From NCBI RefSeq assembly GCF_009905375.1, contig NC_133655.1, positions 168,073,995 through 168,137,994 of the forward strand: 64,000 nucleotides of DNA. The letters are read 5' to 3'. The notes under the pieces were generated by a model. That model had not been told where the DNA came from, did no database searches, and saw nothing but the letters and a program-made list of their open reading frames with translations. Every line of letters starts with the position of its first letter. The stretch's first letter is position 1. This document shows, one piece after another, positions 1-64,000 of this stretch. A program made the position numbers and the translations under genes. The DNA is from Apium graveolens (taxonomy: Eukaryota; Streptophyta; Magnoliopsida; Apiales; Apiaceae).

Positions 1-1002
1 ATTGAGAGTGAAACGTGATTGATCATTGTAATAAAATGTTATTGGCCTGACAATGAGCAAAAATAAGCTCTTTGAGAATATGTAAATTATGGGGATATTA
101 AACAACATATATACCTTAACTCACATAATATTGATACAACAACTTTAAGTAACTATCACAATTAAATTGCATATCAGTTTTCCACAACTTTGATTATGAA
201 ATATTATTTGATGAATAATCACAAGTAAATACAATTATACTCGCTCAATTTAGTTCAAGAAAAATACAAATCAAGCGGCAAAGAAGAGGTACGACCTTTA
301 AAAGGATAGACTTTAAAAAAAAATTAATACTAACAAGGATATCTTGAAACTGCATATAAAGTTAATGTATGATAGTTTCGTGTAATTATCAATTTTCATC
401 GGATGATATTAAAATTTTAAAATATTATATCGATTGTTAATCGTGCCAACGAGCAATTCATAACCATACATAAATATATAAATAGTGTTGCGCTTCAGTG
501 AGAACTTTTTAAAATTAAAACTGTGAGAACTGATTATTTTTATAAATAAAACTGGTGAATTTCAAATTCAGTAAATTAACAATGTTATGCAAACCAAAAA
601 ATTTTAATTTTTGTTAAATCACTGATTCTCACTATTCTCATTTAAAAAAAATTCTCATTTGAGTAAAAGTCTAAACAACTATAAAAATTATAATATGGTT
701 TGTGATTTGCACGGGTATTCTTGCTAATTTATATATATATATATATATATATAAAATGAACAAAAATTGTCATTTACAAAATTTTAACCAATTTCAGCTC
801 CTTATATATCGTCAGCTAAGTATAAAATAACTAAGTATCAAATACTATACATATGAAATGCCTATAGCCTTAAGTATCCCATTTGTAATTAAGTACAACA
901 TATTAGATTAAATATTCATTTGTGGACACGGAATATCTAATATACAAGATACTCAACTTCCACTATTTTGTTTATCGGCTTTTCTAATTGCACGCAATAA
1001 GT
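1..1002. other. AT-rich intergenic DNA, no gene seen
   Basis: No convincing reading frame, RNA gene or transposon terminus was seen. The stretch is very AT-rich and holds a short (TA)n microsatellite at about 729-754. Distal promoter sequence of the downstream transporter gene could lie here, but nothing specific supports that. Confidence 0.5.
729..754. repeat. (TA)n microsatellite
   Basis: An uninterrupted run of TA dinucleotides in AT-rich intergenic DNA. It is a simple slippage-prone repeat with no visible link to a gene. Confidence 0.8.
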
Positions 1003-1127
1003 ACTAACTCCCATTAATTTGGTGCATTTTGATTGGTCCTCTAATCATAAATATTGATGTATCCCCTGCATTTACAACAACTCCACCAATAAAAATGCAC
1101 CAACCTCATAAAAATTAGTTTATATTG
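1003..1127. mobile_element. Small inverted-repeat element (MITE-like)
   Basis: The 17-bp arm at 1020-1036 (TGGTGCATTTTGATTGG) is repeated in inverted orientation at 1086-1102 with one mismatch. Weaker similarity extends outward to an ACTAA/TTAGT pair near 1003 and 1127. The total of about 125 bp, with near-symmetric ends and no coding capacity, fits a MITE or a folded-back remnant. I found no certain target-site duplication, so the superfamily is open. Confidence 0.5.
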
Positions 1128-3012
1128 TGTGCCCATTAGAAATACCGTTTATAAAAATTGAAATAAGCAAATATAGTATCCAGGAAAGTATAATTGACCA
1201 TTATTTTTAAAAAAAAATATTTTATTTTATTTTATTATATGAATAAGGTTATATTTTTCATATAAATTATTTTATGAGTATGTTAGATAGAAGTTGGCAC
1301 CTCATTAAACACACTACCAGTTACTCCAACATTGAAACTCCAAATTCCAAAATTGTACGTTTCATGTAATGCATGCATTCCACCTGGTTATCGCAACTCT
1401 CCAACAACTCAGCATGCGCGGGTCCCACTTGTTGGTAGTAGAAACATTCAAACTGTGTAGGAGTCCTTTCCGTTTCGTATGTGAACCGGCCAGTAAAGTT
1501 AGTGAAACTCGAGAAAAAATCTCTATGTTTGTTGTCATAACTCCCTATATATAACATTATATTATATTACTATACACCTCGCTGTAAACATTATATATAA
1601 TTTCATAACAAAAGTATTAGGGTTCTTGAGCTGTGAAATCACATTTCTTGAGGGTTTTCTTTTCAATTAATTATTTATTACGGATACAAATAACATATAT
1701 AAAGGAAGATTGATCTGGAGGCACAATCTTTTATTGTGCGTGTAACAAATTAAACTTGTTTGCCGTAAATGACAACAAGTGGTCTTGAATATTTTGATAG
1801 TTTTCCGGCGAGTCAAGTGATTTTCCGGCCAGTTATTGTTGTTGATACACTTTCTTCTCCTTCACCGGAATCGGAGTATATTTCACCAACATTTCTTGCT
1901 GTTGTCCCCCGTTTTAAGTTCAGAAAAAGGTATATGTTGATACCTCCATCCTTTATTCCTTTATAATTTTAGTTGTTTTTTTTTAATTATTATTATTATT
2001 AATAATTTTGTGATTAATTTTTGAATACCACATGAGTAGCTATTAATTATCATAATTTTTATTATTATTAATTATTAATGTTGACATTGATATTTAATGA
2101 AAGGGGATGAGGAACATTCATGATTTACTGTGTTTGATGGATACATAACTCATGTAGCTTTTATAAGCTGGGGACTATCCAACTATTCAATGGTATTAGC
2201 AACTTTATATTTACTGTTACAATCCGATAATTAACTAAAGAATGCATTATTGATCAGTAACTAGTTTAGATTTTACTATGCATTCGTTCTTAACGGCATT
2301 ATAATACTCGCTTTGTTGTATAGTAACATTCATGCGTTTTTGCAGAATCATTTGTCAAGCAATTTTAAAATTTGGTTATATTTATCCAAAGATAAAGTAG
2401 AGTTTTTCAATCAAGTCAATTTCTCCTTTAAGTTGTAAATTTAATGGGGTATCTGTCACATACAAAATTGTTTGTTTTAGTGATGTTTTTACTTGCAGAT
2501 GCAGTTTGTTTGTTGATAGAAGTGAACATATATGTTCAGTAAATAATCAAATTTATTAAATATGAATTTTCAACTCTATAAAGAAAGTTAATGATATGTG
2601 CTACAGGATGACCTAACAAAGACAATGACAGATTATTTGACCATTATTATCCAGTACTGTTGTCATGTATAGAACCTACCATAGTGTTTCTAGTGAGTTT
2701 CGCAAGCAGTCGACATTAATAGTACCGTTTGTCGCTACAAATGCTTTGGGTGTCAAAGGATAAGAAAACATTATTGAATTTTGAATACATAGTCTGGTGA
2801 TAATGAGGATAGCTTATCAGGTTAATAAAAATTTCACCTATAGAGCAATACTATGATTTGTGTGGCTTGCACTCTTTCTAGTGTACCTATCATTCCATTC
2901 CTCCACACAGCCGGTGGACATAGACTATAGCGTCAAACTGTATTTTCCTTCAAAGTTCGAAAGACAATAAGTTATTCGTAAATTAAATTAATCTTGTGTG
3001 AGTTCTGGAGGC
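1128..3012. other. Intergenic/promoter region with one small doubtful ORF
   Basis: This stretch lies between the MITE-like element and the putative core promoter of the NPF gene. A 65-codon ORF at 1769-1966 (+) has a TATA-like TATATAAA near 1695-1702, about 70 bp upstream of its ATG. After about 50 codons it runs into a possible splice donor (AAAAAG/GTATAT). I found no second exon and recognise no product. The rest is AT-rich and featureless. Confidence 0.35.
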
Positions 3013-3020
3013 TATATATT
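3013..3020 (+). promoter_or_regulatory. Putative TATA box of the NPF7-like gene
   Basis: TATATATT lies about 405 bp upstream of the ATG. A possible 5' leader intron (GT at 3153-3154, AG at 3400-3401) separates the two, so a transcription start near 3045 would give a short spliced leader. A second TATA-like run lies near 3135. This is inference from position and consensus only. Confidence 0.3.
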
Positions 3021-3152
3021 TACGCATCTTTTGCACAATTCTTCTCATTCCTCAACTACATATCTAACCACATAAACCTCAAGTATTCTTCAATTTAATA
3101 TATTCCCTTGTACTCTGCAAGTTCTGTGTCAGACTATATATATTTCATCTTG

Positions 3153-3401
3153 GTAAGAATGTGCTCACATGTTTTAGATTTTAATTACATATAGTTCTGC
3201 ATGTGTTTCAAGCATAATTTATAACCGTGGTCATTCTTTTTTCTTTGCTTCATACACTTAACTAAGGGCGCTACTAGTATTTCTTATCATATTCCGATCA
3301 GTTTATGTGGTCGCTGTTTTATTTAAATTGTGTGCCATTATTCTTGTATATTTCTTATCATATTCCGTTCTCTATATGCTCACGTTCATTTTAACTTTCA
3401 G
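3153..3401 (+). other. Possible 5' UTR intron of the NPF7-like gene
   Basis: A good donor (TTG/GTAAGAAT) at 3153 and a pyrimidine-rich acceptor (TTTTAACTTTCAG) ending at 3401 bracket 249 bp. The ATG lies 25 nt downstream of the acceptor. Leader introns are common in plant genes. The interval also holds two copies of TTCTTATCATATTCCG, near 3285 and 3352. RNA evidence would be decisive. Confidence 0.4.
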
Positions 3402-3425
3402 AGAAAACCTTCAACAAGCTGCAAA

Positions 3426-6257
3426 ATGGACTCGGGTAGCATCACCAAGGAGATTCCCTTGAAGGTAAGGAAATGATATGGGTTATGCATATGTTGCATG
3501 TTGAGTGTACACTTAAATTAATAATTACCAGGACGTAAATATAATTAAGTTTACTTAGTTAGGTTCTTAAATAAATATATTGAAAAGATTGTTTGAACTA
3601 GTAGGCATGCACATCAATCATCGTGTTCTAAACATTTTCTTTAGGTGTCCTATGCGTGGCTTTTCCAATTTCCATTCATTTACCATGACACTTTTTCCTT
3701 CCGCGCTTTCTTTATGTGAGAAAAAATTACTTTAGTCATTCATAATGTATGTATCATTACACGATCTTCCTATATTCCTTGTGCCAAAAATAAAGACCGG
3801 AGAGGGCATATTCATCAATATTGCATCGTGATTATTTTGATGCAACTAAATGTCCAGGAAAGGGAGGGAAGAACTAAGTGCATAGGGGCTACTAGTGAGA
3901 ACTGCTACATTAATAATGAAGAGAATGCTATATATGCCCAGAGCATTGAAGTCGACAGAAGGAGCGTAGGTGGCTGGGGACCAGCATTTCTCCTCCTAGG
4001 TACACACTCGACAAGAATTTACCATAGACATTTACAGAAGGATGTATTTAATATGATATCCACTGGTCAGATTAATTGTCAATCAGATTAATTAGCCATA
4101 TCTAGTCTAATTAATTTGAACATTTTATATGCACGTCCATGGAACAGCTAATCAAGGTCTAGCAACACTAGCCTTTTTTGGGGTTGCTGTGAACTTGGTT
4201 TTATTCTTTACCAGGGTTCTCGGTCAAGATACTGCTTCTGCTGCAAATAATGTTAGCAAGTGGACCGGCACAGTTTATATGTGCTCATTGATCGGAGCCT
4301 TTCTTAGTGACTCATACTGGGGAAGATTTATGACCTCTGCAATCTTTCAGCTGATACTTGTGCTGGTGATTTTTCTACTTTACTATTTTGTCTGGTCTAT
4401 ACTCTCACTCTCTCTATTTGAAATATGTGTGTGTGTGTGTGTGTGTGTGGCTTATGGATTAAATATATGAATCCTGACTAAGTTAACTTTCCTCGCCTAC
4501 ATAGCTTGCATTTTAAAAATCAAACTTGCATATTAATTGATTAATTTTTTTGTGTTAGGGTCTGGTGCTATTATCACTCTCTTCTTGGCTTTTTCTGGTA
4601 AAACCTAGTGGTTGCGGTGATGGAAAAATATCTTGTATGCAGACCTCATCGGTTGGCATTGGATTATTTTACCTAGCAATTTACTTGGTGGCCTTTGGCT
4701 ACGGTGGCCATCAGCCTAGTCTAGCTACCTTTGGAGCAGATCAATTTGATGAAAAAAAACCCAAGCAACAAAAGTCTAAAGCAGTTTTCTTCTGCTACTT
4801 CTACTTTGCACTAAATGTCGGGTCACTTTTCTCAAACACAATTCTTGTGTATTTTGAAGATACTGGCATGTGGACGCTTGGGTTTTGGATTTCCACAGCT
4901 TCTGCTGTTATAGCATTAATATCTTATTTGATGGGAACCAAGTGTTATAGATATATTCAGCCAAGTGGAAACCCCTTGCCGCGTGTTGCTCAAGTATTTG
5001 TTGCTGCTGCTCGGAAAAGGAAACTTAAATTGTCTGATAGCACTGAGCTGTATGAGGTTGATGGATCAGAGTCTGCAATCAAAGGAAGTAGAAAAATTCT
5101 TCACAGTGATGAGTTTAAGTGAGTTAAACTTACCCTCCCATAAGATGTATAGTATTTTATCTACTAAATTTAATTTCGAACAGGCCCTCAATATCGAAAA
5201 GTAAGAAACTTGTTTAGTATCATAGCATTGAACATGATATAAGTTACCAATCTGGTAAATGTGTAGCTATCCATGTACTGATATAATACAATTTCTGCAT
5301 GTATTGTAAATGTAACTTTCCCACAATTAATCTCAAAACATAGTCATCACATTTAATATTTTTATCTTTGCTTTGCCTTTTCACTTTTGCAGGTGTTTAG
5401 ATAAAGCAGCAATTATGGCAGCAGAAGAACAAAACAATAATCTGATTGTTAATCCGTGGAGGCTATGCACTGTCACTCAAGTTGAAGAAGCCAAATGTGT
5501 AATTAGAATGTTGCCTATCTGGCTGTGCACTATAATATATTCAGTTGTATTTACACAAATGGCATCTCTCTTTGTTGAACAAGGCGAGGTCATGAACTTA
5601 GAATTTGGAAATTTTCGCATCCCAGCCGCTAGTATTTCAGCTTTCGACATCTGCAGTGTCCTTATCTGCACAGGAATTTACCGCCAGATTTTGGTTCCAT
5701 TGGCAGGAAGATTGAGTGGTAATCCTAAGGGATTAACACAACTTCAAAGAATGGGAATTGGGCTGATAATTGGAATGCTTGCAATGATTGCAGCTGGAAT
5801 TACAGAGTTGGAAAGGCTCAGAAGGGTTCCCCCTGGAAAAGACTCAAGTACACTAAGTGTATTTTGGCAAACTCCACAGTACGTTCTTGTTGGTGCATCT
5901 GAGGTTTTTATGTACGTAGGGCAATTGGAGTTCTTCAATGAACAAGCCCCGGACGGTATAAAGAGCTTTGGAAGCTCACTTTGCATGGCTTCAATTTCTC
6001 TAGGAAACTACGTCAGCAGTATGCTCGTAATCATGGTAATGGGGATCACTGCTAAAGGTGATCAGCCTGGTTGGATTCCAGAGGATCTTAATAATGGTCA
6101 TCTTGACAGATTTTACTTCCTCATTGCAGGATTGACTGTGATTGATTTTGCGATCTTTGTGTATTGTGCTAAGTGGTTCAAAAGCACTAGCTGGGAAGGA
6201 GGCCAGGATGTGTCACACAAGAACAGGAAAGTAGAAGATGCAGTTGCGTTGGTGTAA
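3426..6257 (+). CDS. NPF7-type nitrate/peptide (NRT1/PTR) family transporter, five exons
   Basis: I built the model by hand with GT-AG introns and consistent phases. Exons are 3426-3464, 3858-3999, 4148-4365, 4559-5118 and 5393-6257, giving 1824 nt and 607 aa, a normal NPF length. The product is a polytopic plasma-membrane protein of the proton-coupled oligopeptide/nitrate transporter family. Family marks are NQGLATLAFFGVAVNLVLF in the first membrane segment, NNVSKWTGTVY, GAFLSDSYWGR, the PTR signature FYFALNVGSLFSNT (about residues 213-226), NPWRLCTVTQVEE, and APDGIKSFGSSLCM near the C-terminus. The closest match I recognise is the NPF7 group, which includes Arabidopsis NRT1.8/NPF7.2 and NRT1.5/NPF7.3. 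Those move nitrate (and, for NRT1.5, K+) between xylem and xylem parenchyma. The usual ExxER proton-coupling motif of membrane segment 1 is absent. Exon 1 is only 13 codons. The substrate is inferred from family and not shown by the sequence. No frameshift or internal stop was found, so it is probably functional. Confidence 0.9.
4426..4449. repeat. (TG)n microsatellite in NPF intron 3
   Basis: A run of about 12 TG dinucleotides in the intron between exons 3 and 4. It is likely polymorphic in length. Confidence 0.85.
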
Positions 6258-6909
6258 TGAAGATTGAAGAGAAGCTGCAGTTGTATTGGTGTGATGAAGA
6301 ACAGCTGCAGCTGATGAGAATCTAAATAATTTAGTTTTTTTGCAACGGACAGGTCTATCTTAGTTTACTCTTTGATTTGTCGGAAATCGGAAAGAATTTC
6401 TAGTTTCTAGTTGCATATAAATAAGAAAGCATGAACAATTATTTGTGTATCAGCAGGATGAGTTGCTATCTATGTTTGCAAGCTGTTTTTAAAATTTCTG
6501 CCATTGCGATAAATGCTAGGAGGTTGCACAGCTTGTTTGTTTTAGAATGCTATGTCATAGCACTGTCCAACAGTTAAACATGTCAAATTAATTATATCAA
6601 TAATCGACACCAAAATTTTAAATTTATTAATTCAGTGGTGTGCTACTTTAGCACAATTATTTTAGCACAATTATTAATTTTGTGCTACTTTTATAGAATA
6701 AATATACATTGTGCTATATTAGTAGCGTAAGAAACAATTTGGTTAAATTTTGGAACCATGTACACACTTAACAGAGAAACAATCAATGTACACCCCGAAC
6801 AAACGGCCAATGAAGAACTAGGAACCAATGATGAACCAGGAAGGTGAGGATGACGTGAAGTTATCATATGCCTTATGAGTTATGCCTTGGGCATCACCCC
6901 GATGGGTGT
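6258..6909. other. 3' flank of the NPF gene, probable 3' UTR then spacer
   Basis: The first 250 bp or so probably form the transporter 3' UTR. TGCATATAAATAAG near 6412-6425 could serve as a polyadenylation region. A short inverted pair (TAGCACAAT / ATTTTGTGCTA) lies at about 6650-6690. The 8-bp target site of the next element is 6902-6909. No coding sequence was seen. Confidence 0.4.
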
Positions 6910-7775
6910 TAGGACTGAGAAAAAATTGAATTAAAATCGAAACCAAACTGAAATTGGGAAAAATCGGAGAAAATCAATCCGAAATCAAAATCGAAAAATT
7001 AAAATCCGGTCCGATTTAAATGGTTGGGTTCCGGTTATACATCCCAACCGAACCGATAAAAATCGAACCGGTTATTAAAATAATAACTAAATAATTAATA
7101 TTTAATAGATAATTTATACAAATTTTAAAAATTAATAAATGTATTTGAAACAGTGAAAGATTACTAAACTGTAATTTTTAGTTGTACAGAGCAATTGGGC
7201 CTTGCAGTCTGTAACTTCGTATACAATTGTATATATAGATATTCGTATACAACTTAAGATGATGAAATCTTTTTGAGGTCATATGTAGTCTTAAATAGTT
7301 GCATTTGCATTTGCCGGTTGGAGATGCAGGGATTGCAGAAGTATAAACAAGAGATTAAATGAATACATTATGTTTGTATGTGATGAACCACTAAAAAACC
7401 TGGCAGGCAAATGAAGTTTGTATCTAGTTTTGTACCAATCAGGGTACTAAAATAAATAATATATTCTACACTCTTAACTGTTACCTCACGTGCATCATGT
7501 TCATGCTCATGTTATTAAAGTATTTGAGTAACTGCTCTTTGAAATCCAACCAGGAGGCTTAAAACTCGGATTATAGCCATGATTTGTAATATTGCTTTTC
7601 ATTTTTATATTCGTCAGTTTTGTAACCGAAATCGAGCCGATTGTAAACGAACCGAGTCCTTTCAAACCGAAACCGAAACGGCGGTTGCGATTTTCAATTT
7701 TAGAAACCGAAGATATATGGTTGCGGTTCCGATTTTAGTTGAAAATCGAGCCGAACCGACTCATGATCTCCCCTA
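6910..7775. mobile_element. Non-autonomous hAT-like element with 8-bp TSD
   Basis: The element is 866 bp and begins TAGGACTGAG. Its right end, read inward on the other strand, is TAGGGGAGATCATGAG. Exact 8-bp direct repeats ATGGGTGT flank it at 6902-6909 and 7776-7783. Eight-bp duplications and TAGGG-type ends are typical of hAT transposons. Both sub-terminal regions are rich in AACCGAACCG/CGGTTCGG repeats in opposite orientation, often seen in plant hAT derivatives. No transposase ORF remains, so it would need a helper. The left terminus is degraded compared with the right. Confidence 0.65.
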
Positions 7776-7783
7776 ATGGGTGT

Positions 7784-8770
7784 TAGTCCTAAATGTCAGT
7801 GTTTGTCCACCTAAATGTCACTATTTTGAATAAAATAATCATAAATGTCATTTTGGAAAACATGACCCCAAATATTACTTGAAAACGGAATCTCAACGAA
7901 GTTGCATCTTTTATTTTAACTTTTTTTTCATAAAAAAAGTAATTTTCAATCATGTTTATGGGGAAAGACGCAACTTCATGTTTAGTTATTAAGGTTAACG
8001 CTACTTGCAGTTGCGTTTTGACGTTTTTTTATCCAATATGATAGATAATGTTGTATTTTCAAACTTAAAATGTTATTCTAAAGGGTGTTTTGTTTTGTAT
8101 TTTATTCATATTTTTAAATATTTTAATATTTTTAAAACCTAAATTGAGAATTGGTGAAATCTAAAATATTAAAAAAAAAGTCAATAATTAAAGTTTGGTG
8201 GGTTCTAGGGCTTAAATCCTAAACCCTAAATCGGTATATTTTTTATTAATTTATTTTTTAATATTTCTAAAACTCAAAAGGGGATTGCTGAAACCTAAAA
8301 TGTTAAAAATTGTTAAATTAGTCATGTTTTCATTTAATTTTTTAATATTTCTAAAACCTGAAAGGGAATTATTGAACCTAAAAAAATTAAAAATTATTGA
8401 ATTAGGGGCCATGCTTGAATTTTAAGAAATTAATTTAAAATTTTAATGTTTTTGAACCCTAGAAATAGATATGAAAATATAAAATAATAATTAAAAACAA
8501 ATGAAAACGTATTTTTAAATTGTGTTTTATTGTTTAAAACGTAACATGAAGTGTTGTTTAGGGTCTCTAAACATGACTTAAAGTAATGAAATAAATTAAA
8601 GAAAAAATAAAAAAAAATAAAAGAATGGTGCAAAAACGGAAAGAGAATTCACATTTTTCTATTCTTTGAAAACGGGGCATGAAATTGAGTTATAAAGTAA
8701 CATTTGGGGTCATCTTTAAAGTGACATTAAAGGTCATTCTTACTCAAATATTAACATTTATGGCCTTTTT
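7784..8770. mobile_element. Inverted-repeat element with internal tandem repeats (large MITE-like)
   Basis: About 70 bp at 7790-7875 match, in inverted orientation and roughly 70-75% by eye, about 70 bp at 8700-8770. The arms share TAAATGTCA and ATGACCCCAAAT. The interior is extremely AT-rich. It carries about three diverged tandem copies of a unit around AATATTTCTAAAACCT at about 8100-8400. There is no coding capacity. The hAT-like element sits directly at its left edge. The superfamily is unknown; long imperfect arms would suit a Mutator-like derivative, but no 9-bp duplication was identified. Confidence 0.45.
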
Positions 8771-9120
8771 TCCACATGCTACAATGGTCGTGGCAAGGAT
8801 TGCGATCCCGCTAGGATGAGTTAATTAAAAACCTGTCCTCAGTTGAGACTGTACTATGAAACTAGTCTACATGAACCTCGCCGATTAGTCATACGGCCGG
8901 GCCGGTCAGTCATACGACGATAAATTTGTTCACGTGCCTCGATAACTTCAAACTTTTAAGACTTATCAGCCCTTGCACACCACCATCATATTATTGGGAG
9001 TTGGACATGCGCGAAGTCTCTTTATCACTGAGCTAATTAATCGTTGGGTAAATTTATAATTTTATATCCATCTTGTATTATTTTAATAGTAAAATTTATT
9101 TTTTGATTATGATAAATAAT
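8771..9120 (-). mobile_element. Possible tRNA-derived SINE remnant plus flank
   Basis: On the minus strand at about 9045-8985, an A-box-like TTAGCTCAGTGATAAAGAG is followed about 20 nt later by a B-box-like TGTCCAACTCCCA. This is the spacing and order of an internal RNA polymerase III promoter from a tRNA. The tail runs toward 8780 without coding sequence. No poly(A) tail or target duplication was recognised. It could also be a decayed tRNA-like pseudogene. The last 5 bp (9116-9120, ATAAT) are the probable target site of element C. Confidence 0.35.
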
Positions 9121-9388
9121 TGTTATTAGTTGTGATTCAGAAGCAAAGTGTATGTAATGAACAAAAATAATTTACAATGAGAGATACAATTTTTTATGAA
9201 GTAAGTACCTAACTAACTCACAAAATAAATATCTATATATTATATAAAATCTACAAGATTATGATGCAACTGGTTGTACATTGTTGACGTAAAAGGAGCA
9301 CACAAAGCACGTGTTGAACAATGCTGATTTGTTGTACAACGCTGAGTTGTCTGAGTTGATGTCATGGATAAAAGGCTGTAGCTCAACA
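9121..9388 (-). repeat. Element C 3' LTR
   Basis: The 268-bp segment TGTTATTAGTTG...GCTCAACA matches the right-hand LTR at 42288-42606 over its length, with many substitutions and about 50 bp of net deletions. It is followed by CCCCCTCCCCTC, the complement of a polypurine tract, as expected for the 3' LTR of a minus-strand element. Confidence 0.75.
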
Positions 9389-10086
9389 CCCCCTCCCCTC
9401 AAGCCAGGATGAGAAAACATATTCCAAGTTTAGATTTAAGCTTATTAAAATTAGGAGAAGGCAAGATCTTTATATACACATCAACCAATTGATCATGAGT
9501 GGGTAAATAAGATAGTTGAATGAGGCCTTCAAGAACCTGATCTCGGGTAAAATGACAATCTATATCAATATATTTGGTACATTCATGAAATGCGAGGTTT
9601 TTAGGCATGTAGATTGCAGATTGATTATCACAGAATAACATGATAGGTTGTAATTCAGTGACACCAATACCTCCAAGAAAACAAACCTACCAAGCTACTT
9701 CAGAAGCTGCATTTTCCATGGCTCGATATTCAGCTTTTTGAGATGAATTTGAAACCGTGGTTTGTTTCTTGGATTTTCAGCTGATAGGTAATGAACCAAG
9801 TAAAAGTAAATAGTCATAAACTAATCTTCTCGCATTAAGACAGGTTGCCGCGGTCAGAATCATAGTAGGCCTTCAATGCTAAAGCATCATTACTTTTAAG
9901 AACTATACCTTGACAAATTGTGCCAGCCACATATTGTAAAATATGATGTAAAGCTTCAAAATGGTGCAAGCTAGGTGAATGCATGAATTGGTTGAGTGTC
10001 TGAACTGAGTAGGACAAGTCAGGTCTAGTGTTGGTTAAGAAATTAAGTTTAGCAACAATAGTATTGTAAAAGGCTGGGTCATTGTG
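9389..10086 (-). pseudogene. Element C pol remnant: end of RT and RNase H
   Basis: The minus-strand translation shows RPDLSYSVQTLNQFM, HHILQYVAGT and, further on, LFCDNQSAIYM and CTKYIDIDCHFTRDQV. This is the order of the RT C-terminus and Ty1/copia RNase H ending just before the LTR. Frame changes and stops occur at about 9641-9835. The homology ends abruptly near 10086, where foreign sequence begins. It cannot be functional. Confidence 0.75.
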
Positions 10087-10486
10087 ACAACCCGGGTCAA
10101 ATCCCGAGTCTTTTTCGAAAATCGGGTCATGTCCTGATTTCGAGTATGAAATAAACTGAAGCCTACTATCCCAAATGCAGCCAACTTGGGTAATGACTAG
10201 TCCACCACAGTCCCTCAAATGATCATGATTTGTTGGTGTATATAGTAGTAGTATTTTTCTTCATAACTGAACATAAATCTCAAATCTCCTCGATGTGAAA
10301 CTAGGGTGTTACAAATTCCACCACTTAAACTCCCAACGTCCTTGTTCGACCCGAACAGACAGCCCGGGGGTCCGAATCGTTCCTCTATAGACATTATGGG
10401 ATAATACCGACTAGTTTCATGTCTCCACCTCCGGATCTCTATCCATAATGAGATAATACCACCAGCCTTCGTGTACCCACCTACAG
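10087..10486. other. Unclassified ~400-bp insertion between C and B
   Basis: GC-richer sequence starting TGTGACAACCCGGG replaces the RT coding sequence of C. A TGTTACA at about 10309-10315, preceded by AGGG, pairs imperfectly in inverted orientation with that start, so 10087-10315 might be a small solo LTR or MITE. The remainder up to the B LTR has direct similarities around ATAATGAGATAATACC / TTATGGGATAATACC. It could also belong to the start of B's LTR. No coding function is seen. Confidence 0.3.
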
Positions 10487-11975
10487 TGTTGACAAGATAG
10501 TAGCAGAATATTTAACTCAACGATACTGGTATGGATAACTCAACAGAGAATAAAGGACTTGTAAAACATCTATATTCCACTAAAATCAGTTTAGAATGAT
10601 GATTTAGTATATATATATAATGATCTTAGTAGCTACAGTGAAGAAGACGTCAACAGAAGTCCGTATGAAATTCATTAATATGTCCAGGCAATGGAGGAAT
10701 AAGATTGAAATCATTCGAAACACTTATTAGGGTTAGTGTCAAGACTTGAAGGATTCTAAGTGAAGATGAATAGATATAATAAAAAACTTAGCAGTGGATT
10801 ATATAGTTCATAATACGAAGGCATGAGAGCGGAACTAGTCATCTATGAACTAGACCAATTACACTAGGCGTCCGTGATCCATGAATGAAAACTAAGTATT
10901 ATTTCGAGAAGAACTGTTAAGTGGTATTCATAATCAAGATTAATGTCAAAGGATTTAATTATGAAGACCTGAAGATTGGAAGATTAAAGACTTGAAGATA
11001 TAGAGGACTACAGCTCAAGGCATACAAGAATGATTTAAAGGCTTGAAAATATTCTGAGAACAAGTTCCTAGAAAGCCATTGTCAAATTCTAGAATTAAAA
11101 ACAATAAGCTTGGTCAATTTTTAGCCTTACTTGATTGTATTTTCGATTAGTATCCTCCAAGAATTGTATTGTAGATTACTAAGAAGTGTCATGTCACTAT
11201 CATGCACATGGGGGAGGAGTAGACTAGCCACATCTCTCTTTGTTCGATTTCTAGCTTCCCTAAGAAAGTTGTTGTCGATTACTAAGGAGAATGAAAGAGG
11301 TTAGTCGATTTTTAGGAGAACCAAGCATTATATTTTTGATTTGTAGCATCCTGGAAAATCCATTGTTGATTTCTACCTCAAACGAGAACATGAAGTCGAT
11401 TTGTAGCTCTTACAATTATACATTATCGATTTTTAACTTGTATAGTCTATTTCTAGAATCAAAAGACAAGATACTACCTACTACAATTCAAATTGTATGG
11501 ACTACAATGTGCCACATGTCCCTATCTTCTCAATAAAGTCACATCAGTCTATATAACTATCAGATCTTGAAGAGCAAAGTAACATTCTCCAGCAAACAAC
11601 AATAAAGCTCTGCAAAATTCTTTTTTTGTGAGAAAATAGTTCGATTTTATTAAGGTTTTACAAGGGGAAGTGTTTCTCAAATTTCTTCACACAATTAAAA
11701 ATCTCACATATTGATATCACTCACTAGATATAGCTTTATAACTTGTAATTCTTATCATTTGATAAAGTTTTATCTTGTTAGAGTGGTTTGTACCATAAAA
11801 TATATTTATATTCCGTGTTGTAAGCAAACCTTCGGGTATTTATACTTTAAATAAAAGTATATTTACCTTGAGTTGTGTGTGTGTTCGTTTAATTTATATT
11901 CCGGTATTTTAAACGTTTAAAAACGAAGAACATACATTCATCCCACCCTTCTGTATGTACCTAAAGGACCTAACA
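10487..11975 (+). repeat. Element B 5' LTR
   Basis: The probable LTR runs from TGTTGACAAG to GGACCTAACA, about 1489 bp. The 3' border is firm because the primer site follows at once. The 5' border is chosen because it shares TGTTG with the related A LTR. A TATA-like TATATAA is at 11550-11556. Upstream of it, at about 11110-11460, an array of roughly ten variants of GTCGATTTYTAG occurs at irregular spacing. No second B LTR is present in the window. Confidence 0.55.
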
Positions 11976-11977
11976 AT

Positions 11978-11989
11978 TAGTATCAGAGC
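11978..11989 (+). other. Element B primer binding site
   Basis: TAGTATCAGAGC, two bases after the LTR end, matches the complement of the initiator-Met tRNA 3' end except for one G-to-A change. Confidence 0.7.
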
Positions 11990-12192
11990 TTGTTAATCGA
12001 TATACTAATTGAATTCGTTAGGTTGATAAGTTTTGTTTTAATTTTGGTTATGCGGAGACTGGGAGTGTTTTCGTTGATGTAGATCTATTTTTGGGTTTGT
12101 CGATTTGACTTGATTGGATTTTGGTATTGTTGACTGATTGGGTAGTTGTATTTTGAGACAGTATATTGTAAAATTTTCTCAAATCTAAAAAT

Positions 12193-13475
12193 ATGAGTTC
12201 TCAGAATGTCACCAGTATTAAGGTTACTCGGTTCGATAAATCACGGTATAATATATGGAAGAAAAAGATGTTTTTGTATATTCGGGCTTCAAATCCAGGA
12301 TATATGAATGTCTTAAATAATGGAAGACATGTGCCTATGAAGGAAAATCCAACCGTTGTTGGAACTCAAATTCTATATCCTGAAGCTAAATGGACTTCAA
12401 AGGATAAAGAATTAATTGGGTTGGATGAAGGCCTATAACTTATTTTGGTGGATTCTATGGATGATATGAGTCGCCAAATTATGTTATGTGAGAGTGCCAA
12501 GCATATGTGGGAAACCATATAAATGCTAATGGGGGGAACTGAAGTCGTCATGCCAAATCGACTGGATATTTTGACTTCACAATATGAGGCTTTTAAATAT
12601 TTACCAGGAGAAAGTATGACCCAAGTTATTGAAATAAATAAATTATTGAATGAGCTGGGTATACATGGTAAGAATTGTCCTCAGAGAGAAGTCAACAAGA
12701 AGTTCATGATGACCTTGCCTCACCATTTATAGAATAAAGCTCCATCTGTTCGTGAGCGTGTTGACTTCGAGACCATGACACTTGGGAAGCTATATGGTAA
12801 GATGAAAACACATTAGATGGATCAAGAACAAAGAAAAATCATCTATGGTTCTGGTACTAGTTGATAGATTGAATTCTAAATTGCTCAAGACCACTGCACT
12901 TGTTGCCAGTGACTTCTAAGAGCTAGACATAACGGTTGCAAAGACTAAAGCTAAAATGCTATTTGAAGCTAAGATGGATGATGGAAACCTCTCTGGTAAT
13001 CCAAGTGACTATTATACCACAGAGAAGCTGCAGAGTATGGAAAATCTCACTGTGGACAACCTTGCAGGGATGTTCAACAACATCAGGTTTAGAAGGAAGT
13101 AGACTTTAGAGGTTCCACAAGCATAAATCGTGGACAAAGGTCAAATTCATCTTCAAGGTCTGGCTACAAGATAGAAATGGTAGGTTCGGATGCTACAATT
13201 GTCATGAGATTGGGCATTTTTCCACTGAATGTATCCAGTGGTTAGTTTATCAAAAAAGTTTATCTAGTGAAATGAGGCTTAGATGGAAAATTTTATCAGA
13301 AAATGGATCCTGGAAGCTCAAAGAAGTATCCAGTGAAATCTTAGATAGCTCAAAGGAAAATAAGGGATAACAAAGATGATGAAGAAGAGAAATTTGGAAA
13401 TCTTATATTGATGGCAAAATCTTCTTCACATGTATCATTTCCAACTGTTCGTGCTTTACCTATTGATAATCTATG
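12193..13475 (+). pseudogene. Element B gag, 5' part (broken)
   Basis: The start MSSQNVTSIKVTRFDKSRYNIW is followed by KMFLYIR and HVPM, then LTSQYEAFKYLPGESM and LNELGIHG. This is the layout of a Ty1/copia gag like that of elements A and A2. Several stops interrupt it, and a decayed zinc knuckle (CYNCHEIGHFSTEC) is visible near 13190-13230. The frame ends at 13475 where element A is inserted; the rest of gag resumes at 38356. Confidence 0.7.
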
Positions 13476-14498
13476 TGTTGTGAATATGTTGTGCACTTGA
13501 TGATTACCTAAACAAAACATCTAAGTAGATATTACTTAGTGAAATAATGTAGCACTCGACGGATAAGAATTATAGTCCCGACGGATAACTCATTTTAGTC
13601 CCGACGGATGAGTAACTTATTATCCATCGAGTGAGTAGCTTATGTAATAATAAGTTTATAGCACAGTATTGTATGCACCTTTGTATAGAATCTGTAGTAG
13701 CATATAAGTCATGTTGACTTTAACTAGATATGCAGAATAGGTTGATTAACTGTACATAAGCAATGTCTTGTAATTCTGTATAAGTGAAATGAAGTCAAGT
13801 GCCAAAATAGCTACCAACGGATGATTAACAAAGTTTCGACGGATGATCAAATGACTATCAACGGATGTTTAAAATAGCAGTCGACGGATGATCAAGTAAG
13901 TCATCGACGGATGATCTGAAAGTTGGCGGATGATCATATCAAGATTCAAACATCAGTTGAACAGTGAAAGCTGACAGACGGCCGTCGAGTTGGATACAAA
14001 CACACTGTGGAAGCCCATTAACTGGGTAATAGAGGACGAAAAGCAGCAAAGATCAAGATTGTTAGATTTTATATTTATTCAGTTCTTTTGACTTTGTAAT
14101 CTTGGTAATATATAAACCAAGAGAGTAGCAAATAAAAAAAACAACTAAGAGAGCTAAGAAACAAACATAGAGAAATCTTTGTAAGCACTATCTTTAGCAT
14201 TTCCTGTGTTCTTAGTAGTTCTATTTTGTATAAGCAGCTGTGAGCATTTCTGCACACAGAGTCCTCTCGATATATTAAATATATCTCTGGTGGAATTGTT
14301 TAAATCCACCAGAAAGTTTTTAAAGACTCTTGTTTTTAATTACTCTTGTTTTGATTCATTAAAGTTTATATTCCGCATTGTGCTAATCAAAACATATATA
14401 TCTATAATCAAGTTGAACATTTTTATCTCAAGAAAAAGTTCAAGAATTCCATTCAACCCCCCTTCTGTAATTCTTGCTATATTGTTAAGGGACTAACA
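13476..14498 (+). repeat. Element A 5' LTR
   Basis: The LTR runs TGTTGTGAAT...GGGACTAACA, 1023 bp, and matches 37333-38355. Between 13554 and 13995 it holds about eleven copies of TCGACGGAT and variants (CCGACGGAT, AACGGATG), mostly in one orientation. They lie just upstream of the TATA box at 14109-14116. The array therefore lies in U3, where an enhancer would be expected. Confidence 0.95.
14109..14116 (+). promoter_or_regulatory. TATA box in element A 5' LTR
   Basis: TATATAAA in the context GGTAATATATAAACCAAGAG. It is preserved in all four LTRs of this family in the window, for example at 49599-49606 in A2. Transcription would start about 30 bp downstream. Confidence 0.6.
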
Positions 14499-14500
14499 AT

Positions 14501-14512
14501 TGGTATCAGAGC
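14501..14512 (+). other. Element A primer binding site
   Basis: TGGTATCAGAGC lies two bases after the 5' LTR. It is complementary to the 3' end of initiator-Met tRNA, the usual primer for plant copia elements. Confidence 0.9.
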
Positions 14513-14559
14513 AAGCTCTTAATCTACAAAGAGTTTAAAGATCAAAACAATACAACAAG

Positions 14560-16956
14560 ATGAACAAGAAAGATGTTGGAGTCAAGATTCCTTTTCTTGA
14601 TAAAGATAATTACCATCATTGGAAGGTAAAGATGCATCTTCATATGCTTTCTCAAGATGAGGCCTATGTGGACTGCATAGAAAGAGGACCTCATGTTCCA
14701 ATGAGAGCTGCAACAGGAAATGAACCATCTGTTCCAAAGCCAAGGCATGAATGGTCTGATCCTGATATTGAACAAGTCAGGAAAGATAAAAAGGCCATGA
14801 ACATTCTGTTCAATGGTGTTGATGCAGACATGTTTGATAACATCATCAACTGCAAGACTGCCAAGGAAGTTTGGGACACAATACAGATAATCTGTGATGG
14901 TACTGAGCAAGTAAGAGAAAATAAAATGCAGCTCCTGATTCAGCAATATGAGCATTTTCACAATGAAGAAAGTGAGTCACTCACTGACATTTTTAGTAGA
15001 TTCCAAAAGCTACTAAATGCTCTTAAATTGCATGGAAGAGTCTATCAGACTAAAGACTCCAATCTGAAATTTCTCATATCTCTTCCAAAGGAATGGAAAC
15101 CAATGACAGTCTCATTGAGAAACTCACAAGATTATAAGGAGTTTACTTTGGAGAGACTGTATGGCATTCTGAAGACCTATGAGCTTGAGATAGAGCAGGA
15201 TGAAAGAATGGAGAGAGGAAAGAAGAAAGGAGGATCCATTGCACTAGTGGCTGAACTGGAAAAGGAGAAGGAAGTGAAGATGGAAGCTGTGGAATCAACT
15301 TCAAAGGCCTGTGAAAGCAAGGGTAAAGGGCTAGCTGCAGAAATTGAAGATTCATTGAGTCAAGATGACATGGAGGACATTGATGAGCACCTAGCATTCC
15401 TTTCAAGAAGATTTGCCAAGCTCAAGATCAAGAAGAACTTTGGAGCTGCCAAGACAAATAGAAACATGGTGGATAAATCAAAATTCAAGTGTTTCAAATG
15501 TGGCTTGGCAGGGCATTTTGCAAATGAGTGTAGAAAGTCAGATTCCAGTAAGAAAAGATTTGAGTCTGTGGATTATAAGCAAAAATACTTTGATCTACTC
15601 AAACAAAAGGAAAGGGCTTTTATTACATAAGAGAATGACTGGGCAGCTGATGGTTTGAATGAAGATGAGGATGTCAGCTATGTCAATCTAGCCCTTATAG
15701 CCAAATCTGATGAAACAGAGACAAGTTCCTCAAGCAATCAGGTAATTACTACAAACCTTGCACATTTATCTAAAACTGAGTGTAATGATGCAATAAATGA
15801 CATGTCTACAGAATTGTATCATTTGCGTATTACACTTAAGTCCCTCACTAAAGAAAATGCTAAAATCAAATAAAACAACTTGTTTTTGAGTGAGAGGAAT
15901 AATGTGCTTGAGTCTCAGTTTGTTGAGTTTGAGAAACTAAAAATTGAGTGTAGAATTGCTAAGGAGGAATTAACTGAGTCCTTGAAAAAGGAAGAAATTT
16001 TAAAGAAGCAGCTCGATCGTGAATAGGAGGTGATTAAAGCATGGAAAACATCCAGAGATGTTCATGCTCAAATTACCAAGGTTCAAGGAATTGAGTCCTT
16101 TTGTGATGAAGCCTGGAAAAAGAATAAGGAGAAACTAGAACCTATTTTGGTAGATGGATTGCTGACAGATGTCTCGACGGATGATGAGGACTATCCGTCG
16201 GATAACAAAATATGTTATCCGTCGAATGATAAAAATCCTCATCCGTCGGCTGTGAGCAAACCCATTAGCAAAGCCAAATTAACCAAGCTAAATGAAAAGT
16301 ATGGGTCTGTTTCCAAGAACTTTGTTTTAGGGGAGTCAAGTCAAGCCAAGAAAGGGAAGAAGGCTAATGTTGGTCACATGACTGTCAAACAGTTGAGTGA
16401 CAGACTTGAGAAGATAGAGGTAAAAACAGAGACTAAAAGGAAAAATAATAGGAATGGTAAAGTAGGGATTAACAAACATAATAACTACACACCTGACAAA
16501 TATGCTCCTAGAAAAATCTGTGTCAAATGTGGTAGTGTAAATCATTTGTCTGTTAATTACAAATCTGCCATGCCTACTCCCATGTCTGTTCAGCCTCAAT
16601 TCTCTAACATGAATGCCATGCCTCCTATGCCTGTTAATGCTATGCCTACACAGAACATGAATGCACAGTTTGCTAATATGCCATTTACACCTAATCCATA
16701 TTATGCTGCATACAATATGCCTCAAATGCCATTTAGCATGCCTTACTGGAATAACATGTTTGCACCAAGCATGCAATTTCCTGTTAGTCATAACATGCAT
16801 AATAATTCTGTTGCATCTAGTGGTTTCAAAGGCCCAACCCAAATGACTAAGGAAGAATCTGAAATTCCTAAGTCAAATGAGTTAAGACCTAAGAAACAGA
16901 AGAAGAAAGCTAACAAGGCAGGACCCAAGGAAACTTGGGTACCAAAATCAACTTGA
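14560..16956 (+). pseudogene. Element A gag (three nonsense changes)
   Basis: The frame is colinear with the intact 799-codon gag of A2, with in-frame stops at 15628-15630, 15871-15873 and 16024-16026. At these points A2 has Gln, Glu and Gln codons. The N-terminal gag domain starts MNKKDVGVKIPFLDKDNYHHW. A CCHC zinc knuckle (CFKCGLAGHFANEC) is intact. The second one (CVKCGSVNHLSVN) has lost its last Cys to Tyr. A Met/Pro/Asn/Gln-rich tail follows. Nucleotides 16174-16249 hold a cluster of the TCGACGGAT/ATCCGTCGG motif. The frame closes at TGA 16954-16956 before pol begins in another frame. Confidence 0.9.
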
Positions 16957-16970
16957 TTTGATTTTGATGT

Positions 16971-19006
16971 GTGCAGGGAAACAGAAGGAATCTTTGGTAC
17001 TTGGATAGTGGTTGTTCAAGATACATGACTGGTGATTCTACCCTGCTCACAGAGTTTAAAGAGAGAGCTGGTCCAAGTATCACTTTTGGAGATGACAACA
17101 AAGGTTATACTGTGGGATATGGCTTGATTTCAAAGGACAATGTCATCATTGAAGAGGTTGCCTTAGTGGATGGTCTCAAACACAATCTGTTGAGTATCAG
17201 CCAGCTTTGTGATAAAGGCAACTCAGTAACCTTCAACAAAGAAACCTGTGTTGTGATTAATAATCAAAACAACAAAGTGGTTCTCACTGGTGTGAGAAGA
17301 GGAAATGTGTATCTAGCTGACTTCAACTCAACTAAAGCAGAATCTGTAACTTGTCTTCTCAGTAAAGCAAGTCAAGATGAAAGTTGGCTATGGCACAAGA
17401 AGCTATCCCATTTGAACTTCAAGACCATGAATGAGCTGGTAAAGAAAGAGCTGGTTAGAGGCATTCCTCTGGTGGAGTTTACAAAGGATGGACTGTGTGA
17501 TGCCTGCCAAAAAGGGAAGCAAATTAAAGCATCATTCAGGAAGAAACTTGATTCAGCAATTGAAGAACCTCTGCAACTGCTTCACATGGATTTGTTTGGA
17601 CCAGTCAATGTATTGTCAATCTCAAAGAAAAGATTTTGCCTAGTAATTATAGATGATTTCTCAAAGTTCTCTTGGATCTATTTCCTAAAATCCAAAGATG
17701 AAGCTAGTGAAATCATCATCAATCACATAAGGCAAGTTAACAATCATCCTGATTTCAAAGTTAGAAGAATCAGGAGTGACAATGGAACTGAGTTCAAGAA
17801 CTATGTCATGAGAGCATTCTGTGAGGAAAATGGGATCTTGCATGAGTTTTCAGCAGCAAGGACTCCACAACAGAATGGAGTAGTGGAAAGAAAGAATAGA
17901 TCTCTTATTGAAGCTGCAAGGACAATGCTTGAAGAATCAAAATTACCAACATATTTCTGGGCTGAAGCTGTCAACACTGCATGCTACACTCAGAACATCT
18001 CTCTGATTAATCAAGCAAAATGCAAGACACCTTATCAATTGTTCAAAAAGAAGAAGCCAACTCTGAACTTTCTTCATGTCTTTGGCTGTAAATGCTATAT
18101 TCTGAGAAATCAAACTGATCAAAATGGGAAGTTTGATGCTAAAGCAGATGAAGGAATTTTTGTTGGATATGCTGTTGGTAAAGCATATAGAGTCTACAAT
18201 CTAAGAACCAACATTGTTGTTGAATCTATACATGTTGTGTTTGATGATAAAAAGATTGAAGGACTAAAAGATGGAGATTACCATGAGAGCCTCAAATTCG
18301 ACAATATTGAGATGGTCAGTGATGAAAGTGATGATGAGAGTGATCAAGAAATAGTATCTAAGGATAATGCAAACAAATTTACTACAAATGAAGCACAAAA
18401 CTCAACATCCATCGAGTTACATAATGCTTCATCCGTCGGAAGGCAATCTGTATTATCCGTCGGAAGACAACCTGCCTCATTCGTCGGTACTCAAAATTCA
18501 CCATCCGTCGGGTTATCAAAAGGAGCAGGAAGTCAAGACAGATCACCCATAGAAAGCACCCCAATCTCAAATCAAAGATCCACAAACTCAGGGGGAGTTT
18601 CTAGCAATCAAAACTCAATCACACATCAAGACAACATTGAGGTCTCTTCATCTAGGGCTAATCTACCTCAACCAAGAAAATGGACAAAAGATCACCCCTT
18701 TGAACTGATTATTGGTGATGTTTCTTCCAGAGTTCAAATCAGGAGAGTAACTCAAGAAGAATGTCTATACAGCAGCTTCTTGTCTAAGGAAGAACCAAAG
18801 AAGGTAGAAGAAGCCTTATTAGATCCTGATTGGATTTTAGCTATGCAAGAGGAGCTAAACCAATTTGAAATGAATAAAGTATGGAAGCTGGTACCCAAGC
18901 CTAAAGGAAAGAATCCAATAGACACCAAATGGGTATTCAGAAACAAGATGGATGAAAATGGCATAGTAGTAAGGAACAAAGCAAGATTGGTTGCTAAAGG
19001 CTATTG
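16971..19006 (+). pseudogene. Element A pol, 5' part: protease, integrase, start of RT
   Basis: The polyprotein is open from just after the gag stop, in the -1 frame relative to gag. Visible are the protease (LDSGCSRYMTG), the integrase zinc region (HKKLSHLNF...CDACQKGK), the integrase core with D-D-E context (HMDLFGPVN, RSDNGTEFKN, QQNGVVERKNRS), and the RT entry ([21 protein letters not shown]). Positions 18407-18512 hold five copies of ATCCGTCGG or variants, read as S-V-G repeats. The gene is cut within RT by element G; 19002-19006 (TATTG) is the target site. This half has no internal stop. Confidence 0.9.
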
Positions 19007-22000
19007 TGTAATATCCGGAAAATTATGTGAATATTATATGTTAAATAAATAAATATTGTGTGTTTTATAAATTTAAAGTAATTGTTGCTATGATATGAGA
19101 TGTTATAACTGTTATGTATGTTTCTGTACGGGCCAGAAAATTTTTCGGTTGATTAAAATATGCTTAAACTGCAATTATATGAATCTATCTGCAATCGGGA
19201 CGCGTAATTATCAGCATCTTCATTAGGATACCTGTTTTATTTGATTTTATACGTGTGATTGTATTTTACGTGTTTTCGGGATTTTCTGGTAATATAGGGA
19301 TCGTTTCCGTTTTTCAAAAATCAACGGACCGGGACCCCACCGGGACATCAAACCCCACAAAATCCGCGTTTTCATTTTTATAAAATTATTCGTATTTCAA
19401 ATACCCATTATTTTTTTATTTTCGAATTATTCGCAATTTTTGGGAAATTTTGACATTAATTTTATATTTTATCAATTTTAAAATTATTCCCCGTAATTAT
19501 TATTTTGGGGCTTAATTATTGTAATTTAGGTATAAAAACACCCTTAAATAATTTTGGGGATATAATTTGTTATAAGTATAAATAGCATATTTATTGTATT
19601 TTATTTATTTTTATTTTAGAAATTATTAAAAATAAAACCAAAATTTAGGAAAAATCAAAATTGGGGATTTAGGGTTCTAGGGTTCGTTCTTGAGCCAAAT
19701 CGACTGATTGACTACTGATTTCTGATCCGTTCGTTCCGATATTGATCCCATATCAAAGCCCTGAGTTTCCTCTTCAATTCGGTACCAGAATATCAACCTA
19801 AGGTTGGGTATTTTGCGATTTTCATTTTCGTCGATATGAACTCGAATTGGGTACTTCATCTGTGATGATTTTCTGTTTGATTTGATAGTTTAAATAGATT
19901 CCTGAGATGATTTTGAACTTATTTGTATATATAAATGTATCAAACGATTACTTAGATTGGTAGTTCGAATTCAATTTGGGAAGTCGAATTTTCGATTAAA
20001 TTTTCCGTTATTTTTGTTGATGATTTGATGTTGGTGAATACATGAATGGATTACTGTGATTACAAGCTTCGTTTTTAGTTATATGATGTTGAGTTTGGTG
20101 GTTGCTGGGCAGCTCGCCGGAAAACCGACGAGTTCGCCGGATTTTAACTGTTTAATGGCCGGGGAAGATGAACTGGGGAAGGGTTATGGTTGCTGGGTTG
20201 ATAATCCTATTATAGAACGAATTAGGCTTGTTTGGCCTCGAAATCAGGGTGAACCAGAGTGTTCTTGGGCTGGCCGGAGTCCGGCAGAACCTACCGGATT
20301 CTGGGTTTAACCCCAGTTTCCGGCGGGTTTTGACCCGACCCGGTTAGGGTTCTTGCAGGACCCGAAAACCCAATACCCTGACCCGGTTTTCATCCTTATT
20401 TCCCAAAACCCAGCTTCAAAACTTGTTTGTGGGATTTTCTGTTTTATTTATTTTAAAAAAAATTCATTTTCTATTTTTGAAAATCATTTATTTAATTTCA
20501 AAAATCATTTAATAATTATTTTAAATTCTAAAAATTATTTTCTTAATTATTTTAAATTCCTAAAATTATTTTCTTTTATTATTTTCAAAAATTTAATTTG
20601 ATTTAATTATTTATAAATTATTTTAGTTAATTATTTATGAATTCAATTAATTGATTAAAAATCATTTAATCAGTTAATTTCATTTATAAATAGTTAAATA
20701 AATGTAAATTATTTATAATTAATTCGAATAATTTCTAAAAATTATTTTAAGGTTTTAAAAATTATATTTTGGTATTTAAAAATCAATTAATATTATTATT
20801 AATTGATTTAAATCTATTTATTTCTTATTTTATTCATAATAATTAAACCGTTCGTCCGTTTAATACGAAACGAACGCGTACAGACTCAGAAAAATATTGC
20901 GCTTCCAATAAAAATACTTTTGAGACCTAATTTCTTTTATATTGCAATCTTATTTGATTTGTGTATCAGCTTAAGTCGGTATTTGATCGGTAAATGCTAA
21001 TATTGAACTGATTTTCATTCTGAACGCACTGAGACGTACCCCTTAATGATTTGACTTATGTGTTACATAAAATATGTGAGTACGTGTTATATAAATGCCA
21101 TGATTACGTGTTACGTGATATACATGCTATCTGTTATAATTTTAAAATGCCATGCTAGTTATAAACGATCGGGTAGATGTCAAGACGTATAGTTACGTCG
21201 ATTGAGTTTAGATCTGTCAATTAAGATAGTCCTTTTGTTTATAGAATCGAGTAGCAAGGAGCGCAGTCAAGTGTTAGACGGAGATAGTAGCCAGCAGATA
21301 GAAACAGAGTTAAAATAAGAGGTTATTGAGCATACCAGGCAAGTACCCTAACTTCACTTATTGTTCCAGTGACGTTTATTTTGAATCTTATTATGCAAAT
21401 ATTTATATGTTCACATACCATTCAAGTGTTATTGACTCTAAATTTATCCTTTTAATTTCTCTACTATTCTAAGTTCAGAATAGTTAAATATTTTTACATT
21501 TCGCTATAACTTACTCTATACAGTGAAGCTTTAAATTGAGACTAGCGAATAACTAATTGTTCTGGTTATTTCGCCATTGGTTGTTGAGAAAACTCCGGAC
21601 CATGAGAAATGGGGAGTTATGTGGTTAAGGATGTCATTTGATTCGACTCCTTTGATGGAAAATGGTTTTATGGGTTGGATGGTTGCGTAAGAGGCCGTGG
21701 CGGCGGTCCAGTGTGAGCTATGTGTTATACAGGATATAACACCTTGCTAGGCCAATATGTGCCTTGGGTACCTTTTGTTTAGTTGGATATGCTTCGGCAT
21801 ACCGGTGTTGCTCCGCGGCTGATCACCGGCGGCAACACACCGTCGTTCGAGGATTCCAATCCCAAAACATAATATATTGTAAATGTTGTTTATTATCAAA
21901 TTTATATCAGTTTTGATACTGTTCAGTTATTGTAGTTGGTTTTGTTCATCAGATATACTGTTGTTATTCCAAATCATAAGCTATTTACTACTTGCTGAGC

Positions 22001-22364
22001 ATTTCTTTCGCTCATACTTGTTTCTTATCTTGATTCTTTCAGCTAGGCCAGGGCAAGCTTAAGTTCCAGGTCTGACCAGAGGTTATGTGTTTGTAAATAG
22101 TTGGTGTGTTTCCAGGTAGACAGTTTGGGATACTTAATTAGTCTAGAGGTTTGTAATAAAATTTGAATAAGTTGTAAAACTAATTAGACTATGGTTTGTA
22201 ATAACACTTGATTTGTAGTAGTGCCTGTTCCATACTATAACCTGTGATTGATCCAGTGCAGGTAAAGGGGTCGTATTTATTTTATTATTCCGCTGTGATT
22301 ATTTTATTTTAGTTTATTGGCGAGTGACCCCCAAATCTAGACCCCGGGTTTGGAGGGCGTCACA
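19007..22364 (+). repeat. Element G 5' LTR
   Basis: The LTR runs TGTAATATCC...GGGCGTCACA, 3358 bp. A TATA-like TATAAATAG lies at 19577-19585. Much of the rest is extremely AT-rich. An 84-codon ORF at 20056-20310 is preserved in the other LTR only because the two are nearly identical; I assign it no function. Confidence 0.95.
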
Positions 22365-22367
22365 GGT

Positions 22368-22379
22368 TGGTATCAGAGC
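22368..22379 (+). other. Element G primer binding site
   Basis: TTGGTATCAGAG, three bases after the LTR, is complementary to initiator-Met tRNA. Confidence 0.85.
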
Positions 22380-22826
22380 TACAGGTTATGGTCACTGAAA
22401 CAGGCGTAGGATTGTCATAGATGAGTCATAGGAAGATCACATAAGATAGGCGCGTGTAATTTAGCTTTTATAGGATTAAATTTAGGATGTTGGGCTGGGT
22501 TATAGTTAAGTTGTTTAGGTTTCCTGTTTTGTGTTTAGCCTCAGGCCTTGTGTCATTGCCCTGTTATTTTGTTGGTTTAGTTGAGATTTTAAGTAAGGAT
22601 TTATAAGGTTTGGATAATTCGGAGTAAATTTTCTTTATGTTATTATTCTCGAGATAATAAGCAGGATTATGTGATAATCATGTCGCTTGTGTTAATATGG
22701 TAGCAAGTTTATGATATTTTGGAGAAGAGATAGTGTTTGCGAACTTTAATATGTTAAAGAATTGCTACATATTTGACACAATGCTTGACAGATTATTATA
22801 TATGTTGCTTGTTTCTTACCAGAATA

Positions 22827-25800
22827 ATGGCACCAAAGAGAAGGAATAATTCAGGAGAGGGTAGTACCGAGAGCCGTACAGATCCAGCGATTATCCAGAT
22901 GTTGGGACTGATGCAGCAGCAGATGTTACATCTTACGCAGCAGCAACAGCAGCAGCGAGCAGCACCATCTGTAGTGACTTTTAAGCAGTTTCAAGCAATG
23001 AAGCCACCTGAGTTCAAGGGAAGTGCTGATCCTGTGGAAGCCAATGCATGGCTCAAGGAAATGGAAAAGGCTTTTGAATTGGTCGGAGCAGGAGCTGAGC
23101 AGAAGACCAAGTTTGCAAGTTACTTTTTGAAGGGCGAGGCGAACTATTGGTGGGAATCCACGCGAGCATTGGAAGGAGGTGAGTTTATAACTTGGGAGAG
23201 ATTCACAGAGTTGTTCCTGGAGAAATATTTCCCGAGGTATATGAAGAATCAAATGGAGATTAAGTTCTTGAACCTGACCCAGGGTGATCTTACTGTGGCT
23301 GAGTACGAGGCTAAGTTTACTGAGTTAGCAAGGTTCGTGCCAGACCAGGTTGATACAGATGAAAAGAAAGCCAGAAGATTTGAACAGGGATTGAAGTTTT
23401 GGATTCAGAATAGAGTGGCCATGTTTGAGTTGACTTCATATGTGGCAATGGTTCAGAAGGCAATGGTGATTGAGAGTAGGAGTGATATGTCTCAGAAAGG
23501 AAATGATGGGAAGAAAAGGAAAATGGAAACCTCAGAGGGAGGTCAGCAGTCAAGTAATTTTCAGGGCCGTTTCAACAAAAGGCCAGGATTTCAGGGTAAT
23601 AGGAATGTGGGATTCAAGAGACCACAATCAGGAAATGGAGGACAAGGCAATCATTTTCAGAATTCAAATCAGCAGAGACCCAATCGTCCACCTGTGTCAG
23701 AGTGCAAATTTTGTGGTAGAAGGCATTTTGGGATTTGTAAGGCTAATGTGTTGTGTTATAAGTGCAATCAGAAGGGACACTATGCTAATGAGTGTCGAAG
23801 TCAGACTACAGCTCAGAGATCAGGGACAGTATGCTTTAAATGTGGAAAGATGGGGCATATTTCCAGGGACTGCCAGACAATTGAACCAACTGCTAATGTG
23901 CCAAGGATTGAAGGACCACCAACAAAGGACCAGCCAAAGGCTAGGACATTCAATATGACTATGAAGGATGCTGTTCAGAGTTCAGACGTGGTGGCAGGTA
24001 CGCTTCCAGTCAACTCCATAGATGCTAAAGTTTTATTTGATTCTGGAGCTACAAGATCATTTATTTCTCAAAGTTTTGTCGATAAACTGCATTGTGAAGT
24101 TAAGTTGTTAGAACAAATATTAATGATAGAGTTAGCTAATAAGGATCAAGTTTCCGTCGACCGAGTGTGCCCGAAGTGCGATATTAAGATAGGAGGACAT
24201 CATTTCTATGCCGACTTAATACCTTTTAAGTTGGGAGAATTTGATGTTATTTTAGGAATGGATTGGTTGTCAGAAAATAACGCCCAGATTGATTGTAAGA
24301 ATAGGAAAGTGAGACTTCAGACCTTGGATAATAAGAAGAAGGTGATATTCCGAGGAAATAAGCAAGAGAAGAAGTTCTTAACGATCGCTCAAGTGAAGAA
24401 GTTATTGCGTCAGAATTGCGAAGCATATTTGGCCCATGTGATAGACACCAGTAAGGAAGTTCCAACACTAGAAGCGATTCCAATTGTCAACGAATTTTCA
24501 GATGTCTTTCCAGACAATCTACCAGGATTACCTCCCGACAGAGAAATTGAGTTTGCAATTGATCTAGCACCCGGAACAGAACCAGTTTCTAAAGCCCCGT
24601 ACCGGATGGCACCAGTGGAAATGAAAGAATTGGCATCTCAGCTGCAAGATCTTTTGGAGAAAGGAGTTATAAGACCCAGTGTATCCCCATGGGGCGCACC
24701 AGTACTGTTTGTCAAAAAGAAGGATGGGAGTATGCGACTGTGTATCGACTATCGAGAACTGAATAAGCTAACTATTAAAAACAAGTATCCGTTACCAAGG
24801 ATCGATGATTTGTTTGACCAATTGAGAGGCGCTGTATGGTTTTCTAAGATTGATTTAAGATCCGGATATCATCAATTAAAGATCAAGCCTGAAGACATTC
24901 CGAAGACCGCATTTAGAACCAGATATGGGCATTATGAGTTTCTAGTAATGGCATTTGGATTAACTAACGCACCAGCAGCTTTCATGGATCTGATGAATCG
25001 AGTATTTAAAAAGTATTTGGATAAATTCGTGATCGTATTTATAGACGACATCTTGATCTATTCCAAAACAGAAGAGGAGCATGTAGAACATTTGAGGATA
25101 GTTCTGGAGATACTGTGACAGGAGAAGTTATACGCAAAGTTTTCCAAGTGTGAATTTTGGTTAAAAGAAGTACGATTTCTTGGGCACGTGATTAGCAATA
25201 AAGGAGTGGAAGTGGATCCAGCAAAGATTGAAGCCGTAATCAACTGGGAGAGGCCAAAAACACCAACGGAAGTAAGAAGTTTCATGGGATTGGCAGGTTA
25301 CTACAGAAGATTTGTGCAAGATTTTGCAAAGATAGCTACGCCATTGACAAAGCTTACCAGGAAGAATCAGAAATTTGAATGGGATGAGAAGTGCGAAGAA
25401 AGTTTCCAGGAATTAAAGAATAGATTAGTATCTTCTCCAGTGCTAGTCTTGCCAGATGAACAAGGAAATTTTGTGATCTACAGTGACGCGTCGTACAAAG
25501 GATTAGGATGTGTTTTGATGCAGCATGACAAGGTAATAGCTTACGCTTCAAGACAGTTGAAACCACACGAAGAGAAGTATCCAACGCATGATCTGGAATT
25601 GGCAGCTATAGTATTTGCATTGAAGATTTGGAGGCATTATCTTTATGGGGAAAAGTGCGAGATCTACACGGACCACAAGAGTTTAAAATATATCTTTACC
25701 CAGAAGGAATTGAACATGAGGCAGAGGAGATGGCTAGAACTAATCAAGGATTACGACTGTACTATTAACTATCATCCAGGCAAAGCAAATGTGGTGGCCG

Positions 25801-27359
25801 ACGCTCTGAGCAGAAAAGAAAGGTTAAACATGATAATTTCATCAGAGGAATTGATCAGGGAATTTGAGAAGCTAGAAATAGAGGTCAGCATTCCAAGTAT
25901 GTCTACAGAGGTATTGTGTGTAATGTCTTTTCAACCAGAATTATTAGAGAAGATAAGAAGATGTCAAGAAGAAGTAATGAGCCATGAACGAGACAGTTTG
26001 ACAGGAGAAGAAATAGGGAGTCAAAAGGATGATAAAGGGATATTAAGATTTTCTTCCAGAATATGGATACCCAACATAGCCGAGCTGAAAGATGAAATTC
26101 TTCGAGACGCTCACAACTCTAGATATTCAATTCATCCCGGGAGTACGAAGATGTACAGAGACTTAAGAGAAAACTTTTGGTGGCCAAGCATGAAGAAGGA
26201 AATTGCAGAATGGGTAAGTAAGTGTTACACTTGCCAGCGAGTCAAAGCGGAACATCAAAGGCCCGGTGGACTGATACAACCATTGGACATTCCAGAATGG
26301 AAATGGGAGCATATAGCGATGGATTTCGTAGTTGGATTACCGAGGACCAGGGCGAATCATGATGCTATTTGGGTTATTATCGACAGATTGACGAAGTCAG
26401 CGCATTTTCTTCCTATCAACGAGAGATTCTCAATGGATAAATTGGTACGGTTATATCTTAAAGAAATTGTGACAAGACACGGAGTTCCAGTATCCATAGT
26501 TTCAGACAGAGATCCTCGATTTAACTCAAGATTTTGGAGAAGTTTTCAAGATTGTCTCGGAACGAAGCTGAACATGAGTACCGCGTATCATCCGCAGACA
26601 GACGGTCAAAGTGAAAGAACGATTCAGACTATTGAAGATATGCTAAGGGTATGTACACTAGATTTTGAAGGTAGTTGGGACGAGCATTTGCCATTAGTTG
26701 AATTCTCCTACAACAACAGCTATCATGCCAGTATTGGAATGCCACCTTACGAAGCTTTGTATGGTAGAAGATGCAGATCTCCAATATGTTGGGAAGAAGT
26801 TGGTGAAAGAAAGATTTTGGGTCCAGAATTGATCCAACAGACGAAGGAGAAAATAGAACTCATTCGGAAAAGACTAACAGCAGCTCAAGATCGTCAACGC
26901 AAATATGCTGATCCTACCAGAAAAGATATGGAATTTGAAGTTGGTGAAGCAGTGCTATTAAAGGTCTCACCTTGGAAAGGTTTATCAAGATTTGGGAAGA
27001 AAGGAAAGCTGAGTCCGCGTTATGTTGGCCCTTTTGAGATTTTGAAGCGTGTGGGAAAGGTTGCTTACGAGTTAGCGTTACCCCCTCACATGCAGCATAT
27101 TCACAACGTGTTCCACGTGTCAATGTTGAAGCGTTATTTGCCTGATTCGAATCATGTGATAGAATACGAGCCAATAGAGATCCAGCCAGATTTGTCTTTT
27201 GTAGAGCAACCAGTGCAAATTTTAGATAAGAAAGAAAGAGTGCTTAGGAATAAATCTGTATCTTTAGTGCGAGTCTTGTGGAGGAATCCCAAGGTTGAAG
27301 AGTCGACCTGGGAGTTAGAAAGCGAAATGCGATCCAAGTATCCTCATTTGTTTTCCTAG
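22827..27359 (+). pseudogene. Element G gag-pol polyprotein with one in-frame stop
   Basis: The frame has about 1510 codons from MAPKRRNN, chosen over an upstream in-frame ATG at 22773 because it fits typical gag starts. Order: retrotransposon gag domain (about 50-230); Cys/His motifs at about 293, 310 and 336, the last two being [14 protein letters not shown] and [14 protein letters not shown]; aspartic protease ([12 protein letters not shown], catalytic Asp about 405); RT with FIDDIL at about 739-743; RNase H from about 880 ([21 protein letters not shown]); integrase zinc domain and D-D-E core ([20 protein letters not shown]) at about 1095-1265; chromodomain-like tail from about 1450. The only break is TGA at 25116-25118 (codon 764), just after the RT active site. 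The next base (TGA-C) and an otherwise open frame suggest a recent C-to-T change in an Arg codon. Confidence 0.93.
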
Positions 27360-27383
27360 GCTGATTCTGAGGACAGAATCCTG

Positions 27384-27398
27384 TTAAGGGGGGAAGGA
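27384..27398 (+). other. Element G polypurine tract
   Basis: TTAAGGGGGGAAGGA lies directly before the 3' LTR. It is the expected primer for plus-strand DNA synthesis. Confidence 0.85.
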
Positions 27399-30300
27399 TG
27401 TAATATCCGGAAAATTATGTGAATATTATATGTTAAATAAATAAATATTGTGTGTTTTATAAATTTAAAGTAATTGTTGCTATGATATGAGATGTTATAA
27501 CTGTTATGTATGTTTCTGTACGGGCCAGAAAATTTTTCGGTTGATTAAAATATGCTTAAACTGCAATTATATGAATCTATCTGCAATCGGGACGCGTAAT
27601 TATCAGCATCTTCATTAGGATACCTGTTTTATTTGATTTTATACGTGTGATTGTATTTTACGTGTTTTCGGGATTTTCTGGTAATATAGGGATCGTTTCC
27701 GTTTTTCAAAAATCAACGGACCGGGACCCCACCGGGACATCAAACCCCACAAAATCCGCGTTTTCATTTTTATAAAATTATTCGTATTTCAAATACCCAT
27801 TATTTTTTTATTTTCGAATTATTCGCAATTTTTGGGAAATTTTGACATTAATTTTATATTTTATCAATTTTAAAATTATTCCCCGTAATTATTATTTTGG
27901 GGCTTAATTATTGTAATTTAGGTATAAAAACACCCTTAAATAATTTTGGGGATATAATTTGTTATAAGTATAAATAGCATATTTATTGTATTTTATTTAT
28001 TTTTATTTTAGAAATTATTAAAAATAAAACCAAAATTTAGGAAAAATCAAAATTGGGGATTTAGGGTTCTAGGGTTCGTTCTTGAGCCAAATCGACTGAT
28101 TGACTACTGATTTCTGATCCGTTCGTTCCGATATTGATCCCATATCAAAGCCCTGAGTTTCCTCTTCAATTCGGTACCAGAATATCAACCTAAGGTTGGG
28201 TATTTTGCGATTTTCATTTTCGTCGATATGAACTCGAATTGGGTACTTCATCTGTGATGATTTTCTGTTTGATTTGATAGTTTAAATAGATTCCTGAGAT
28301 GATTTTGAACTTATTTGTATATATAAATGTATCAAACGATTACTTAGATTGGTAGTTCGAATTCAATTTGGGAAGTCGAATTTTCGATTAAATTTTCCGT
28401 TATTTTTGTTGATGATTTGATGTTGGTGAATACATGAATGGATTACTGTGATTACAAGCTTCGTTTTTAGTTATATGATGTTGAGTTTGGTGGTTGCTGG
28501 GCAGCTCGCCGGAAAACCGACGAGTTCGCCGGATTTTAACTGTTTAATGGCCGGGGAAGATGAACTGGGGAAGGGTTATGGTTGCTGGGTTGATAATCCT
28601 ATTATAGAACGAATTAGGCTTGTTTGGCCTCGAAATCAGGGTGAACCAGAGTGTTCTTGGGCTGGCCGGAGTCCGGCAGAACCTACCGGATTCTGGGTTT
28701 AACCCCAGTTTCCGGCGGGTTTTGACCCGACCCGGTTAGGGTTCTTGCAGGACCCGAAAACCCAATACCCTGACCCGGTTTTGATCCTTATTTCCCAAAA
28801 CCCAGCTTCAAAACTTGTTTGTGGGATTTTCTGTTTTATTTATTTTAAAAAAAATTCATTTTCTATTTTTGAAAATCATTTATTTAATTTCAAAAATCAT
28901 TTAATAATTATTTTAAATTCTAAAAATTATTTTCTTAATTATTTTAAATTCCTAAAATTATTTTCTTTTATTATTTTAAAAAATTTAATTTGATTTAATT
29001 ATTTATAAATTATTTTAGTTAATTATTTATGAATTCAATTAATTGATTAAAAATCATTTAATTAGTTAATTTCATTTATAAATAGTTAAATAAATGTAAA
29101 TTATTTATAATTAATTCGAATAATTTCTAAAAATTATTTTAAGGTTTTAAAAATTATATTTTGGTATTTAAAAATCAATTAATATTATTATTAATTGATT
29201 TAAATCTATTTATTTCTTATTTTATTCATAATAATTAAACCGTTCGTCCGTTTAATACGAAACGAACGCGTACAGACTCAGAAAAATATTGCGCTTCCAA
29301 TAAAAATACTTTTGAGACCTAATTTCTTTTATATTGCAATCTCATTTGATTTGTGTATCAGCTTAAGTCGGTATTTGATCGGTAAATGCTAATATTGAAC
29401 TGATTTTCATTCTGAACGCACTAAGACGTACCCCTTAATGATTTGACTTATGTGTTACATAAAATATGTGAGTACGTGTTATATAAATGCCATGATTACA
29501 TGTTACGTGATATACATGCTATCTGTTATAATTTTAAAATGCCATGCTAGTTATAAACGATCGGGTAGATGTCAAGACGTATAGTTACGTCGATTGAGTT
29601 TAGATCTGTCAATTAAGATAGTCCTTTTGTTTATAGAATCGAGTAGCAAGGAGCGCAGTCAAGTGTTAGACGGAGATAGTAGCCAGCAGATAGAAACAGA
29701 GTTAAAATAAGAGGTTATTGAGCATACCAGGCAAGTACCCTAACTTCACTTATTGTTCCAGTGACGTTTATTTTGAATCTTATTATGCAAATATTTATAT
29801 GTTCACATACCATTCAAGTGTTATTGACTCTAAATTTATCCTTTTAATTTCTCTACTATTCTAAGTTCAGAATAGTTAAATATTTTTACATTTCGCTATA
29901 ACTTACTCTATACAGTGAAGCTTTAAATTGAGACTAGCGAATAACTAATTGTTCTGGTTATTTCGCCATTGGTTGTTGAGAAAACTCCGGACCATGAGAA
30001 ATGGGGAGTTATGTGGTTAAGGATGTCATTTGATTCGACTCCTTTGATGGAAAATGGTTTTATGGGTTGGATGGTTGCGTAAGAGGCCGTGGCGGCGGTC
30101 CAGTGTGAGCTATGTGTTATACAGGATATAACACCTTGCTAGGCCAATATGTGCCTTGGGTACCTTTTGTTTAGTTGGATATGATTCGGCATACCGGTGT
30201 TGCTCCGCGGCTGATCACCGGCGGCAACACACCGTCGTTCGAGGATTCCAATCCCAAAACATAATATATTGCAAATGTTGTTTATTATCAAATTTATATC

Positions 30301-30756
30301 AGTTTTGATACTGTTCAGTTATTGTAGTTGGTTTTGTTCATCAGATATACTGTTGTTATTCCAAATCATAAGCTATTTACTACTTGCTGAGCATTTCTTT
30401 CGCTCATACTTGTTTCTTATCTTGATTCTTTCAGCTAGGCCAGGGCAAGCTTAAGTTCCAGGTCTGACCAGAGGTTATGTGTTTGTAAATAGTTGGTGTG
30501 TTTCCAGGTAGACAGTTTGGGATACTTAATTAGTCTAGAGGTTTGTAATAAAATTTGAATAAGTTGTAAAACTAATTAGACTATGGTTTGTAATAACACT
30601 TGATTTGTAGTAGTGCCTGTTCCATACTATAACCTGTGATTGATCCAGTGCAGGTAAAGGGGTCGTATTTATTTTATTATTCCGCTGTGATTATTTTATT
30701 TTAGTTTATTGGCGAGTGACCCCCAAATCTAGACCCCGGGTTTGGAGGGCGTCACA
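27399..30756 (+). repeat. Element G 3' LTR
   Basis: This 3358-bp LTR is equal in length to the 5' LTR. Scattered single-base differences were noticed near 28784, 28978, 29061, 29343, 29424, 29500, 30183 and 30271, and no indels. Element A pol resumes after the TATTG duplication. Confidence 0.95.
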
Positions 30757-30761
30757 TATTG

Positions 30762-32073
30762 TCAGCAAGAAGGGATAGATTTTGATGAAACATTTGCTCC
30801 TGTTGCAAGACTTGAAGCCATCAGAATCTTCTTAGCCTATGCAGCCCATGCCAATTTCAAGGTCTATCAAATGGATGTCAAAAGTGCCTTTCTGAATGGA
30901 GATTTGGAGGAAGAAGTGTATGTAAGTCAACCTCCTGGCTTTGAAGATCCAAATTTCCCAGAGTATGTCTATTATCTACTGAAAGCACTTTATGGACTGA
31001 AGCAAGCACCTAGAGCCTGCTATGACACTTTATCAAAGTTCCTTTTGGAAAATCACTTCACAAGAGGTACTGTAGATAAAACTTTATTTTCCAGAAATGT
31101 GAATGGCTCTAGCATACTTGTTCAAATTTATGTAGATGATATTATTTTTGGCTCTACAGATGAGAAACTTTGTAAAAAGTTTGCCAAACTGATGCAAAGC
31201 AAGTATGAAATGAGTATGATGGGAGAACTAACTTACTTTCTTGGTTTACAAGTTAAGCAAGTTAGTGATGGAATATTCATTAGTCAAACTAAATATATTT
31301 TTGATCTTTTAAAGAAGTTTGATCTAATGGATTGCACATCTGCAAAAACTCCCATGGCCACTACAACTAAGCTTGAACTAAACACTACTGAAAAGTCTGT
31401 GGATATTTCAAGTTATAGAGGCATGGTTGGCTCATTTCTGTACTTAACAGCCAGTAGGCCATATATAATGTTTGCTACATGTTTGTGTGCTAGATTTCAG
31501 GCTGATCCTAGAGAGTCTCATTTGATAGCTATTAAAAGAATTTTCAGATATCTCAAAGGAACACCAAACCTTGGCATTTGGTATCCTAGAGTTTCTGGTT
31601 TTGATCTAACTGGTTATTCAGATGCAGATTATGCAGGTTGCAGAATTGATAGAAAAAGCACAACAGGAACCTGTCAATTTTTATGAGACAAGCTTGTGTC
31701 CTGGTTCAGTAAAAAGCAAAATTCAGTTTCTACTTCTACAGCTAAAGCTGAATATATTGTTGCTGGCAGTTGCTGTGCACAGATTTTATGGATGAAAAAT
31801 CAATTGCTAGACTATGGTTTGCAAGTTGATAGGATTCCTATTTTCTGTGACAACACAAGTGCAATTGCCATCACTGAAAATCCAGTGCAACATTCAAGGA
31901 CAAAGCATATAGACATCAAGTACCATTTCATAAGGGAACATATAATGAATGGTACTGTAGAGTTACATTTTGTTCCAAGTGAGAAGCAACTTACAGATAT
32001 TTTTACCAAGCCATTGGATGAATCCACCTTTTCTAGGTTGGTAAGTGAGTTAGGTATGCTTAATTACTCTTGA
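30762..32073 (+). pseudogene. Element A pol, 3' part: RT and RNase H
   Basis: This continues the RT reading frame exactly after the G target duplication: [39 protein letters not shown] and the active site YVDDIIFGS. RNase H follows ([37 protein letters not shown]). A TGA at 31684-31686, where A2 has Gly, splits RNase H. The Trp usually following APRA is Cys here. The frame ends at 32071-32073. Confidence 0.9.
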
Positions 32074-32570
32074 ATTTATCTGAATTATTCTTGCAAGTTG
32101 AAAAGAAGCCAGCAATTTAGTTGATTTTTAGTCTTGGATGAAATTTTGGCTAAGTCAAAATTTGTGTCTCGACGGATGACCATTATCCATCGGGTTGAGT
32201 CATCCGTCGATATACAAATTGTAAATAAAAATCAATTACTTTTCTGGAATATTTTAAAGCTCGACGGATAACATCTTATCCTCATCCGTTGAAGTGTCTA
32301 AATCTGAACCGTTAATTCCCTGAACATTATCCATCGAGTATACTTACAGTTTATAAGCATTACAGGACGGATAATGGGTGGAATTTTTAAAGTTTATTTT
32401 AAAACGGTCATTTTAGGCAATTTCTATTGGGTAATTTACTTCTCTTTATTATTTTTATCCGTTGATTTTGAGCAAAGTATAAAAGCCTATTTCATTCTAA
32501 TCATTTTCTTTTATCATTCTCAAATTCAACTGTGTTATTTCATTCTCTCTCAAGCTTTTCTTCTCTAACA
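32074..32570 (+). other. Element A pol-ORF3 spacer with motif cluster
   Basis: This noncoding spacer of about 500 bp holds at least seven motif copies at 32169-32373: TCGACGGAT, ATCCATCGG, ATCCGTCGA, ATCCGTTGA and others, in both orientations. Neighbouring opposite copies can pair as hairpins. Its 3' end is pyrimidine-rich up to the ORF3 ATG and could hold an internal promoter or splice acceptor for ORF3; this is inference. An equivalent spacer lies at 55811-56329 in A2. Confidence 0.6.
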
Positions 32571-35500
32571 ATGGCACCCGTAGTAAAGATCATGTCACAG
32601 ACTGGGTTCATCTATGAGAAGAACAACTTCACTGCCTTGGTCAATAAGGGGATTCAGCAATCTGAAGACTATCATAAGATAATGGACTTCGTGAAGAACT
32701 GCAAGTTAAGTTTTGCTATGCTGGAATCACCCACAATCTATTGTGAAGTTGTTGAGGAAATGTGGACAACAGCAATCTACAACTCTACTGACAAAACCAT
32801 CACTCTGACCATCAAAGGTAATGATTTCTGTATCAATAGTGATGTAATAAAAGCATGTTTCAAGATTCCTGATGATAATGTAACTGCACCACACACTGAC
32901 ACTGATATTGTCAATATGCTCAATTCCATTCATTATGCACTTCCTACTGCAAAACTAAGTGAAATTAGAAGACTAGGTCTTAGGAAGGAATGGAGTTACT
33001 TGTGTGATGTAGTAACTAAAGTCTTTTCTGGAAAAATCAGTAATTTTGATTCTGTGAACATTTCCATGCTTAACATGCTATACATGCTAGTTACAGACAA
33101 ATATTATAATTTCAGTGACCTTGTTGTGTATGAGTTAGGTTTTAAACTAGGTGACTTAGCCAAAAGAGGAAAGAATATTTACTATGCTAGATTTTTTATG
33201 CTTTTGGCTAACCATCTTTGTCAAGAGATTGAACTTGAGAACCCAAACAACAAATTAGCTTGTTGGGTTCAAGAGAGAAGAATCATTGCAGACTTGAACA
33301 GAGCCAACCATCACAAGGATGTGCCAATGTTCTATTTTCCTGTAATGCTGACACCTCAGGTAAGTGAGGTAAGTGAGGTAAGTTCATCCACACCCTCAAC
33401 TATTCCAATCTCTTCCATTTCTTTGACTTCAGGCATAGCTATGGCAACTGTGAAAATGACCAAACAGTTGCCTACCAAAGCTGCCAAAATAACTGCAATT
33501 CCCAAATCCAAATCAAAGAAAACCCCCTCTGGTATCTCTCAAAAGGTACCAGTTGAAAAATCTACCAAAGCCAAAGACGGGAGTATGAAAGAGGGTAAGA
33601 TAGGTGGGGGAAGGGGTGAACATCAAAGAAACCCCAAGGATAAGGTTGAAGAGATGAGTGAATCCCAGCCTAGCCACACTGCAGTTTCCCAACAAACTGC
33701 AGTGCTTAAAAAGGACAGAAGCTCACTTCTAGCTGCATCCTCCCAAAAGGATATGGCTATTGAACAAAGCTCTCATCCAAGAGCACAGGCCAAGAGGGTT
33801 AGGGACACAAGCTCACACCAAACTTACACTAGAAAGAAGAAATCCAAAACAACTGGGGATGCACAGGGCACACACTTAGTGCAAACTGGTGCTAAAGACA
33901 CAGTCCCTGCACCTTCTCAAATTCAGATTGATGTGGCTCCAATAAATGTGGAGTCACAGCCAAAATCTCTCATTATAGAAGCCACTGAAACACAATACTC
34001 ACCAACCAACTCACTGGAAGTGGACATGATAAACACTTCAATTCCTGATTCCCCTTCTTTAACTCTGTTGGGGAAGCCAAAATCCAGTGCAAGTGAGCAT
34101 CATCTTTTAGATGATTTGTTGTCTCACTTGCCAATTCTTTCTGATTCTATTGTGACATCTGTGCCTCAAATAACTTCAATCAACACAGAGTCAACAATAG
34201 TTTCTCTTCCCACCTCATTCATTTCTACTCTCTCGATGGATATTGCTCATCCGTCGAGTAGTGATTGTATCCCGACGGATAAGCTTAACAGCAGTTATCC
34301 GTCGGATAGCTTTACCACTCACCCGACGGATATCACTTATCCGTCGAGTGTCTCTGCACAACTTCAAAATTCAATAATTTCAAGTGCAGAAGATTTGGTG
34401 GTAATACAATCACTCTTAGGACTGAGAGAGGAGAGTGCATTGAGTGAGAGGCTGGGTTGCTCCCAGGCAAAAGGAGAGGAAAAGAGTGAATCTCAGCAAT
34501 CCATTCATTCAGGATTGGCAAAAGTGAGTGAGAGGAGTCCCACCTTAGTAGGTGAAGGTGAGAGTGTGAGGGTGGGGAGCCAGGGTGAGACCCTGATGCA
34601 ACAAAAGAGAGAACATGAGAGAAAACCAGGTACTGGAGAAATAAGGATGGAACCAGCCATTGCTAGTGAGTCAATGATTGTGGATGATGCTGAAAAGGAA
34701 AGACAATTTCAGCAACATTACAAAGCTGTAATTGATAACATTTCCTTGGATGCTGACACTTTTACTCACCCTGTTTCAGCCTATCAACTGTTGGCTGCTC
34801 AGGGCAATGTGGAGGCAGAGCAGACTTTGCACTTAGTGCACACCACAGAATCTCTTCAAAGAGATAAAGCTGCTGTAAACAGGATGCCTCCTCAAGCTGG
34901 AGAGCCATCTGAAGAATTTGGAGTAAATTCTGATGATGATGACTCTAGTTCTTTGAATGGAAGCATGAACTTAGGGGGAGCTGAAGGCCCAAGTTCTGCT
35001 TTAAGTTTACCTGAATGGGCATGGGCAAAGGAATTTACACCAGGACAATTTGAGGTGTCTTTGGTAAAACAAGTAACAGCTATTCAGCAAGCCCTTCAGG
35101 AAGCTTCAGATACTGGTACCAAGGCTGTTCTTAAAGCTCATCTAGACTCTTTGCATTTAATGAAGATCCAACACTCAAGACAGAATCTCAGTGTGGATGA
35201 ATTGAAAAAGGAGATAGCTGACTTAAAGACATATAACTCTGATAAGCTGGATTCAATAATGCCATATGGTACCATACATGATCTATTACTAAGGTTGAGA
35301 AGAAAATCAGATTCTGACAAGAAGATAGCCAAGCTGGAGACCAGAGTTCAGGTTATTGAGAATTCAGTGGCTCTACTTCTTCAAAATCAACAGACTCAGA
35401 CAAATCTTCTCATGCAACTGGCTAAAGCACAAGGCCTAACTCCTCCACTTGATGATAACAAAAAGGGGGAGAGAGAATCAAGTAAGGGGGAGAAAGGACC

Positions 35501-37144
35501 AACTGAGGGGGAGAACATTTTAGTTCAAATCAACAAAGTAATTGTACCTTCAATTACTATCTCCAAGCCACCAGTTGCAGATGGTATAGATCTTATAAAT
35601 GCAGCAACAGCAAATTTGAAAGATGCTGATAAAGAAGAGTTGACTCTGATCAACTGGAAAAAGATTGATGAGGAAATACAGAAAAAGTTTCAATTAATCA
35701 AGGAACCAGATCAGTCAGCCATCCATCACTCTCATGTCAAGCCAATCAATGTGAATGAGATGAGCATGAACTATCTGGAGAAAGTACAATCTTCCTGCAT
35801 CAAGACTACAAAGGCTGAGATAATTCTTAAACCAAGGGCAAACTATCCAAAGTCATCTTTGAAGAACCCTATAGATACTGTGTATGAGACACCCAAGCCT
35901 GATGAAAAGAAGCTTCTGTCAAGATCTATTCTCCTTTACAAAGATCCAAGTGATTCAGCCTCAAGAAAGAGAATTGCAAAAATATTCAGAAATGGGAAGG
36001 AAATTTGTGTGGTAGCTGGACATCCACAATTTGCTCATGCAAAGGAAGAAGAAAAAGCCAGATTGAAGCAGGAAAAGAGGCAAGCTGCTCTAGATGCAAA
36101 GAAGTCTAAATAAAAGAAAGAACAGTTTGCTATCTTGACCAAGCTACAGGCTGTGAACTCTTCTCAACAAATTCCCTCTCAACCAACTCAAGCTACTGAA
36201 TCAAAGAAGAAGATTGAAGAACAGAAGAAATCTCCAAGAAAGAAAGAACTGTCTAAAAGAACAAAAAGAAGTTGGATATTGTTAACAAGGAATTGGAAGA
36301 TCAATTTCCAATGGAATCCACTAAAGCTGAAACTCAAGCATCAAAGCCCTCTATGGTATTTGAAGACATAAGGGTGGTGGACCCCTACAGGAACATACAT
36401 GAAGAGCCTATTGTGCTAAAGGATGAGCCAATAGAGTGGGATAAATTACCAATTCCTGACTTCAACTTGCCAATTCTCACCAAGCCAAGAAGGATAAAAT
36501 CAAGGGCAATCAAGAAAGTGAAGTTGTCACCTCTCAAATCCAAGGCAGTAGTCAAAGCTCAACCCAAGATCAACAAGGGAGACTACCTGTACTTGTGTGA
36601 CATCAAAGAATTCTCAGACCTAAACCTTTATCTGGAGGAGCTGGATGAGGTAAGGGCAATTGATGCATACAGAAACCTACCTGAAAGGTTGGTATTCAAG
36701 TACAAAGGAGGAAGGGAGATTCAGTGGCCTCTTCACAGGATACTTCAAGAAAGCCAAGCTGTGTTGATCAAAGTCTATTCATCCTTCAAGAAAAACTTTG
36801 GGTTTAATGTAACTGCAAGAAGATTAGTATTGAAGAAGATTGAGGAGCTAAGGAGTGTTAGAGCCAGAGATGCACTACCCAAAACTCTTAACATCCTATA
36901 CACAGGGAGAAGAGTGCATCTAAGGCCCTACTGGCTGATGGAATTCATGGATGACAAGGGTGTGAGAAGATTCTTCAGATTAGAAGACCAATTGAGTATC
37001 TCTAGCAATGAGACTCTCTTGGAAATGCAAGAAATGTTAGATCTCTCAGAATCTGATGAATTAGAATTCCACAAATAGCTCCAGAATCAAATTGAAGAAA
37101 ACAACAGAAAGCTTGGAAGAAGATCCAGACCTTCAAGAAACTAG
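32571..37144 (+). pseudogene. Element A third ORF (Sirevirus 'envelope-like' position), broken
   Basis: The start MAPVVKIMSQTGFIYEKNN opens a frame of 1181 codons to TAA at 36111-36113, where A2 has Gln. It continues as homology through a 1-bp deletion near 36270 and a further TAG at 37076-37078 to the family's natural end near 37144. The first ~260 residues form a globular-looking domain shared with element D, reminiscent of the 'putative plant transposon protein' domain seen in many plant retroelement ORFs. Next come a Ser/Thr/Lys-rich region, acidic low complexity, a coiled-coil-like segment at nucleotides about 35320-35430, three KGE-rich repeats, and a basic C-terminal domain (FKKNFGFNVTARRL). 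I see no clear signal peptide or membrane anchor, so an envelope function is unsupported. Nucleotides 34232-34348 hold the motif cluster. Confidence 0.8.
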
Positions 37145-37332
37145 AAAAATCTGCTCAGGCTAGAGGAGCATCTTGAACTGACTGTGAGCCAAACCTTGTA
37201 TATCTTGTTTAAATTGAAGCACTTTCAGTTTTATCTACTTATCTTTAAAGATATATGTTTAGGATGTTTTGTTATCATCAAGTATCTCTTAATTTATGGC
37301 TACAATTCCAGTAGACATAAATTGGGGGAGAT
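37145..37332 (+). other. Element A 3' untranslated region and polypurine tract
   Basis: There is no coding sequence. The segment ends in ATTGGGGGAGA (37321-37331), the polypurine tract one base before the 3' LTR. Confidence 0.8.
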
Positions 37333-38355
37333 TGTTGTGAATATGTTATGCACTTGATGATTACCTAAACAAAACATCTAAGTAGATTTTACTTAGTGAA
37401 ATAATGTAGCACTCGACGGATAAGAATTATAGTCCCGACGGATAACTCATTTTAGTCCCGACGGATGAGTAACTTATTATCCATCGAGTGAGTAGCTTAT
37501 GTAATAATAAGTTTATAGCACAGTGTTGTATGCACCTTTGTATAGAATCTGTAGTAGCATATAAGTCATGTTGACTTTAACTAGATATGCAGAATAGGTT
37601 GATTAACTGTACATAAGCAATGTCTTGCAATTTTGTATAAGTGAAATGAAGTCAAGTGCCAAAATAGCTACCAACGGATGATTAACAAAGTTTCGACGGA
37701 TGATCAAATGACTATCAACGGATGTTTAAAATAGCAGTCGACGGATGATCAAGTAAGTCATCGACGGATGATCTGAAAGTCGACGGATGATCATATCAAG
37801 ATTCAAACATCAGTTGAACAGTGAAAGCTGACACACAGCCGTCGAGTTAGATACAAACACACTGTGGAAGCCCATTAACTGGGTAATAGAGGACGAAAAG
37901 CAGCAAAGATCAAGACTGTTAGATTTTATATTTATTCAGTTCTTTTGACTTTGTAATCTTGGTAATATATAAACCAAGAGAGTAGAAAATAAAAAAAACA
38001 ACTAAGAGAGCTAAGAAACAAACACAGAGAAATCTTTGTAAGCACTATCTTTAGCATTTCCTGTGTTCTTAGTAGTTCTATTTTGTATAAGCAGCTGTGA
38101 GCATTTCTGCACACAGAGTCCTCTCGATATATTAAATATATCTCTGGTGGAATTGTTTAAATCCACCAGAAAGTTTTTAAAGACTCTTGTTTTTAATTAC
38201 TCTTGTTTTGATTCATTAAAGTTTATATTCCGCATTGTGCTAATCAAAACAAATATATCTATAATCGAGTTGAACATTTTTATCTCAAGAAAAAGTTCAA
38301 GAATTCCATTCAACCCCCCTTCTGTAATTCTTGCTATATTGTTAAGGGACTAACA
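37333..38355 (+). repeat. Element A 3' LTR
   Basis: This 1023-bp LTR is the partner of 13476-14498. It keeps the same motif array at about 37410-37850 with small changes: one copy that is GTTGGCGGATG in the 5' LTR is still GTCGACGGATG here. Confidence 0.95.
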
Positions 38356-39155
38356 CTTTGTGAGAATGAAAACTGTGTTACTTTTAGATAAACCGTCCTA
38401 GTGTACTCAAATGCAGTCTCTTATGATACATTTATGGTACAATGCAAGACTAAATAATGTGTTGAGCAATATACCGCCTTAAGAGAAGTCTATAGAAACT
38501 GTTGTACTACACTAAGGTGCACCAATGAGAGTGTAGGTGAATTAGAAGAACTAAATAAACTCCAAATTGAAAATGATAAGTTAGTTCTTGATAATGTCAC
38601 ATTGTAAATCTTAAGTAGACAAATCAATATTTAGATCTTAAGATTAAAAAGTACGTTGAGACAGAGGAAGAGCTTCAGAGCAAAATTACATATTTAGATA
38701 ATAAATTACATGTTTTTACCTATGTTGCTAATCTTGTTAAGAAACTCATAGCTGATCAAGTAGTTGGTGCAAAGGGTGGGATAGATCTAGACTATGAAGA
38801 ACTTAGAAAATCTGCTAAGAAACGTGTAGTTGAGGATGACCCTGAGGAAAAAGTTGCCAATCCCCCTAGTACACCTCATGTTCTAAAAGGAGCTACAAAG
38901 CCTCAATTTAAGAAAGCTATTGTTGAGGCCTTTGATGAATATAATCTCTATATTCATCAAGAGATGCTTTCTGAGGATCTTGAGAGCTCGGGGAGATAAA
39001 AGGAAAAGAAACCTATGTTTGTTGCTAGTGACACTGATCAATCTAATGTAGTTATAGGTTTTAATTCAAAGACTAAGAGAAGCAGGAATAAAAATGGTAG
39101 GATAGGAGTTAATGGCCCTATGAAGTTATGTAATAATTATGGCTCTGATTGTCAC
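38356..39155 (+). pseudogene. Element B gag, 3' part, truncated at a deletion junction
   Basis: Broken frames resemble the central and C-terminal gag of A/A2: a coiled-coil-like stretch (LEELNKLQIENDKLVLDN), then KTKRSRNKNGRIGVNG and a decayed second zinc knuckle (KLCNNYGSDCHL) near 39120-39160. B ends here without pol or a 3' LTR, and minus-strand sequence of element C begins at about 39155. The exact junction is blurred by a few shared bases. Confidence 0.65.
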
Positions 39156-41916
39156 CTTAACTTACAAATGTAATCCTTTAGATGTGTAGGTTTATGAGAT
39201 TCCCGAGTGGACCTTCTTAATGGTAAAGAAAATAATCGAAGAATGAGTAGTATTAGTTCTGGAGGAAGATCAATGTTCAAGAGATACACTATTATGACGA
39301 TAAGGTATGTGTTGATCATAAAGAGAAGACTGATTTGTGAAATTCTGATGAAAAACATCAATAATATCAGCAAGATTAATGGGATCATAAGGTGTGTGAT
39401 CTGGAAGAAAAACTGAGTAGTAGAAACAATAGGTAACTGAGACATGTGAAATGAAAAATTTCAACTTCACATCTCGAGATTAAAATTTTGCTCATAATCA
39501 AATTGAAAACTTTATACCTTTAGTGGAAGCTGAGTATCCAAGAAAGACACAAGGTTGAGCCCTTCGTTCAAATTTGATTCTATTTCTCTTAGGAGTATAA
39601 ACGAAATAGACACTTAAAACACCAAATATAAGAATAGTCAGGTTTATTCTTAAAAAGTTTCTCATATGGGGTTACATTTTCTAAGTACTTTAGTGGCATT
39701 TTTTAAATAAGAAATATAGAACACTGCACACAGTCACTCCAGTATTTTGAAGGAACGTTACACTGGAAAAATAATGCACGAGCAATTTTGAAGAGATGTT
39801 TATGTTTACATTCAACCACTTCGTTCTGTGAGGTGTAGCAGAATAACTTGTTTGATACAATATACCATAAGAGTGATAGACATGTAAGATTTGACTGGGA
39901 AAAAGTTCTAGGGCATTGTTAGTTCAAATGATTTTAACAGTGGAATTAAATTGAGTTTTGACAAACTGAAGAAAGATTTTAATATTAGAAACTGAATCCA
40001 ATTAGATTTCATAAAATACACCCATTTAGCTTTACTATAGTTATCAACAATTGTAATGAAATAACGACATCTATTATGTGTGGGAGTGTGATAAGGCCCC
40101 CAAACATCAATGTGTAAAAGATCAAAGATTTTGTTTATTTTTACTGTATTAGAACCAAATGACACATGTGTTATCTAGACGTATGATAAATGGTACATAT
40201 ACAAGCTGAAAGATTAGTGGTATTTACATTGGGAACAATAAAACTGAGTTTTGAAAATAGTATATGTCCTAGTCTAAGATGAAACAATTTTTCCTCATCT
40301 AGCTTAGAACTAATACAATACGAGCCATAGAACTTAAAATAATAGATGCCTTGTTTGACAGGAAATAATGAGCTTTAAAATGAGAAAAGGGACCCTCTTC
40401 TGCAAAATACAACCTTTAAATAGTTTACCAAGAAGCAGTGGAGAATTCATTGAATGCCCCTGCAAGAATCAAAAGTAAAGTACACTGTACAAGCAGAATC
40501 CTTAACAAGCTTGTTAACATAAATCAAGTTAAACTTAAAAAAGAAGCATATAGTAAATTAGTGAGTTGAAGAGAATTATTGAGTATGATATTACCAATGT
40601 GTATGGCTCGAATTTTAGTACCATTTGGAATAGTTATGAAACTATCATTTGAATGTATCTCTTAAAACGTATGAAAAAATTCTAGTGATGAACATAGATG
40701 ATCATATCCTCCATTATCAATTATCCAATTGTTAGTGTGGGTAGATGATAAGAGATAAGTACCTGCTAAAGGAGCATTTCCAGAATATGAGTCCTGATCA
40801 GTTGTAGTTGTCTGATCTAACAAAGCCATGAGCTGATTTTATTGATCCACAGAGATAGGTGGAGAAGATGGTAATCCAACAACATTAGCATTAGAACCAT
40901 CAGAGGTGTCAGAATTGATCACTTGACTATCATCAGGAGTATCATTAGAAGCATGATTTGCAAATTATCTTGGCTGAGTTGGCTTGAGTCTTGGTGAATA
41001 ACTATTCAACTTGAAACACCTTTCTTTTCTATGGCATGGGATATTACATTGATCAAAAAAATATGTAACCTTCCTCAGCTGAAATCCAGCACTAGTAGCA
41101 TAAGTTCTGCCAGATTGAGCCTTTCCAAATCTCTGAAAATTAGTAAATGTTCTGAAACTTTGATTCTTATTAACAGCAAAAGAAATCGATTTATGTATAT
41201 AAGCCAATTTAGAAATTTCCTTGTGCCTTTGTCCTTGAAATAACATCCTATGGACTTGGGGCAACAAAGGCATATAATCCATTATCAAAATCTGAGACCT
41301 AACATTAGCATAGTCACTAGACATCTTTATCAAGAAAATCATTAGCCTATGTTCTTGCTAAATTTTAAGAACCTTTAGAGTAATATTGTTGTTACAATTT
41401 GTACATTCACATTTATCCAAAGGCTTGAGATTGTAAATCTCATCCTAGATTCTTTAATTTTCAACTGAGTATAGTAATCAGAAATTGAAGCAGTGCCTTA
41501 TGAAATCCATGACACCTCATGTTTAAAAGCATATAATTATGCATATGATGCTTGACCAAAATGTTCTTCAAAGATCGAGTCATATTGCTCTAGCAGTGTC
41601 CACATAATGTATGCTAGCAGCTATTTGAGGCTCTAAAGCAATAATAAGCCATCCAGTTATCATGTTATTGCATTGTGACCATGATTTATATTCATGTGTT
41701 GTAACTTGTGGTTTCATAAGAGTGCCATCAACAAAACACATTTTATTCTTAGCTATGAGTCCAATCACCATGGATCGTTTCCAATTTCCATAACAGATTC
41801 CATCAAAAGGTGTAGTAACATTTAATTCTAGTATTATCTGAAGGATGCAAGTAATACACACTGGAAGGATCTAGAGTCAATTCTATCTGATTTTCATCTT
41901 GAGTCGTAGTCGCCAT
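39156..41916 (-). pseudogene. Element C gag, protease and integrase remnant
   Basis: Read on the minus strand from an ATG at 41914-41916 (MATTTQDENQIEL). The gag N-terminal domain (NWKRSMVIGLIAKNKMCFVDG) comes first. A degraded zinc knuckle near 41000-41050 (CNIPCHRKERCFKL) follows. The protease region near 40720-40680 has its DSG active site as DNG. The integrase core (LLHIDVWGPYHTPTHN, ITIVDNYSKAKWVYFMK) is at 40165-39908. The integrase-RT linker (LRRSTRESHKPTHLKDYIC) is at about 39210-39160. Many stops and frameshifts are present. Homology stops just where RT should begin. Confidence 0.75.
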
Positions 41917-42275
41917 GAATTGTAAAAAAAAATGTTTTTAATTTGGAGAGATTTGGGTATTCAGAGTAAAATTCAGATCAACAGAGTTTTGGGATCGAAA
42001 TTGAAGAAATAACAATGATTCAGGGAGATTTAGATCAAATTTGAGAAGATAACAGATTCATATTAAAAGCAAAACTCAACGATCAATATAATACTAATTC
42101 AAAAAATCAACACCTTACTAATTATATTGCAGATTTTTAACAATCTCATGGCTCGTATTATGAAGAACAATCATTAAGACATGATTACTAAAACGAGAAG
42201 AAAAGATCAAGAAGAGTATGTAACAATCATACTTGACGCATAAATGTAAAACAAAGATGAATATATGATCATACT

Positions 42276-42287
42276 GCTCTGATACCA
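42276..42287 (-). other. Element C primer binding site
   Basis: The minus strand reads TGGTATCAGAGC immediately after the LTR end. It is complementary to initiator-Met tRNA and fixes the orientation of C. Confidence 0.85.
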
Positions 42288-42606
42288 TGTTATCAGTTGT
42301 GGTTTAGAAGAAAAGTGTATGAAATCTTAATCTTCCATTAATGAACAAAACTTATTTACAGAGAGAAATATCAAGAGAGATATATTGTTTTTATCTTATT
42401 TAAGAAATAATTAACTAACTAACTCTAAAAAATAAGTATCTATCTATTATTTACAATCTACAAGATGATGACGTAATTGACTGTACATTGCTGATATGGA
42501 AGGAGCACACAAAGAATGTGTTAAACAATGTTGATCTGTTGTGCAGTGCTGAGTTGTCTGAGCTGATGTCTGAGTTGATGTCATTGATAAATGATATAGC
42601 TCAATA
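42288..42606 (-). repeat. Element C 5' LTR
   Basis: This 319-bp LTR runs TGTTATCAG...GCTCAATA on the plus strand and is homologous to 9121-9388. The end is ATA where the other copy has ACA, an apparent single change. The flank ATAAC (42607-42611) nearly matches ATAAT before the other LTR. Confidence 0.75.
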
Positions 42607-43220
42607 ATAACAATAACTCTACCTATTTTAACTCAACTATTATCTACATTATCATTAGTTTTCTTACTTTCTTTAGTCGGTTGTTTAGTCCTCACTAGCC
42701 ACCCCTTAGTTCCTTACTTTCTTTAGTTGGTTATTAACTCCCCACATATCACGCTGAAAAATCATATCAATTTAAGATCCTTATCTTTATTCTGTATTTG
42801 ATATGATTTTTGAAAAATATTTTTTCAAATAATTGTTTGAGAGTGTTTTCTATATATTTTTTCAGAAGTTTAATTTAGTTGTGATGAATTTTATATACTT
42901 TTTTAACAATAGCTCACTTACAAAAGCAGATGCAGGTATAAAATAAAATGTATAGTGGCTTTTAATATAATACTTCTCTTCGCATCTAAATACACATTAT
43001 AGTAAAGGCTTCTTGATGTAAAATATATATACATTGCTTGTTTAATTTCTTAATTTGCAGTTGGAGTTCTGATATTTAAAAAATTAAAGATTATAATGTA
43101 GTTTCCAACTTGTATTCGGTTACATAAAATCATTATCTAGTAGAATGATTATAGTTAATAGTATGAGATTTAAAAAAAGGCAAATTTACATGAAATTGTC
43201 AAGCCTATATCCTAAACATA
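42607..43220. other. AT-rich intergenic spacer
   Basis: No gene was seen. A diverged direct duplication of about 50 bp is visible (CTTACTTTCTTTAGT near 42665 and again near 42715). The rest is AT-rich. Confidence 0.5.
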
Positions 43221-43660
43221 GCATACAAGGTCGACATAGCATACAAGATCCGCAATGCCTACAAGGTCTACAATGCATGCAAGGTCCAAAACGCATGCAA
43301 GGTCCATAATGCATGCAAGGTCCACCTAGCATACAAGATCCACAATGCCTGCAAGGTCCACAACGCATACAGGTCCATATAGCATACAAGGTCTGAATTC
43401 CTACAAGGTCCGCAATGCCTACAAGGTCCACAATGCCTACAAGGCCCATAATACATGCAAGGTCCATAATATCTTAAAAGTCTATAATACAGACAAGGTC
43501 CCAAATGCATGTAATGTCTGCAAAGCCTCCAAAGTCATGAATGCATGCAAGGTCCACACTCTCTACAAGGTCTACATTGCATGCGAGGTTCACATTACTT
43601 GTAAGGTTCACAATGCCTTTAAGGTTCACAAAGTCTCTAATGTCCATAAAATCCATAAAT
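43221..43660. repeat. 18-bp minisatellite, about 24 diverged copies
   Basis: The consensus unit is close to GCATGCAAGGTCCACAAT. Units vary at several positions and two have a 1-bp loss. Because 18 is a multiple of three, both strands stay open and give repetitive Cys/His/Gly-Pro-rich pseudo-ORFs. These look like artefacts of the repeat and not genes. Confidence 0.9.
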
Positions 43661-43833
43661 GTTGGACATGACATGTTATATAAATAGATAAAATACGTTC
43701 AAGAAAATGTCAACAAAGAACAATGCACTGACACCTACAACAAAGCTGATAAAAATACTTGATATGGACATCAGTACAAAACATATCTGACACAAGATTG
43801 ACATTGACCCCGACCAAGATCCTAATTTATAGC
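43661..43833. other. Short spacer before element D
   Basis: No feature was recognised. Its last five bases (CTATAGC context) would hold the target site of D, but the partner copy lies outside the window. Confidence 0.4.
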
Positions 43834-45248
43834 TGTTAGATAATGAATCACACACAGGGGGGTGAGTGTGTGTTTTTCTGCTTTTTTTGAATTGTTTAAG
43901 GTGGTGAACAAAGTAAATTAAATCTTGTAGAGAAATGTGTTAATACTGAAATTAAAAAAGTAAGAATAGTTGACACAGATCTTTCAAAACTCACTTAATT
44001 TTATATTAAAATTAAGAATGTTTTGCTACAAAATTTCTAGGCTTTTTGTTGATAAAGAGCTTAGTTTCTTCCTTGAGAGAATACAAGACTTTTCTGATTT
44101 AAATTGTTACAACTCATAAAGCATCCGGTGTTTACTTTCCAGTGTTTACTTTATAGAACAGTAAACACTGGTTATTACACAACATGCAATAGCATGAACT
44201 AAACCCTATTTTTAGATAATCAAATCTTTCTATTTCTGGCTTAGTGTGTCTTTGCTAATCTTGCACGCCTGTGACTTTACTCTGCGAGTTAATCTTGGCC
44301 TTTGATCTCGTACTCTTCAAGCTGCTTTTGTAGACTTGTCAATCCAACTGATTAGATTTTTTGTTGATTGATAATCTTGGATATTGAACTGGTCTGCATT
44401 TTGTACTTTGAGTTTTACCTCGAGATCTCCAGTTTTATATATCGAGAACTTGACATCTCGATAGGTATAATGGCTTATCGAGATCTCTCATTACTCTATA
44501 ATTGTTTTAACTTGTGGAGGTCTTTGAGTTCTCTATAAGAGAATTTAGCTTGTCGAGGTCTCTCATCATCATGTCTTCACTTTGGCTTATCGATATCTCT
44601 GAGTTCTCTAGTGACTAATTGACTTGTCGATAACTCAGAGTTCTCTAGTGATATTTGACTTGTCGATATCTCAGAGTTCGCTAGTAAAATTTGACTTGTC
44701 GATAACTCAGAGTTTTCTAGTGATATTTGACTTTGATATCTCAGAGTTCTCTAGTTAAATTTGACTTATCGATATCTCTGAGTTCTCTAGTGAAATTTGA
44801 CTTGTCGATGTCTCTGATTCTCTAGTGAAGAAATGACGTGTCGATATCTCCAATTTTCATATCTTCAATTTGGCTTGTCGATATCTCTGAGTTCTCTAGT
44901 AGCTTTTCTGACTTCTCTATAAGTCACTCTGGAGTTCTCGAATGACTTCTCTATAACACTAAATCTGTGACTTGTAGAGATCTTGACTTAAAACATTTTT
45001 CTCAAAACAGATCTATTCAACTCCAAGCTTCTTCAGAATTCTTCCGAGGCATGATCTTCTTGATCTTCTTCCAGATAGAATTCTTAGGCTTGATACTTCT
45101 TACAGAAAAAAACTCTAGTATGCTATTTAACATTTTTACAGACTTTAAATGTTACAATACAAAATGCAAACTAAGATTACAATACAACTTACTTAAGGTT
45201 GTCAATTTGACTTAGTCTTGTTATTGTACATGCATGTCTTGCACAACA
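43834..45248 (-). repeat. Element D 3' LTR
   Basis: About 1415 bp. On the plus strand it starts TGTTAGATAATG and ends GCACAACA, so in element orientation it reads TGTTGTGC...ATCTAACA, like the A family ends. A polypurine tract (complement of CTCCCCCAATTTG) abuts it at 45251-45263. At about 44410-44960 it has about eleven variants of TCGATATCTCTGAG or TCGAGATCTC, upstream (in element orientation) of a TATAAA at 44150-44155. Confidence 0.8.
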
Positions 45249-45435
45249 ATCTCCCCCAATTTGTGAGAAGATTGCTTATCAAAAATTCATGCCCATTAAC
45301 AAGACTAACCCTAAGCTACAATTGAAAATAAGACTAATATAAAGATTGACTCAAATACATCATTTATACAACAGGTGATTTCTTGAGTTTAAACAGTTAT
45401 ATACATCATAAAAAAACTGGGACTTTTGATTCTGA
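45249..45435 (-). other. Element D 3' untranslated region with polypurine tract
   Basis: No coding sequence. The minus strand reads CAAATTGGGGGAGA directly before the LTR, nearly the same tract as in elements A and A2. Confidence 0.8.
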
Positions 45436-48400
45436 TCAAATGAGGTCCTTTAGATATACAAGAAATTCAAGTTCCTCTATGATTGGTATCCCTGTTAAAG
45501 CTTCCACCAGCTTGAGTTTGTCTTGCTTTGGATAACTATCTAACATCTCAATTCTAAACTTTGAGAATGAGACAACTTTTACATTCAGAAATCTTCCATC
45601 CTTGGAAATTCTACTCATTCCTTTTGCCTTGAGTTCTTCTGATCTTTTAATATACAATTCAATCTCCTCATCATACTTCCTCTTCTTCTCCTCATATTCA
45701 GCTTTATTCCTTTCTCTTCTTTCCTCCCTTGCAATCAACCATTCAGCCAACACAGATCTCCATGCTCTTGTAGCAGTATCCTTATCATTCAGTAAACTTA
45801 TCACTCTTTTAATTTCTGTAGGAGAGAGAGTGTCCATTAAGTTGCTACCAAGAAAAGTGAAGGACCCATCTTCAAAGTAGATTCTTACTTCCCTTAGAGT
45901 TACTACCCAGACTCTAACTATTTCCTCAGCTAGTTGTTGGAAATAATCTTCACCTGAGATGCACCAATTTAAAGGTAGAAAGTCACTTTGCTTGAAATAG
46001 TTCCAGATGGCCCTTTCAGTGACTTTAACTTTTTCAGTAGGCTTAGCCTTCTTAGGTTTTCTCCCAACAGACTTGAAATGAGTTCTGTGTGATGGCTTGA
46101 CAGAAGGTAGGTTTGTGATTTTCTTGAGAGATGTTTGGCTTGTGGTGATTGGTATTTTTAGAAAGGTGTTAGCAGTTTGTTTGTATAAGAATTTAGGCTT
46201 AGAGGTTTGAGGTGTTTTGATGATTGAGTTTGTTGGCTTTGAATATTGAACTTGAGTTGTTTGGATTTTTAGGGTTTGATGTGGTTCTGAGCCATCATGC
46301 CATTTCTTGCTTCTTCTTTCTTCTCCCCTTTTCTTATCATCATTCTTCTTCTCATCCTTCTTCTCATTGTTACTACCAGTTGCTCTTGAAGATTGACTTA
46401 GATTTGAGCCATAAGGTTTTTGTTCATCATGCTTCTGCTCATCATCATCCTTGTCACTTCTTAGATTAAAATGAGTGGATGGCAACATGGTGTCAGCATT
46501 TCTGAGATACCTTTCAAGAATCCTGATCATTTCTTCATCTTCAATTTTCTTAGTCTTTTTATACTTAAAGTCAGATTGAATAGTCATGATCAGTCTTATA
46601 TTCCATCTCATACAATTCTTGGGCATATTGAGGATTTTGTTCTTCTTTGTCTGTGGGAAGATGTAGGACACTCCCTTGCTTAGATATAGATAGACTTCAG
46701 GAAAAACTGCTATCTGTGAATTTTTGAGTTCATTGAGAAGCTGAGTGTCCTCTGTGATGACTCTATGAACTTTGTCAATCACAACATCTAGCTCAGATGC
46801 CCTTAGAGTTCTGAGATTTGAGAGAGAGACTTGAAGGCATCTGTCTACACCACCATCATTAATATTGACAATAATCCTCTTCTGTAGATAGTCTTCAACA
46901 TTCACCACTACTGCCCTAACTTGATTGATAGTTTTGGCCAATGCCCTCTTGTATGTGATGAAGTTATTTTGAAGAGGCATTCTCAAGACTGCAAGAAGTT
47001 CACTGAATTCTTGATCTTGATTTGGTCCTTCAGCAGCCTTGATGAGTCTTTCTTTTCCAACATCAACTTGAGCACTTGAGGATCCTGTACCAACCTGAAT
47101 AGGATCTTTAGATTTGGCTTTAGCATCCCTGGATTGTTGAATCCTAGCCTCAATCTCCCCCTTAGTCTTCGGGACAGGCATGAGTAGAGGAGTTGGCAAT
47201 CTGGCCTTATTTCTTCAGGTAGAGAGGGCTATGGTATATTGAGCTTCCCCATGATAGCCCCCAAAGCAACTGAATTCTGCATTTGGAGATGCTTGTGAGA
47301 GTCCACCAGGGTCTTGATATCTGTTTGTTGACTTTTGACTAGAGAAGTCAAAGGTTGGACTTGAGCATTTAGGGAAGCATTTGAGGTCTCTAGTGAGGCA
47401 ACATGTGCCTTGAGATCTTGAAGGTCTTGAAAAGATGAGCTTGAAGTAGAGATAGAAGTAGATGGTCCAAATGAAGCTTGCACATGCTTCTGAATTTCAT
47501 CAAAAACCAAAGAGGAAGGAGTGTATCTTGCAGTGTGCATTTGATCCAGCTTCCACCTTGTGTCATTGGAATTTGTGATGTGATCTTGAACTACCTTGTG
47601 CAAAGCTACAAAAGAGTCCTTCAGTTGTGTAACACTCTTGTCAATCCCACTGAGATCATATCTAGAAATCTGTTATGAAAAAGTTTTGAATTGCTTCTTA
47701 ATCATTATCTGAGAAGGGGTGATTTGATCCATCTTTTCTCTAACCATCTTCATAATCTTATCTTGATGCCCAGTGAGAGTAATCTGAAGTACTTTTCCAA
47801 AGTTATGTAAAGCTTTGATTTGAGCCTTGTATACCTCATTCACTACATCATACACCTCTTGTGGGGTTAAGGATCTAGCATTGCTCCCCAAGATGGTTCG
47901 GTACTCTTCCCTGAACTGGGCTAGTACATCATTCATTTTAATAGCAAAGTCCTTATCCATCCATTGGTCGCAGTTAGCATCCTCACCAGCTTCATCAATT
48001 ATTTTAGCTTATTGTTCCTCAACATCTGTCTGGTAGGGTAGCATAATGGCTTGGTAGTCCTGGTTCGACATGTCTTAGGTTAAAAGTTGCTGGGAGATCT
48101 GTGCAAGTCCTGTTAGATGGAGGTGCAACTTATTGTAGCCAGTTGGAGAGAATGTGTGGTTGTTGAGGTTGGGAAGTTAAGGGTTGTGGAGTTGGATCAG
48201 AACCACCTGTGACAGAAGTCACATTTTGACTCATAGTAGGTATTGTGGTTATGACAAGTTATTCCACACTAGTTGTGGGAACCTCCAATTGAATTGGAGG
48301 GGATTTGACTAGGTTACTGTCATGTGCACCAGTCTCAAACCCTTGTGTATCTTACACCACACTGTCACCTGAATGTGCTATCCTTGCCTCCTCTATGACA

Positions 48401-48870
48401 TAATCATTGGCAATTATACTCCTAACATCAACTGCTAATGCAATTTCTGCTAGAGTTTTGTGGGGAGTTGTTCCTTGAACAGGAACCTCCAATTAAATTG
48501 GATAGGATTTAGATATCTCCCCCTCAGGAGTACTACCCTCAAACCTAACAGCCTGTGAAGGCTGATTTACACATGAAGGTACATTTGTAACATCCATGAG
48601 GTCTTCTGTAAAAACTGATAAATCCCCCATGTTTATGTTGGTGTCATCAAGGTCTACCCCATCATGTAGCCTCTCACCAACTAATTGTGGTTTTTGGGTG
48701 GTGAGCAAGGTTTCTTGAACCAAGTCACTTGAATGAGCATGCACTTGAGAAATGGATTCAAGTGTTGTATGTGAAGAAGAAATTTGTGAGATTAAGAGTT
48801 ATTGTTTAGTAGTGAGTGTTGGCAGCTCCCTCTGAATAGATGAGGGAGCTTCAATAGATGTGCTCTCACT
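45436..48870 (-). pseudogene. Element D third ORF, C-terminal and central parts
   Basis: The longest open piece is 587 codons (47199 down to 45436). It has a Lys/Glu-rich coiled-coil-like segment near 45700-45620 and ends EELEFLVYLKDLI. Upstream pieces at 47603-47229 and 47960-47673 include another likely coiled coil (LKAHVASLETSNASLNAQV). A last piece lies at 48744-48493. Frames differ between pieces, so at least two frameshifts and several stops are present. The order, acidic/basic low complexity and position between pol and the LTR match ORF3 of A/A2, and the N-terminal domain at 62557-63099 confirms it. It is cut by A2 at 48876. Confidence 0.75.
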
Positions 48871-48875
48871 GTGTG

Positions 48876-49987
48876 TGTTGTGAATATGTTATGTTCTTGA
48901 TGATTACCTAAACAAAACATCTAAGTAGATTTTACTTAGTGAAATAATGTAGCACTCGACGGATAAGAATTATAGTCCCGACGGATAACTCATTATAGTC
49001 CCGACGGATGATTAACTTATTATCCATCGAGTGAGTAGCTTATGTAATAATAAGTTTGTAGCACAATGTTGTATGCACCTTTGTATAGAATCTGGAGTAG
49101 CATATAAGTCATGTTGACTTTAACTAGATATGCAGAATAGGTTGATTAACTGTACATATGCAATGTCTTGTAATTCTGTATAAGTGAAATGAAGTCAAGT
49201 GCCAAAATAGCTACCAACGGATGATTAACAAAGCTTCGACGGATGACCAAAATAGCTACCAACGGATGTTTAACAAAGCTTCGACAGATGACCAAAATAG
49301 CTACCAACGGATGTTTAACAAAGCTTCGACGGATGATCAAATGACTATCAACGGATGTTTAACATAGTAGTCGACGGATGATCAATTAAGTCATCGACGG
49401 ATGATCTGAAAGTCGACAGATGATCATATCAAGATTCAAACATCAGTTGAACAGTGAAAGCTGACACACAGCCGTTGAGTTGGATACAAGTACACTGTGG
49501 AAGCCCATTAACTGGGTAATAGAGGACAAAAAGTAGCAAAGATCAAGACTGTTAGATTTTATATTTGTTCAGTTCTTTTGACTTTGTAATCTTGGTAATA
49601 TATAAACCAAGAGAGTAGCAAATAGAAAAATAACTGAGATAGCTGAGAAACAAAAACAGAGAAATCTTTGTAAGCACTATCTTTAGCATTTTCTCTGTTC
49701 TTAGCAGTTCTATTTTGTAAGCAGCTGTGAGCATTTCTGCACACAGAGTCCTCTCGATATATTAAATATATCTCTGGTGGAATTGTTTAAATCCACCAGA
49801 AAGTTTTTAAAGACTCTTGTTTTTAATTACTTATGTTTTGATTCATTCAAAGTTTACATTCCGCATTGTGCTAATCAAAACAAATATATCCATAATCGAG
49901 TTGAACATTTTTATTTCAAGAAAAAGGTTCAAGAATTCCATTCAACCCCCCTTCTGTAATTCTTGCTATATTGTTAAGGAACTAACA
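48876..49987 (+). repeat. Element A2 5' LTR
   Basis: This LTR is 1112 bp, about 90 bp longer than the element A LTRs. The 45-bp unit around CAACGGATGTTTAACAAAGC is present three times (49200-49335) instead of once. The motif array spans about 48957-49476. TATA box at 49599-49606. Confidence 0.95.
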
Positions 49988-49989
49988 AT

Positions 49990-50001
49990 TGGTATCAGAG
50001 C
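49990..50001 (+). other. Element A2 primer binding site
   Basis: TGGTATCAGAGC lies two bases after the LTR and is identical to that of element A. Confidence 0.9.
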
Positions 50002-50048
50002 AAGCTCTTAATCTACAAAGAGTTTAAAGATCAAAACAATTCAGCAAG

Positions 50049-52448
50049 ATGAACAAGAAAGATGTTGGAGTCAAGATTCATTTTCTTGATAAAGATAATT
50101 ACCATCATTGGAAGGTAAAGATGCATCTTCATATGCTTTCTCAAGATGAGGCCTATGTGGACTGCATAGAAAGAGGACCTCATGTTCCAATGAGAGCTAC
50201 AACAGGAAATGAACCATCTGTTCCAAAGCCAAGGCATGAATGGTCTGATCCTGATATTGAACAAGTCAGGAAAGATAAAAAGGCCATGAACATTCTGTTC
50301 AACGGTGTTGATGCAGACATGTTTGATAACATCATCAACTGCAAGACTGCCAAGGAAGTTTGGGACACAATACAGATAATCTGTGATGGTACTGAGCAAG
50401 TAAGAGAAAATAAAATGCAGCTCCTGATTCAGCAATATGAGCATTTTCACAATGAAGAAAGTGAGTCACTCACTGACATTTTTAGTAGATTCCAAAAGCT
50501 ACTAAATGCTCTTAAATTGCATGGAAGAGTCTATCAGACTAAAGACTCCAATCTGAAATTTCTCAGATCTCTTCCAAAGGAATGGAAACCAATGACAGTC
50601 TCATTGAGAAACTCACAAGATTATAAGGAGTTTACTTTGGAGAGACTGTATGGCATTCTGAAGACCTATGAGCTTGAGATAGAGCAGGATGAAAGAATGG
50701 AGAGAGGAAAGAAGAAAGGAGGATCCATTGCACTAGTGGCTGAACTGGAAAAGGAGAAGGAAGTGAAGATGGAAGCTGTGGAATCAACTTCAAAGGCCTG
50801 TGAAAGCAAGGGTAAAGGGCTAGCTGCAGAAAGTGAAGATTCATTGAGTCAAGATGACATGGAGGACATTGATGAGCACCTAGCATTCCTTTCAAGAAGA
50901 TTTTCCAAGCTCAAGTTCAAGAAGAACTTTGGAGCTGCCAAGCCAAATAGAAACATGGTGGATAAATCAAAATTCAAGTGTTTCAAATGTGGCTTGGCAG
51001 GGCATTTTGCAAATGAGTGTAGAAAGTCAGATTCCAGTAAGAAAAGATTTGAGTCTGTGGATTATAAGCAAAAATACTTTGATCTACTCAAACAGAAGGA
51101 AAGGGCTTTTATTACACAAGAGAATGACTGGGCAGCTGATGGTTTGGATGAAGATGAGGATGTCAGCTATGTCAATCTAGCCCTTATGGCCAAGTCTGAT
51201 GAAACAGAGACAAGTTCCTTAAGCAATCAGGTAATCACTAAAAATCTTGCACATTTATCTAAAGCTGAGTGTAATGATGCAATAAATGACATGTCTACAG
51301 AATTGTATCATTTGCGTGTTACACTTAAGTCCCTCACTAAGGAAAATGCTAAAATCAAAGAAAACAACTTATTTTTGAGTGAGAGGAATAATGTGCTTGA
51401 GTCTCAGTTTGTTGAGTTTGAGAAACTAAAAATTGAGTGTAGAATTGCCAAGGAGGAATTTACTGAGTCCTTGAAAAAGGAAGAAATTTTAAAGAAGCAG
51501 CTCGATCGTGAACAGGAGATGATTAAAGCATGGAAAACATCCAGAGATGTTCATGCTCAAATCACCAAGGTTCAAGGAATTGAGTCTTTCTGTGATGAAG
51601 CCTGGAAAAAGAATAAGGAGAAACTAGAACCTACTTTGGTAGATGGATTGCTGACAGATGTAGACTCGACGGATGATGAGGACTATCCGTCGGATAACAA
51701 AAAGTGCTATCCGTCGAATGATAAAAATCTTCATCCGTCGGCTGTGAGCAAACCCATTAGCAAAGCCAAATTAACCAAGCTAAATGAAAAGTATGGGTCT
51801 GTTTTCAAGAACTTTGTTTCAGGAGAGTCAAGTCAAGCCAAGAAAGGGAAGAAGGCTAATGTTGGTCACATGACTGTCAAACAGTTAAATGACAAACTTG
51901 AGAAGATAGAGGTAAAAACAGAGACTAAAAGGAAAAATAATAGGAATGGTAAAGTAGGGATTAACAAACATAATAACTACACACCTGACAAATATGCTCC
52001 TAGAAAAATCTGTGTCAAGTGTGGTAGTGTAAATCATTTGTCTGTTAATTGCAAATCTGCCATGCCTACTTCCATGTCTGTTCAGCCTCAATTCTCTAAC
52101 ATGAATGCCATGCCTCCCATGCCTGTTAATGCTATGCCTACACAGAACATGAATGCACAGTTTGCTAACATGTCATTTGCACCTAATCCATATTATGCTG
52201 CATACAATATGCCTCAAATGTCATTTAGCATGCCTTACTGGAATAACATGTTTGCACCAAGCATGCCATTTCCTGTTAGCCATAACATGCATGATAATTC
52301 TGTTGCATCTAGTGGTTTCAAAGGCCCAACCCAAATGACTAAGGAAGAATCTGAAATTCCTAAGTCAAATGAGTTAAGACCTAAGAAACAGAAGAAGAAA
52401 GCTAATAAGGCAGGACACAAGGAAACTTGGGTACCAAAATCAACTTGA
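50049..52448 (+). CDS. Element A2 gag, intact, 799 aa
   Basis: The reading frame is fully open. The N-terminal gag domain starts MNKKDVGVKIHFLDKDNYHHW. A coiled-coil-like Glu/Lys region is at about 200-260. The first CCHC zinc knuckle (CFKCGLAGHFANEC) starts at about residue 311. A second coiled-coil-like region lies at about 415-490. A second CCHC motif (CVKCGSVNHLSVNC) starts at about residue 655, and a Met/Pro/Asn/Gln-rich segment covers about 670-745. Such long gags are known in Sireviruses. Gag should form cytoplasmic virus-like particles that package the element RNA. Nucleotides 51665-51741 hold four copies of the family motif, read as Y-P-S-D/H-P-S. Pol follows in a different frame. 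Confidence 0.92.
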   Translation: MNKKDVGVKIHFLDKDNYHHWKVKMHLHMLSQDEAYVDCIERGPHVPMRATTGNEPSVPKPRHEWSDPDIEQVRKDKKAMNILFNGVDADMFDNIINCKTAKEVWDTIQIICDGTEQVRENKMQLLIQQYEHFHNEESESLTDIFSRFQKLLNALKLHGRVYQTKDSNLKFLRSLPKEWKPMTVSLRNSQDYKEFTLERLYGILKTYELEIEQDERMERGKKKGGSIALVAELEKEKEVKMEAVESTSKACESKGKGLAAESEDSLSQDDMEDIDEHLAFLSRRFSKLKFKKNFGAAKPNRNMVDKSKFKCFKCGLAGHFANECRKSDSSKKRFESVDYKQKYFDLLKQKERAFITQENDWAADGLDEDEDVSYVNLALMAKSDETETSSLSNQVITKNLAHLSKAECNDAINDMSTELYHLRVTLKSLTKENAKIKENNLFLSERNNVLESQFVEFEKLKIECRIAKEEFTESLKKEEILKKQLDREQEMIKAWKTSRDVHAQITKVQGIESFCDEAWKKNKEKLEPTLVDGLLTDVDSTDDEDYPSDNKKCYPSNDKNLHPSAVSKPISKAKLTKLNEKYGSVFKNFVSGESSQAKKGKKANVGHMTVKQLNDKLEKIEVKTETKRKNNRNGKVGINKHNNYTPDKYAPRKICVKCGSVNHLSVNCKSAMPTSMSVQPQFSNMNAMPPMPVNAMPTQNMNAQFANMSFAPNPYYAAYNMPQMSFSMPYWNNMFAPSMPFPVSHNMHDNSVASSGFKGPTQMTKEESEIPKSNELRPKKQKKKANKAGHKETWVPKST

Positions 52449-52459
52449 TTTGATTTTGA

Positions 52460-55400
52460 TGTGTGCAGAGAAATAGAAGGAATCTTTGGTACTTGGATAG
52501 TGGGTGTCCAAGACACATGACTGGCGATTCTACCCTGCTCACAGAGTTTGAAGAGAGAGCTGGCCCAAGTATCACTTTTGGAGATGACAACAAATGTTAT
52601 ACTGTGGGATATGGCTTGATTTCAAAGGACAATGTCATCATTGAAGAGGTTGCCTTAGTGGATGGTCTCAAACACAATCTGTTGAGTATCAGCCAGCTTT
52701 GTGATAAAGGCAACTCAGTAACCTTCAACAAAAAAACCTGTGTTGTGATTAATAATCAAAACAACAAAATAGTTCTCACTGGTGTGAGAAGAGGAAATGT
52801 GTATCTAGTTGACTTCAACTCAACTAAAGCAGAATCTGTAACTTGTCTTCTTAGTAAAGCAAGTCAAGATGAAAGTTGGCTATGACACAAGAAGCTATCT
52901 TATTTGAACTTCAAGACCATGAATGAGCTGGTAAAGAAAGAGCTAGTTAGAGGCATTCCTATGGTGGAGTTTACAAAGGATGGACTGTGTGATGCCTGCC
53001 AAAAAGGGAAGCAGATTAAAGCATCATTCAGAAAGAAACTTGATTCAACAATTGAAGAGCCTCTACAACTGCTTCACATGGATTTGTTTGGACCAGTCAA
53101 TATATTGGCAATCTCAAAGAAAAGATTTTGCCTAGTAATTGTAGATGATTTCTCAAAGTTCTCTTGGACCTATTTCCTAAAGTCCAAAGATGAGGCTAGT
53201 GAAATCATCATCAATCACATAAGGCAAGTTAACAATCATCCTGATTTCAAAGTTAGAAGAATCAGGAGTGATAATGGAACTGAGTTCAAGAACTATGTCA
53301 TGAGAGCATTTTATGAGGAAAATGGAATCTTGCATGAGTTTTCAGCAGCAAGGACTCCACAACAGAATGGAGTAGTGGAAAGAAATAATAGATCTCTTAT
53401 TGAAGCTGCAAGGACAATGCTTGAAGAATCAAAACTACCAACATACTTCTAGGCTGAAGCTGTAAACACTGCATGCTACACTCAGAACATCTCTCTGATT
53501 AATCAAGCAAGATGCATGACACCTTATCAATTATTCTAGAACAAGAAGCCAACTCTGAACTTTCTTCATATCTTTGGCTGTAAATGCTATATTTTGAGAA
53601 ATCAAACTGATCAAAATGGGAAGTTTGATGCTAAAGCAGATGAAGGAAGTTTTGTTGGATATGCTGTTGGTAAAGCATATAGAGTCTACAATCTAAGAAC
53701 CAACATTGTTGTTGCATCTATACATGTTGTGTTTGATGATAAAAAGATTGAAGGACTAAAAGATGGAGATTACCATGAGAGTCTCAAATTCGACAATGTT
53801 GAGATGGTCAGTGATGAAAGTGATGATGAGAGTGATCAAGAAACAGTGTCTAAGGATAATGCAGACAAATCTACTACAAATGAAGCACAAAACTCAACAT
53901 CCATCGAGTTACATAACGCTTCATCCGTCGGAAGGCAATCTGTATTATCCGTCGGAAGACAATCTGCCTCATCCGTCGGTACTCAAAACTCACCATCCGT
54001 CGGGTTATCAAAAGGAGCGGGAAGTCAAGGCAGATCACCCATAGAAAGCACCCCAATCTCAAATCAAAGATCAACAAACTCAGGGGGAGTTTCTAGCAAT
54101 GAAAACTCAATCACACATCAAGACAACATTGAGGTCTCTTCATCTAGGGCTAATCTACCTCAACCAAGAAAATGGACAAAAGATCACCCCTTTGAACTGA
54201 TTATTGGTGATGTGTCTTCCAGAGTTCAAACCAGGAGAGCAACTCAAGAAGAATGTCTATACAGCAGCTTCCTGTCTAAGGAAGAACCAAAGAAGGTAGA
54301 AGAAGCCTTGTTAGATCCTGATTGGATTGTAGCTATGCAGGAGGAGCTAAACCAATTTGAAAGGAATAAAGTATGGAAGCTGGTACCCAAGCCTACAGGA
54401 AAGAATCCAATAGACACCAAATGGGTATTCAGAAACAAGATGGATGAAAATGGCATAGTAGTAAGGAACAAAGCAAGATTGGTTGCTAAAGGCTATTGTC
54501 AGCAAGAAGGAATAGATTTTGATGAAACATTTGCTCCTGTTGCAAGACTTGAAGCCATCATAATCTTCTTAGCATATGCAGCCCATGCCAATTTCAAGGT
54601 CTATCAAATGGATGTCAAAAGTGCCTTTCTGAATGGAGATTTGGAGGAAGAAGTGTATGTAAGTCAACCTCCTGGCTTTGAAGATCCAAATTTCCCAGAG
54701 TATGTCTATTATCTACTGAAAGCACTTTATGGACTGAAGCAAGCACCTAGAGCCTGGTATGACACTTTATCAAAGTTCCTTTTGGAAAATCACTTCACAA
54801 GAGGTACTGTAGATAAAACTTTATTTTTCAGAAATGTGAATGGCTCTAGCATACTTGTTCAAATTTATGTAGATGATATTATTTTTGGCTCTACAGATGA
54901 GAAACTTTGTAAAAAGTTTGCCAAACTGATGCAAAGCAAGTATGAAATGAGTATGATGGGAGAACTAACTTACTTTCTTGGTTTACAAGTTAAGCAAGTT
55001 AGTGATGGAATATTCATTAGTCAAACTAAATATATTTTTGATCTTTTAAAGAAGTTTGATCTAATGGATTACACATCTGCAAAAACTCCCATGGCCACTG
55101 CAACTAAGCTTGAACTAAACACTACTGAAAAGTCTGTGGATATTTCAAGTTATAGAGGCATGGTTGGCTCACTTCTATACTTAACAGCTAGTAGGCCAGA
55201 TATAATGTTTGTTACATGTTTATGTGCTAGATTTCAAGCTGATCCTAGAGAGTCTCATTTGATAGCTATTAAGAGAATTTTCAGATATCTCAAAGGAACA
55301 CCAAACCTTGGCATTTGGTATCCTAGAGATTCTGGTTTTGATCTAACTGGTTATTCAGATGCAGATTATGCAGATTGCAGAATTGATAGAAAAAGCACAA

Positions 55401-55810
55401 CAGGAACCTGTCAATTTTTAGGAGACAAGCTTGTGTCCTGGTTCAGTAAAAAGCAAAATTCAGTTTCTACTTCTATAGTTGAAGCTGAATATATTGTTGC
55501 TGGCAGTTGCTGTGCACAGATTTTATGGATGAAAAATCAATTGCTAGACTATGGTTTGCAAGTTGAAAGGATTCCTATTTTCTGTGACAACACAAGTGCA
55601 ATTGCCATCACTGAAAATCCAGTGCAACATTCAAGGACAAAGCATATAGACATCAAGTACCATTTCATAAGGGAACATGTAATGAATGGTACTATAGAGT
55701 TACATTTTGTTCCAAGTGAGAAGCAACTTGCAGATATTTTTACCAAGCCGCTGGATGAATCCACCTTTTCTAGGTTGGTAAGTGAGTTAGGTATGCTTAA
55801 TTACTCTTGA
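52460..55810 (+). pseudogene. Element A2 pol: protease, integrase, RT, RNase H (three nonsense codons)
   Basis: The frame is -1 relative to gag and opens only after a TGA at 52457-52459, 11 nt past the gag stop. Domains: protease LDSGCPRHMTG; integrase zinc region; core with HMDLFGPVN, RSDNGTEFKN, QQNGVVER; linker [21 protein letters not shown] with KSAFLNGDL and active site YVDDIIFGS; RNase H with [10 protein letters not shown] and [20 protein letters not shown]. In-frame stops are TGA 52883-52885 and TAG 53450-53452 (both Trp in element A), and a TAG near 53537. All fall in the protease-integrase part, and RT-RNase H is open. The motif cluster is at 53899-54004. Confidence 0.9.
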
Positions 55811-56329
55811 ATTTATCTGAATTATTTTGCAAGTTGAAAAGTAGCCAGAAATTTAACTGATTTTTAGTCTTGGATGAAAATTTTGGCTAAGTCAAAATTT
55901 GCATCTCGACGGATGACCATTATCCATCGAGTTGAGTCATCCGTCGATATACAAATTATAAATAAAAATTAATTACTTTTCTGGAGTATTTAAAGCTCGA
56001 CGGATAACAGCTTATCCTCATCCGTCGAAGTGTCTAAATCTTAACCGTTAATTCTCTGAACATTATCCATCGAGTATACTTACAGTTTGTAAGCATTACA
56101 CGACGGATAATGGGTAGAATTTTTACAGTTTATTTTAAAACGGCTGTTTTAGGCAATTTCTTTTGGGTAATTTACTTCTCTTTATTATTTTTATCCGTTG
56201 ATTTTGAGTAAAGTATAATAGCTTATTTCATTCTAATCATTTTCTTTTATCACTCTAAAATTCAACTGTGTTATTTCATTCTCTCTCAAGCAAAAATCCT
56301 CTTTCTCTTCAAGCCTTTCTTCTCTAACA
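55811..56329 (+). other. Element A2 pol-ORF3 spacer with motif cluster
   Basis: This is the counterpart of 32074-32570. TCGACGGAT and ATCCGTCGA-type copies at about 55905-56107 are in both orientations. The segment CGACGGATAACAGCTTATCCTCATCCGTCG contains a complementary pair. About 25 bp not present in element A lie just before the ORF3 ATG (CAAAAATCCTCTTTCTCTTC). Confidence 0.6.
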
Positions 56330-59300
56330 ATGGCACCCGTAGTAAAGATCATGTCACACACTGGGTTCATCTATGAGAAGAACAACTTCACTGCTTTGGT
56401 CAATAAGGGGATTCAGCAATCTGAAGACTATCATAAGATGATGGACTTCGTGAAAAACTGCAAGTTAAGTTTTGTAATGCTGGAATCACCCACAATTTAT
56501 TGTGAAGTTGTTGAGGAGATGTGGACAACAGCAATCTACAACTCTACTGACAAAACAATCACTCTGACCATCAAAGGTAATGATTTCTATATCAATAGTG
56601 ATGTAATAAAAGCATGTTTCAAGATTCCTGATGATAATGTAACTGCACCACACACTGACACTGATATTGTCAATATGCTCAATTCCATTCATTACGCACT
56701 TCCTACTGCAAAACTAAGTGAAATTAGAAGACTAGGTCTTAGGAAGGAATGGAGTTACTTGTGTGATGTAGTAACTAAAGTCTTTTCTGGAAAAATCAGT
56801 AATTTTGATTCTATGAACATTTCCATGCTTAACATGCTATATATGCTAGTTACAGACAAATATTACAATTTCAGTGACCTTGTTGTGTATGACTTAGGTT
56901 TTAAACTAGGTGACTTAGCCAAAAGAGGAAAGAATGTTTACTATGCTAGATTTTTTATGCTTTTGGCTAACCATCTTTGTCAAGAGATTGTACTTGAGAA
57001 CCCTGACAACAAATTAGCTTGTTAGGTTCAAGAGAGAAGAATCATTGCAGACTTGAACAGAGCCAACCATCACAGGGATGTGCCAATGTTCTATTTTCCT
57101 GTAATGCTGACACCTCAGGTAAGTGAGGTAAGTTCATCCATACCCTCAACCATTCCAATCTCTTCTATTTCTTTGACTTCAGGCATGGCTATGGCAACTG
57201 TGGCAATGACCAAACAGTTGCCTACTAAAGTTGCCAAAACAACTGCTATTTCTAAATCCAAATCAAAGAAAACCCCCTCTGGTATCTCTCAAAAGGTACC
57301 AGTTGAAAAATTAACCAAAGCCAAAGAGGGGAGTATGAAGGAGGGTAAGGTAGGTGAGGGAAGGGGTGAACATCAAAGAAGCCCCAAGGATAAGGTTGGA
57401 GAGTTGAGTGAATCCCAGCCTAGCCACACTGCAGTTTTCCAACAAACTGTAGTGCTTAAAAAGGATAAAAGCTCACTTCTAGCTGCATCCTCCCAAAAGG
57501 ATGTGGCTATTGAACAAAGCTCTCATCCAAGAGCACAGGCCAAGAGGGTTAGGGACACAAGCTCACACCAAACTTACACTAGAAAGAAGAAATCCAAAAC
57601 AACTGGGGATGCACAGGGCACACACTTAATGCAAACTGGTGCTAAAGACACAGTCCCTGCACCTTCTCAAATTCAGATTGATGTGGCTCCAATAAATGTG
57701 GAGTTATAGCCAAAATCTCTCATAATAGAAGCCACAGAAACACAATACTCACCAACTAACTCACTGGAAGTGGACATGATAAACACTTCAATTCTTGATT
57801 CCCCTTCTTTAACTCTGTTGGGGAAGCCAAAATCTAGTGCAAGTGAGCATCATCTTTTAGATGATTTGTTGGCTCACTTGCCAATTCTTTCTGATTCTAT
57901 TGTGACATCTGTGCCTCAAATAACTTCAATCAACACAGAGTCAACAATAGTTTCTCTTCCCACCTCATTCATTTCTACTCTCTCGATGGATATTGCTCAT
58001 CCGTCGAGTAGTGATTGTATCCCGACGGATAAGCTTAACAGCAGTTATCCGTCGGATAACTTTACCACTCACCCGACGGATATCACTTATCCGTCGAGTG
58101 TCTCTGCACAACTTCAAACTTCAATAATTTCAAGTACAGAAGATTTGGTGGTAATACAATCACTCTTAGGACTGAGAGAGGAGAGTGCATTGAGTGAGAG
58201 GTTGGGTTGCTCCCAGGCAAAAGAAGAGGAAAAGAGTGAATCTCAGCAATCCATTCATTCAGGATTGGCAAAAGTGAGTGAGAGGAGTCCCACCTTAGTA
58301 GGTGAAGGTGAGAGTGTGAGGGTGGGGAGCCAGGGTGAGACCCTGATGCAACAAAAGAGAGAACATGAGAGAAAAGCAGGTACTGGAGAAATAAGGATGG
58401 AACCAGCCATTGCTAGTGAGTCAATGATTGTGGATGATGCTGAAAAGAAAAGACAATTTCAGCAACATTACAAAGCTGTAATTGATTACATTTCCTTGGA
58501 TGCTGACACTTTTACTCACCCTGTTTCAGCCTATCAACTGTTGGCTGCTCAGGGCAATGTGGAGGCAGAGCAGACTTTGAATTTAGTGCACACCACAAAA
58601 TCTCTTCAAAGAGATAAAGCTGCTGTGAACATAATGCCTTCTCAAGCTGGAGAGCCATCTGAAGAATTTGGAGTAAATTCTGATGATGATGACTCTGGTT
58701 CTTTAGATGGAAGCATGAACTTAGGGGGAGCTGAAGGCCCAAGTTTTGCTTTCAGTTTACCTAAATGGGCATGGGCAAAGGAATTTTCACCAGGGCAATT
58801 TGAGGTGTCTTTGGTAAAACAAGTAATAGCTATTCAGCAGGCCCTTCAGGAAGCTTCAGATGCTGGTACCAAGGCTGTTCTTCAAGCTCACCTAGACTCT
58901 TTACATTTAATGAAGATCCAACACTCAAGACAGAATCTCAGTGTGGATGAATTGAAAAAGGAGATAGCTGACTAAAAGACATATAACTCTGAGAAGCTGT
59001 ATTCAATAATGCCATATGGTACCATGCATGATCTATTACTAAGATTAAGGAGAGAATCAGATTCTGACAAGAAGATAGCCAAGCTGGAGAACAGAGTTCA
59101 GGTTATTGAGAATTCAGTGGCTCTACTTCTTCAAAATCAACAGACTCAGACAAATCTTCTTATGCAACTGGCTAAAGCACAAGGCCTAACTCCTCCACTT
59201 GATGATAACAAAAAGGGGGAGAGAGAATCAAGTAAGGGGGAGAAAGGTCCAACTGAGGGGGAGAAACTTCTAGTTCAAATCAGCAAAGTAATTGTACCTT

Positions 59301-60895
59301 CAATTATTATCTCCAAGCCACCAGTTGCAGATGGTATAGATCTTATAAATGCAGCAACAGCAAATTTGAAAGATGCTGATAAAGGAAAGTTGACTCTGAT
59401 CAACTGGAAAAAGATTGATGAGGAAATACAGAAAAAGTTTCAATTAGTCAAGGAACCAGATCAGTCAGCCATCCATTACTTTCATGTCAAGCCAATCAAT
59501 GTGAATGAGATGAGCATGAACTATCTGGAGAAAGGACAATCTTCCTGCATCAAGACTACAAAGACTGAGATAATTCTTAAACCAAGGGCAAACTATCCAA
59601 AGTTATCTTTGAAGAACCCTATGGATTCTGTGTATGAGACACCCAAGCCTGATGAAAAGAAGCTTCTGTCAAGATCTATTCTCCTTTACAAAGATCCAGC
59701 TGATTCAGCCTCAAGAAAGAGAATTGCAAAGATATTCAGAAATGGGAAGGAAATTTGTGTGGTAGCTGGACATCCATAATTTGCTCATGCAAAGGAAGAA
59801 GAAAAAGCCAGATTGAAGCAAGAAAAGAGGCAAGCTGCTCTAGATGCAAAGAAGTCTAAACAAAAGAAAGAACGGTTTGCTATCTTGGCCAAGCTACAGG
59901 CTGTGAATTCTTCTCAACAAATTCCCTCTCAACCATCTCAAACTACTGAATCAAAGAAGAAGATTGAAGTACAGAAGAAATCCCCAAGAAAGAAAGAACT
60001 GGCTAAAAGAACAAAAAGGAAGTTGGATGTTGTTGACAAGGAATTGGAAGATCAATTTCCAAAGGAATCCACTCAAGCTGAAACTCAAGCATCAAAGCCC
60101 TCTGTGGTATTTGAAGACATAAGGGTGGTGGACCCCTACAGGAACATACATGGAGAGCCTATTGTGCCAAAGGATGAGCCAATAGAGTGGGATAAATTAC
60201 CAATTCCTGACTTCAACTTGCCAATTCTTACTAAGCCAAGAAGGACAAAATCAAGGGCAGTCAAGAAAGTGAAGCTGTCACCTCTCAAATCCAAGTCAGT
60301 AGTCAAAGCTCAACCCAAGGTCAACAGGGGAGACTACTTGTACTTGTGTGACATCAAAGAATTCTCAGATCTAAACCTTTATCTGGAGGAGCTGGATGAG
60401 GTAAGGGCAATTGATGCATACAGAAACTTACCTGAAAGGTTGGTGTTCAAGTACAAATGGGGAAGGGAGATTCAGTGGCCTCTTCACAGGATACTTCAAG
60501 AAAGCCAAGCTGTGTTGATCAAAGTCTATTCATCCTTCAAGAAAAACTTTGGGTTCAATGTAACTGCAAGAAGATTAGTATTGAAGAAGATTGAAGAGCT
60601 AAGGAGTGTTAGAGCCAAAGATGCACTACCCAAAACTCTTATCATCCCATACACAGGGGGAAGAGTGCATCTAAGGCCCTACTGGCTGATGGAATTCATG
60701 GATGACAAGGGTGTGAGAAGATTCTTCAGATTAGAAGACCAATTGAGTATCTCTAGCAATGAGACTCTCTTGGAAATGCAAGAAATGTTAGATCTCTCGG
60801 AATCTGATGAATTAGAATTCCACAGACAGCTCCAGAATCAAATTGAAGAAAACAACAGAAAGCTTGGAAGAAGATCCAGACCTTCAAGAATCTAG
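56330..60895 (+). pseudogene. Element A2 third ORF, 1522-codon span with four stops
   Basis: A single frame runs from MAPVVKIMSHTG to the natural TAG at 60893-60895. It is broken only by stops at 57023-57025 (Trp in A), 57707-57709 (Ser in A), 58973-58975 (Leu in A) and 59777-59779 (Gln in A). No frameshift exists. Features match element A: N-terminal domain of about 230-260 aa, long Ser/Thr/Lys-rich linker, acidic run (NSDDDDSGSLD), coiled-coil-like segment near 59060-59180, KGE-rich repeats at 59212-59265 and a basic C-terminal domain. The function is unknown. Its position matches the 'envelope-like' ORF of SIRE elements, but no convincing membrane segment is visible. Confidence 0.8.
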
Positions 60896-61084
60896 AAAAA
60901 TCTGCTCAGACTAGAGGAGCATCTTGAACTGACTGTGAGCCAAACCTTGTACATTTTTGTTTAAATTGAAGCACTTTCAGTTCTATCTACTTATCTTTAA
61001 AAATATATGTTTAGGATGTTTTGTTATCATCAAGTATCTCTTAATTTATGGCTACAATTCCAGTAGACATAAATTGGGGGAGAT
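60896..61084 (+). other. Element A2 3' untranslated region and polypurine tract
   Basis: Noncoding. It ends with AAATTGGGGGAGAT (61071-61084) directly before the 3' LTR. Confidence 0.8.
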
Positions 61085-62194
61085 TGTTGTGAATATGTTG
61101 TGTACTTGATGATTACCTAAACAAAATATCTAAGTAGATTTTACTTAGTGAAATAATGTAGCACTCGACGGATAAGAATTATAGTCCCGACGGATAACTC
61201 ATTATAGTCCCGACGGATGATTAACTTATTATCCATCGAGTGAGTAGCTTATGTAATAATAAGTTTGTAGCACAATGTTGTATGCACCTTTGTATAGAAT
61301 CTGGAGTAGCATATAAGTCATGTTGACTTTAACTAGATATGCAGAATAGGTTGATTAATTGTACATAAGCAATGTCTTGTAATTCTGTATAAGTGAAATG
61401 AAGTCAAGTGCCAAAATAGCTACCAACGGATGATTAACAAAGCTTCGACGGATGACCAAAATAGCTACCAACGGATGTTTAACAAAGCTTCGACGGATGA
61501 CAAAAATAGCTACCAACGGATGTTTAACAAAGCTTCGACGGATGATCAAATGACTATCAACGGATGTTTAACATAGCAGTCGACGGATGATCAATTAAGT
61601 CATCGACGGATGATCTGAAAGTCGACAGATGATCATATCAAGATTCAAACATCAGTTGAACAGTGAAAGCTGACACACAGCCATTGAGTTGGATACAAGT
61701 ACATTGTGGAAGCCCATTAACTGGGTAATAGAGGACAAAAAGCAACAAAGATCAAGACTGTTAGATTTTATATTTGTTCAGTTATTTTGACTTTGTAATC
61801 TTGGTAATATATAAACCAAGAGAGTAGCAAATAGAAAAATAACTGAGATAGCTAAGAAATAAAAACAGAGAAATCTTTGTAAGCACTATCTTTAGCATTT
61901 TCTCTGTTCTTAGCAGTTCTATTTTGTAAGCAGCTGTGAGCATTTCTGCACACAGAGTCCTCTCGATATATTAAATATATCTCTGGTGGAATTGATTAAA
62001 TCCACCAGAAAGTTTTAAAGACTCTTGTTTTTAATTACTTATGTTTTGATTCATTCAAAGTTTATATTCCGCATTGTGATAATCAAAACAAATATATCCA
62101 TAATCGAGTTGAACATTTTATTTCAAGAAAAAGGTTCAAGAATTCCATTCAACCCCCCTTCTGTAATTCTTGCTATATTGTTAAGGGACTAACA
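61085..62194 (+). repeat. Element A2 3' LTR
   Basis: This 1110-bp LTR carries the same threefold 45-bp expansion as its partner at 48876-49987. The expansion was therefore present when this copy inserted. It ends GGGACTAACA, followed by the GTGTG duplication. Confidence 0.95.
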
Positions 62195-62199
62195 GTGTG

Positions 62200-63125
62200 T
62201 TATCCTTATTTCTTCTACCATACACGTGAGTTTGATCAAGTGTTTGTTGTGTAGACTCTTCACAAGATGCATTGGGGAGAATGCTCTTTTCAATAGACAC
62301 ACCCTGTTGAGAGGATGTATTCAGAGTCTGTTTTATCCCCATTTTTACAACTCATCCTTTTGGGAGGATACAAAGGTGGTTGAGTGGTCAGCTCAAATTT
62401 CTTAGCCTTCTTTGTCCTTTTGATCAATGGTGACTCAGCTTCTGTATGTTCCCCACCACTCTCATTCATAACAGTTAAGGTTATCTCCTTTCTCTTCTTT
62501 TTACTCACTTCACCCTTTTGAGAGGATGAAGTGGTTGGTTTCCTAGCTGCTAATGGTTATGAAGAAGTAGACTCAACATGGGTAGGTTCCTGTGGTTGTG
62601 CCTGTGCTTGTGCTTCCTCAGGCTCAGGAACCATTATTACACTAGGTTGGCTTGCACTGGTTCTCATGTCTGGCATATAATAAGGGTAGGTCCCAAATCT
62701 TTCAATCATGAAATGTGTTAACTTAAGACCCACTGGAACCTTTTTCATAGTAATAAGTGATCCAAATAGAATTTTGGACACTTGCTTACAGTTTCCAATT
62801 AATGACCTATTTACTCCTTCAATCATATGTATGTCATTGACTTTATGGTTTAAAGCAGACATAATGAATCTAGGAAGAAAAATTTCCTTACCTCTTGACT
62901 CCAATGGCATGGTTAGCCTGGTGCTCAATTCCTCCGGTATGTAGTGTCCTATATTGAGCTGTTTGTTGTGAGCCATTGAGTAGACCAGCTTCTGGACAAC
63001 ACTAGATATATTGTCAAACCCTGATTTCCTGCAAGTGAAAGCCCTTATCACTGAATCAAATAGGACGAACCATTCTCTCATTTGGTGCTTCTTGTTCATG
63101 CTTGACAGATTGATCTTCTCAGAAT
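62200..63125 (-). pseudogene. Element D third ORF, N-terminal part
   Basis: This piece continues element D beyond the A2 insertion. The open pieces 63099-62557 (180 codons) and 62508-62290 carry the domain shared with A/A2 ORF3; for example, RFIMSALNHKVNDI here corresponds to RFFMLLANHLCQEI there. A run of QAQAQPQEP follows. The first ~130 residues expected from the A2 ORF are missing because foreign LTR sequence begins at 63126. One or more frame breaks are present. Confidence 0.75.
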
Positions 63126-64000
63126 TGTTACGACCGGCATTTTATGTAATATTATTTGTGAATAATATTAAGTTAAATAAAAATATATTCAATGCTTGTA
63201 CGTTTGTGTGAGTGAAAATTTCTGCATTTTAAATTTGCTTTGGGTAGTATATGATTTTTTTTCAAAGCAAGAATTTATTTAATTTCTTTATTTTGATTTA
63301 TAAGGAATATTCTAAGCTTTGGAAAAATTTTCTTTTAAAAGACATTTTGTACACAAATTTTGAAAATGATTTTATAAAGTCTCTAAAAATCCAAGTTATT
63401 TTATGGTATAAATTTTATAATTTTTGAACTTGTACTTTATTATATAAAAATAAATCTTTGGAAATTAGTTGCTTAATAATTATCAAATTACATGAATAAC
63501 CTTGCATGCAAACTCTCTTCTATTTAACCAAAGGGCAAAGAAGACATTCTCCACCCCACTAACTCACATTTTGCTAGCCAAATTACCTCCTTGACCTTGC
63601 ATGCAAACTTGCCTAACTTTAGCTAGAGGGTTACTCTTGTCATTTCCTAAATCCACTCACATTTAGTCTAGTCAAAGACATAAAAACAAAACTAAAGTGA
63701 TGATCACTCCATTTTCACTCCACCCTCCCCTTTTCTCCTCCCTCCCTCTCGGCTCAACCCTCACTCTCGGCCATCCCATAGCCGAGGCCCTCCATCCCCT
63801 TCATTTCTTCATTCTTTCACCCAAACAATCATCTTATATTCAAGTAATTTTACTCCCTATATGTTATTCTTATATATTTCAAAAGTATAGAGTGAAAAAC
63901 CTATGTTTTGACCTTGCATGGTGATGTTTTTGTTAAACTCAAAGTGAACCTCCTTGATTCTTGTGAATCTAAGGCTTTCACCATGAGTTATAGTATCATA
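63126..64000 (+). mobile_element. Start of an LTR resembling element G, runs off the window
   Basis: TGTTACGACCGGCATTTTATG and the following TTAAGTTAAATAAAAATAT align by eye with the start of the G LTR (TGTAATATCCGGAAAATTATG, then TATGTTAAATAAATAAATAT). The boundary falls inside the D third ORF, as expected for an insertion. The remaining ~800 bp are AT-rich with a pyrimidine-rich, CTC-rich stretch near 63720-63800. No internal region or second LTR is visible, so complete element versus solo LTR cannot be decided here. It is probably a Tekay-type relative of G from a different family. Confidence 0.5.

What the first reader, a model, noticed from the sequence alone, without database searches (positions are those of the whole stretch)
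13476..38355. A 9-bp motif (TCGACGGAT / ATCCGTCGA) repeated in five places per element, including three coding regions
In element A the motif and near variants form an LTR array (13554-13995, repeated in the 3' LTR) and four internal clusters: gag 16174-16249, pol 18407-18512, pol-ORF3 spacer 32169-32373 and ORF3 34232-34348. A2 has the same clusters (51665-51741, 53899-54004, 55905-56107, 57982-58098). I count more than 40 copies per element. The same DNA word is read as Y-P-S-D in gag, S-V-G in pol and H-P-S-S or P-T-D in ORF3, so selection or spread seems to act on nucleic acid and not peptide. Palindromic LTR motifs have been described in Sireviruses (a different CACCGGACT-type word). An array that also colonises gag, pol and ORF3 is, to my knowledge, not standard.
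Basis: partly seen in the sequence, partly recalled or inferred. Interest (0 to 1): 0.9.

Follow-up and report, generated by a model that had tools for sequence, protein, structure and literature searches.

The report
Sirevirus motif arrays inside coding genes
A family of celery retrotransposons carries one short DNA word dozens of times per copy, in its ends and inside its genes; a sister family in the same genome carries a version with one letter changed at nearly every site sampled, as if each family had its own recognition code.

Summary
Two Sirevirus-type copia elements (A 13476-38355, A2 48876-62194) in the celery genome carry YCGACGGAT in the LTRs, gag, the integrase-RT linker of pol, the pol-ORF3 spacer and ORF3. 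Codon-preserving shuffles never reach the coding counts. Genome-wide the spaced pair occurs 14,994 times against 2 for the reversed control.

LTR and pre-ORF3 arrays are a known Sirevirus trait (the "RM" of PMC2829016). Clusters inside gag and pol did not appear in my paper searches.

The unexpected result is a word switch. A sister family B in the same genome keeps the ORF3 layout exactly (offsets 0, 16, 39, 64, 90, 106; same strands), but 73 of 74 sampled B words have A at position 3, against 29 of 29 G in the coding clusters of A and A2. In ORF3, six of nine word positions are identical in 48 of 48 A-B comparisons and position 3 in 2 of 48, while between-word DNA is 56% identical. Selection therefore acts on the nucleic-acid word. 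I read the words as sites for a sequence-specific DNA-binding factor, comparable to VANC target arrays of VANDAL transposons. Binding, methylation and expression were not tested; host or element origin of the factor is open.

The parts
13476..14498 (+). 5' LTR of element A; word arrays at 13556-13630 and from 13814 to about 13960, upstream of a TATATAAA at LTR position 634
16174..16249 (+). gag cluster of A: four words, strands + - - -, offsets 0, 19, 43, 67
18407..18511 (+). pol cluster of A in the integrase-RT linker: five minus-strand words 24 nt apart (two of them variant)
32169..32465 (+). pol-ORF3 spacer cluster of A, both strands
32571..36113 (+). ORF3 (envelope-like gene position) of A, 1180 aa open stretch; Pfam Transposase_32 below cut-off at the N-terminus
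34233..34347 (+). ORF3 cluster of A: six words alternating + - + - + - at offsets 0, 16, 39, 64, 90, 106 (nested dyad)
37333..38355 (+). 3' LTR of A with the same arrays (15 substitutions of 1023 against the 5' LTR)
19007..30000 (+). stretch holding the Ty3/gypsy-type element nested in pol of A (repeat copies near 19007 and 27399); no core words
48876..49987 (+). 5' LTR of element A2 with word arrays at 48956-49030 and 49214-49421
51666..51741 (+). gag cluster of A2, same layout as A
53899..54003 (+). pol cluster of A2, five words 24 nt apart
55906..56201 (+). pol-ORF3 spacer cluster of A2
57983..58097 (+). ORF3 cluster of A2, same layout as A
61085..62194 (+). 3' LTR of A2 with the same arrays; GTGTG stands before 48876 and after 62194

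Best explanation
The words are binding sites of a sequence-specific double-stranded-DNA-binding factor, laid out in clusters along the whole element. Shown: real clusters at the same five places in A-like copies; ORF3 layout and strands identical in A and B; word conserved while coding DNA between words drifts; a predominant word per family. Inferred: a protein reads the word; arrays upstream of the LTR TATA and of ORF3 drive or gate transcription; the gag, pol and ORF3 clusters let the same factor act every 2-3.5 kb, so that the element is kept open against silencing as VANC proteins do for VANDAL elements. I think a factor tied to the element (ORF3 or the Gag C-terminus) about as likely as a host factor, with a slight lean to the element, because two related families in one nucleus use different words.
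For: Codon-preserving shuffles 0 of 8,000-20,000. Word columns more alike than between-word columns in the divergent pairs (flank identity under 0.75): gag 0.91 v 0.64 (16 of 16), pol 0.75 v 0.57 (12 of 12), ORF3 0.81 v 0.68 (6 of 6). Identical ORF3 layout in A and B with position 3 differing in 46 of 48 comparisons. 73 of 74 B words with A at position 3, against 29 of 29 G in gag, pol and ORF3 of A and A2. Genome-wide spaced pairs (lower bounds by the tool's note): TCGACGGAT 14,994 (reversed control 2), TCAACGGAT 174,082 (10), but TCAACTGAT 163 (28) and TCTACGGAT 12 (7). Word shape YCRACGGATRA with little information outside it in 99 non-redundant copies (the core was fixed by the search). 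RT of B is 88-91% identical to A2. RNA structure is absent in the main LTR array (z +0.4) and weak in pol (z -1.3 to -2.5), so hairpins are not the common feature. Precedent: VANC21 binds a 9-base motif, and a different motif goes with VANC6, in arrays that differ between related TEs (PMC5735166, passages).
Against: No DNA-binding domain was found. Models of the ORF3 N- and C-terminal parts are poor (mean pLDDT 57 and 62) and have no PDB match at E 0.001. A more distant Sirevirus lineage in the same genome (L024, L025/L026; RT of L025 76% identical) uses TCGACGGAT in its LTR array, and L025 has no gag or pol cluster, which fits a shared host factor better. LTR and spacer words of A are mixed (LTR 32 G / 12 A, spacer 11 G / 3 A); loci L013 and L021 are mixed, and single A-type words occur in coding clusters of other A-like loci (L015, L019, L027). 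Outside ORF3 the layouts of A and B are only partly alike (gag + - - - against + + - -; B pol has one plus-strand word). A-like loci differ from A2 in RT as much as B does (87-97%). Of the carrot predictions, gag was met in 1 of 11 carrot-named proteins shown and pol in 0 of 2. Only three B elements were sampled, not every cluster in each. In VANDAL the bound motif sites lie in noncoding DNA.
Confidence: 0.5

Rival explanations
1. Host transcription factor sites: the elements borrow one or more celery factors, and family B changed factor or factor preference. The form TCAACGGAT, and the carrot form TCAACTGAT inferred from peptides, fit the plant R2R3-MYB type I core YAACNG (recalled, not looked up).
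For: LTR arrays lie upstream of the TATA. A lineage without detectable LTR similarity uses the same word. PMC2829016 reports mainly stress-factor matches for Sirevirus RMs.
Against: The A word TCGACGGAT breaks that core. Related families in one nucleus use different words. Sites in gag and pol, 2-5 kb from the promoter, need another reason.
Confidence: 0.3
2. RNA-level function: words form hairpins or long-range pairs (U3 plus-strand words with gag/pol minus-strand words) for packaging, dimerisation or translation; base pairing forces joint change.
For: ORF3 (z -7.7 to -9.4), gag (-4.9 to -5.6), spacer (-4.9) and the first LTR array (-3.2) fold better than shuffles; the ORF3 cluster is a nested dyad.
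Against: Main LTR array z +0.4; pol z -1.3 to -2.5; A pol words are all on one strand yet also differ from B. Long-range pairing was not tested.
Confidence: 0.12
3. Neutral minisatellite-like spread: template switching copies the word among clusters, so each family is homogenised without function.
For: Tandem periods of 15-24 nt in LTRs; array length differs between LTRs of A and A2.
Against: ORF3 layout and strand are fixed while DNA between words drifts to 56% identity; that DNA would have been copied too. Words fit several frames and both strands of open reading frames.
Confidence: 0.06
4. Targets of the host: palindrome-rich, CpG-bearing words attract siRNA and methylation, as reported for maize Sirevirus LTR palindromes.
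For: PMC5311732 states that LTR palindromes are sRNA mapping hotspots (passages). The A word has two CpGs.
Against: Explains a cost, not conservation of the word in coding DNA. Compatible as a secondary effect.
Confidence: 0.02

Closest known systems
Sirevirus repeated motif (RM) arrays, PMC2829016
   Same: High-copy short word with CGG/CCG core in the LTR upstream of the TATA and upstream of the envelope-like gene; word differs between elements; element has Sirevirus junctions
   Different: Here the unit is not itself a palindrome and it also sits in gag, in the integrase-RT linker and in the middle of ORF3; the paper reports extra copies only at the start of ENV in Osr10 and HOPIE
VANC target motifs of VANDAL transposons, PMC5735166 and PMC10398659
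   Same: Short word (nine bases for VANC21) in arrays; related families use different words in one genome
   Different: VANDALs are DNA transposons (recalled); their bound motifs lie in noncoding DNA; a VANC protein is known to bind. No such protein is shown here and words sit in coding DNA
Maize Sirevirus LTR palindromes (Bousios 2016, paper not held; statement seen in PMC5311732)
   Same: Repeated motif in the LTR cis-region of Sireviruses
   Different: Described there for the LTR regulatory region as small-RNA hotspots

Membership tests
Sirevirus (Ty1/copia) | Copia-type gag, integrase and RT_2 with large gag and central CCHC | tested here: met
   Retrotran_gag_2, zf-CCHC, rve, RVT_2 in A2; gag 799 aa
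Sirevirus (Ty1/copia) | 5' LTR/PBS junction CA/ATTGG (definition seen) | tested here: met
   AACA-ATTGGTATCAGAGC in A and A2
Sirevirus (Ty1/copia) | Multiple AGGGGGAG polypurine tracts, one 10 bp before the 3' LTR (definition seen) | tested here: inconclusive
   Four upstream AGGGGGAG in the ORF3 region of each element; the terminal tract reads TGGGGGAG
Sirevirus (Ty1/copia) | C-rich integrase signal near the LTR 3' end (definition seen) | tested here: met
   CAACCCCCCTTCTG near 14454, about 30 bp before the LTR end (read by eye; not aligned to the published signal)
Sirevirus (Ty1/copia) | RT tree with reference Sireviruses | not tested
   Tree made only among celery loci
Sirevirus RM array | CGG-CCG core, many copies in upper LTR half before the TATA and upstream of ENV | tested here: met
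Sirevirus RM array | Each unit palindromic with dyad symmetry | tested here: not met
   YCRACGGATRA is asymmetric
VANDAL/VANC system | Short word in arrays, different word in related families | tested here: met
VANDAL/VANC system | Words in noncoding DNA | tested here: not met
   gag, pol and ORF3 clusters
VANDAL/VANC system | Element protein binds the word and removes methylation | not testable with these tools
   needs binding and methylation data

The most novel reading that the evidence does not exclude
Each Sirevirus family encodes its own DNA-binding protein (ORF3 or Gag C-terminus) that reads a family-specific word written along its whole genome, coding DNA included; word and reader change together, so that sister families in one nucleus are mutually invisible. 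This would be a retrotransposon counterpart of VANC.
Probability: 0.25. Interest if true: 0.92.

Novelty: new variant of a known kind. Interest (0 to 1): 0.78.

Why it matters
Sirevirus repeated motifs were described in 2010 with no tested function; that paper says experimental confirmation is required (PMC2829016, section 9). A word that is kept in place through divergent coding DNA, and that switches by one letter across an element between related families in one genome, turns that open question into a direct binding test with built-in controls (A word, B word, one-base variants).

Tried and rejected
Peptide selection: rejected, because the word is read in different frames in gag and pol and on both strands in ORF3, and synonymous sites change together with nonsynonymous ones. 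Simple decay of CpG: TCGACGGAT to TCAACGGAT is a deamination-type change, but 73 of the 74 sampled B words (counted with a pattern that allows C or T at position 5) keep the second CpG, so decay alone does not explain it. Ancestral state is not settled: peptides of other Apiaceae suggest A at position 3, while the celery outgroup lineage L025 has G.

Protein-level check in other Apiaceae. ORF3 homologs showed STD + HPL in P0007 and STD + HQL in two carrot proteins (P0009, P0015), each pair the two strand readings of one inferred word. A prediction was noted before the gag search: carrot gag should read QL at 8-aa spacing, P0007-like gag PL. HQL, STD, HQL appears in 1 of 11 carrot-named proteins shown (P0091) and in P0073, which is named Rhizophagus; the other 10 read HPL/SMD/YPS or mixed forms. 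The spacing was 12 aa with a plus-strand reading between, not the 8 aa predicted. For pol P0122 (contig length 17,854) reads STD and SVD repeats as predicted; the two carrot proteins that hold the linker, P0098 and P0123, do not: 0 of 2. So the carrot prediction is mostly not met. Heracleum words stay uncertain. No DNA of these species was seen.

Even spacing of clusters (gaps 2.0-3.5 kb; chance 0.005 in A2 and 0.002 in B2 with approximate centres) may simply reflect where the proteins have loose linkers. Structure search of ORF3 gave nothing usable.

Rows left out: one search used 4 of the 7 A-like ORF3 copies at hand (A, A2, L017, L019; not L009, L016, L027) and not mixed L021; of the B copies it used the two that cover the cluster whole. 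L021 is not in the tree (split match).

An error of mine: the query piece called gagC was translated one base out of frame (26 stops shown as X). It still located the DNA, but its identities are not protein identities and are not used here; note entry 1, which cites low amino-acid identities, is affected.

The test of mixed hairpins (A word against B word in one dyad) did not complete in seven tries; the pure A form has 1,622 places.

Full report
Setting. The window lies in a 3.33 Gb plant genome. Best protein matches are to Apium graveolens, and the published celery assembly has a total length of 3.33 Gb (PMC8051603, passages), so I take the host to be celery. Element A (13476-38355) and element A2 (48876-62194) are Ty1/copia elements with gag, pol and a third ORF. 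Sirevirus marks are present: the CA/ATTGG junction, a C-rich stretch near the LTR end, repeated AGGGGGAG, a large gag, and arrays before the TATA. Element A holds a nested Ty3/gypsy-type element in pol. LTR divergence is 15 of 1023 sites in A and 21 of 1113 in A2; the A2 figure includes 3-5 flanking bases.

Observation. Exact copies are 16 (A) and 19 (A2); with one mismatch the clusters hold 38 and 45. Shuffling synonymous codons within each of six coding pieces gives means of 0.015-0.074 core words against 3-5 observed, and never reaches the observed number in 20,000 shuffles (8,000 for A ORF3). None of 25,795 bases outside the elements holds the core.

Genome-wide. The pair pattern with gap 0-30 has 7,613 + 7,381 matches for TCGACGGAT (reversed control 0 + 2), 87,164 + 86,918 for TCAACGGAT (control 6 + 4), 64 + 99 for TCAACTGAT (control 14 + 14; some of the listed places have TCAACGGAT between the pair) and 6 + 6 for TCTACGGAT (control 3 + 4). 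The tool calls such counts lower bounds. Two words one letter apart are abundant; TCTACGGAT, one letter from both, and TCAACTGAT, one letter from the B word, are not. TCCACGGAT was not searched.

Conservation. In loci taken from hits (20 stretches), clusters recur at the same places of the element: gag in 8 of 9 loci (deleted in L017), pol 9 of 9, spacer 7 of 7, ORF3 6 of 6. These loci were chosen for carrying a word pair and all lie in the first 19 Mb of contig C1, so they are not a random sample. Aligned clusters (9 gag, 11 pol, 8 ORF3 rows, window included) show word columns more alike than columns between words in every pair with flank identity under 0.75: 16 of 16, 12 of 12, 6 of 6. Over all pairs, pol word columns (0.75) are below the flank (0.79) though above the columns between words (0.65); rows that lack single words count as mismatches.

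The switch. Pieces of three B elements show the ORF3 cluster with the same six offsets and strands as A in the two that cover it whole. In A (four copies) against B (two copies), word positions 2, 4, 6, 7, 8 and 9 are identical in 48 of 48 comparisons, position 3 in 2 of 48, position 1 in 24, position 5 in 40, and columns between words in 272 of 488; copies within a family are close relatives, so these are not 48 independent events. Over the sampled B clusters (LTR and spacer from two elements each, gag, pol and ORF3 from three) 73 of 74 words have A at position 3. In gag, pol and ORF3 of A and A2 it is G in 29 of 29, in their LTRs 32 of 44, in their spacers 11 of 14. Other A-like loci have a few A-type words in coding clusters and two loci (L013, L021) are mixed. 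The gag, pol and spacer layouts of A and B are only partly alike. RT of B is 88-91% identical to A2, within the range of the A-like loci (87-97%). In an 11-row RT tree the A-like loci, including mixed L013, form a group apart from B at 93/94 support, below the tool's threshold.

Word shape. Among 99 non-redundant copies the pattern is YCRACGGATRA, with low information outside (positions 2-9 were fixed by the search, with A or G at 3). The R after the word would explain why the gag and ORF3 peptides mostly begin with Y or H rather than N or D (inference).

Other Apiaceae. Homologs exist in carrot, Heracleum and unnamed contigs. Peptides at the cluster places suggest other words with the same two-strand logic, best in the set P0007/P0049/P0122 (ORF3, gag, pol), which share a contig length of 17,854. 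The carrot prediction was met in gag in 1 of 11 carrot-named proteins shown plus P0073, not with the predicted spacing, and in pol in 0 of 2. This is inference from protein alone. P0073, named as a Rhizophagus protein, reads like carrot and may be carrot DNA in that assembly (inference).

Mechanism. A DNA-level word, indifferent to strand and frame, kept where proteins seem to have loose linkers, and largely specific to a family, is what arrays of protein binding sites look like. RNA hairpins are predicted in ORF3 (z -7.7 to -9.4), gag, spacer and the first LTR array (-3.2), but not in the main LTR array (+0.4) and barely in pol, so they are at most an added role. The closest working model is VANC of VANDAL transposons, where a nine-base motif and its relatives form arrays that differ between families (PMC5735166, passages; PMC10398659, abstract). 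The factor here is unknown. ORF3 gave only a below-cut-off Transposase_32 match and low-confidence models without structural matches. A distant celery Sirevirus lineage that shares the A word in its LTR speaks for a host factor.

Known or new. PMC2829016 (abstract, section 9 and passages) describes LTR and pre-ENV arrays with a CGG-CCG core. My searches for motif clusters in gag or pol, for this word, or for celery elements were in one open-access library; I saw listings of at most 20 papers each (335 papers held the bare 9-mer, 20 listed), and none described such clusters in its title or shown abstract. Bousios 2016 was not held and is known here only through PMC5311732 (passages). I rate this a new variant of a known kind.

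Noticed in passing
window 19007-30000: A Ty3/gypsy-type element with a weak chromodomain match (PF00385 below cut-off) is nested in pol of element A; the stretch carries no copies of the core word.
   Followed up: partly
window 34973, 35464, 35485, 35506; 58723, 59214, 59235, 59256: The Sirevirus polypurine octamer AGGGGGAG occurs four times in the ORF3 region of each element.
   Followed up: no
P0073: A gag protein named as Rhizophagus irregularis carries the HQL/STD form seen in carrot P0091; possibly host-root DNA in the fungal assembly.
   Followed up: no
L024, L025/L026: A distant Sirevirus lineage with no detected LTR similarity to A uses TCGACGGAT arrays with mostly 22-24 nt spacing.
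   Followed up: partly
window 45436-47199 minus: A 587-codon open frame between the two elements without any Pfam match at E 0.001.
   Followed up: partly
window 5373-6257: Piece of a POT-family transporter gene (PF00854), a host-gene-like stretch.
   Followed up: partly
window 34225-34355 and 57975-58105: The ORF3 cluster is predicted to fold as a nested three-stem hairpin (z about -8) that family B keeps with changed letters (z -9.4).
   Followed up: partly
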